Shown piece by piece: positions 1 to 35,937 of a DNA stretch of 35,937 bases. The stretch covers positions 1 to 35,937 of the forward strand of contig JAGWMQ010000022.1 in assembly GCA_028873125.1 (NCBI GenBank), in the 5' to 3' direction. Below the pieces are notes generated by a model that searched no databases, was not told the origin of the DNA, and was given only the letters and a program-made list of their open reading frames with translations. The DNA comes from Verrucomicrobiota bacterium (GTDB lineage Bacteria > Verrucomicrobiota > Verrucomicrobiia > Limisphaerales > UBA11358). Numbering within the stretch: position 1 is the stretch's first letter; every line of letters starts with the position of its first letter. The position numbers were made by a program, and so were the translations under genes.

Positions 1-408
1 GTGTATCTGATTTTCGCCTTCATCAACCGCGCCATGACCAAGAAGGTCGAGACGAGCAATTATTTTGGCGCCCGCGAATTTTATTTGGGCATCCCGGCGG
101 GGATGATCCGTTTCGCGTGCATGTTGCTGGCCGCGCTGGCCCTGCTCAACGCCCCGTTTTACACCGAGGAGCAAATTGAGGCGCAGCGGGCGGCGGATGA
201 AAAGAACTTCGGCGGCGGAATGTTCAGCGGCAATTATTTTCCGCACCTCTCCATCATCCAAAGGCAGGTCTTCCGCGATTCCTTCACCGGCCCGCTGATC
301 AGGAGGTACCTGGACGCGATGCTCGTCAGCACCGCGCCGGACGGCAGCGGACCGGAGGGGTTCGGCGCGCCGCCCAAAAAACAGCCGGTCATTCACATTG
401 GCAAGTAA
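1..408 (+). CDS. C-terminal part of a CvpA-like membrane protein (partial)
   Basis: The window opens inside or at the start of this gene; a GTG sits at base 1, but the protein looks like a C-terminal fragment. It has an amphipathic start, one clear hydrophobic helix at about residues 32-49 (GMIRFACMLLAALALL), then a soluble tail with a Pro/Gly-rich end. The pattern of a glycine-containing segment leading into a last membrane helix, followed by a cytoplasmic tail, resembles the end of CvpA-family proteins (colicin V production / septum-associated membrane proteins). Such genes often sit near dnaG, which starts 24 bases downstream. No catalytic motif is visible. The family call rests on topology and neighbourhood only; it could be another small membrane protein. 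Confidence 0.45.
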   Translation: MYLIFAFINRAMTKKVETSNYFGAREFYLGIPAGMIRFACMLLAALALLNAPFYTEEQIEAQRAADEKNFGGGMFSGNYFPHLSIIQRQVFRDSFTGPLIRRYLDAMLVSTAPDGSGPEGFGAPPKKQPVIHIGK

Positions 409-431
409 CCGGCGCGCAGCACCGCACACGC

Positions 432-2255
432 ATGGCCGTTTTTTCGTCCGCAACTCTTGAACGCGTCCGCGCCGCCAGCGACGTTGTGGACGTCATCGGC
501 TCGTATCTGCCGCTCAAAAAGGCCGGCGCCAACTTCGTCGCCCTCTGCCCCTTTCACCAGGAAAAGACGCCCAGCTTCAGCGTCAACCCGCACCGCCAGA
601 TTTTCCACTGCTTCGGCTGCCACAAGGGCGGCGATGTCTTCACCTTCGTCAAGGAATATGAAAACATCGGCTTTGTGGACGCCGTGCGCCGGCTGGCCGA
701 GCGCGCGAAAATCCCGCTGGAATCCGATCAGACGCCCGGGGAACGGCAGACGCGCCATCTCAAGGACCAATTGCTGGAGATGCATGAGCACATCGCCCAA
801 CGCTGGCAGCATTGTCTGCTCAACGAGGCTGCCGGCCAGGCCGCGCGCGAATATCTGGCCAAGCGCGGCGTGCCGGCGGAAGCGGCGCAATTGTTCCGCC
901 TGGGCGCCGCGCCGGACGCCTGGGACGACACCGTCAACTGGGCCAGGAGCAAGGGTTACGAACCGGCCCTGGTCGAAAAGGCGGGACTGATTTTGCGCAA
1001 GGAAACCAGCGGCCATTTTTACGACCGGTTCCGTGGCCGGCTGATTTTCCCGATTTGCGACGAGCAGGGCCGCGTCGTCGGCTTCAGTGGACGCATCTTG
1101 TCCGGCGACGAGAAAACGGCCAAATACGTCAACTCGCCGGAGACGCCCATTTTCACCAAGAGCAGGATTTTTTACGGCCTGGACAAGTCCAAACGCGCGA
1201 TTCTGGAGGCCGGATTTGCCGTCATCTGCGAAGGCCAACTGGATTTAATCGCCTGCTTCCTGGCAGGCGTCAAGAATGTTGTCGCGCCGCAGGGCACCGC
1301 CTTCACCGACCAGCACGCGCGGATCTTGAAACGCTACACCAACGAAGCCGTGCTCTGTTTCGATTCCGACGAAGCCGGCCAGAACGCCGCCGTCCGCTCA
1401 TTGGATCATCTCCTGGCGTCCGGCCTGGCCATGCGTGTTGCCGTCGTGCCCGCGCCACACGACCCGGACAGTTTCATCAAGGCGTTCGGTGGCGAAAAAT
1501 TCGGCGCGCTGATTCAAAGCGCGGAGGGGTTTTTCGATTATTACCTGAACCGGCTCTGCCGTCGGCACGACGCGAGCGGCGACAAAGGCCGGCTGGCCAT
1601 TCTGCGCGGCATGGCCGAGGCCGTCCACAAAACCGGCAGCGCTGTTTTGGTTGACACTTACGCACAGAAAACCGCGCTGCGATTGGGCGTCTCGCCCGAA
1701 GCCGTGCGCGCAGAATTCGCCAAGGCGCAGAGTCCAAAATCCCGCGCGCAAAGTCCCGAACCGGACGAATCCGCTCCAGAGGCGGAGCCTGAAACCCCGA
1801 GTCGCCCGCCCCCGCCGGAAATCTGGCTGCTGAAACTGCTTTTGCTTCACGACGATCTGGCCGCCTGGGCGGCGTTGCACCTGGATCCGAACTGGATTTC
1901 ACATCCGCTGGCGCGGGCGATTGCCGGACGCCGGCTGGTAGCGCAAAAAGACGGGACCTGGAAAAGCCTCGCCGCGTTCCTGGACGACTGCGAGTCGCCC
2001 GAAATGCGCAGCCTCGTCACCGAAGCCGCCACCGAAAACCGGCCGATTCCCAACCCGGAACAGCAACTGGCCGACGTGATTTTGAAGCTGCGGAACCTGT
2101 TTCTGGACCGGCAAATCGGCGCGCTGACCCGGAAGGCCACCCACCCGGAAGTTTCCGAACCGGAAAAGATTGAGCTGCTCCGGCGGCAACAGGAGCTTCG
2201 ACGCCGGAGACGCCAGCCCCTGGCCGCCGAGCCGGAGCCTGCAACGTCCACCTAG
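432..2255 (+). CDS. dnaG: DNA primase DnaG
   Basis: This is DNA primase, which makes the RNA primers for lagging-strand synthesis. The N-terminal CHC2 zinc-binding domain has C39, H42, C60 and C63 (CPFH...CFGC). The central TOPRIM catalytic domain has the acidic residue E267 in EGQLDLI, the D311-x-D313 pair in FDSDEAG, and a DPDSF motif near 344. At 607 residues it is the usual length. The C-terminal third (about 470-607) should be the helicase-binding region and is poorly conserved. Residues 432-446 (around AQSPKSRAQSPEP), in the linker before that region, are encoded by a 7-bp-periodic repeat. The ATG at 432 has no strong Shine-Dalgarno sequence but places the zinc domain at the normal distance from the start. 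The gene ends in TAG. Confidence 0.97.
   Translation: MAVFSSATLERVRAASDVVDVIGSYLPLKKAGANFVALCPFHQEKTPSFSVNPHRQIFHCFGCHKGGDVFTFVKEYENIGFVDAVRRLAERAKIPLESDQTPGERQTRHLKDQLLEMHEHIAQRWQHCLLNEAAGQAAREYLAKRGVPAEAAQLFRLGAAPDAWDDTVNWARSKGYEPALVEKAGLILRKETSGHFYDRFRGRLIFPICDEQGRVVGFSGRILSGDEKTAKYVNSPETPIFTKSRIFYGLDKSKRAILEAGFAVICEGQLDLIACFLAGVKNVVAPQGTAFTDQHARILKRYTNEAVLCFDSDEAGQNAAVRSLDHLLASGLAMRVAVVPAPHDPDSFIKAFGGEKFGALIQSAEGFFDYYLNRLCRRHDASGDKGRLAILRGMAEAVHKTGSAVLVDTYAQKTALRLGVSPEAVRAEFAKAQSPKSRAQSPEPDESAPEAEPETPSRPPPPEIWLLKLLLLHDDLAAWAALHLDPNWISHPLARAIAGRRLVAQKDGTWKSLAAFLDDCESPEMRSLVTEAATENRPIPNPEQQLADVILKLRNLFLDRQIGALTRKATHPEVSEPEKIELLRRQQELRRRRRQPLAAEPEPATST
1725..1759 (+). repeat. In-frame heptamer array in dnaG
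   Basis: Five consecutive 7-bp units can be read here: GCGCAGA, GTCCAAA, ATCCCGC, GCGCAAA, GTCCCGA. The first and fourth units are near-identical and 21 bp apart, which gives the repeated peptide AQSP at the same spacing. The array sits in the variable linker between the RNA polymerase core and the helicase-binding domain, where an insertion would be tolerated. Confidence 0.55.
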
Positions 2256-2304
2256 GCGACCCGGCGAATCATGGGGTTCCCCACCCCCGGCATCCGCCCG
2301 ATAT

Positions 2305-2742
2305 TCACTTCGCCCCCTGGTCAATCCACGCGCGCAACAGGCTGATTTGTTCCGGTGTCAACGGCTTGATGCCGGCCTTGTTGTGGAGCGGGGGCATCCA
2401 ATCCATGTGGTCCTTGCTCAAGTGCGCGACATTCAGGATGAGCATGCTCTTGGCGCTGTCGCCCGGGAGGATGACCTTGCCGTCCTTGCCGCCTTTGAGC
2501 GCGTCGGCCAGCGTGTCGAGCTTCAGATGCCCCTTGGGTTTCCGGCCACTGTGGCACTTCACGCAGGAATGGTCAAAAATGGTTTTGATGTCCGCCGCGT
2601 AAGTCACGCCCCGCCGCGTCGAGGGCGGCGGCAATTGGGCCGTGTTTGGCGAAGCATCGGCGTCGTCGGCGCGCGTTGCGGCCAGCCCGACCGCAAGCAC
2701 CAAGGCCCCGGCTGTGAAGGGAATCAGCATCGTTGTTTTCAT
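2305..2742 (-). CDS. Small secreted c-type cytochrome
   Basis: This encodes a 145-residue protein with an N-terminal signal peptide (MKTTM, then a hydrophobic stretch to about residue 23, ending AATRADD). One heme-binding CVKCH motif lies near residue 61. The surroundings (DIKTIF...C..CH...KG.L.LDT, then PGD...S, then MPP near the end) match the cytochrome c domain common in Planctomycetes and Verrucomicrobia, where the late Met is the likely distal heme ligand. It is presumably periplasmic. I chose the ATG at 2742 over the in-frame start at 2784 because it puts Lys and the hydrophobic core at the proper signal-peptide position. It is convergent with dnaG and divergent from the chelatase-like gene. 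The redox partner is unknown. Confidence 0.85.
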   Translation of the reverse strand: MKTTMLIPFTAGALVLAVGLAATRADDADASPNTAQLPPPSTRRGVTYAADIKTIFDHSCVKCHSGRKPKGHLKLDTLADALKGGKDGKVILPGDSAKSMLILNVAHLSKDHMDWMPPLHNKAGIKPLTPEQISLLRAWIDQGAK

Positions 2743-2856
2743 TTTTTGGCGGACAATTTGAGCATGAGACCATCCCGCTGTCAAAAAGGTTCAATCAATT
2801 TTTACTTTAGCCATGCTGAAGTTGGTTCAAGCGGCAGCTTCGCCAGACTGAAGAAA

Positions 2857-2920
2857 GGGATGCCCGTCCCGGAGGCCGGCCAAAGCCGTGAAGTCCGGCT
2901 GCTTGCCTTTTCAAGCCTCC
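2857..2920 (+). promoter_or_regulatory. Structured leader ahead of the chelatase-like gene
   Basis: Several stems can be drawn just upstream of the GTG at 2938. GGGA 2857-2860 pairs with TCCC 2867-2870. GCCGG 2875-2879 pairs with CCGGC 2895-2899. GCTTG 2901-2905 pairs with CAAGC 2912-2916, and the outer GGAGG 2871-2875 can pair with CCTCC 2916-2920. I do not recognise a known riboswitch; the cobalamin-box sequence is absent. It may be a structured 5' UTR or chance pairing in GC-rich DNA. Confidence 0.25.
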
Positions 2921-2937
2921 CGCGTTAACCCTGACAC

Positions 2938-3777
2938 GTGGGCAATGATAACTTTACCAACGCCGCGCTGGTCCTGCTCGGGCACGGCACGGACCGCAAC
3001 GAGAATTCCGCCGCGCCGGTCTTCCAACACGCCGCCGAGTTGCGCCGCCGGGGGATTTTCCGCGAGGTCCGCGAAGCCTTTTGGAAGCAGGAACCGCGAA
3101 TCGAAAGCGTCCTGGCCGGAATTTCCGCCCCGGAAATCTTCATTGCCCCGCTCTTCGTCAGCGAAGGTTATTTCGGCGGCCAGCTCATCCCGGCCGCGCT
3201 CGGCCTGGGTCAATCACACTCTGCGCGCCACGCAGCACGCACGTTGATTTATTGCGACCCCGTCGGCACGCACGACGGCATGACGAAGGTGATCCTGTCC
3301 CGGGCCGGGGAAGTGCTGAAACAATTCCCCTTCCCGCGCGCCCCCAAGCCGTCGGACACGACGCTGTGCATCGCCGGACACGGCACGGAAAAGAATGAAA
3401 ATTCCCGCAAGCCCGCCGAGCGGCAGGTGGAACTCATTCGCGCGCAAAACATTTACGCGGACGCCCATGCGATTTTTCTTGAGGAGAATCCGCGCATCCC
3501 CGACTGCTATCGGCTGGCACAGACAAAGAATCTGGTCATTGTTCCGTTTTTCATCAGCGACGGCCTGCACACACAGGAAGACATCCCGGTGCTGCTGGGG
3601 GAGACGAAAAAAAACGTGGAACAGCGGCTGGCCGCCGGCCGGCCGGCGTGGCGGAATCCGACCGAGAAAAACGGCAAGCTCGTCTGGTATGCCTCCGCCG
3701 TCGGGACCGCGCCGGACCTGGCGGAGGTGATTTTGGAACGGGTGCGCGAGGCGCGCGCCGCGGCCTTGAGGTATTGA
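2938..3777 (+). CDS. CbiX/sirohydrochlorin chelatase-like protein, two repeats
   Basis: This 279-residue protein has two CbiX-type halves. The first begins LVLLGHGTDRNENS (H16) and the second LCIAGHGTEKNENS (H148), and each has a later strand of the P(L/F)F(V/I)S type. CbiX proteins insert Co2+ into sirohydrochlorin, using one His in each of these places. Here the second His is visible only in the C-terminal half (ISDGLH, H211); the N-terminal half has SEGYF instead. That suggests a single complete metal site, as in fused CbiX-type chelatases. The start is a GTG at 2938 and an ATG alternative lies inside. The substrate cannot be fixed from sequence: cobaltochelatase, ferrochelatase for siroheme, or a distant relative are all possible. 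No other corrin-ring genes are adjacent. Confidence 0.82.
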   Translation: MGNDNFTNAALVLLGHGTDRNENSAAPVFQHAAELRRRGIFREVREAFWKQEPRIESVLAGISAPEIFIAPLFVSEGYFGGQLIPAALGLGQSHSARHAARTLIYCDPVGTHDGMTKVILSRAGEVLKQFPFPRAPKPSDTTLCIAGHGTEKNENSRKPAERQVELIRAQNIYADAHAIFLEENPRIPDCYRLAQTKNLVIVPFFISDGLHTQEDIPVLLGETKKNVEQRLAAGRPAWRNPTEKNGKLVWYASAVGTAPDLAEVILERVREARAAALRY

Positions 3778-3847
3778 ACCGCCGAAGCGCACGGATTCGG
3801 AGACGCCGCCGCTCCTGAACGCTTGAGGATTCAGCAATCTGCAAATT

Positions 3848-4867
3848 ATGAGACGCTTGCGCATCGGCTTTTTGAGCACGGCCAATATCGGGCGGAAAAA
3901 TTGGAAGGCGGTTTTTCACTCGGGCAACGCCGTCGTCAGCGCGGTGGCCAGCCGCGACCCGGAACGCGCCCGGCGGTTCGTCCAGGAATGCCAGGCGCAG
4001 GCCCCGTTTGAAACGGCGCCGGCGGCCTTCGGCGATTACGCGGACGTGCTGGCCTCCCGGGAGGTGGACGCGGTTTACATCCCCCTGCCCACCGGTCGGC
4101 GCAAGGAATGGGTGGTCCGCGCGGCGCAGGCGCGCAAACACGTCCTCTGTGAAAAGCCTTGCGCCATCCGGACCGCCGACCTCGGGGAGATGATTGCCGC
4201 GTGCAAAAAAAGCGGCGTGCAGTTCATGGACGGCGTGATGTTCATGCACAACCGCCGCCTCGAAAGAATTCGCGAAGCCCTCGGCCGCGCGGATTCCATC
4301 GGCCCCATCAAGCGCATCACCTCCCAGTTCAGTTTCGCCGGCTCGGAGGAATTTTTGCGCGGCAACATCCGCGCCCAAAGTGATCTTGAACCTCTCGGCT
4401 GCCTGGGTGATCTGGGCTGGTATTGCATCCGCTTCGCCCTGTGGGCGCTGCGCTGGCAACTCCCGCGCCGCATCGAGGCGCGCGCCCTGTCGCAAACCCA
4501 GGCCGGCGTGCCCCTGGAGCTTTCCGCCGAGCTAATTTTCGACGGCGGCGTTTCTTCGGGCTTTTACTGCTCGTTCCTCACGGTGTACCGGCAATGGGCC
4601 GACGTCAGCGGCGTGAAAGGCCATTTGCGCGTGCCCGATTTTGTCCTGCCGGCCGCCGGCAGCCACGTTGCTTTTGAAGTCAACGGCCATCTTGTCAAAA
4701 CCGACGAATCCGCGCCGGCGCAGGACGTCAGCATGATCTGCAAATTCGCCAACCAGGTTCTCTCCGGGGAACTGAACGACGAATGGCCGATGTGGGCGCT
4801 CAAGACCCAGCAGGTCACGGATGCGTGTTACGAAGCGGCCCGGCGAAACGGCGGCGTTGAGTTGTGA
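3848..4867 (+). CDS. Gfo/Idh/MocA-family NAD(P)-dependent oxidoreductase
   Basis: The 339-residue protein has an N-terminal Rossmann fold that begins RIGFLSTANIGRKN (the nucleotide-binding loop of this family is often GxxxIG) and carries the hallmark E102-K103-P104 (VLCEKPCA). A C-terminal alpha/beta domain follows (GCLGDLGWYCIR, typical of the substrate-binding half). Such enzymes oxidise or reduce sugars, inositols and related compounds with NAD(P)H; the substrate here is not predictable. It is transcribed in the same direction as the upstream chelatase-like gene and the downstream tyrA. The bases just before the ATG contain two degenerate 7-mers (TTCAGCA, ATCTGCA). Confidence 0.9.
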   Translation: MRRLRIGFLSTANIGRKNWKAVFHSGNAVVSAVASRDPERARRFVQECQAQAPFETAPAAFGDYADVLASREVDAVYIPLPTGRRKEWVVRAAQARKHVLCEKPCAIRTADLGEMIAACKKSGVQFMDGVMFMHNRRLERIREALGRADSIGPIKRITSQFSFAGSEEFLRGNIRAQSDLEPLGCLGDLGWYCIRFALWALRWQLPRRIEARALSQTQAGVPLELSAELIFDGGVSSGFYCSFLTVYRQWADVSGVKGHLRVPDFVLPAAGSHVAFEVNGHLVKTDESAPAQDVSMICKFANQVLSGELNDEWPMWALKTQQVTDACYEAARRNGGVEL

Positions 4868-4903
4868 GTTGTTGCCATTCGGAGCAAGGCGTGATTCGCG
4901 CTG

Positions 4904-4973
4904 CACGAATCATTTCTCACGAACCACGCATCATTTCCATCTTCCATCTCCCATGCTCCATCCTCTATCCTGC
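4904..4973 (+). repeat. Ten-unit degenerate heptamer array before tyrA
   Basis: The sequence reads in ten uninterrupted 7-bp units: CACGAAT, CATTTCT, CACGAAC, CACGCAT, CATTTCC, ATCTTCC, ATCTCCC, ATGCTCC, ATCCTCT, ATCCTGC. It fills most of the space between the oxidoreductase stop and the GTG start of tyrA at 4978. The units differ in sequence but the 7-bp register never slips. Confidence 0.75.
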
Positions 4974-4977
4974 GCCC

Positions 4978-5859
4978 GTGTCGTTTCGAAAAATCAGCAT
5001 CATCGGCGTCGGATTGCTTGGCGGTTCCATCGGGTTGGCCGCAAGGAAAACCCGTCTGGCCGGTGAGGTTGCCGGTTTTGTCCGCCGCGAGAAGTCCGTC
5101 GCGGAATGCGAGAAATACGGCGTGACCGATTACGCCACCACGGATTTGCTTGCCGCCGTTTCCAACGCCGACGTGGTGATCCTGTGCATTCCGCTGGCGC
5201 AGATGCGTCCACTCGCCGAAAAGTTTCTGCCCGCGCTGAGTCGCGACGCCGTGGTCACCGACGTGGGCAGCGTCAAGACCGGCGTGGTGCGCGAATTGGA
5301 GCCGCTCGTCGCCCGGGCGGGGGCGCATTTCGTCGGCAGCCATCCCATGGCCGGCGCGGAAAAAACAGGCGTGGCCGCGGCGCGTGAAAATTTGTTTGAT
5401 AAAGCCGTCTGCGTCCTGACGCCGACGAAGAAATCCACTGCGACCGCGGTCCGTCGGGTGGAACAATTCTGGAAGGCGCTGGGCGCGCGCGCGTTGAAGC
5501 TGCCGCCGGAACAGCATGACGTCCTGGTCGGGCGCTCCAGCCATTTGCCGCACATCGTCGCCGCCACGCTGGCCAGCCTGGTTCTGGACCCGGCCCGGCC
5601 GAAGGCGCAGGCGCAACTTTGCGCCAACGGGTTCCGCGACACGACACGCATTGCTTCCGGCTCGCCCGAGATGTGGCGCGACATCGCCCTCGCCAACCGC
5701 AGGAACCTGGCGAAGTCCTTGAACCGCTTCATCGCCGGATTGCGCCAATTCCAAAAGTCGCTGGACCGGGCCGACGCGAAGGCGATTTCAAAATTTTTCG
5801 AGCGGGCCAAATCACGGCGCGACGCCTGGCATCCGCGAATTTTGAATTCTGAATTTTGA
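4978..5859 (+). CDS. tyrA: Prephenate dehydrogenase TyrA
   Basis: This 293-residue protein is a monofunctional prephenate (or arogenate) dehydrogenase of tyrosine synthesis. It has the NAD-binding motif GVGLLGGS at residues 10-17, the DVGSVK motif, and the family signature GSHPMAGAEKTG that binds prephenate. RSSHLPH is the helical-domain motif, and GFRDTTRIASG lies in the dimerisation domain. I place the start at GTG 4978. The upstream extension in frame would be encoded by a repeat array and has no homologous look. The last residues (ILNSEF) and the TGA stop are encoded inside another 7-bp array at 5837-5864. aroA follows, but is separated from tyrA by the four-helix-bundle gene. Confidence 0.93.
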   Translation: MSFRKISIIGVGLLGGSIGLAARKTRLAGEVAGFVRREKSVAECEKYGVTDYATTDLLAAVSNADVVILCIPLAQMRPLAEKFLPALSRDAVVTDVGSVKTGVVRELEPLVARAGAHFVGSHPMAGAEKTGVAAARENLFDKAVCVLTPTKKSTATAVRRVEQFWKALGARALKLPPEQHDVLVGRSSHLPHIVAATLASLVLDPARPKAQAQLCANGFRDTTRIASGSPEMWRDIALANRRNLAKSLNRFIAGLRQFQKSLDRADAKAISKFFERAKSRRDAWHPRILNSEF

Positions 5860-5864
5860 GTTTT
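5837..5864 (+). repeat. Left heptamer array of the four-helix-bundle cassette
   Basis: There are four 7-bp units: GAATTTT, GAATTCT, GAATTTT, GAGTTTT. They overlap the end of tyrA, whose TGA stop lies in the junction of the third and fourth units, and finish six bases before the ATG of the next gene. In reverse complement they match the array at 6219-6246. Confidence 0.8.
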
Positions 5865-5869
5865 AAGTT

Positions 5870-6250
5870 ATGGCCAGAAGCGTCATTCGGGAAAAAAGCT
5901 TTTTGTTCGCACTGGAAGTTATCAAGCCTTTCAAAGTGCTTCAGGCTGGACATGAATATGTTTTGTCCAAACAGTTGCTGCGAAGCGGCACGAGTATTGG
6001 CGCAAATGTCGAAGAAGCGCTGGCAGCGCAAAGCCGAAGGGATTCCCTTTCGAAGATGGCAGTTGCTTCAAAAGAGGCGCACGAATCCCGCTATTGGCTG
6101 CTTTTACTGCAAAAATCAGGCCTGACGAAAGTCGGGTTGAATCTGGCGCTTGAGAACAATGATGAATTGATTCGGATTCGGACTTCAATTGTCAAAACAA
6201 CCGCTGAAAGCCCGGCAACTCAAAACTCAAAATTCAAAACTCAAAATTGA
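5870..6250 (+). CDS. Four-helix-bundle protein of the 23S rRNA-IVP family
   Basis: The 126-residue protein matches the four-helix-bundle family first found as ORFs in intervening sequences of 23S rRNA genes, and related to the Avd accessory proteins of diversity-generating retroelements. Typical features are an N-terminal (S/A)FxFALEVIK-like helix, the central LLRSGTSIGANVEEA motif with QSRRDSLSKM after it, and KEAHESRYWLLLL in the third helix. Members are basic, may form pentameric rings and bind nucleic acid; their cellular role is unknown. No reverse transcriptase or rRNA gene is nearby. The C-terminal tail (QNSKFKTQN) is encoded by the right heptamer array, so the natural end of the protein is probably before it. 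It is transcribed with tyrA and aroA. Confidence 0.88.
   Translation: MARSVIREKSFLFALEVIKPFKVLQAGHEYVLSKQLLRSGTSIGANVEEALAAQSRRDSLSKMAVASKEAHESRYWLLLLQKSGLTKVGLNLALENNDELIRIRTSIVKTTAESPATQNSKFKTQN
6219..6246 (+). repeat. Right heptamer array of the four-helix-bundle cassette
   Basis: Four exact 7-bp units: CTCAAAA, CTCAAAA, TTCAAAA, CTCAAAA. They encode the C-terminal tail of the four-helix-bundle protein and lie immediately before its TGA and the GTG start of aroA (6252). They are the inverted counterpart of 5837-5864. Confidence 0.85.
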
Positions 6251-6251
6251 A

Positions 6252-7598
6252 GTGCTGCCCGACCTCATTGAAATGGTGCCGCTCGACAAGCCGGTGCGCG
6301 CGGAAATCACCGTGCCCGGGTCCAAGAGCATCACGAACCGCGCGCTGATTCTGGCCGCGCTCGCGGACGGCGAGGTCGCGCTCACCGGCGCGCTCTGGAG
6401 CGAGGACACGCAAATCATGGTTGAAGGCCTGCGGAAACTGGGATTTGAAATCCACGTCGAAAACGACCCCGAGGAATTTTGCAACCGCACCGTCACCGTC
6501 AAGGGTCTGGGCGGCACAATTCCAAACGGCGGCACGGCGGAGAAGCCTCTGGAACTCTTCGTCGGCAACGCGGGCACGGCGGCGCGGTTTCTGGCGGCGT
6601 TCGTTTGCCTGGGAAACGGCGTTTATCGCCTGAGCGGTGTGCCGCGAATGCACGAGCGTCCGCAGGCGGCGCTGTTTCAGGCGTTGCGCGAACTCGGCTA
6701 TCGCGTCGAATCGGAACAGGGGAATGACAGGTTGCCCGTGAAAATTTTCGGAAAAGCGGAAAGCGAAAAGCGGAAAGCGAAAATCAGTTGTACGGTGAGC
6801 ATCGAAGAAAGTTCGCAATTTGCGTCGGCGCTCTTGCTGTGCGCGGGAATAGGCGGATGGAGTGTTGAAGTAGTCGGCGAAAATGGGGACGAATCGGCAT
6901 ACGTTGTGATGACAACAGAACTAATCAAGAGGTTTCCGCAGCGCGGCGGAACATTCCAAATCGAGCCGGATGCTTCAAGCGCAAGCTACTTTTCCGCAGT
7001 CGGGCTCATCGATTTCGGGCGGGCGTTTGAATTTCCAAAAATGCCTGAATTATGGAGGTGTAACGTCACGGTTCGAAATTGGCCGATCAACTCGTGGCAA
7101 CCCGATGGTCGCTTCCCGAGAATATTCAAACAACTCCCGGAGATTCGCATCTCGCGAAAAGCAGACTTGGGTGGCAACAATTTGGGCGACAGCATCATGA
7201 CCGCGATAACACTGTCGCCTTTTCTGTATGCGCCGAGCACATTCACGGACCTCGGCCATCTGCGCGCCCAGGAATGTGATCGTGTCTTTGCGTTACGAAC
7301 CGAACTGACCAGGTGCGGCGCAAAAGTCGTTGAAGAAGATGACACGCTGACGGTTTACCCGTCCCAGCTTCACGGAGCGGAGATTGAAACTTACAAAGAT
7401 CATCGCATGGCCATGTGTTTCGCGATTCTGGGATTGAAAGTGCCCGGCATCAAAATCAAGAATCCCGCGTGCGTCAAAAAGACGTTCCCGAATTTCTTCC
7501 AGAAGCTCGCCGCGCCGCCGCCGCACGGTCTGGGGGCAACCATTCTGGACGGGAAGGCGGGGCGGACGTTGAAATTGAACGAATTATTTGCCGATTAA
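6252..7598 (+). CDS. aroA: 3-phosphoshikimate 1-carboxyvinyltransferase (EPSP synthase)
   Basis: The enzyme joins phosphoenolpyruvate to shikimate-3-phosphate, the step before chorismate. Motifs are PGSKSITNRAL (residues 22-32), the G-N-A-G-T-A-A-R-F PEP-binding loop, RMHERPQ, and the C-terminal KDHRMAM. I chose GTG 6252, two bases after the stop of the preceding gene, because the protein then begins LPDLIE, as EPSP synthases of this group tend to do; ATG 6273 is an alternative. A 33-35-base 7-mer array is in frame near residues 167-178 (GKAESEKRKAKI). Between roughly 6720 and 7490 the third codon positions are noticeably richer in A/T than in neighbouring genes. The middle of the C-terminal half is divergent, but NLGDSIMT keeps the expected Asp. 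Confidence 0.93.
   Translation: MLPDLIEMVPLDKPVRAEITVPGSKSITNRALILAALADGEVALTGALWSEDTQIMVEGLRKLGFEIHVENDPEEFCNRTVTVKGLGGTIPNGGTAEKPLELFVGNAGTAARFLAAFVCLGNGVYRLSGVPRMHERPQAALFQALRELGYRVESEQGNDRLPVKIFGKAESEKRKAKISCTVSIEESSQFASALLLCAGIGGWSVEVVGENGDESAYVVMTTELIKRFPQRGGTFQIEPDASSASYFSAVGLIDFGRAFEFPKMPELWRCNVTVRNWPINSWQPDGRFPRIFKQLPEIRISRKADLGGNNLGDSIMTAITLSPFLYAPSTFTDLGHLRAQECDRVFALRTELTRCGAKVVEEDDTLTVYPSQLHGAEIETYKDHRMAMCFAILGLKVPGIKIKNPACVKKTFPNFFQKLAAPPPHGLGATILDGKAGRTLKLNELFAD
6751..6785 (+). repeat. In-frame heptamer array in aroA
   Basis: Five 7-bp units: GAAAAGC, GGAAAGC, GAAAAGC, GGAAAGC, GAAAATC. The first 28 bases are a perfect tandem duplication of a 14-mer. The array encodes a Lys/Glu-rich insert in EPSP synthase (AESEKRKAK), just before the conserved substrate-binding SSQFASALL segment. 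The total length keeps the reading frame. Confidence 0.85.
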
Positions 7599-7603
7599 AC
7601 CTT

Positions 7604-7697
7604 GGTTGAAGGTTGAAATTGGAAGGTTGCAAGCTGCAAGCTATTTGCCTGGACCGACGTTTTTTAACCTGCAACCTGCAACTTTTAACCTGTACCT
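7604..7697 (+). repeat. Inverted pair of heptamer arrays between aroA and cmk
   Basis: The left arm has units GGTTGAA, GGTTGAA, ATTGGAA, GGTTGCA, AGCTGCA (7604-7638). The right arm has TTTAACC, TGCAACC, TGCAACT, TTTAACC, TGTACCT (7663-7697), which are the inverse type. The arms can pair (GGTTGCA with TGCAACC) around a core of about 24 bases. The element fills the intergenic space and ends 15 bases before the cmk start. It has the same design as the cassette at 5837-6250, but without a gene inside. Confidence 0.75.
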
Positions 7698-7712
7698 ATT
7701 TCTGTAAATATT

Positions 7713-8384
7713 TTGAAACCGATTGTCATCGCCATAGACGGCACGAGCGCCAGCGGCAAGAGCACCAACGCCAAGCTCGTGGCGCGCGCGCTCGGCTATG
7801 CCTACGTGGACACGGGCGCAATGTATCGCACCCTCGCCTGGCATTGCCAGAGAAACAACATTGACGTGGACGACGCCAAGGCCGTCGCCGCCGCGTGCCG
7901 CCGCTGGAAGACGGAATTGGAGTGCGTGGAGAAAAGCGGCTTGCGCGCCGTGCGCCTGCTCGTGAACGGCTGTTTTCCTGAAAAGGAAATCCGCACCGCC
8001 GAAGTCAGCGCCGCCGTGCCCCGCGTCGCCGCCGTCCCGCAGGTGCGCCGGTGGATGGTCGGGCGCCAGCGCGAGTGCCTGGAGTTCGGCCACCTGGTGA
8101 TGGAAGGCCGCGACATCGGCACGAACGTTTTTCCCGAGACCGAATTCAAGTTCTATCTCGACGCCGGATTGGAGGAGCGTTCGCGCCGCCGCGCCGCCGA
8201 CGGGGTCCGGGAAAACCTGGCGGCGCGAGACCAGCGTGACAGCCAGCGCGCCGTGGCGCCGTTGATGGTCCCGCTCGGCGCGAAGGTGATCAACAACTCC
8301 AACCTGACCGCGGAGCAGACAAGCGGATTGATCTTGAAGGAAATCCGGTCCCGCCTGCCGCGGGAAAAGATCGCGGAGAAATGA
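7713..8384 (+). CDS. cmk: Cytidylate kinase
   Basis: This 223-residue NMP kinase phosphorylates CMP/dCMP with ATP. It shows the P-loop AIDGTSASGKST (residues 7-18), the YVDTGAMYR nucleotide-binding motif, the VMEGRDIGT motif typical of Cmk, and the lid region RSRRRAADG followed by RDQRDSQR. The start is TTG at 7713, directly giving KPIVIAIDG; no ATG fits the family N-terminus. It lies between aroA and plsC on the same strand, an arrangement common for cmk. Confidence 0.95.
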   Translation: MKPIVIAIDGTSASGKSTNAKLVARALGYAYVDTGAMYRTLAWHCQRNNIDVDDAKAVAAACRRWKTELECVEKSGLRAVRLLVNGCFPEKEIRTAEVSAAVPRVAAVPQVRRWMVGRQRECLEFGHLVMEGRDIGTNVFPETEFKFYLDAGLEERSRRRAADGVRENLAARDQRDSQRAVAPLMVPLGAKVINNSNLTAEQTSGLILKEIRSRLPREKIAEK

Positions 8385-8508
8385 CTTAAAGCGAAGCCTT
8401 GATGACCAGGAAATCTTCCAAGATTGAAATGGCGGATGTCCAGCTCCGGGATGCGGCGTTTTTCAGCCGTCCGAATTCAGGAGCCGGGCATCTGTCACCA
8501 CCTCTCGA

Positions 8509-9147
8509 ATGAACCTTTCCTACCGGCTGGGCTGGGTGTTTTTCCGCGCGCTTTTCGCGGCCTATTTTCGCTGGCGCGTCTTTGACGCGGACCGCGTGCC
8601 GCCGACCGGCGCGGTCATCCTGGCCGCGAATCACGCGAGCTACCTTGATCCGCCGCTCGTCGGCGCGGGTTTGAACCGTCAAATCAATTATCTGGCGCGC
8701 GAATCCCTCTTTCGTTTTCCCTTCATCGGGTGGCTGCTCCGCAGTTGGAGCGTCGTGCCTGTGGATCGCGACGGCGGCGGGGCGGCGGGCTTGAAGGCGA
8801 TTCTGGACCGGCTGCTGGCGGGCGGTGGCATCGTCCTTTTTCCCGAAGGCACCCGCTCGCCCAATGGACAACTGCGGCCCGCGCGTCCGGGCATCGGGCT
8901 GACCGTGGTCAAATCCAATGCGCCGGTCGTGCCCGCGCGTGTGTTCGGAACTTATGAGGCCTACGGCCGGGACAAAAAAGTTCCCCGGCCCAGACCGGTC
9001 GTCGTGAAATACGGCCGGCCGATGCATTTTGAAATCCTCCGGGCGGAGGCAAAAGAATGCGACAAGACGAGATTGAAGAAGATTTATCAGGAGATCGCCG
9101 ACGAAATCATGGCGGCGATTGCCGCGCTGGAGCCGCGCGAGGACTGA
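8509..9147 (+). CDS. plsC: 1-acyl-sn-glycerol-3-phosphate acyltransferase
   Basis: This 212-residue PlsC-family acyltransferase adds the second acyl chain in phosphatidic acid synthesis at the inner membrane. It has the catalytic HX4D motif NHASYLD near residues 44-50, the second motif VPVDRDGG, and the FPEGTRS substrate-binding motif near residue 109. A VPARVFGT segment follows, as in the family. An N-terminal hydrophobic stretch (LGWVFFRALFAAYF) would anchor it. The start is ATG 8509. It follows cmk by 124 bases in which I see no other feature, and is convergent with queD. Confidence 0.92.
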   Translation: MNLSYRLGWVFFRALFAAYFRWRVFDADRVPPTGAVILAANHASYLDPPLVGAGLNRQINYLARESLFRFPFIGWLLRSWSVVPVDRDGGGAAGLKAILDRLLAGGGIVLFPEGTRSPNGQLRPARPGIGLTVVKSNAPVVPARVFGTYEAYGRDKKVPRPRPVVVKYGRPMHFEILRAEAKECDKTRLKKIYQEIADEIMAAIAALEPRED

Positions 9148-9158
9148 GGCCCGCAAAC

Positions 9159-9521
9159 TCACCCGCCGCGGTAAACCGCGCGCGCCGTGCAGGTCTCGGC
9201 CACGACAACTTCGGACAGCAGCGGCAACCGGGGCTTCAGCCGTTTCCAGATCCAAGCCGCAATTTCCTCGCTCGTCGGATTCTCCAGGCCGCGAATCTCG
9301 TTGAGGTAGTTGTGGTCCAGCTTTTCCCAAAGCGGCTTGAAGGCCGCCGTGATGTCCGCGTAATCCATCAGCCAGCCGAGCTTTTTGTCGCATTCTCCCG
9401 CCATGGCGATTTCCACGTTGAAACTGTGGCCGTGCAGCCGCCGGCACTTGTGCGATTTCGGCAGACGCGGCAGCAAATGCGCCGCCTCAAATTGGAAGGT
9501 TTTGCGCAACTCGATTTTCAT
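9159..9521 (-). CDS. queD: 6-carboxy-5,6,7,8-tetrahydropterin synthase QueD
   Basis: The 120-residue protein belongs to the QueD/PTPS family. It has the zinc-binding His triad (FEAAHLL, then RLHGHSF), a KCRRLHGH segment with the catalytic Cys just before the HxH, and the later LDHNYLN and PTSEEIAAWIW motifs. QueD converts 7,8-dihydroneopterin triphosphate to carboxy-tetrahydropterin for queuosine synthesis. PTPS-III or folate-type activity cannot be excluded from sequence. The ATG at 9521 gives MKIELRKTFQFEAAH, a normal family N-terminus; the longer in-frame reading into the luxC-like gene is not needed. It is the last gene of a minus-strand run and is convergent with plsC. queA lies about 22 kb away in the same window. 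Confidence 0.93.
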   Translation of the reverse strand: MKIELRKTFQFEAAHLLPRLPKSHKCRRLHGHSFNVEIAMAGECDKKLGWLMDYADITAAFKPLWEKLDHNYLNEIRGLENPTSEEIAAWIWKRLKPRLPLLSEVVVAETCTARAVYRGG

Positions 9522-9583
9522 AAATTCTTGAAATGCCGGATCGGCGAGGTGCCGGGGAACGTCCCGCCAAGACGCCTCGGCGG

Positions 9584-10948
9584 TCATTTTTCCCAGTCCG
9601 TCCAGGTAACCAGGTCGCCGAGCGCCGGGCGTCCATCGTGGCGCCAGGTCAGCGGCGGGTTTTGCATCCGTCCGAGCGGGCAGACGCGCGTCGCGCCCCA
9701 GCGCGCCAGTTGTTCGGCCAGATCTCCGATTTTTTCCTCCGGCGCCGCCACCCCAACCGTCGAAACTTTCTCCCGGACGGCGTCGGCGCTTTCCAGGGCT
9801 GTCTTCAAGTCCGCCACCGCCTTGACATAAACGAACCGGTTCAGGCACGAAAGCTGGAAGAGGGAGTCCGCCTCGAAAACCACGGTCCAGGCCGTGGAAT
9901 TTTGGCTGCACCAATGCCGCGTTGCTTCGGGCGAATGGGCGGCGCGCACCTCGTAAAATGCCCGGCGCGAGGCGATGGCCGCCGATTCCTCCTGGGAAAT
10001 TTCGCCGCGCGGCTGGCTCGTTTCGCGGCGTTCCAACTCCCCGGCGAGCATCCCGGCAAAGGCCTCGGGAGAAACAGCGGCCCCGCTTTGGACGTAAATC
10101 ACGTGCGGCGAAAGGCAGCCGAGCTGGTTCCAGGCGACCACATCGTCCGCCGCTCGCGCCGCGATTTTTTCCGCGCTCCCTGCGGAGGCCAGCACTCCGT
10201 TGGCGACGAAACCAAAGCTGACGCGATGGCCGTGGCCGATAAACCGGACATGGAGGGGAAGCCGCTTGCGGATTTCATCCAGCGTCTCATCCCCGCCCGC
10301 CGCGGTCACGCAATCGGCTTCGGCAAAGAGCGCGTTTTCCAGTTCAAGATTACCCCCGGGCCACTCGGCGATTTCGAGGCTGGCGCCCAGTTTCGGATCC
10401 GCGTCGTAGATCGAGTGGGCGAACAGGCGCGGCAGAAAGGCGCTGCCGCTGGCGCACTTCACAAACTGCGCCGAACGTGTGAGCAGCCCCAGGACGACGC
10501 TCATCAGGGTCGGATTTGGAACGTTGCCCGCGCCGAAGTGGACTTGAAATTCCGGTGTGCGAACCAAGGCCGCCCGCGAAGGCTGCTTTTCGGCGCCGGC
10601 CAAGGACATCCCGTCGAGCCGTCCGGCCCCGCCGAATTCCTGAACGAGCAGCGCCTCAAACTTATCGCGCGTGAATTCCACGAAAAAATCATCCATGCCG
10701 CGTTCGAGCGTCGCGCGGGAAAAGCCGGCCTTCCCGGCGTTCTCCAGCGCGAACCGGCGAAATGGAAACTCCCGCCGGCGCCAGCTTTCCGCCAAACCGC
10801 TCAAAAAATTGACCAGGCTCTGCGTCGGGCGCGCGGCCAGATAACGCCCGCGGTTGCGTTTCAGCGTCTGACACGCCTCCAGAATCATCGCCGGTGACAG
10901 CTTGGCTTCCGGCGGCAAATCGGCGAGAAAGTAATTCGGCAGGTTCAT
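9584..10948 (-). CDS. LuxC-like acyl-CoA reductase
   Basis: The 454-residue protein belongs to the LuxC fatty-acid reductase family (aldehyde-dehydrogenase fold), which reduces activated acyl groups to aldehydes with NADPH. The likely catalytic Cys is C278 in NQLGCLSPHVIYV; a glycine-rich nucleotide-binding region lies near 139-172 (FGAGNVPNP, then KCASGSAFLP). The start ATG overlaps the stop of the LuxE-like gene by ATGA, so the two are translationally coupled. In luminous bacteria LuxC works in a complex with LuxE. No luxD, luxA or luxB is in the window, so the aldehyde must serve another purpose. Confidence 0.88.
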   Translation of the reverse strand: MNLPNYFLADLPPEAKLSPAMILEACQTLKRNRGRYLAARPTQSLVNFLSGLAESWRRREFPFRRFALENAGKAGFSRATLERGMDDFFVEFTRDKFEALLVQEFGGAGRLDGMSLAGAEKQPSRAALVRTPEFQVHFGAGNVPNPTLMSVVLGLLTRSAQFVKCASGSAFLPRLFAHSIYDADPKLGASLEIAEWPGGNLELENALFAEADCVTAAGGDETLDEIRKRLPLHVRFIGHGHRVSFGFVANGVLASAGSAEKIAARAADDVVAWNQLGCLSPHVIYVQSGAAVSPEAFAGMLAGELERRETSQPRGEISQEESAAIASRRAFYEVRAAHSPEATRHWCSQNSTAWTVVFEADSLFQLSCLNRFVYVKAVADLKTALESADAVREKVSTVGVAAPEEKIGDLAEQLARWGATRVCPLGRMQNPPLTWRHDGRPALGDLVTWTDWEK

Positions 10949-12093
10949 GCGTTCATCAAGGAGCAGCCGCGCGCTTCCGCCGGGCTGGCCCGCCCCACCA
11001 ATTCAAATCCGGCGCCTCGGCGGATTCCCAGGTCCTCCGTTTGGATCGCCGCCACGGAAAAGACGTTCGCCAGGTCGCACACGCGGATCAGGCCCGCCTG
11101 GCCGTCCGCCGCTTCGCGCCCGGTTTCCGGCGAAATGATCCGCGCCGCCGCCCACGGCGGGAAGCAGAAACTCCGCCCTCCGCCCTCCGCATTCCGCTTT
11201 TCCCCGTCATACGCCTGCGAACTCAATTCGCTCATGCCGTACTCGCAAATGATATTGACAATCGGAACACCGAGCCGTGCGGCAATCAGAGCGTGCAATT
11301 CCATTTTGGACATCGCGCGCGAGCGATTCTTGTAACCGCCGGTTTCCATGACGCGCGAGCCTGGCGGCAGTTTGAAAGCCAAGTTTTGTTCCCCGAGCCA
11401 GTCGAGCAGATGCACGAACGAAAACGCGGTGCCGAGCAAAAGCAGCGGAGGAGCGTCCGCCGCCTGGCATCCCGGAGCCAACGCGGCGCGCAGGGCGTCA
11501 TAATTCAGCTCCCACGCGCCGTCGGCGTTGATTTTTCCGACGAAGGCTGTTGCCGGCGCGCCCAACCGCCGTCGCACGACGTCCAACATGTAAACGAGGG
11601 ACGAGCGCGGCGTCTGTGCGGGCGGCGGCGTCAGAAAAATCGCCGGCGGAGGATTGCCGCTTGGTGAGCTTCCCGCGGCCCCGCCGGCGCCCCGTTTGAA
11701 TTGCAGATCCGGCAGAACGTTCTCCAGAAACCACCTCCACGACGACGCTTCATACAGCGCCAGCGATTCGACGCCGTGGAAGTGGCGGCTGGGCTTCTGC
11801 GTCGTCGTGCCGCTGGAATGAAAAACGGAGGCGCGTTCCTCCGGCGGGATGCAGGAAAGTTCGAGTTCCTTGAACGCGCTCGTTGGCACGATGGGAATTT
11901 GCGTCCAGTGTTCGACGCTTCCCGGCGTCGCACCCTGCGCCCGGCAAATTTTTCGGTAGGCGGAATTGCTTCGAAATTGGAGCGCGAAAAGATCGAGCGC
12001 CAGTTCGGCGAATTGCTGCTTGGCAATTGCCGGCTGCCCAATGGCAATTAGCGCGCGCAGCCGCGCGGCGAAATCAGAAAGTGCCTGGTTCAT
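10945..12093 (-). CDS. LuxE-like acyl-protein synthetase
   Basis: The 382-residue protein belongs to the LuxE acyl-protein synthetase / adenylate-forming family. LuxE activates a fatty acid with ATP and hands the acyl group to LuxC. The ATP-binding loop is HSSGTTTQK (residues 92-100), followed by ETGGYKNRSR (250-259) and EYGMSEL (284-290), as in LuxE and PaaK relatives. Residues about 297-310 (GEKRNAEGGGRSFC) are encoded by a 7-bp array and look like an insertion. A Pro/Gly/Ser-rich segment near 137-160 is probably a flexible loop. It lies upstream of the luxC-like gene with a four-base overlap and downstream of the NmrA-like gene on the same strand. Confidence 0.85.
   Translation of the reverse strand: MNQALSDFAARLRALIAIGQPAIAKQQFAELALDLFALQFRSNSAYRKICRAQGATPGSVEHWTQIPIVPTSAFKELELSCIPPEERASVFHSSGTTTQKPSRHFHGVESLALYEASSWRWFLENVLPDLQFKRGAGGAAGSSPSGNPPPAIFLTPPPAQTPRSSLVYMLDVVRRRLGAPATAFVGKINADGAWELNYDALRAALAPGCQAADAPPLLLLGTAFSFVHLLDWLGEQNLAFKLPPGSRVMETGGYKNRSRAMSKMELHALIAARLGVPIVNIICEYGMSELSSQAYDGEKRNAEGGGRSFCFPPWAAARIISPETGREAADGQAGLIRVCDLANVFSVAAIQTEDLGIRRGAGFELVGRASPAEARGCSLMNA
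11171..11198 (-). repeat. In-frame heptamer array in the luxE-like gene
   Basis: On the plus strand the units are CTCCGCC, CTCCGCC, CTCCGCA, TTCCGCT. They encode, on the minus strand, the Lys/Arg/Gly-rich insert KRNAEGGG between the conserved EYGMSELSS motif and the WAAARIISP segment. The reading frame is kept. Confidence 0.8.
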
Positions 12094-12174
12094 GCGGTTT
12101 TTATCGGCTGGTTTTCCGCCACAGCCGCATGGAGCATAACAGAAAACCGGATTGCGACAAGCGTGGTCGCGATC

Positions 12175-13116
12175 TCAAATCTGGTCTGGGAAGCACCGCA
12201 TCCGGCGGTTGCGTCGGCGATCCAGCTCGCTCGCATACCGTAAACCCAGCGTGCCAGCATTGCTTCGCAACCAGGTCGCCAATGATGTTTTGCCTGTGGC
12301 CGGCGCTTTCACGCACAACAATTCCGACATCAAGCCACGAATCTCGTCGCGGGTGATGAACGTGTCGTGCATGAGCCAACCCACGAATTTGCCAAGCCAG
12401 AATCCGACTTCCGGTGGCACGTTGAGCAATGGGCGCGACTGGCCGATCGCTCTGCCGATGGCTTCGACCAGTTCGCGGTAAGTGAAGGTTTCCGGACCGA
12501 TGGCATTGATGGTGACATTTTCGCTCCCTTTTCCTTCGGCCACGGCCAAGGTTGCCAAATCATCAACATGAATGGGCTGTAATCGGTAGGAGCCATCGCC
12601 AAAAATGGCAAAAACTGGAAAGCGTCGGAGCGCCCAGGCGATGTTGTTGATGAGGATGTCTTCGCGTCCAAATAAAACCGTGGGCCGCAGAATGGCATAA
12701 GAAGGCCCGCTCTCCCGCAACGCGCGTTCCAACCGCGCCTTGCCGGAAAAATATTCCAGCGGCGAATCCTCCGCCGGATTTGTGATGCTGACATGGACCA
12801 CCCGACGGACGCCCGCCCGCCGTGCGGCTTCGAACAACACCAGCGTGTTTTTCTCGGCCTGGGCATGGGTAAACATCCGATGGTTGAAGCGCACCCAGTA
12901 GGTGTTATACAGCACATCCACTCCGGCCAAAGCCGCCGCCAAGCTTTCCGGTTCGTCAAACAACAGCGGAAAGGTTCGGACCCTGCCGCTGAACAGGTCC
13001 TCGCGATTCGGAGAGTTGGTGAGGGTGACAACCTCCTCTCCCCGTTCCAACAACCGCGATGCGATGTAGCGCCCGGAATAGCCAAATGCGCCGGTGACCG
13101 CGTGAATTTTCTTCAT
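12175..13116 (-). CDS. NmrA-like NAD(P)-binding epimerase/reductase
   Basis: This 313-residue protein has an atypical short-chain dehydrogenase fold. Its N-terminus contains TGAFGYSGRYIASRLL, a GxxGxxG nucleotide-binding motif. HVSITNPAEDSPLEYFSGKARLE gives the region where SDRs keep the catalytic Ser and a YxxxK-like pair (Y-F-S-G-K here, a Tyr followed four residues later by Lys). ILRPTVLFG follows, typical of extended SDR and NDUFA9-like proteins. The substrate is unknown. It starts 43 bases after the stop of the GbsR-like regulator gene on the same strand, so the two are probably cotranscribed. Confidence 0.85.
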   Translation of the reverse strand: MKKIHAVTGAFGYSGRYIASRLLERGEEVVTLTNSPNREDLFSGRVRTFPLLFDEPESLAAALAGVDVLYNTYWVRFNHRMFTHAQAEKNTLVLFEAARRAGVRRVVHVSITNPAEDSPLEYFSGKARLERALRESGPSYAILRPTVLFGREDILINNIAWALRRFPVFAIFGDGSYRLQPIHVDDLATLAVAEGKGSENVTINAIGPETFTYRELVEAIGRAIGQSRPLLNVPPEVGFWLGKFVGWLMHDTFITRDEIRGLMSELLCVKAPATGKTSLATWLRSNAGTLGLRYASELDRRRNRRMRCFPDQI

Positions 13117-13159
13117 GTTTTCTTTTTTCAGTAAATTACGAAATAGAATTCCAAAAACT

Positions 13160-13675
13160 TCATCTCAGCCAACCACCGGTCTTCGCGCCCAATTTGATCA
13201 GTTTCACCCTCGAACCCAGCGGCAGCCGCCGGATACCCCCAAACCAGTTGTCCATCAGTTCGAACAATTCCAGCATCTCCCTTAGGCGCTCCCGAGTATG
13301 GGTATCGGTCTTGGCCCCGTCATTCACCAAGGCCTGGGCCTCGCGAAGCGCCTTGAGCGTCGGATCCACCTCGCGCCGTTTGCGTTCATCCAACAGAATC
13401 TCAAACAACTGCCACACGTCTTGGATGGACTGAAAATGTTCCCGCCGGTCGCCACGGATATGCACCATTTTGACCACACCCCACGACCGAAGTTCGCGCA
13501 AGCTGTTGCTGACGTGCGAGCGCGCCACCCCCAACGCTTCCACAATTTCGTCGGCCGCCAGGGGTTTGGGCGAGAAATACAGCAAAGCATGGATCTGCGC
13601 CACCATGCGACTGATGCCCCAGCGCGATGCCATCTCCCCCCAGTGAAGAACCAGTTTCTCGAGAACGGGAATCAT
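13160..13675 (-). CDS. GbsR/MarR-type transcriptional regulator
   Basis: The 171-residue protein has a winged helix-turn-helix of the GbsR (COG1510) type. GEMASRWGISRMVAQIHALLYFSPKPLAADEIVEALGVARSHVS is spread over residues about 13-56, with the recognition helix near VARSHVSNSLREL, and a C-terminal helical dimerisation region. The start ATG at 13675 is the first in frame after the leader. Longer in-frame readings run into metG and lack homology. It is divergent from metG and upstream of the NmrA-like gene, which is its most likely target along with its own promoter. The ligand is unknown. Confidence 0.85.
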   Translation of the reverse strand: MIPVLEKLVLHWGEMASRWGISRMVAQIHALLYFSPKPLAADEIVEALGVARSHVSNSLRELRSWGVVKMVHIRGDRREHFQSIQDVWQLFEILLDERKRREVDPTLKALREAQALVNDGAKTDTHTRERLREMLELFELMDNWFGGIRRLPLGSRVKLIKLGAKTGGWLR

Positions 13676-13694
13676 TTCATTTCTGTTTTTTCTG

Positions 13695-13722
13695 AAAATA
13701 ACATAATCTGCCGTCAAGTCAA
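13695..13722 (-). promoter_or_regulatory. Candidate sigma-70 promoter of the GbsR-like gene
   Basis: On the minus strand TTGACT (13722-13717) and TATTTT (13700-13695) are separated by 16 bases, and the start codon follows about 20 bases downstream of the -10. The match is five of six for the -35 and four of six for the -10. It lies in the AT-rich part of the gap between the regulator and metG. Confidence 0.4.
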
Positions 13723-13798
13723 GAACATCCGCCTTGAAAACGGTCACATTCCCGTTGGGATTGCCTTCGCCCTGTTTGTCGGCCAGACTGTGCGTTCC

Positions 13799-15358
13799 AT
13801 GATGACCAAACGGTTTTACATCACCACGGCGATTGATTATGTCAACGGTCAGCCGCACCTCGGCCATGCCTACGAGAAAATCGTCGCGGACGTGATCGCG
13901 CGCGCGCAGCGCAGCCTGGGCCGCGAGGTTTTTTTCCTGACCGGGCTTGACGAACACGGCCAGAAGGTCCAGCAGGCCGCGCAAGCCGAAGGCAGGTCGC
14001 CCCAGGCTTACTGCGACGCGCTCGCCGCCGACTGGCAGGCCTTCGCCCAAAAACTGGAACTGACGAACGACGATTTCGTCCGCACCACCGAGCCGCGGCA
14101 CAAGACGATCGTCCAGGCGATCTTGTCGAAGCTGCATGCCGGCTGACATTTTTACAAGGCCGGCTACAAGGGCTTCTTTTCCGTCAAGGAGGAGAGCTTT
14201 TTGACGGACCGAGACCGGCGGGCGGACGGCACATTCGACCCGGCCTACGGCGAGGTGGTTGAACTCGAGGAGGAAAATTACTATTTCAAACTCAAGGACC
14301 ACCAGGCGTGGCTCATCGAATTCATCGAAACAAATCCGTCCTTCGTGCAGCCCGACTATCGGCGCAACGAGGTTCTCGGCTTTCTCAAGAACAACGAACT
14401 CGAGGATTTGTGCGTCTCGCGTCCGGCCGCGCGTCTGAACTGGGGCATCCCGATCCCGTTCGACACGAATTTTGTCACCTACGTCTGGTTCGACGCGCTG
14501 GTGAACTACATCAGCATGGCGGCGGCGCACGGGGATGAAAATGTCTTGTCCGCACTCAATCTTCCGTCCGCCACCCGGCCGCAGCGGCTCTCCCTGTGGC
14601 CGGCGGACGTTCACGTCATTGGCAAGGACATTTTGAAATTTCACGCCGTTTACTGGCCCATCATGCTCAGGGCAATGGAGCTGCCCCCGCCGAAGCAAAT
14701 CCTGGTTCACGGCTGGTGGCAGAAGGACGGCGCGAAAATCAGCAAGAGCACTGGCAACATCGTCGAGCCGGGGGCGGTGATTGACGAATGGGGTCTGGAC
14801 GCCTTCCGCTTCTACGTCTTGCGCGAACTGGACATCGGCCCGGACGGCAACTGGACCGATGCCGGCTTCCGCGCGCGGTACTCCGCCGAACTGGCGAACG
14901 GACTGGGCAATCTGGTCAACCGCTCGCTCTCGATGCTAAAGCGTTACCGCAGCGGCATTGTCCCGGCGCCATCCGATGAACTCGCCGCCGCCGCCGCCAA
15001 GGCCGCGGAGGAAACCCGGGTCGCGCTCGGACAAAACCGGCTCCAGGCCGCGTTGCAGCACATCTGGTCGCTCGTCACCCGGGCCAACCAATACGTGGAC
15101 CAGACCGCGCCGTTCAAACTGGCCAAGGACCCGGCGCAGGCGCGGCGGCTGGACGACATTTTGTACAACCTGGCGGAGACCTGCCGCGTGCTGGCCGTTC
15201 TGCTCCGGCCGTTTCTGCCGGGAACGGCGGCGAAAATTTACACGCAGCTTGGTTTGAATGAGAAACCGGATCGCTGTTCCGAAGCGGCTTGGGGCAACTT
15301 AAAATCCGGTCATCACATCGGCGAACCCGCGCCGCTCTTTCCGCGGAAGGAAGTCTGA
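13799..15358 (+). pseudogene. metG: Methionyl-tRNA synthetase interrupted by an in-frame TGA
   Basis: The full reading is 520 codons. The N-terminal part begins MMTKRFYITTAIDYVNGQPHLGH (split here by the HIGH-type motif PHLGH, residues 19-23) and continues through LTGLDEHGQK. The downstream part includes YVWFDALVNY and the KISKS motif (codons 313-317), as in class I MetRS without a zinc knuckle. Codon 116 is TGA (14144-14146), in the region LHAG-stop-HFYKAGYKGFFSV, with conserved MetRS sequence in the same frame on both sides. There is no frameshift. A single base change would restore Trp (TGG) or Gly (GGA). TGA ends several other genes in the window, so it is a normal stop here. Options are a sequencing error, a true pseudogene with another copy elsewhere, readthrough, or reinitiation (a TTG at 14201). 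The start ATG at 13799 is followed by a second ATG. Confidence 0.85.
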
Positions 15359-15362
15359 TGAG

Positions 15363-15395
15363 CCGGACCGGTTCGGGTTCCTCCCGGTTTTCCGG
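15363..15395. terminator. Imperfect hairpin between convergent metG and ftsZ
   Basis: CCGG 15363-15366 pairs with CCGG 15392-15395, and ACCGG 15367-15371 pairs with CCGGT 15384-15388, with three unpaired T between them. It lies in the 61-base gap between two converging genes, which suggests a bidirectional terminator. No long T-run follows on either side. Confidence 0.35.
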
Positions 15396-15419
15396 AATTG
15401 AGCGGTGCCTGTCCACCCA

Positions 15420-16724
15420 TCAGTTCAACAGGACGCCGCGGCGGATGAAGGTCGGTATGTCGAGGTCCTCGCCCTTGTGAATCGTCGGCTCGCTCTTGTC
15501 GAACCGCCCTTTGGAGACGATCGCCAGCGGTAGTTGCGCCTGGAGCATCTTCGCCTTGTCCCGGCGCCCGCGTCCGGCGGCGTGGGGCGCCGCCAGCGGG
15601 CCGCGCGAGCCTGAAACCAGCGGCTGGTCGGCCGGAAGTCCGGGGGCGCGCCGCCGCCTTGAAGGCACGGGTGTTTCCGGGCCCATGACCGGCGCGGGCG
15701 GGTTGCTTTCCGGTGCCACGGCCGGGTTTCCGGCAACCGCCTGAGTTGCCGCCATCACCGTCACCGACAGCCGGTTTTTCATCCCCGGGTCAACCGCCGC
15801 GCCCATCACGATCTGGGCGCGGCCGCACTGGCGGCCGATCTGTTCCATCACGCGATTGACCTCGGCCATCGTCAAATCCTTGCCCCCGAGCAGGCTTACG
15901 AGGACAGTGTCCGACTCCGCCAGGGCGCGACCATCGTCCAGCAACGGATGTTTGAGCAGCTTCTCGACCGTTTCGCGCGAGCGCGCCGGGCCCGCGGCTT
16001 CGACACAGGCAAAGGCGCTCTCAGCGTGGCGTCCGCAAAGGAGCGCCCGCACGTCATCGAAATGAACCTGGATGAGGCCGGGCCGGGTGAGCAGGCGCCA
16101 CAGTCCACGAAGACCCTCGACCAGAAAACCGCCGGTGAGGTGGAAGGTGTCGAGCACACCTGTGTTTTCATCAATCAACTTGAACGCCTTCTGGTTCGGC
16201 AGGCAAATGACCCCGTCGGCGGCGGCCTTCAACTGCTCCAGGCTGTGCCGCGCCTGCGACTGGCGCCGGTTGCCTTCGCACCAAAACGGCAGGGTGACGA
16301 AGGCCAGGACCAGCGCGCCGGCTTCCTTGGCCGCGCGCGCCAGCACCGGACAGATGCCGCTGCCGGCGCCGCCGCCCAGGCCGGCGATGATGAAAACCAG
16401 GCCGGCGCCTTCGCAGGCATCCTGGAGCGTGGCAAACTGTTCCTCGGCCAGCGCCCGCCCGCGTTCCGGATCGCCGCCGGTGCCCAAGCCGCGCAGCAGC
16501 CTGGTTTCCAGATGGATTTTCACCGCCGCGGAGCACGCGGCGAGCGACGGGCCGTCCGTATTCACGGCGACAAAGCTCGCGCCGGAGAATTCGGCGCCGC
16601 TGATCGCGTCGAGCAGGCCCACGCCGGCGTTCCCGACGCCGAAGATTCTGGCCGCAGGGGGCGGCAAAGCGCCGGGCGCCGCCGCGGGATCTTGAAGTTT
16701 GGTTTTCATGGTTTTGGCAGGCAT
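15420..16724 (-). CDS. ftsZ: Divergent cell division protein FtsZ
   Basis: This is the tubulin-like GTPase that forms the division ring. At 434 residues it is a normal length, but key motifs are altered. The tubulin signature GGGTGTG reads GGGAGSG (residues 117-123). The T7 catalytic loop, N-x-D-x-x-D in E. coli FtsZ, reads Q219-V-H221-F-D-D224, so the Asn and the first Asp are replaced while the second Asp is kept. Recognisable elements include GNAGVG near 31, NTDGPSL near 55, GLGTGGDPERGR, PFWCEGNRR and LPNQ. The C-terminal peptide LDIPTFIRR, which binds FtsA, is well conserved after a long Pro/Arg-rich linker. The start is ATG 16724, five bases after the ftsA stop; ATG 16709 is an alternative. 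It is the last gene of the dcw cluster. Confidence 0.88.
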   Translation of the reverse strand: MPAKTMKTKLQDPAAAPGALPPPAARIFGVGNAGVGLLDAISGAEFSGASFVAVNTDGPSLAACSAAVKIHLETRLLRGLGTGGDPERGRALAEEQFATLQDACEGAGLVFIIAGLGGGAGSGICPVLARAAKEAGALVLAFVTLPFWCEGNRRQSQARHSLEQLKAAADGVICLPNQKAFKLIDENTGVLDTFHLTGGFLVEGLRGLWRLLTRPGLIQVHFDDVRALLCGRHAESAFACVEAAGPARSRETVEKLLKHPLLDDGRALAESDTVLVSLLGGKDLTMAEVNRVMEQIGRQCGRAQIVMGAAVDPGMKNRLSVTVMAATQAVAGNPAVAPESNPPAPVMGPETPVPSRRRRAPGLPADQPLVSGSRGPLAAPHAAGRGRRDKAKMLQAQLPLAIVSKGRFDKSEPTIHKGEDLDIPTFIRRGVLLN

Positions 16725-16729
16725 TCCCG

Positions 16730-17953
16730 TTACGGCCGTTGCAACAATTTTCCAAATACGCCCTTGAGGCCGCGCGTGAGGGGCGATTTGCCTTCGCGCC
16801 GGCGGGTTTTGAAGGAGCCGAATTTGGCCAGGCCGATGGCGGTGATGAATTCCGGCTGGTCGAGGGCGGATTTGAGGCCGCTGATGGAATTGGTCCGGCC
16901 CAGGATGACGGGCATTTGAAACATCCGCTCCGCGAGAGAAGCCATCTGCGGAACGCGCGCGCCGCCGCCGCACAGGAAAACGCCCGCCCGCAGATAATCG
17001 AACAGTCCCGCCTGTTCCAAATCCTGCGCGATGAGCTGGAAGATTTCCTCGAACCGCAGCGACATGATCTGCCGCAGATGCTCGAGGTTGATGGTTTTAA
17101 TGGGCAGCCCCAGCTCGTTGGTGAGGGTGAGGGTCTGGTCCTTGACCGCATCGTCCACGAGCGCCGCGCCGTGTTCGAGTTTCAATTTTTCGGCGCGGCT
17201 CAACGGCACTTTCAAGCCGTAAGCCAGGTCGTTGGAAACATGGTCGCCGCCGACCGCCAGCACACCGGTGTGCTTGATGACTCCGTCGGCATAAACCACG
17301 TAATCGGTCGTGCCGCCGCCGATGTCAATGACCAGAGCGCCCAATTCCTTCTGCTCGGCGGTCAGCAGGGCGAGCGACGAGGCCAGGCCGTTGAAGACAA
17401 TGTCATCCACCTCCAGTTGCAAACCCTTGACCAGGCGGATGGCATTCTGCAGACGGTTGGTATTGCCGTGAACCACGTGGACGTCCACCTCCAGGCGGGA
17501 GCCCAGCATTCCGACGGGATTGGTCACGCCGTCCTGGCCGTCCACGAAGAAATGCTGGCGGATGGCATGCACCACGTTGTTCTCGGTCGGGAGGTTGATG
17601 GCCTTGGCGTTTTTGACCACGTCCTGAACGTCGTCCTCGGAAATTTCGCGGTCGGCCGAAACCACCGGATGAACGCCGCGGTTGTTGAAGCCGCGGACGT
17701 GGCCCCCGGTCACGCCCAGGTACACGCTGCGGATTTCCACGTCGGCCATCTGCTCGGCTTCGACGATGGCGTTCCGCACGTCCTCCTCGGCCTGCGCCGG
17801 ATCCACGACCTCGCCCTTCCGCACCCCGCGCGAGCGCGACTGGCCCAGGCCGATGATGTTGAGCGCCCCGTCGGCGCCCTGCTCGCCCACGGCGGCGCAG
17901 ACCTTCGAGGTGCCAATCTCCAGACCGACGATCAGGTTCGAGTCGTCAAACAT
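16730..17953 (-). CDS. ftsA: Cell division protein FtsA
   Basis: This 407-residue actin-like ATPase tethers FtsZ to the membrane. It has GLEIGTSKV near residue 10 (phosphate 1), the GVTGGHV and SADREISEDDV region of the 1C domain, IDIGGGTTDYVVY (phosphate 2), LAVGGDHVSNDLA, and FLCGGGARVPQ (adenosine motif). A basic C-terminus (TRGLKGVFGKLLQ) is the likely amphipathic membrane-targeting helix. The ATG at 17953 has a strong Shine-Dalgarno sequence (GGGAGGA, five to six bases upstream) and overlaps the ftsQ stop by eight bases. Confidence 0.96.
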   Translation of the reverse strand: MFDDSNLIVGLEIGTSKVCAAVGEQGADGALNIIGLGQSRSRGVRKGEVVDPAQAEEDVRNAIVEAEQMADVEIRSVYLGVTGGHVRGFNNRGVHPVVSADREISEDDVQDVVKNAKAINLPTENNVVHAIRQHFFVDGQDGVTNPVGMLGSRLEVDVHVVHGNTNRLQNAIRLVKGLQLEVDDIVFNGLASSLALLTAEQKELGALVIDIGGGTTDYVVYADGVIKHTGVLAVGGDHVSNDLAYGLKVPLSRAEKLKLEHGAALVDDAVKDQTLTLTNELGLPIKTINLEHLRQIMSLRFEEIFQLIAQDLEQAGLFDYLRAGVFLCGGGARVPQMASLAERMFQMPVILGRTNSISGLKSALDQPEFITAIGLAKFGSFKTRRREGKSPLTRGLKGVFGKLLQRP

Positions 17954-18911
17954 TTTTCCTCCCGTTGTGTGCGGACGTTTCCCGGCTGGGTGGCGCCGCG
18001 GGGGTGGCGCGGATGTCCATCCAGCGCACCGGCACGTTGTTGGACACGGACAGGTCCGCCAGGGCAATGGCCTTGTTCATCTGCCGTCCCAAATCGTAAA
18101 TCTCGCGCCAGCGGCGCAGTTGCCGGTTCAGGTGTTCCAGGCCAAAGGTGATCCGGCTGCCGCGGCCCGTGGACAGGACGAGGACTTCGGGCGACGACAC
18201 GTCAATGCTCCGCACTTCCGTCAGCCCCGCCATCGGCGAATGTCCGAACGCGACGAGGAACCGCAGCGCCGCCTGCGCCTGGGATGATTCCACCTGATGA
18301 CCGGGTTGCAATTGATAGACGTTCACGCCGGTGAGGACCGGCAATTGCGGGTTGACCTGCGACAGGGGAACTAGGCACCGGCGCGGGTCCAGCGGCTGCA
18401 TCACAAAACCATCGGCGTCCAGTTGAAAAACCGAAACGACGAGGCTGCCGGCGCCCACGGCGCGCGGCACGTCCACCTGCGCAACCGGCACGCGCTCGGC
18501 CACGCGAATTCTCAACGTGTGCGGCAGGATCCGCTCCACGGACACCGAACGGATCGTGGAAACGAGTTCCAGATTGCGTTTGACGGCCGCCAGGTCCAGC
18601 GCGATGAGATTGGCGCCCGGTCGGACGCCCGACCAGCGGCGCAACAGGTCGGGCGCAATCGCGCCGTTGGTTTGCACCTCCACACGCTGCACGGCAAACT
18701 CGGGGTTGTCATAGACAAACGCATCCAGCGCCCACTCGCCAGTCCGCCAAAGCAGGTACAGCCCGAACACCGTGCCGGCCGTGACGCCCAGGGCCGTCGT
18801 CGCCAGCCGCAGGCGCATCGCGCGCGCCCGGTCGGAACGCAGCTTCACGTCGAGCACGCGCCCGCGATTCAACCGCCGGTTTTTTTTCTCGCGCTTAAAC
18901 CGCATGTCCAT
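17946..18911 (-). CDS. ftsQ: Cell division protein FtsQ/DivIB
   Basis: This 321-residue bitopic membrane protein links early and late divisome proteins. A basic cytoplasmic N-terminus (KREKKNRRLNRGR) leads to one membrane helix at about residues 35-57. A POTRA domain follows (FAVQRVEVQTNGAI, LDLAAVKRNLELVSTIRSVSVERILPHTLRIRVAER), and then the FtsQ beta domain. Verrucomicrobial FtsQ is weakly conserved, so the call rests on topology, the POTRA pattern and the position before ftsA. The start ATG 18911 has a GAGG sequence upstream; ATG 18905 is possible. Confidence 0.87.
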   Translation of the reverse strand: MDMRFKREKKNRRLNRGRVLDVKLRSDRARAMRLRLATTALGVTAGTVFGLYLLWRTGEWALDAFVYDNPEFAVQRVEVQTNGAIAPDLLRRWSGVRPGANLIALDLAAVKRNLELVSTIRSVSVERILPHTLRIRVAERVPVAQVDVPRAVGAGSLVVSVFQLDADGFVMQPLDPRRCLVPLSQVNPQLPVLTGVNVYQLQPGHQVESSQAQAALRFLVAFGHSPMAGLTEVRSIDVSSPEVLVLSTGRGSRITFGLEHLNRQLRRWREIYDLGRQMNKAIALADLSVSNNVPVRWMDIRATPAAPPSRETSAHNGRKNV

Positions 18912-18946
18912 TCACCCTCATGAGAACGCAAAATTGCGTGGCCGAT

Positions 18947-19912
18947 TCAAACCAGCGCGGACGTCACTGTTTCTTGATTTCCTTCGCGTTCTTCGCCTGC
19001 CTTCGCGGTGCCTTTTCGCTTCAATGCCAGGTCAATCATCCGCTGGCAAAGTTCCTCATAACCCATCCCCGCCGCCGCCGCGGCCTTTGGCAACAAACTC
19101 GTCGCGGTCATGCCCGGCAGGGTGTTGACCTCCAGCACGACCGGGGCGCCGTCGGCGCGCACCATCACGTCCACCCGCGCGTAATCGCGGCCACCGACGG
19201 CCCGAAAGGCGCCGAGGGCGACCGCCTGAATTTTTTGGGTCGTGGCGCGGTCAAAATCCGCCGGGCAGAAATATTCCGTTCGGCCCGCGGTGTACTTGTT
19301 GTGGTAATCGTAACCGCCCGTTCTGGGCCGCACCTCGACCACCGGCAGCGGACGGTCGTCCAAAATGCCCACGGTCGCTTCGCGCCCGACGATTTTTTCC
19401 TCGGCCAAAACCTGCGAATCAAATTTGAAGGCCTCCGCCAGCGCGTCGTGCCAGTCCTCGACGCGTGCGACAAATCGCAGCCCGACGCTCGATCCCTGGC
19501 GCACCGGCTTGACGACCAGGGGCGGCTGAAATTGTTTCGGAAAGGGCGTCTGCGCCGAATCCACCACCACGAATTCCGCCGTCGGCACGCCGGCCTCGAT
19601 GCACCTTCGCTTGGTCAGCACCTTGTCGAACGCGAGGCGGCTGGCCGCGGCGTCGCAACCGGTGTAGATGACGCCGAGTTTCTCGAGCTTCCCCTGGACC
19701 GTGCCGTCCTCGCCGAAGGTGCCGTGCAGCGCGAGAAAAACCGCGTCTGTTTTTTCCGGCAAATTGAATTCGCCGTTTTCGGGATCCACTTCAAACACCT
19801 CGTGCCCGAGTGAACGCAAGGCCCCGGCCACCGCCGCGCCGGTGCGCAGCGACACCTCGCGCTCGGCGCTCGGGCCGCCCAGCATGACGACTACGGTCAG
19901 TTTTTTGCGCAT
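18947..19912 (-). CDS. ddl: D-alanine--D-alanine ligase
   Basis: The 321-residue ATP-grasp enzyme makes the D-Ala-D-Ala dipeptide that MurF later adds. The motifs are LGGPSAEREVSL at the N-terminus (the catalytic Glu), ALHGTFGEDG, VVKPVRQGSSVG (ATP-binding), the flexible omega-loop region near YDYHNKYTAG, and the metal-binding EVNTLPGMT. I chose ATG 19912 (MRKKLTVVVMLGG), 13 bases after the murB stop; the longer in-frame start at 19966 would lie inside murB. The last 24 or so residues (TAKAGEEREG and beyond) are charged and unlike the family, and their DNA contains repeated GCGAAGG-type words. Confidence 0.96.
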   Translation of the reverse strand: MRKKLTVVVMLGGPSAEREVSLRTGAAVAGALRSLGHEVFEVDPENGEFNLPEKTDAVFLALHGTFGEDGTVQGKLEKLGVIYTGCDAAASRLAFDKVLTKRRCIEAGVPTAEFVVVDSAQTPFPKQFQPPLVVKPVRQGSSVGLRFVARVEDWHDALAEAFKFDSQVLAEEKIVGREATVGILDDRPLPVVEVRPRTGGYDYHNKYTAGRTEYFCPADFDRATTQKIQAVALGAFRAVGGRDYARVDVMVRADGAPVVLEVNTLPGMTATSLLPKAAAAAGMGYEELCQRMIDLALKRKGTAKAGEEREGNQETVTSALV

Positions 19913-19925
19913 CAGATCGCCCGCT

Positions 19926-20876
19926 TCAATCTTCCCCGACGATTTCCACCTCGGTTTCGAGATCAATGCCGCGTCCGGCCTTGGCTTTCGCCTTCAAAAG
20001 CCCGATCAATTTCAACACGTCCTGCGCCGTGGCCGAGCCATCGTTGACGATGAAATTGCCGTGTTCGGCGGACACCGACGCGCCGCCCACGCAGGCGCCT
20101 TTGAGGCCCAGTTCGTCCACCAACCGGCCGGCGGGAATCGTTTTGGGATTCTTGAAAATGCAGCCGGCGCTCGGCGCGGCCGGTTGCGATGCCCAGCGTT
20201 TCTCGCCGTAGGCCTTCATGCGCCGCTCGATAACGTCCCGCGGCGCGGTGGTGAGCTTGAAGACCGCGCCCAGCGCGATGTGATCCTTCAAGGTCGCGCA
20301 ACTGCGATAGGTCACCGCCATTTCCCGCGGCGCCATCTCCCGCGTGTTGCCGCCCTCATCCATGATCCGGAGCGATTCGACGGCATCGAACGTTTCGCCG
20401 CCCATCGCGCCGGCGTTCATGCGGAGCGCGCCGCCGACGGTGCCGGGAATGCCTTCCAGAAATTCCACGCCGCTCAAGCCGTGGCGCTTGGCCTCGAGGG
20501 CGACATTTTTCACCCTCGCGCCGGCGCCGCACCGCAATGTTTCCCCGACGATTTCAATCCGGCTGAACGGCGGCTGCGCGAGGCAAACCACCACGCCGCG
20601 AAAACCGCCGTCGCGCACCAGCAGATTCGAGCCGCGGCCAAGGACAAGCATTTTGATCGCCCGCTCGCGGCAGAATCTCACCATGCCGGCCAGGTCGTCC
20701 TCGTTCGCCGGTTCGACGTAAACATCGGCCGGCCCGCCGACGCGCAGGGTCGTGTGCCGGGCCAGCGGCTCATCGCGGCGGATGACCGTCGCCGGTGATA
20801 CGCGCGAGGCCAGTTCCCGGGCGGTGCGTTCGTGGTCTGCCGCCGGACCTTGCCGCATGTCGGTGACGGACATCAT
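19926..20876 (-). CDS. murB: UDP-N-acetylenolpyruvoylglucosamine reductase MurB
   Basis: This FAD-dependent enzyme reduces UDP-GlcNAc-enolpyruvate to UDP-MurNAc. It is 316 residues, with the FAD-binding stretch HTTLRVGGPAD (41-51), LVLGRGSNLLV, GIPGTVGGALRMNAGA, the catalytic VTYRSC segment (Y190, R191), and the C-terminal Glu at 271 (SAEHGNF). The proton-donor position, Ser in E. coli, is Cys239 in SAGCIFKNP, as in many other MurB proteins. The start ATG overlaps the murG stop (ATGA). Normally murC sits between murG and murB; it is missing here. Confidence 0.96.
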   Translation of the reverse strand: MMSVTDMRQGPAADHERTARELASRVSPATVIRRDEPLARHTTLRVGGPADVYVEPANEDDLAGMVRFCRERAIKMLVLGRGSNLLVRDGGFRGVVVCLAQPPFSRIEIVGETLRCGAGARVKNVALEAKRHGLSGVEFLEGIPGTVGGALRMNAGAMGGETFDAVESLRIMDEGGNTREMAPREMAVTYRSCATLKDHIALGAVFKLTTAPRDVIERRMKAYGEKRWASQPAAPSAGCIFKNPKTIPAGRLVDELGLKGACVGGASVSAEHGNFIVNDGSATAQDVLKLIGLLKAKAKAGRGIDLETEVEIVGED

Positions 20877-22114
20877 GCGATGAATTCCGGGCGGTTGACG
20901 CCAAAATTCTGCGATCGGGGCTTTGAGCGCCGTTCCGACGGGGCGTCGTCGGACGCGACACCGCCACGCCGGGCAGACACCCGGCGTTCGGATCGCCCGG
21001 TCCGCGCGATGGTATTCAGGATGTCTTCGGCAATCCACTCCGCCGCGTGCGGCGCGTGCCATTGCGCCAAGGCGGATTGCATTTGGGAACGCGCCGGTTC
21101 ATTTTCGACGAGTTCAACCAAAAGCTCCGCCACTTTGCCGGGATCGGCATTTTTTTGCTCGATTATCTTCGCCGCGCCGGAATTCCGGAACGCGAGGGCG
21201 TTGAAAAATTGATGGTTTTCAGCCGCCGCCGGGAACGGCACCAGCAGCGAGGGCAGGCGCAGCGCGGCGATCTCGGCCAGCGAGGACGCGCCGGCGCGGC
21301 TTACGGCGGCGGTCGCCGCGCCCAGCGCCAAATCCATTTCCGCCAAAAAGGGCCTGACGACGGCCTTCATTCCGCGCGCGGCGTAGCCGGCCCGGACGTT
21401 TTCAAAATCATTGGCGCCGGTGAGATGCAGCCATTGCCAGCCTTTCGCGGCCAGCCGCGGCAGGACGGACAGGACCATTTCGTTCAAACCGCTCGCCCCC
21501 TGGCTTCCGCCCACGATCAAAATGGTTGCGCGGTCGGGGCAGAGGCCCAGCGCGGCGCGGCAGTCCGCCGCGGACGCCGGTCGCCCGGCATCCCGGAAGA
21601 ATTGCGGACGAACCGGCGTGCCGGTGACGGAAATTTTTCTCGCGGGCAGCCGCGCCGCGGCTTCGGGAAAGCCGATGAAGGCTTCGTCCACGAAGCGTGC
21701 GAGAAACCGGTTGGCCCGTCCGGGAACGGTGTTCGATTCGTGCAGAAACGTTTTCGCGCCGCCCTCCTTGGCGGCCAGCACGGGCGAGGCGCTGGTGAAC
21801 CCGCCCATCGCCAACACCGCGTCGGGCCGGCGCGCTTTGAAAATTCCCCGCGCGGCGAAAAAGGATTTCCACAAACTGCGCGCGAAGGAAAAATAGTTCC
21901 GGTTTTGCAATCCGACCGCCGGCAGCGTGTAAATTTCCACATCCTGGGTGGTGGTCAGCGCCCGTTGATCAATGTCCTTGGGCGAGATGAGCAGGGCCAC
22001 GCGGCCGCGGCGGGTTTGAAGCTGGCCGGCGACGGCCAGTCCCGGAAAGAGATGCCCGCCCGTTCCGCCGCAGGCGATGGCGACGTAGGGCGTGCTGTCG
22101 GCGGAAGAGGTCAT
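20873..22114 (-). CDS. murG: UDP-GlcNAc:lipid I transferase MurG
   Basis: The 413-residue glycosyltransferase makes lipid II at the inner face of the membrane. It has the GGTGGHLFPG loop (residues 16-25), MGGFTSASP, HESNTVPGRANR, GGSQGASGLNE and the donor-binding SRAGASSLAEIAALRLPSLLVPFP with AAENHQ following. It overlaps ftsW by ATGA. The C-terminal 40 or so residues (from RTGRSERRVSARRGG onward) exceed the usual MurG end; their DNA contains a perfect 7-bp inverted repeat and looks like an acquired tail. Confidence 0.96.
   Translation of the reverse strand: MTSSADSTPYVAIACGGTGGHLFPGLAVAGQLQTRRGRVALLISPKDIDQRALTTTQDVEIYTLPAVGLQNRNYFSFARSLWKSFFAARGIFKARRPDAVLAMGGFTSASPVLAAKEGGAKTFLHESNTVPGRANRFLARFVDEAFIGFPEAAARLPARKISVTGTPVRPQFFRDAGRPASAADCRAALGLCPDRATILIVGGSQGASGLNEMVLSVLPRLAAKGWQWLHLTGANDFENVRAGYAARGMKAVVRPFLAEMDLALGAATAAVSRAGASSLAEIAALRLPSLLVPFPAAAENHQFFNALAFRNSGAAKIIEQKNADPGKVAELLVELVENEPARSQMQSALAQWHAPHAAEWIAEDILNTIARTGRSERRVSARRGGVASDDAPSERRSKPRSQNFGVNRPEFIA
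20967..20986. repeat. REP-like hairpin inside the murG 3' end
   Basis: CGCCGGG (20967-20973) and CCCGGCG (20980-20986) form a perfect seven-base stem around a six-base loop. It lies in the part of murG that codes for an Arg-rich C-terminal extension not expected in the family. It could be a short palindromic repeat captured in frame; a second copy is not evident in the window. Confidence 0.45.
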
Positions 22115-23244
22115 CGGGATCGGGCGGCAAATGGGTTGTCACCGGCTTCGGCGGCGGCGGAAATTTTTTCGCGCACCGGCGCATGGCGCGCGACACTGAA
22201 CAGCAGGCCGATGCCGGTGAGCATCGCCAGGAGGTTCGAGCCGCCGTAGCTGATGAAGGGCAGGGAAATCCCCTTGTTCGGCAGCGCGCTGGTGACGACG
22301 CCGATGTTGATGGCGGCCTGCAGCGAAATCAGAAGGGTGATGCCGGACGCCAGCAGGAAGCCGAACGTTTCGCGGGCGTTGAGGGCGATGCAAATGCCGC
22401 AGACGGCGATGATGGTGAAGGCCGCGATGACCAGCAGCGTGGCCAGCAAACCGAGTTCCTCGCCGATGTTGGCGAAAATAAAATCGGTGTGGATTTCGGG
22501 CAGGTAGCCGAATTTCCTCATGCCGTTGCCCAGACCGACGCCCAACCAGCCGCCCGAGCCGAGGCCGATCATGGCCTGCTGCGCCTGGAGGGCCGCGCCG
22601 TCAAGGTGCTGTTGCGGGTGCAGCCAGGCGAAAATGCGGTTCATCCGCAGCGGGTCGCGCAGGATGGCCACCGTGAAACCGGCCACCCCGGCCACTGCCG
22701 GAATCAGAAGGTGTCTCCAGCGGACACCGGCGACCAGCAACACGGCTCCAGCGACGGCCCCGAGGAGGACCGTCGTGCCCCGGTCCGGTTCAATGAAAAC
22801 CAGCCACAGAAGCGGCGCGGCAAAGATGCCGGGCAGCAGGATGCCGCGCTGGAACGTCTGCACGTGACGCTGATAACGGTCACCCAGCCAGGCCAGGAGA
22901 ATGATCAGCGCCAGCTTGCCCAGCTCGGACGGCTGGAACGTCATCGGGCCCAGGCCAATCCAGCGGTGCGCGCCGTGGCTGGCGTGGCCCACGCGCGGCG
23001 CGAACACCGACGCCAGGGCGGCCAGCGCCAGGATGTAAACCGGCCACGCCAGTTTTTTGAGCAGTCCGTAGTCCAACGCCGTCGCCACCGCGCAAAACAC
23101 CAGGCCGATGGCGCACCAGGTGGCCTGCATCATCAGGTCGCGTCCGCCGGTCGGCATCGTCATCATCGAGCTGTAAAGCATCACCAACCCCAAGGCGAGC
23201 AGGGCGGCCACGCAAAACGCCAGCGTTGTGACGGCAACTCTCAT
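22111..23244 (-). CDS. ftsW: SEDS peptidoglycan glycosyltransferase FtsW
   Basis: The 377-residue polytopic membrane protein, with about nine or ten hydrophobic helices, belongs to the SEDS family. It polymerises lipid II at the septum together with FtsI. The signature motifs are present: HRWIGLGPMTFQPSELGKLA, the acidic site region FIEPDRGTTVL, and the C-terminal NKGISLPFISYGGSNLLA. It is placed in the usual position between the upstream cluster genes and murG, and its stop overlaps the murG start. Confidence 0.95.
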   Translation of the reverse strand: MRVAVTTLAFCVAALLALGLVMLYSSMMTMPTGGRDLMMQATWCAIGLVFCAVATALDYGLLKKLAWPVYILALAALASVFAPRVGHASHGAHRWIGLGPMTFQPSELGKLALIILLAWLGDRYQRHVQTFQRGILLPGIFAAPLLWLVFIEPDRGTTVLLGAVAGAVLLVAGVRWRHLLIPAVAGVAGFTVAILRDPLRMNRIFAWLHPQQHLDGAALQAQQAMIGLGSGGWLGVGLGNGMRKFGYLPEIHTDFIFANIGEELGLLATLLVIAAFTIIAVCGICIALNARETFGFLLASGITLLISLQAAINIGVVTSALPNKGISLPFISYGGSNLLAMLTGIGLLFSVARHAPVREKISAAAEAGDNPFAARSR

Positions 23245-23288
23245 TTCAAAATTCCAAACAAACGCCCGCCGGTCACGGACCCGCAGGC

Positions 23289-24101
23289 CTATTGTCCCGG
23301 CGGCGGGTTGGACGGCACCGCCGGCACCGCCGGCACCGCGGGCACGGCGGACGTGGACGGCGCCACCTCCGGCGCCGGGGCGGCGGCGGGCGCGGACGAA
23401 GCCGGGATTTTCAGTTTCTGGCCCACCCGGATGTGGGTCGTGGTCAGATTGTTTTCCGATTCGATGGCCTTGACGGTGGTGCCGTGGCGGCGGGCGATGC
23501 GGGTCAGCGTGTCGCCGGACTTGACGACGTAGATTTGTTCGCCGCCGGTCGCCCCGCCGGCCAGGGTCGGGGCCGCCAAGGCCGGCGCGGCGCCGTTGGC
23601 GGCGCTCGTGGCTGAGGCGGGAATTTGGAGTTTTTGTCCGACCTTCAGCTTGCTCGGCGAGACGTTGGGATTGGCGTCCTCAAGGGCCTTGACGCTGACG
23701 CCAAATTTGTGCGCGATCTTCCAGAAGGAATCGCCCTTGACGACGACGTATTCGGTCGAGGGGGCTTCCTGCGCCACAGCCGGCGTTGTCGGCGCCACGG
23801 CGGGCGTCAAGGGAGGCGGCACCGGGGTGGTGACCGGCGGATTGCTGGCCTCGGGCGGCAGCACGGCGGTGTTGCTGGTCTCGGGCGGCAACACATTGGT
23901 TTCCGCCGGAAAATTACTCGACTCCGGCGGCAGTTGATTTTCAGACGGGTTCTGCTCGCGCTTGCAGCCCTGGATGAGCATGGCGGTGAGTCCGGTGATG
24001 CCCACGGCGAGCACGCAGAAGACGGCGAGTTTCATGCGTGAACGGCGTCGGCTCTGTTCCAGGAGCGAACCCTGGGGAATGAATGGATTGGGATGGTTCA
24101 T
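23289..24101 (-). CDS. Membrane-anchored protein with two LysM domains
   Basis: The 270-residue protein has a short cytoplasmic start, one hydrophobic segment (about residues 24-45) ending LIQGCKRE, and a Pro/Thr/Ser-rich linker with repeated PPE(T/A/S)SN. Two LysM peptidoglycan-binding domains follow (YVVVKGDSFWKIAHKFG to KVGQKLQIP, and YVVKSGDTLTRIARRHG to RVGQKLKIP). The Cys after the helix is near a lipobox but imperfect, so it could be a lipoprotein or a single-pass protein. The C-terminus carries a repeat of PAV triplets, encoded by four near-identical 9-mers at 23314-23349. A LysM gene within the dcw cluster suggests a role at the septal wall, but no enzymatic domain is visible. ATG 24101 is the first convincing start. 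Confidence 0.85.
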   Translation of the reverse strand: MNHPNPFIPQGSLLEQSRRRSRMKLAVFCVLAVGITGLTAMLIQGCKREQNPSENQLPPESSNFPAETNVLPPETSNTAVLPPEASNPPVTTPVPPPLTPAVAPTTPAVAQEAPSTEYVVVKGDSFWKIAHKFGVSVKALEDANPNVSPSKLKVGQKLQIPASATSAANGAAPALAAPTLAGGATGGEQIYVVKSGDTLTRIARRHGTTVKAIESENNLTTTHIRVGQKLKIPASSAPAAAPAPEVAPSTSAVPAVPAVPAVPSNPPPGQ

Positions 24102-24402
24102 GGTCTTGGCGCGGATGGCGTCCTTTCTTCGAGGTGGGTTTGATACGTTTGATTTTTCCGACGCGAAATGTTGCCTCGACAAATCCCGCGGCGGCTTAGA
24201 TTCATGCTGTTCATTATCTCGTGCGTCCGGTCGTCGGCAAAATGCCGGCGGGCGGGAAAAATTGAAACCGCGTCGCCGGGCCTTGTGCACCTGATCGCTT
24301 CCGCCGAAATCTTTAACAGCCCGACACCGTGCGCGCAAGCGGCAAACGGCCGAATTGCACCGCGGCACGAAGCCGGACTCGAACGGAATGTCGGCGCCAG
24401 GT
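24102..24402. other. Gap between mraY and the LysM gene
   Basis: This 301-base stretch between two genes of the same strand holds no convincing coding region. It contains one promoter-like pair for the minus strand (24213-24240). It is the largest break within the dcw cluster, which otherwise is nearly contiguous. Confidence 0.5.
24213..24240 (-). promoter_or_regulatory. Candidate internal promoter for the LysM-ftsW part of dcw
   Basis: On the minus strand TTGCCG (24240-24235) and GATAAT (24218-24213) are 16 bases apart, matching the sigma-70 boxes at four and five of six positions. They are about 110 bases before the LysM gene start. It would allow the downstream half of the cluster to be transcribed separately. 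Confidence 0.35.
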
Positions 24403-25554
24403 TCATCTCAGTTTCAGGGTGGCCAAGGCCACCACCGCGAAGAGCACGCACAAGATGTAAAAGCGCGTCACCACCTGCGACTCGTACCAACCCTTTTTCT
24501 CGAAATGATGGTGCAATGGCGCCATCAAAAAGAGTCTCCGTCCGGTCCCCGTGCGGCGGCGCGTGAACCGAAACCAGCCCGTCTGCAAAATCACCGAGGC
24601 GGCTTCCAGCACGAAGACGCCCCCGGCGATCACCAGCACAAACGGCTGGTGAATCAGCACCGCGATGATCCCGAAGGCACCGCCCAGCGCCAGCGAACCG
24701 GTGTCGCCCATGAACACCTGAGCCGGATGGCAGTTGAACCACAGGAATCCCAGCCCCGCGCCCAGCAGCGCCGAACAAAACACCGTCAACTCGCCCGCGC
24801 CCGGCACGTAGGGGATTTGCAGATAGGTCGCCGCCTTCACATTGCCCGCCAGATAGGTGAACACCAGAAAGACGAAGGCCACGATCAGCGCGCACCCGGT
24901 CGCCAACCCATCCAGGCCGTCGGTCAGATTGACGGCGTTGGACGCGCCCACCACCGCCAGCATCACTATCAAGATGCCCAGCCAGGCAGCGTCCGTGGCC
25001 ACCGGAAACTTGCAAAACGGCACGTTGATCTCCGAGACCAGCCGGCTCGTCGAAGGCGTCAGCCACAGATAAAAGCCGATGAACCCGCTCAACGCCGTCT
25101 GGGCCAGCAGCTTCACTCGTGGCGGGGTGCCGGCGCCGGCTTGCTGGATGATTTTGGCGTAATCGTCGTAAAACCCCAGCCCCGACAACGCCAGCACCGA
25201 CAGCAGCGTCAGCAACACCAGCTTGTTGTCCAGTTGCGTCCACAGGATGGTCGAGAAAAACAGCACCGCGACGATCAGCACGCCGCCCATGGTCGGCGTG
25301 CCCTTCTTGCTCAGAATCCGCGCGGCCAGGCCACCCGCGATTTCGGCCTTGTCCGCGTAATCCTGGCCAAACTTGAGTTGTTTGAGCCAGCGGATGATTT
25401 TCGGCCCGAGCCACCAGCTCAGGACCAGAGCCGTGATCGCCGCGCCCGCGCTCCGCACGGTGATGTAACGGAAGAGGCGCAGCCACGACAGGCGTTCCAT
25501 CCAGGGCGTTCCCCGCGCCCAATCGAGCAACTGCTGGCTTAAATAATAAAGCAT
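24403..25554 (-). CDS. mraY: Phospho-MurNAc-pentapeptide translocase MraY
   Basis: This is a 383-residue integral membrane enzyme that attaches phospho-MurNAc-pentapeptide to undecaprenyl phosphate (lipid I). The diagnostic sites are visible: PTMGG near the N-terminus, LGFYDDYAK with the Mg-binding Asp pair, NLTDGLDGLA, and the C-terminal HHHFEKKGW motif. About ten hydrophobic helices fill the rest. It starts nine bases after the murF stop. Confidence 0.97.
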   Translation of the reverse strand: MLYYLSQQLLDWARGTPWMERLSWLRLFRYITVRSAGAAITALVLSWWLGPKIIRWLKQLKFGQDYADKAEIAGGLAARILSKKGTPTMGGVLIVAVLFFSTILWTQLDNKLVLLTLLSVLALSGLGFYDDYAKIIQQAGAGTPPRVKLLAQTALSGFIGFYLWLTPSTSRLVSEINVPFCKFPVATDAAWLGILIVMLAVVGASNAVNLTDGLDGLATGCALIVAFVFLVFTYLAGNVKAATYLQIPYVPGAGELTVFCSALLGAGLGFLWFNCHPAQVFMGDTGSLALGGAFGIIAVLIHQPFVLVIAGGVFVLEAASVILQTGWFRFTRRRTGTGRRLFLMAPLHHHFEKKGWYESQVVTRFYILCVLFAVVALATLKLR

Positions 25555-25563
25555 CTGCGTCTT

Positions 25564-26949
25564 TCACGTCTTCTCCGACTTCAACGTTTCTGCGATGCGT
25601 TCCAAGCGCGACGCCCGCGACGCCTTCAACAATACCACGTCGCCCGGCTTCAAAAAATTCTTCACCGCCGTGACCGCCGCCTCGACGTTCTCAAATTCGA
25701 TGACGCGCGTCAGCCCGGCCGCGCGCGCGGCCCCGGCCGTGACCGGCGCCATGGCGCCGATGGCGAACAACTGGCCGACGCCCAACGCAGCAGCCCGCGT
25801 GCCGACTTCGGCGTGCGCCGCCTCACTGTGGGCGCCCAACTCGGCCATGTCGCCCAGGACCGCCACCCGCCGGCCTTGCAGCGGCAGGTCGCGCAGCGTC
25901 TCGAGCGCGGCGACCGTCGAATCGGCGTTGGCGTTATAGGCGTCGTCCAGCACCCGCACGCCGCCGGCCTCCCACAATTGCAGCCGCATCTTTGGCGGCT
26001 GGCATTCGGCCAGGCCGCGCTGGATTTCAGCGCGGCCCAGGCCGAGTTCCTCACTGACCGCTGCGGCAAACAGGGCGTTGACCACCTGGTGGCGGCCGAG
26101 CAGTCCGATCCGATACTCGCCGCCCAAGGCCGCCATGGGCGCACCCACCCGAAAGGTCGCGCCATTTCGGTCCAGGCGGATCCGATCCGCGCGCCAGTCG
26201 TTTTTATCTCCGAATCCGACCCTGACCACCCTGGCACGGGTCCGTTGAACCAGTCCTTCCGTCCAGTCGTTGTCGCCATTGACAAAGAGCGTTCCATCCT
26301 CCGGCAGCAACTCCGCCAGGCGGCCCTCCTCCTGCGCGACGCCGGCGACGTCACCGAAAAATTCCAGATGTTCCCGCCCGATGTTGGTGGTGACGCCGTA
26401 TCGGGGCCGGATTGTTTTCACCAGCGGGGCCAGCTCTCCCGGATGGTTCGTGCCCGCTTCCAGCACGGCGGCCTGGTGGACGGATTCCAGACGCAACAGC
26501 GTCAGCGGAACGCCGATGTCGTTGTTGAAACTGGCCTCGCTCCGGAGCGTTCTCAACTTCCGGTTTAATGTCGAGGCAATCAGTTCCTTCACCGTCGTCT
26601 TGCCGTTGGAACCGGCGACGCAGACCACCGGCAAATCGAAATCGCGCCGGTAGGCCGCGGCCAGTTTTCCGAGCGCGGCGCGCGGGTCGTCCACGGCCAG
26701 CACGGCGCATTCCGGCGCTGCCGCCGGAATTTTTCCCTTTCCGACGACGACGGCGGCGGCGCCTTTGGCCGCGACTTCGTTCAAAAAGTCGTGGCCGTCA
26801 AACCGTTCGCCTTTGATCGCGAAAAACACGTCGCCCCGCCTGGCCTGCCGGGAATCGGTGCAGACGTTTTGGATCAATGCCTGGCCCCCGCCGCGCCGGA
26901 TTTCGGCGCCGCAGGCCCCGGCGATAAATTTCAAAGAGCGCGGTTCCAC
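25564..26949 (-). CDS. murF: UDP-MurNAc-tripeptide--D-Ala-D-Ala ligase MurF
   Basis: The 461-residue Mur ligase adds D-Ala-D-Ala to the UDP-MurNAc-tripeptide in the cytoplasm. It has the N-terminal domain with TDSRQARRGDVFFAIKGERFDGH (seen in pieces), the ATP-binding AGSNGKTTVKE, an NIGREHLEFFGDV segment and the C-terminal DDAYNANADS motif of MurF. These fix it as MurF rather than MurE. The start is GTG 26949 with a GAGG sequence about seven bases upstream. It overlaps the small upstream gene by 19 bases. The usual murE neighbour is missing. Confidence 0.95.
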   Translation of the reverse strand: MEPRSLKFIAGACGAEIRRGGGQALIQNVCTDSRQARRGDVFFAIKGERFDGHDFLNEVAAKGAAAVVVGKGKIPAAAPECAVLAVDDPRAALGKLAAAYRRDFDLPVVCVAGSNGKTTVKELIASTLNRKLRTLRSEASFNNDIGVPLTLLRLESVHQAAVLEAGTNHPGELAPLVKTIRPRYGVTTNIGREHLEFFGDVAGVAQEEGRLAELLPEDGTLFVNGDNDWTEGLVQRTRARVVRVGFGDKNDWRADRIRLDRNGATFRVGAPMAALGGEYRIGLLGRHQVVNALFAAAVSEELGLGRAEIQRGLAECQPPKMRLQLWEAGGVRVLDDAYNANADSTVAALETLRDLPLQGRRVAVLGDMAELGAHSEAAHAEVGTRAAALGVGQLFAIGAMAPVTAGAARAAGLTRVIEFENVEAAVTAVKNFLKPGDVVLLKASRASRLERIAETLKSEKT

Positions 26950-27116
26950 AAGGCTACCTCAGCAAAAACGTAAACCGCGGACATCACCCCTTGTTCCAGG
27001 AGGCGCGTTTTGACCTTCAACCACGTCGTCGTGGCGGGCAGGGAGGACAACACCAGCCCCGCGGCCAGGAAAAGTCCGGCCAGCATTCCAAAAAGTTGAG
27101 GGCGCGATGGGCTCAT
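26931..27116 (-). CDS. Small predicted membrane protein between ftsI and murF
   Basis: This 61-residue reading begins 10 bases after the ftsI stop and ends 19 bases inside murF. That spacing is what translational coupling would give. The protein has one hydrophobic helix (about residues 8-27: LFGMLAGLFLAAGLVLSSLP) and a short soluble tail containing WLKVKTR. I do not recognise the family. It sits where murE normally lies. It could be a real small membrane protein or the remnant of a longer secreted protein. Confidence 0.4.
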   Translation of the reverse strand: MSPSRPQLFGMLAGLFLAAGLVLSSLPATTTWLKVKTRLLEQGVMSAVYVFAEVALWNRAL

Positions 27117-27126
27117 GGTTTCAGGC

Positions 27127-29010
27127 TCAGTGAGCGCCTTTTTCCGCGACGAGTGGCGGCGATGGGTTCGGTGGCGGCGCGCTTTTGTCCGGCGGAATGT
27201 TCAAATAACTGGCGCAGCGCCCGGCGATTTCCCGGAACACCGGTCCGCAAGCCTGTCCACCATAAAAGCCTTCCTTGGGATCGTCCATCACCACGGAGAT
27301 GCAGAGCTGCGGATCGTCCGCCGGAAAAAATCCGATGAACGACGCGAAATAGTGGCCGTGCTCGTAGCCGTTGGGCCCGACCTTTTGCGCGGTGCCCGTC
27401 TTGCCCGCGACGGTATAGTCCTTCAACGCCGCCTCCGGCGCGGTGCCTTCGCGGGTCGGGACCGTTTTCAGGGCCTCGACCATGAGGCGCGCCACCGCCG
27501 GGCGGATGACCTGCCGCACCATTTGCGGTTCATACTGCTGCACCGCGTTTCCGTTGCGGTCCGTCAGGCGGCTGACCAGCATCGGCTGCATCAGCCGTCC
27601 GCCGTCGGCAATGGCGCCCATGGCCATGACCATCTGCAGTCGCGTCACGGCCACGCCCTGGCCCATGGGAATCTGCACGATGGAGACCTTGCTCCAATCC
27701 TTGACCGGATGCAAAATGCCGGGAACTTCGCCGGGCAGGGGAACGCCGGTCCGCTGGCCGAAGCCAAATCTCCAGGCGTAGTTGTAAAGCTCGTCGGCGC
27801 CGAGCCGGAGACCGATTTTTGCCGCGCCGATGTTGGAGGATTTGGTGATGATGCTTTCGGTCGTCAAAATCCCAAACCGCTCGTGGTCGTGCAAAATCCG
27901 GCCGGCATAGGCAAACTGCCCGTGCCCGCAATCGAACAAATCATTCAGATGCACCACGCCGTCGTTCAACGCCCCGGACACGACGACGATCTTGAAGGTG
28001 GAACCCGGTTCCATCAGGTCGGTGATGACGCGGTCGCGCCGCGCGGCGACGGGCGCGGCGCCCGGATTGTTCGGGTCGAAGTCAGGCAGCGTGGCCATGG
28101 CCAGGATTTCTCCCGTGGCCGGGCGGATGACGATGCCGGTGATGCTTCGGGGAGAATGTTCCTGCATCCCCTTGGCCAGCGCGGTTTCGACAATGTGTTG
28201 AATCACCGCGTCAATCGTCAGGACGACGTTCAATCCGTCGCGCGGCTGCACGTTCTCGTCCCGCAAGGCGACCAACTCGCGCCGCCGGCGGTCCGTCTCC
28301 GTGACGCACCACCCGGCGACCCCGCTCAGGGCGGAATTCATCATCAGTTCGATGCCGTCGCGTCCGACCGTCTGCACCAGGGGCCGGCCGTCCAGCACCG
28401 TTTCATCGCTGCCGACGAATCCCAGCACGTGCGCCGCCAGTGCGCCATTGGGATACACCCGCAACTGATCGTCCACGGGGTCGGTAAAGATTGCGGATTG
28501 GCGCAAATTGTGCAGGAACAGGCGCTGGGTCCCTGACAGCGCGGCCTCGTCCACGCCGAACGACAGATGGTTCATCGCCTGATGGATTTCCTGCCACGTC
28601 TCGTCCGTAACCTTGCGCTGGAGCACCACATAACGGTTGGTGACCATCCCGCCTTTTCCATCCGGGTGGACTCGCGGCAGCAACTTTTGGAACAGATCGG
28701 CTTCGTTGAGGCGCAGCAACGGCGCCAGGGCGTGCGCGACCACGGCCTGCTGGTTGCCGATCAACACCGGGTCGGCGCAGACGGTTTTGACGAAGACGCT
28801 CGTGGCCAGTTGGTTTCCGCGGACATCGTCAATGTCGCCCCGGCGGGGCTCTCGCCAGAATTCGCGCTGGGTGTTCTGCTCGGCCAGCTCCGCCAGCTCG
28901 TCGTGCCGGAAGACCTGCAGGTCCACCAGCCGGTAGCCCAGGCCGGTGAAGGCCAGCGCCACCAGCGTCAGCAGCAGCAGTGCCCGTTTGAGTTGCAGTC
29001 GTTTGGTCAT
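27127..29010 (-). CDS. ftsI: Septal peptidoglycan transpeptidase FtsI (PBP3)
   Basis: The 627-residue class B penicillin-binding protein crosslinks septal peptidoglycan. It has a short cytoplasmic start, one membrane helix (about residues 10-27), a pedestal domain starting at EFWREPRRGDIDDVRG (RGxIxDRxG-like), and the transpeptidase domain. The active site is S337-T-F-K340, followed by SSN (391-393) and K537-T-G. It lies between ftsL and the small membrane gene, in the usual dcw order. Confidence 0.96.
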   Translation of the reverse strand: MTKRLQLKRALLLLTLVALAFTGLGYRLVDLQVFRHDELAELAEQNTQREFWREPRRGDIDDVRGNQLATSVFVKTVCADPVLIGNQQAVVAHALAPLLRLNEADLFQKLLPRVHPDGKGGMVTNRYVVLQRKVTDETWQEIHQAMNHLSFGVDEAALSGTQRLFLHNLRQSAIFTDPVDDQLRVYPNGALAAHVLGFVGSDETVLDGRPLVQTVGRDGIELMMNSALSGVAGWCVTETDRRRRELVALRDENVQPRDGLNVVLTIDAVIQHIVETALAKGMQEHSPRSITGIVIRPATGEILAMATLPDFDPNNPGAAPVAARRDRVITDLMEPGSTFKIVVVSGALNDGVVHLNDLFDCGHGQFAYAGRILHDHERFGILTTESIITKSSNIGAAKIGLRLGADELYNYAWRFGFGQRTGVPLPGEVPGILHPVKDWSKVSIVQIPMGQGVAVTRLQMVMAMGAIADGGRLMQPMLVSRLTDRNGNAVQQYEPQMVRQVIRPAVARLMVEALKTVPTREGTAPEAALKDYTVAGKTGTAQKVGPNGYEHGHYFASFIGFFPADDPQLCISVVMDDPKEGFYGGQACGPVFREIAGRCASYLNIPPDKSAPPPNPSPPLVAEKGAH

Positions 29011-29084
29011 CGTCCAACCGGCCGGCCGCCCGCGGCGATCGGTTCCTCACCACCGACGGCGTCACGGGCGGCGGCCGAAAAGTG

Positions 29085-29459
29085 TCACGGCGCAGTTGTG
29101 CCGGCCGGCCGCGAGGCGAACTGGCTCGGCGTTGCCTTTTGACTTTGCGCCGGCTCCGGCAGCCAGACGATTTGCGACGGCTGCGCGGGCGCCAGGCCCA
29201 GGTTCATCCCGCGCACGCGCTGATCAAGCATGACCGGCGAGCGCAGCATCGAGAGCTGGTCGCTCAATTTCCGGTTGTCGCTCTGCAACTGCGCCAGGCG
29301 GATTTCACGCTGGCGGATTTGCACGCCCAGCCGGTAAATTTGGCCCTTTTGCCAGACGTAACCGACCGCCGAGCCGGCAATCAACAGGCACAAAAACAGA
29401 GCCTTGATCGCCGGACCGAACCGGATCGCGGCGGACTGGCTTTTCCGATTTCTTGCCAT
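29085..29459 (-). CDS. ftsL: FtsL-like divisome protein
   Basis: The 124-residue protein has a basic N-terminus (MARNRKSQ), one membrane helix (about residues 19-37), then a predicted coiled coil rich in Gln, Arg and Leu (IRQREIRLAQLQSDNRKLSDQL, seen as heptads) and a Pro/Ala-rich end. This architecture and its place between rsmH and ftsI define FtsL-type proteins, which have little sequence conservation. I favour ATG 29459 because GGAGG lies four to five bases upstream. An in-frame ATG at 29522, directly after the rsmH stop, would add 21 charged residues. Confidence 0.8.
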   Translation of the reverse strand: MARNRKSQSAAIRFGPAIKALFLCLLIAGSAVGYVWQKGQIYRLGVQIRQREIRLAQLQSDNRKLSDQLSMLRSPVMLDQRVRGMNLGLAPAQPSQIVWLPEPAQSQKATPSQFASRPAGTTAP

Positions 29460-29479
29460 CTTGCCTCCGTCTTCGCGCT

Positions 29480-29510
29480 CCTCCTCGTCTGTTTGTTGAC
29501 GGCGAGGAGG
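29480..29510. promoter_or_regulatory. Hairpin between rsmH and ftsL
   Basis: CCTCCTCG (29480-29487) and CGAGGAGG (29503-29510) form a perfect eight-base stem with a 15-base loop. It lies between the rsmH stop and the favoured ftsL start. It could tune translation or mRNA processing at this junction. If the longer ftsL start is used, it is coding. Confidence 0.4.
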
Positions 29511-29522
29511 GCGATGCTCCAT

Positions 29523-30455
29523 TCAAGTCTTCTCCAAAAGTCTCAGTTGCGCGCTGCGGCTGCGCGGATTTCCCTTTAGCTCCAATTCGCCGGGCGTCAC
29601 CGCCTTGCGCCTCACCCATATGAACTCCGGCGCGCGCGGCTGGCGCAACTCCGGCACATCCACGTCGCCGCCAAACGTGTAGGACCGGGTCTTTTCGCGG
29701 CCAAACTCCTTGACCACGCGGTCTTCGAGCGAGTGAAACGTGATCACCGCCAGCCGCCCGCCCGGTTTCAAGATTTTCGCGGCCGCCTCCAAACCGCGTT
29801 TCAAAGAGCCGATTTCGTCATTGACCGCAATCCGCAGCGCCAGGAAAACCCGGGTGGCCGGATGCGTTTTCCTTCCGCGCCGCGGCGCAACGCCTTCAAT
29901 CACCTCCGCGAGATGCCGTGTCGTTTCAATTTTTTTCCGCTCGCGCTCCCGCGCGATCGCCGCAGCCAGCCGCCGCGACTCGCGTTCGCCGCCGAACTCC
30001 CAAAAAATGCGCGCCAGATCCCCGGCGTCGGCGCCGTTGACCAGATCCGCCGCGGTCAACGTTTGGCGCGGATCCATCCGCATGTCCAGCGGTCCCTCCC
30101 GCTGGAAGCTGAAGCCGCGCTCCGGGAGGTCCAGTTGGGGCGAACTGACGCCCAAGTCCAACAAAACGCCGTCACAACTGCCCGCCGGAATCCACTGGCC
30201 CAGGTCGCCAAAATTGCCTTGCCGGATTTCAAACCGTCCGGCGAATTTTTCCGTCAGCCGCGTTCGGGCGGCCTCAACCGCGACGCCATCGCGATCGCAC
30301 CCAAACAGCCATCCAGTCGGCGAACTGGCGTTCAAAATGCTCTCCGCGTGCCCGCCCCCACCAATCGTACCGTCGGCGTAGCAGCCGCCTGGCCGCGGGT
30401 TCAGCGCGGCCAGCACCTCCGCCGCCATCACTGTTTTGTGAGCGAACTCGGGCAC
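29523..30455 (-). CDS. rsmH: 16S rRNA m4C1402 methyltransferase RsmH
   Basis: The 310-residue SAM-dependent methyltransferase (MraW) modifies C1402 of 16S rRNA. It begins with HKTVMAAEVLAAL, then the SAM-binding DGTIGGGGHAESIL, LLDLGVSSPQLDLPERGFSF and RVFLALRIAVNDE, and ends with ITFHSLEDRVVKEF. These are all typical. It is the second conserved gene of the dcw cluster after mraZ, here with an extra gene between them. Confidence 0.97.
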   Translation of the reverse strand: MPEFAHKTVMAAEVLAALNPRPGGCYADGTIGGGGHAESILNASSPTGWLFGCDRDGVAVEAARTRLTEKFAGRFEIRQGNFGDLGQWIPAGSCDGVLLDLGVSSPQLDLPERGFSFQREGPLDMRMDPRQTLTAADLVNGADAGDLARIFWEFGGERESRRLAAAIARERERKKIETTRHLAEVIEGVAPRRGRKTHPATRVFLALRIAVNDEIGSLKRGLEAAAKILKPGGRLAVITFHSLEDRVVKEFGREKTRSYTFGGDVDVPELRQPRAPEFIWVRRKAVTPGELELKGNPRSRSAQLRLLEKT

Positions 30456-30473
30456 TGCGCATGGCGGTTGTCA

Positions 30474-30971
30474 TCAAAGGGTCGTCGCCTTCAGCAGGCG
30501 GTCGCCCAGGAGTTCCCATGGTTTTTTCGCGCGCGACACTCCCTCCGGGGCGGTGGCCGGACGCGACTTGATGGGCACCACGTCCACGTCCGCGTCACTT
30601 AAATCGTTGTGAACCACCTTGACCCGGTCCAGCGAAAGTTCCGGCTGCACCACCGTCCGGCCCGGACCGGCCGGCGCGGCCCGAAACAGGGATACCGGAT
30701 TCAATTTACGCGCCCAGCGGCTTTTCGTGGCGCGAGGCGGCGGCGCGTCGGCCGGCGGCTTTTGCGCCCCGGCGTCGAGGTCCTTCGTCGCGGGTGCGAC
30801 CGGCACGGAGGACGCGGTGGCCGCAATCGGGGCGGTTTCACCTCCCGTGGTGAACGGGTTTCTTGCCGGGCCGAATTTCGGCAGATAAAACTGTTTCCTG
30901 ACGCGATAGGAAATTGCCTCGCGTCCGCTCATCACGCTTTTTCCCGCAATCAGCCATTTTGCCAGGTTCAT
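30474..30971 (-). CDS. Hypothetical protein between mraZ and rsmH
   Basis: The 165-residue protein is not one I recognise. Its N-terminus (NLAKWLIAGKSVMSGREAISYRVRKQFYLPKF, seen in parts) is compact and looks folded. The middle is Pro/Ala-rich and disordered, and the end contains KKPWELLGDRLL. ATG 30971 has GGAG five bases upstream, formed by the end of mraZ, and is preferred over GTG 30977, which overlaps the mraZ stop. The tight spacing with mraZ and rsmH supports a real gene. Its position suggests a cell-envelope or division role, but there is no motif to show it. Confidence 0.7.
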   Translation of the reverse strand: MNLAKWLIAGKSVMSGREAISYRVRKQFYLPKFGPARNPFTTGGETAPIAATASSVPVAPATKDLDAGAQKPPADAPPPRATKSRWARKLNPVSLFRAAPAGPGRTVVQPELSLDRVKVVHNDLSDADVDVVPIKSRPATAPEGVSRAKKPWELLGDRLLKATTL

Positions 30972-30973
30972 AA

Positions 30974-31438
30974 TCACTCCATCAGTTTGAAGGCGTCGGG
31001 CGCCAGGTCGGCGTCGGCGGCCTGCACCTTTTCGTACCGTTCCGGACTCCAGATCTCAAACCGGTCGAGCAATCCCACCAGCACGGCCTCGTTTTGGAGG
31101 CCCGCCCCGCGCGCCATTTCGTCCGGCAGGCAAATCCGGCCCGCCTTGTCCACTTCCACCTGCGCCGAACCGCTGCCGATGATCCGTTTGAGCACCGCCT
31201 TTTTCGGGTCGCCGTTGGGCATTTCGTCAATGGACTGCATCAGCCGGGCCATCTGCGAAGGCGGCAGGACCCGCACGCAGTGGCCCACGCCCTCGCGCGG
31301 CCAGAGGATGAGGGTCAACTCCACTCCGCCCCGCTGCGGCCGCCATTTGGCCGGGATCTGCACCCGGCGCTTCTCATCCACGCCGTGCCGGAAGCGCGAA
31401 TTGTAATACGTCGGCTCGATTTTTTTGACGCCGCTCAC
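30974..31438 (-). CDS. mraZ: Transcriptional regulator MraZ
   Basis: MraZ is the AbrB-like regulator that represses or tunes the dcw cluster by binding repeated GTGGG boxes. The protein has two MraZ repeats: the first with FRHGVDEKRRVQIPAKWR, the second with VEVDKAGRICLPDEMARGAGL. The start is uncertain. I favour GTG 31438 because GGTGA lies five bases upstream and the site is just downstream of the predicted transcription start. A TTG at 31480 would fall inside the operator. The product would be about 154 residues, close to the family length. Confidence 0.92.
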   Translation of the reverse strand: MSGVKKIEPTYYNSRFRHGVDEKRRVQIPAKWRPQRGGVELTLILWPREGVGHCVRVLPPSQMARLMQSIDEMPNGDPKKAVLKRIIGSGSAQVEVDKAGRICLPDEMARGAGLQNEAVLVGLLDRFEIWSPERYEKVQAADADLAPDAFKLME

Positions 31439-31473
31439 TTTGTTCACCGGAAAAACGATCGGTGTCCTTGTTT

Positions 31474-31508
31474 CCCACAACGCCCCACATCATACCACTT
31501 CTCCCCAC
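31474..31508 (-). promoter_or_regulatory. MraZ operator: four boxes at 10-bp spacing
   Basis: On the minus strand the boxes are GTGGG (31508-31504), GTGGT (31498-31494), GTGGG (31488-31484) and GTGGG (31478-31474). Each is separated from the next by exactly five bases, so they repeat every 10 bp and lie on the same face of the helix. This is the known MraZ-binding arrangement, directly upstream of mraZ. Confidence 0.9.
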
Positions 31509-31516
31509 CACGTCAA
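31489..31516 (-). promoter_or_regulatory. Sigma-70 promoter of the dcw cluster
   Basis: TTGACG (31516-31511) and TATGAT (31494-31489) on the minus strand are separated by 16 bases. The MraZ boxes lie in the spacer, across the -10 and just downstream, so bound MraZ would block RNA polymerase. The predicted transcript would start near 31482. Confidence 0.75.
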
Positions 31517-31597
31517 CACCATTTTGCAATTTTTTTTGCGAGTTATTCGTAGGTTATTCACAACCATCCAACCCCATTCCCGGAGCCCCTGGCGCCC

Positions 31598-31632
31598 TGA
31601 AAACTTGAAACGGGAAACCCGAACCATGAAAC
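31598..31632 (+). repeat. Heptamer array containing the queA start codon
   Basis: The units are TGAAAAC, TTGAAAC, GGGAAAC, CCGAACC, ATGAAAC. The ATG that I use as the queA start is the beginning of the fifth unit, so the start region may have been created or replaced by the array. Confidence 0.7.
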
Positions 31633-32711
31633 TCGCCCGGATGCATACCGCCGACTTCGATTTTGAACTGCCGCCCGATTTGGTCGCCCAGCAGCCTGCC
31701 GGGCGGCGGGATGGATCGAGGCTGATGGTCCTTCATCGGCCGGGTGGCCGGATCGAGCACCGGAAATTTCGCGACATCGTGGGGTTGCTGCGCCACGGTG
31801 ATGCGCTGGTGCTCAACGACTCCCGCGTCATCCCCGCGAGGCTGCGCGGTGTCAACGCCCGCACCGGCGGGCAATTTGAGGTGCTGTTGCTCGAAGAAGT
31901 CGCGCCGAACGACTGGTGGGCCTTGATCCGCCCCGGCAAACGGGCGCGACCGGGAACGACCATCCAGATCCGAAATCCGAAATCTGAAGTCCGAGGCCCA
32001 CGGGCCATCGTCCTGGAAAGAAACTCCGAAGGGCATTGCCGGCTCCAGTTCAGCGGCGCCGACGACGTCAAGAGCGAATTGGACGAATTGGGTGAAATGC
32101 CGCTGCCGCCCTACATCCGGCGCCCCCGTCCGGTTTTGGAGGACCGGGAACGTTATCAGACGGTCTTTGCCCGGGCTGCCGGTTCGGTCGCCGCGCCGAC
32201 GGCGGGTCTGCATTTCACAGAGACGTTGCTGGAGGAAATCCGCGCGCGCGGCGTGGACGTTTGTTTTGTAACGTTGCATGTCGGGCCAGGCACTTTTCTG
32301 CCCGTCAAGACCCGGAGCGTGGCGGCGCACGTCATGCATGAGGAACGTTTCGAACTGGGCGAGGAGACCGTCCGCATCGTCAACGGGGCCAAGCAGTCCC
32401 GCCGCCGCGTCGTGGCCGTGGGGACGACGACGGTGCGGGTGCTGGAGGGCGTCGCCGCGCGCAACAACGGAAAATTGCTTGAAAATGCCGGAAAAACGGG
32501 CCTTTTCATTCATCCCCCGTTCCGCTTCCAAATCGTGGACGCCCTGCTGACCAACTTTCACCTGCCCCGCTCCACGCTGCTGATGCTGGTGAGCGCCTTC
32601 GCCGCACCGGGTGAGACGCGGGGGCGGGAAATGATCCTGGCCGCCTATGCCGGGGCCGTGCGCGAGAGTTACCGATTTTTCAGTTACGGCGACGCGATGC
32701 TGATCCTATGA
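31626..32711 (+). CDS. queA: tRNA preQ1(34) S-adenosylmethionine ribosyltransferase-isomerase QueA
   Basis: The 361-residue enzyme transfers and isomerises the ribosyl part of SAM to preQ1 in tRNA, forming epoxyqueuosine. It shows FDFELPPDLVAQQPA, the LNDSRVIPARLRG motif (63-75), PLPPYIRR, APTAGLHFT, TLHVGPGTFLPV, VGTTTVRVLE and the C-terminal LLTNFHLPRSTLLMLVSAF (in parts). Residues 115-124 (IRNPKSEVRG) are encoded by a 7-bp array and appear to be an insert. The ATG at 31626 lies in another such array, so ATG 31641 (MHTADF) is a fair alternative. It overlaps the next gene by ATGA. Confidence 0.96.
   Translation: MKLARMHTADFDFELPPDLVAQQPAGRRDGSRLMVLHRPGGRIEHRKFRDIVGLLRHGDALVLNDSRVIPARLRGVNARTGGQFEVLLLEEVAPNDWWALIRPGKRARPGTTIQIRNPKSEVRGPRAIVLERNSEGHCRLQFSGADDVKSELDELGEMPLPPYIRRPRPVLEDRERYQTVFARAAGSVAAPTAGLHFTETLLEEIRARGVDVCFVTLHVGPGTFLPVKTRSVAAHVMHEERFELGEETVRIVNGAKQSRRRVVAVGTTTVRVLEGVAARNNGKLLENAGKTGLFIHPPFRFQIVDALLTNFHLPRSTLLMLVSAFAAPGETRGREMILAAYAGAVRESYRFFSYGDAMLIL
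31968..31995 (+). repeat. In-frame heptamer array in queA
   Basis: Units ATCCGAA, ATCCGAA, ATCTGAA, GTCCGAG (preceded by a shorter ATCCAG) code for the peptide IRNPKSEVRG within QueA. The surrounding protein is conserved QueA sequence and the frame is kept. Confidence 0.85.
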
Positions 32712-33424
32712 GCCTGAGATGGAAAGTGCAAAAAGCCGGGCTGCCGTTTGTCTTCTCCAATTTTGCGATGACGGCGGACGGCAAAATCGCGTTCGCGTCC
32801 CGCGAGTTTATTCCCTTTGGCGGCCGGCGCGACCGCGAGCACATGCTGGAACTGCGGGCGCAGGCCGACGCGGTGATGGCCGGCGCACGCACCGTGAATT
32901 CCCCAGGCATTACACTGGGGCCGGGAGGCGAAAAATACCGGCGGCTCCGGCGACAGCGCGGCCTCCGTGAATATCCGTTGCGCATCATCGTCAGCGGCGC
33001 CTGCTCGGTGGAGCCGTGCGCGGAAGTTTTCCGCCATTCCTTTTCACCGGTCATCATTCTGACCACGCGTCGCGCGCCCGAAAAAAATTTGCGCCGGCTG
33101 CGCGGAATCGCGGAGGTTTTTGTTTGCGGCGGTCGTGAAATCCATTTTACGAGGGCGCTCCGCTGGCTGCGCGAGAAATGGAACGTGGAGCGGATGTTGT
33201 GCGAGGGCGGCGGCGAGCTTCACGGCGCGCTGGTCCGTGCGGGTCTGGTGGATGAACTGCACGTGACGATCTGCCCGAAAATTTTCGGCGGCCGCCAGGC
33301 GCCGACGGTTGCCGACGGCATCGGGGCGGCCCGGCTGGCTGGAGCCAGCGCTTTCAAGCTCAAATCGTTGCGCCGGATAGGCGACGAGCTTTTTGTTGTT
33401 TTTGGTCGGCCAATATTTCACTAG
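32708..33424 (+). CDS. RibD C-terminal / DHFR-like reductase
   Basis: The 238-residue protein has the dihydrofolate-reductase-like fold of the RibD C-terminal domain, which reduces the pyrimidine intermediate of riboflavin synthesis with NADPH. The evidence is SNFAMTADGKIA near the N-terminus, a region around residues 54-61 (ADAVMAGARTV), CEGGGELHGALVRAGLVDELHVTICPKIFGG in the C-terminal half, and the end of the Rossmann-like sheet. The deaminase half of RibD is absent, so it may be a standalone reductase or act in another pathway. The ATG overlaps the queA stop (ATGA), so the two genes are coupled. Confidence 0.85.
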   Translation: MSLRWKVQKAGLPFVFSNFAMTADGKIAFASREFIPFGGRRDREHMLELRAQADAVMAGARTVNSPGITLGPGGEKYRRLRRQRGLREYPLRIIVSGACSVEPCAEVFRHSFSPVIILTTRRAPEKNLRRLRGIAEVFVCGGREIHFTRALRWLREKWNVERMLCEGGGELHGALVRAGLVDELHVTICPKIFGGRQAPTVADGIGAARLAGASAFKLKSLRRIGDELFVVFGRPIFH

Positions 33425-33719
33425 CAAGTGCCGAGTTATTCACAAGGCTGCCAGGTTCCAAAAGGGCGGTTCCCACCCGCCCCCGGAAGGTGCGGAGGAA
33501 TGGAAAACGAACGACCAATCAGGACTTTATCGTCATCGCACCCGCTCCTCCAGCGATTGTGGGCGGGCTGTCTTTCGCCCGGCGGTTCAAGCCCGGAGCG
33601 TTTTGGAACACGGCGCATCCCGGAGCGTCACCGTCCTGTCTGCGGGGGAAAACTGTTCTTCTGGTCGGCGCGACGAGTTGAAGGCGCGACCGGATCAAAG
33701 GCTGCAGAAACCAACTGCG
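33425..33719. other. Gap between convergent genes
   Basis: This 295-base stretch lies between the RibD-like gene and the adenosyltransferase gene, which point toward each other. I see no gene in it that I trust. It contains a GC hairpin (33464-33482) and other short palindromic words such as GGGCG/CGCCC near 33570. Confidence 0.5.
33464..33482 (-). terminator. Candidate terminator after the adenosyltransferase gene
   Basis: GGGCGG (33464-33469) pairs with CCGCCC (33477-33482) around a seven-base loop. Read on the minus strand the stem is followed by TTTT, which fits a weak intrinsic terminator for the gene ending at 33720; the distance (about 240 bases) is long. Confidence 0.35.
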
Positions 33720-34265
33720 TCAGGCTTTTGCCGGCTCCCGCTGGGATTCCACCCATCGCGCCATCAGCCAAAGCAGGTCGCTCAAACGGTTCAGGTAAAT
33801 AATCACCTCGGCGTTGGGCGGTTCGCCGGCGTCTCTCAAGGCGCAGACGCGGCGTTCGGCGCGGCGGCAAATCGTCCGGGCCATGTCCAGCGCGGCGGCG
33901 CCCGGCGTCGCGCCCGGCGTGGCCCAACCTTGGAAGCGGATGTGTTGCGATTCAATTTTGCGGACAAGGGTGTCCAGTCGGGCGGTCATCTCCGGAGTGA
34001 CCGGCGGATGGCCATCCCTGGCATAACGCGGCGAATCTTCGGGCGCCACGCCCACTTCCCCCATCAGCACGATCAGGTCCTTTTGAATTGCCAGCAGATT
34101 GTCGTGGACGAAATCCTGTCCCGCGCCGGCGCGCGCCAGGCCCAGCGCGGCGTTGAGTTCATCCACCGTGCCGCACGCCTCCACGCGCGGATGTGTTTTG
34201 GGAACGCGCCGGCCATACATGAGCGCCGTGGTTCCCGAATCGCCGGTTTTGGTGACAATGCTCAT
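33720..34265 (-). CDS. PduO-type cob(I)alamin adenosyltransferase
   Basis: The 181-residue protein transfers the adenosyl group of ATP to cob(I)alamin, forming coenzyme B12. It begins MSIVTKTGDSGTTALM, the PduO-type ATP-binding motif, followed by VEACGTVDELNAALGLAR. The C-terminal helix motif is CRRAERRVCAL, and NRLSDLLWLMAR follows, as expected. ATG 34265 has GGAGG six bases upstream. The gene points the same way as the amidase, which ends 74 bases before it. It implies that the cell uses adenosylcobalamin, from scavenging or synthesis. Confidence 0.95.
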   Translation of the reverse strand: MSIVTKTGDSGTTALMYGRRVPKTHPRVEACGTVDELNAALGLARAGAGQDFVHDNLLAIQKDLIVLMGEVGVAPEDSPRYARDGHPPVTPEMTARLDTLVRKIESQHIRFQGWATPGATPGAAALDMARTICRRAERRVCALRDAGEPPNAEVIIYLNRLSDLLWLMARWVESQREPAKA

Positions 34266-34339
34266 TCCAGACCTCCGTCCCCGTGCTGACCGCAAACTCA
34301 AACAGTCTGCATCCAGGATAGAGGTTGCGGCGCAAAACT

Positions 34340-35386
34340 TCAACGTTTCTGCCTGACCTTCGAAATTTTTCTGGCCGGCGGAGTCGTGGTCGAAATCGCC
34401 GGCGAGGTCAGGTTCTTGTACGCCATAATCCCCGCGGCAATCGCCCGGGCCAGTGATCGGCGGTAGGCCAGGGTGTAGATTTTTTGGCTTTCCTCGGGAT
34501 TGGTCATGTAGCCGGCCTCGACCAGGATCGCCGGCATGCGGGTGTCACGCAGGACCTCGAAGCGCGCGCGCCGCACGCCGCGGTCGTCCAGGTGCAAGCT
34601 GTCCACGAGGGATTTTTCGACTTGATACGCCAGCAGCAGGCTTTGGGTCTGGTGGCGGTTGCCGGGTGCCGGACCGCGATCGGCCCCCTTGCCGCGCGCG
34701 TTGGTCGAACTGGCCCCGACGGGTGTGATGCAATACGTCTCCGGACCCTGGACTTCATCGCGCCCGTTCACCGTCGCGTTGAAGTGGAGGCTGACAAACA
34801 GGTCCGCACCCCGGCTATTAGCCAACGCCGCGCGCGACGCCAGGTCCACATATTCGTCACGGGTCCGCGTGAGAACGACCTTGAATCCCGCCTTTCGGAG
34901 TTCGTCGCGCAGGTCAAGCGCCAGCCAGAGCGTGTAGGTTTTTTCATTGTGCCAGCGGACGCGGTTGCCGGTGTCGCGACCGCCGTGACCCGGATCCAGG
35001 CAGATGGTTTGGAGGCGTTGGGGGTCCGCAGATCGCGGCGGGAACAGCAGCGGCTGAATCGTCTTGTCCAGATCGAATCGGGCGACGCAGGCCGCGCCTT
35101 TTTGATCGGCGACGGGAAACGACAGGGCGACCTGGACGCCGTTGATGTCCGCGTAATGTGAATCCACATTGAAGATCAATCGGGCCGTCCCGTTGGCGGC
35201 TTCAAAGAGATCGCCCCGTTTGACCCAGTGGCACATCAGATCATGCGTATGCGCCCAACTGGCAACCGGCACGTAGGTCTGTCCGTTGAAGGAAATCGTG
35301 TTCGCCGCGCTGGCACGCAAGCACGGCGCGCCCAGTGCCAGCGCCCACGTGAACGCCGAGATCCGCAGCCAGAATGCCAAACTCAT
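34340..35386 (-). CDS. Secreted N-acetylmuramoyl-L-alanine amidase
   Basis: This 348-residue zinc amidase (Amidase_3) cleaves the bond between MurNAc and the stem peptide. It has a signal peptide (residues 1 to about 27, ending LRASA), then a beta-rich N-terminal domain of the copper-amine-oxidase-like or AMIN-like kind (about 30-118). The catalytic domain has LDPGHGGRDTG (H134), E148 in HNEKT, SLHFNA (H201) and the catalytic E290 in VEAGYMTN. I chose ATG 35386. The longer GTG 35413 start would add residues encoded by a 7-mer pair (GCAATCT, GCAATCC on the plus strand) and spoil the signal peptide. The enzyme should act in daughter-cell separation or wall turnover. Confidence 0.93.
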   Translation of the reverse strand: MSLAFWLRISAFTWALALGAPCLRASAANTISFNGQTYVPVASWAHTHDLMCHWVKRGDLFEAANGTARLIFNVDSHYADINGVQVALSFPVADQKGAACVARFDLDKTIQPLLFPPRSADPQRLQTICLDPGHGGRDTGNRVRWHNEKTYTLWLALDLRDELRKAGFKVVLTRTRDEYVDLASRAALANSRGADLFVSLHFNATVNGRDEVQGPETYCITPVGASSTNARGKGADRGPAPGNRHQTQSLLLAYQVEKSLVDSLHLDDRGVRRARFEVLRDTRMPAILVEAGYMTNPEESQKIYTLAYRRSLARAIAAGIMAYKNLTSPAISTTTPPARKISKVRQKR

Positions 35387-35708
35387 CCGGCCGCAATCTG
35401 CAATCCACTTCACGCCGGCTCAAGCGAAAATTTTCCATGACCCTGAATTTCCAGAATCCAAGGGGCGGGCGGCGAAAGCCCTTGCCTCTTTCTTCAACAA
35501 TTGCATAATGAAGCACCCGATGGCTCGATGCTTGGCAAGTTTCTGACGGCTTTGTAAAATGCTGGTCTGGCAAGCCAGGCCCAGTCGTGTCTTTGACGGC
35601 GCGTTTGTCGCAGAACACAGACCAAAGCGACCGGACGGCACCAAGGGGTGACTCCGAGTGCTCGTCATCGGGTAGATATTGATCCGCTTCGCCGGTTCTT
35701 TGCAGGTT
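35387..35708. other. Gap between the amidase and tRNA-Val
   Basis: This 322-base stretch between the amidase start and the divergent tRNA gene has no gene that I trust. It contains two 7-mers just after the amidase start and a seven-base stem with one T-G pair around a CAAG loop (35564-35581). Confidence 0.45.
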
Positions 35709-35783
<75 letters not shown>

Positions 35784-35937
35784 TTTGAGAACTCGACGAG
35801 TGTTCGAGGAGGAGCGACCACGGTTTCATGCAAGAACCACGGGCTTTTTTGCGGTCGAGAACCAGGTTCGAGCCGAAGACTTCGAGGGCGAGAACCCGCT
35901 TCTCTTGAAGCGAACCGGAAACTGCGATTTCACCCGC

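Follow-up and report, generated by a model that had tools for sequence, protein, structure and literature searches.

The window analysed here, a stretch of 35,937 nucleotides from a bacterium of the Verrucomicrobiota, carries several tandem arrays in which the period is fixed at 7 bp and the units are degenerate. A first-pass annotation, made from the letters of the window, had listed nine of them and had held that the register is always 7. The combination of fixed period and degenerate units is borne out here, and the question that it raises is to what such arrays belong.

Period-7 arrays in the window and in its genome

At a score of at least 10, seven period-7 arrays were found in the window versus at most one in each of 30 dinucleotide shuffles, and periods other than multiples of 3 or 7 gave none or one array each. 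The annotation had named codon-shuffled sequence as the control that could undo its claim; since an array of 12.5 or more appeared in none of the 500 codon-order shuffles made for each of four genes (aroA, the LuxE-like gene, queA and the IVP ORF described below), the period-7 signal exceeds that control. Most of the nine listed arrays are supported. The one in dnaG (1725..1759, plus strand) is not, with 11 of 28 positions matching, and the one at the start of queA (31598..31632, plus strand) is weak, with a period-7 score of 6.0; arrays are present at this site in the orthologous loci, L120 and L124.

The single arrays include TTCCATC on the minus strand just upstream of tyrA (4935..4971), and AAAGCGG on the plus strand inside aroA (6753..6783), in a loop of variable length, where an array is also present in 5 of 29 other aroA loci. 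CTCCGCC lies on the minus strand (11171..11200) inside an ORF whose resemblance to LuxE is weak (60 bits, under the cut-off of 550 bits), and ATCCGAA on the plus strand inside queA (31968..32007), with a related array in the same queA loop at locus L126. Arrays similar to that at 4935..4971 were seen about 1 kb upstream of aroA at three loci (L087, L090 and L112). Downstream of queA, a scripted search detected a gap in all but 26 of the 30 loci compared; in those 26, the lack of one may stem from arrays that continue as coding sequence.

A sample of 20 stretches (398,316 bases, about 11% of the window's genome) gave, at score 16, eight period-7 arrays versus at most one at other periods, except period 14 with three. 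At score 10 the counts were 27 for period 7, 25 for period 6 and 19 for period 21, so the genome-wide period-7 signal is distinct only at high scores. The units differ from one another in the window and across the sampled 398 kb; in contrast, the cyanobacterial repeats known as STRR consist of one or a few near-exact heptanucleotide units with many genome copies. An inverted partner within 1 kb is missing for 16 of the 27 sampled arrays, and an IVP gene is adjacent to one and not to the other 26. The single arrays are candidate relics: they may be solo or decayed ends of the cassette proposed below, or arrays of independent origin.

An IVP gene enclosed by inverted arrays

The arrays at 5837-5869 and 6217-6246 form an inverted pair that encloses the ORF 5870-6250, a pairing overlooked by the first-pass annotation. 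The left arm (plus strand, 33 bp, about 4.7 units of the degenerate heptamer GAATTTT, period-7 score 16) contains the stop codon of tyrA; the right arm, an inverted GAATTTT/GAGTTTT array on the minus strand, encodes the C-terminal tail of the enclosed protein and stops just short of the aroA start region. The ORF (plus strand, 126 aa) encodes a four helix bundle protein of the 23S rRNA intervening-sequence protein (IVP) family (TIGR02436, PF05635), as shown by 82.1 bits against TIGR02436 (cut-off 24), a second family-profile match of 66.1 bits (cut-off 33.8) and a match to PDB 2rld with an E value of 7.2e-22. Insertion sequences are marked by a transposase and a target-site duplication; in a profile search this ORF matched IVP profiles only. 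Locus L023, which belongs to the window's genus, has an IVP that agrees at every one of 106 residues with one from a "Verrucomicrobia subdivision 3" MAG, which places the host with the Verrucomicrobiota and not with the cyanobacteria.

We surveyed IVP loci from the genus (75), across phyla (80), from cyanobacteria (8) and from a phylum sample (30); of these 193, 182 were used, and the others were redundant, had a stop in the read or had less than 250 bp of flank. From the genus matches listed, 30 and a further 40 were taken in order of score, so weak IVP matches are under-sampled; the cross-phylum set is the best 80 of at least 578 matches, and the order of Xanthomonas is represented by the Dyella locus L238 only. 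Separate array analyses of the single sets used 74 of the 75 genus loci and 76 of the 80 cross-phylum loci.

The pairing of this protein with a 7- or 8-letter repeat recurs in many bacterial phyla: arrays of period 7 or 8 lie on at least one side of 166 of the 182 non-redundant loci, and 16 have neither. Where both sides carry such arrays, 88 loci are 7/7, 15 are 8/8 and four mix the two periods; seven others combine period 7 or 8 in one flank with some other period in the opposite flank. In the phylum sample, counting either side, period 7 was found at 23 of 30 loci, period 8 at eight and period 6 at three, with periods 5 and 9-13 at no more than two each. Period 8 is not a shadow of period 7, as only two of 41 period-8 flank matches overlap a period-7 array. 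An IVP locus on a Gemmatirosa plasmid (L172), which stands outside all these counts, is flanked on either side by a period-8 array (scores 24.5 and 26) and lacks any of period 7. The claim that the register is always 7 thus holds for the window and fails elsewhere. The annotation had also accepted that equal signals at periods 6 and 8 would tell against it, and the distinct period-8 class brings this about in part, in an informative way.

The arms of an element resemble each other more than those of different elements (median match 34 within versus 18 between; 37 versus 17 for the 7-type and 36 versus 17 for the 8-type), and their register, 7 or 8, agrees. At score 30, the flanks of 74 elements matched in inverted orientation in 53 cases, also in direct orientation in 17 and after shuffling in none. 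On the IVP tree the register clusters, with 15 changes versus a shuffled minimum of 19. In a comparison restricted to the 7149 pairs without flanks scored as homologous, the unit also follows IVP identity (Mantel r 0.25, a value that none of 1000 permutations reached); this filter missed at least two pairs with shared near flanks (L048-L025 and L048-L181). Elements of the same genome can have different units, and the elements have in common a strand-specific pattern with the core AGT read toward the element centre; the purine-rich GAA or GGAA unit noted as a tendency in the annotation is not a general rule. A mirrored order of units in the two arms was set aside as weak (54 elements, p 0.024 and 0.066).

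The median size of the 38 elements with both arms is 475 bp, and an alignment of L019 with L021 spans 472 bp and has ends that coincide with the outer array edges. The usual site extends from the stop codon of one gene to the start codon of the next, in sense. Among the cases that could be called clearly, the IVP gene shares the direction of two co-directional neighbours in 64 of 66 (70 tested), in 37 of 43 in the 80-locus set and in 6 of 6 in the 30-locus set, and in none of these three sets does it run opposite to both neighbours, as two of the eight cyanobacterial plasmid copies do.

The exbB-exbD junction was compared in 30 loci: six are filled, one has a remnant, three have other hairpins and 20 have gaps of 0-15 nt. 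The presence of the cassette, remnant included (7 of 30), is patchy (five parsimony changes; 48 of 500 shuffles gave as few) and gives no clear support to a single ancestral insertion. Between species these arms mostly keep their register while their letters drift, and a mechanism with greater fidelity in length than in sequence, as proposed in the annotation, is not the best fit. Copying between the arms was rejected: the left and right arms of one genome match at 11.5, no better than arms of different genomes (left-left 12.1, left-right 12.8, and right-right, the most alike, 18.5). Unfilled junctions are known, and no target duplication was identified at the IVP cassettes; within a single genome, the two most similar IVPs of array-bearing loci share 63% identity, so no recent transposition is seen.

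The arms as probable cassette ends and the competing explanations

We consider it probable that each pair of arrays marks the two ends of a small mobile cassette, about 475 bp long and composed of an inward periodic array, the IVP gene and the inverted array, which resides in operons in the manner of an intervening sequence (IVS). Such a cassette would lack a promoter of its own and would be expressed by read-through from the host operon; an oligomer of the IVP might recognise the arms, their register weighing more than their letters, and the arms would allow the cassette to be copied or carried as one unit. By its protein family and its layout, an ORF between inverted arms, it would be related to the 23S rRNA intervening sequence but reside in messenger operons. 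Several of the results tell against this reading: the single IVP neighbour among the 27 sampled arrays and the 16 of them without an inverted partner, the lack of a recent transposition or a target duplication, the pairs that slipped through the flank filter, the 17 elements with direct matches, the wobble pairs considered below, the absence of copying between the arms at exbB-exbD, the 16 loci with neither period and the two plasmid copies that oppose both neighbours. For comparison, the IVS in the 23S rRNA of Coxiella is, in the portion of the source that describes it, a 428-nt insertion excised by RNase III (PMC4990558). Both are short insertions of similar size with an IVP-family ORF; in contrast with the rRNA site of the former, the elements studied here occupy junctions of protein genes and have periodic arms. 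The window element has the flanking inverted repeats of an IVS and lies between tyrA and aroA, not in 23S rRNA; no rRNA family reached the cut-off in the window, where Rfam found only a tRNA at its own cut-offs.

This likeness is also the basis of the strongest competitor, to which we give a distinctly smaller chance: the arms would form an RNA stem in the operon messenger, with the IVP cistron looped out and cut by RNase III, as in Coxiella. The protein family and the layout of an ORF between inverted arms are the same, the gene is in sense, RNase III excision of the rRNA element has been described, as far as that account goes (PMC4990558), and in the minimum-energy fold the left arm of the window element pairs with the right one. 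However, this fold is only modestly better than those of shuffled sequences (z -1.9; 4 of 100 were equally good), and G.U pairs possible in the sense strand only were not favoured over those possible in the antisense strand only (78 vs 102 and 59 vs 76), so the asymmetry of wobble pairs gives no support to a selected sense-RNA stem.

Between aroA and cmk the window holds a heptamer hairpin with no IVP gene. Its left arm (7604..7642, plus strand, units GGTTGAA/GGTTGCA, score 9.5) follows the aroA stop codon, and its right arm (7666..7697, minus strand, unit AACCTGC) precedes cmk, the scored array being 7666-7682 with a score of 10. Hairpins of the REP or MITE type are short non-coding inverted repeats present in many near-identical copies. 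The hairpin at 7604-7697 has their layout, and none of the 27 sampled genome arrays look like near-identical copies; as a candidate relic, it is most likely either a cassette that was shortened or has decayed, or else a non-autonomous cousin. Hairpins of this kind, found in the sample at the same kind of junction, would also suit an order of events in which IVP genes were inserted into the loops of older heptamer hairpins that were themselves the mobile or regulatory unit. We regard this as improbable: arms are present at 166 of 182 IVP loci and the units correlate with the IVP sequence among pairs not scored as flank-sharing, so the arms seem to travel with the gene, and no hairpin of the same unit predating the IVP gene was found at the three junctions examined.

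Still less credit is due to ordinary microsatellites, in which arrays arise anywhere by 7-bp slippage, to which the replication machinery would be prone, and decay, with IVP genes landing alongside. Heptamers are over-represented among the simple repeats of many genomes, at least in the material of two surveys that bears on this (PMC4692102, PMC4679880), and the many sampled arrays without an inverted partner agree with such an origin. For the paired arrays, and only for these, it is already disfavoured: the arms are inverted and matched, the period-8 subset agrees between both arms, the unit follows the protein and its strand-specific pattern is held in common. In addition, arrays with a score of at least 9 reach 3.0 per kb beside IVP genes, about 16-fold over the 0.19 per kb measured at gene-anchored loci of relatives (237 kb in all), a background possibly overstated because its genes, aroA and queA, were picked for having arrays in the window. 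That a nucleoid protein or global regulator of the host binds the arrays, a role proposed for the opposite-strand heptanucleotide site pairs of Geobacter metallireducens (PMC2700814), is very unlikely, given that units vary among the elements of a genome and follow the IVP sequence.

Heptamer repeats of other bacteria and the meaning of the pairing

Cyanobacterial heptanucleotide repeats, invoked by the annotation, are a fair precedent: all eight cyanobacterial plasmid IVP genes, taken from 25 plasmid records with a match, have period-7 arrays. Other heptamers have been described, and the sources are cited here for the portions that concern them. Those of Xanthomonas and Nostoc (GGGAATC and GGGGA(C/T)T) are intergenic and, in two Xanthomonas strains, form 70 and 75 close inverted pairs, as the arms do here; unlike our elements, they are given no general association with mobile elements in those portions (PMC4692102). 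In G. metallireducens, 15 of the 16 sites in eight opposite-strand pairs consist of five tandem heptanucleotides, and one pair lies between proB and proA; the likeness in layout is clear, whereas the sites were interpreted as those of a global regulator (PMC2700814). The TAACTGA repeats of Beggiatoaceae, cyanobacteria and Bacteroidetes are also intergenic, near start codons, scattered among phyla and suspected of horizontal spread, but almost all are direct repeats (PMC4679880). Degenerate heptads (NNTGAGT or TDNGATT) occupy both hairpin arms of the P6b stem of the Nostoc trnL intron, in this case within a group I intron (PMC4476775). Finally, Avd, an accessory protein of diversity-generating retroelements, resembles PF05635 in the section of PMC10053308 that treats it; there was no reverse transcriptase among the eight window proteins profiled.

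Our literature search found no published link between IVP genes and heptamer arrays. The main text of PMC4692102 does not contain the terms S23 or four helix, that of PMC2700814 lacks "23S rRNA-intervening" and "four helix", and that of PMC4679880 lacks S23, intervening and four helix; in the plasmid records examined, the annotation of most IVP genes goes no further than "four helix bundle protein" or "S23 ribosomal protein".

A broader reading, which we put forward tentatively and for both its parts jointly, is that IVPs may be register readers, each lineage recognising an array of fixed 7- or 8-bp period with a strand-specific short core, which would serve to bound a selfish cassette in an operon, and that the scattered heptamers of cyanobacteria, Xanthomonas, Geobacter and Beggiatoaceae may all come from a single widespread and unrecognised family of such cassettes, as their ends, hairpin derivatives or relics. 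So far, the heptamer repeats reported from several phyla have had no owner. If the IVP gene and its arrays are one element, two puzzles would merge into one testable question, namely whether an IVP binds arrays of 7- or 8-bp period and whether it moves or protects the cassette; there would also follow an annotation rule by which IVP ORFs are separated from host genes and the gaps between cistrons are interpreted.

Period-7 arrays in the window and in the sampled genome

A scan of the window in which matches at lag p scored +1 and mismatches -1.5 yielded seven period-7 arrays scoring at least 10; dinucleotide shuffles of the window (n=30) contained at most one, and at the same score lags 5, 8, 10, 11 and 13 had 0 or 1 array each. 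Tandem Repeats Finder recovered most of the same arrays. The first-pass annotation had claimed nine arrays, a count that has to be lowered, given that there is no array at 1725-1759 and that the one at 31598-31632 is weak. The signal itself holds against codon-shuffled controls: in aroA, queA, the LuxE-like gene and the ORF of a 23S rRNA intervening-sequence protein (IVP), a score of at least 12.5 was reached in none of 500 codon-order shuffles each. The preference for a register of 7 that had also been proposed depends on the score considered. Across 398,316 bases sampled from this genome, 27 period-7 arrays were found at score 10 or more, where period 6 is nearly equal (25) and 12-19 arrays were counted for several further multiples of 3, whereas at 16 or more period 7 stands out with 8 arrays, other periods having at most 1 each save period 14 with 3.

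An inverted partner within 1 kb was present for 11 of these 27 arrays (0/27 in a reversed control) and a partner in direct orientation for 8; 26 of the 27 adjoin no IVP gene. The best account we can offer of the single arrays within aroA, queA and the LuxE-like gene is that they are solo ends, decayed ends or products of slippage in change-tolerant loops. Heptamer arrays (e.g. AGTCCAA, AATTCAA) were also observed at or just after the 3' end of queA in 13 of 30 fetched loci (L119, L120, L123, L126, L129-L132, L134, L137-L139 and L141), where they are possibly read as a C-terminal tail; none of these 13 loci has a further array reaching score 9 downstream. The AroA match is interrupted near residue 290 in nine genomes (G004, G006, G013, G021, G028, G031, G032, G045 and G046); their open frames, at 496-540 aa, are longer, which points to large in-frame insertions in aroA.

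IVP genes flanked by inverted arms

The arrays at 5837-5869 and 6217-6246 repeat the same unit in inverted orientation on either side of ORF 5870-6250, whose product matches the TIGR02436/PF05635 profile and is a sequence relative of PDB 2rld. This genome has six PF05635 matches, five of them above the cut-off, and at least one is present in 45 of the 49 genomes of the genus. When loci were picked by the IVP gene, the repeats playing no part in the choice, period-7 arrays scoring at least 9 were found beside the gene in 64 of 73 non-redundant genus loci: 38 have them on both sides, the left flank has one in 50 and the right flank in 52; control windows 750-1000 bp from the gene had such arrays in 3/74 and 6/74. 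Gene-anchored loci (237 kb in total) had 0.19 arrays per kb, the sequence beside IVP genes 3.0 per kb. Of 52 IVP stop codons, 30 fall inside or adjoin the right array, which therefore often encodes the tail of the protein.

The left flank compared with the reverse-complemented right flank gave a median score of 34 within elements and 18 between elements, and the own partner was first of 74 in 25 elements and third or better in 52. Comparing the flanks directly gave a within-element median of 19.5, with 17 of 74 elements reaching score 30 as opposed to 53 of 74 when inverted. Selection of the arms as a stem in the sense RNA is argued against by wobble pairs, which over 109 elements numbered 137 in sense and 178 in antisense. 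Among element pairs not scored as sharing flanks, the more alike the IVPs, the more alike the units (122 elements, Mantel r 0.25, with a permutation maximum of 0.09); the flank test missed at least two pairs with common near flanks. Read inwards, period-7 units have a common strand-specific core, AGT (2.30 nats, control maximum 1.83), and period-8 units read roughly G-T-T-G-A-A-T-T (3.23 versus 2.92). By eye, the right array of locus L021, compared with that of L019, is broken by a short palindromic sequence that resembles an insertion of a second small element.

Registers and distribution across phyla

Many IVP loci without period 7 carry period 8 instead, and 39 of 41 period-8 flank matches do not overlap a period-7 array. 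Taking the best period among 4 to 13 for each flank, 182 IVP loci were classified as 7/7 (88), 8/8 (15), 7 with 8 (4), 7 or 8 opposite another period (7), one-sided 7 or 8 (52) and neither (16). On a tree of the 162 IVP proteins bearing a single label, the 7-or-8 label switches 15 times (mean 24.5, minimum 19 in 500 shuffles).

Genome contigs were scanned with six IVP proteins and the best 80 of 578 loci, from many phyla, were kept; among the 76 of these with both flanks, a period-7 score of at least 10 was found on at least one side in 48 and on both in 31. A separate sample across Verrucomicrobiota had period 7 on either side in 23/30 and on both in 12/30, all eight cyanobacterial plasmid copies have period-7 arrays, and the Gemmatirosa copy has period-8 arrays on each side. 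The Dyella cassette has as neighbours what we take, from unannotated sequence, to be accB and accC. Its arms consist of GGGAAT-type units, close to the GGGAATC unit that PMC4692102 gives for Xanthomonas.

On plasmids of Pseudanabaena (L166) and Anabaena sp. 90 (L168) the neighbours of the IVP gene are cas6 and cas4, the CRISPR system of the latter being annotated as type I-D; a figure legend of PMC10910872 on CRISPR association names the 23S rRNA IVP among its domains. The arms of L166 (878-984 and 1354-1451) are long, with about 15 and 14 copies, and those next to the gene have the same orientation, with opposite arrays farther out, a layout that L019 resembles. In the titles and abstract starts listed from open-licence papers, a link between IVP genes and heptamer arrays was not found, which does not prove novelty.

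Junctions, gene orientation and spread

At the exbB-exbD junction a cassette of 475-483 nt, which begins at the stop codon and finishes at most a few nt from the start codon, is present in 6 of 30 loci; L277 has a remnant comprising the left arm and the beginning of the IVP gene. Three further loci contain hairpins of other kinds, and in 20 the gap is 0-15 nt. Between tyrA and aroA, with tyrA located in 29 of 30 loci, the cassette was observed only in the window; 11 loci have a gap of 59-88 nt, L097 and L112 a heptamer hairpin that lacks an IVP gene, and several others hairpins of ~10-bp period. Heptamer hairpins without an IVP gene also occur between aroA and cmk (29/30 loci) in the window and L088. 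The hairpins of ~10-bp period, with arms CACAGATGAA / CACGGATGAA, occupy the same stop-start junctions of tyrA-aroA and exbB-exbD (L089, L090, L093, L094, L257 and L265); next to the IVP genes of 74 genus loci and of the Verrucomicrobiota sample, period-10 arrays reaching score 9 were absent. At aroA-cmk, hairpins with arms of ~6-bp period (GAGGAC/GTCCTC) were seen by eye in L100, L108 and L112.

A codon model trained on the genes of the window was applied to 70 genus loci; both neighbours were on the IVP strand in 64 of 66 clear loci, 2 were mixed, and in none were both neighbours opposite. Using the longest open frame, the IVP gene was co-directional with both neighbours in 37 of 43 clear cross-phylum loci (80, best of 578) and in 6/6 clear loci of the 30 from Verrucomicrobiota; the two sets had 6 mixed loci and none opposite to both. 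On annotated cyanobacterial plasmids it is co-directional in 6/8 and opposite to both neighbours in 2/8 (L167, L171).

These elements share a cassette anatomy with matched arms, fall into register classes, lie mostly in sense between co-directional genes and are patchily present. Such a cassette would be expressed by read-through, its IVP would recognise the arms, and the whole could be mobile as a unit. Because no recent movement inside one genome was seen when IVP copies were compared within genomes, the spread of the cassette may be slow and largely horizontal.
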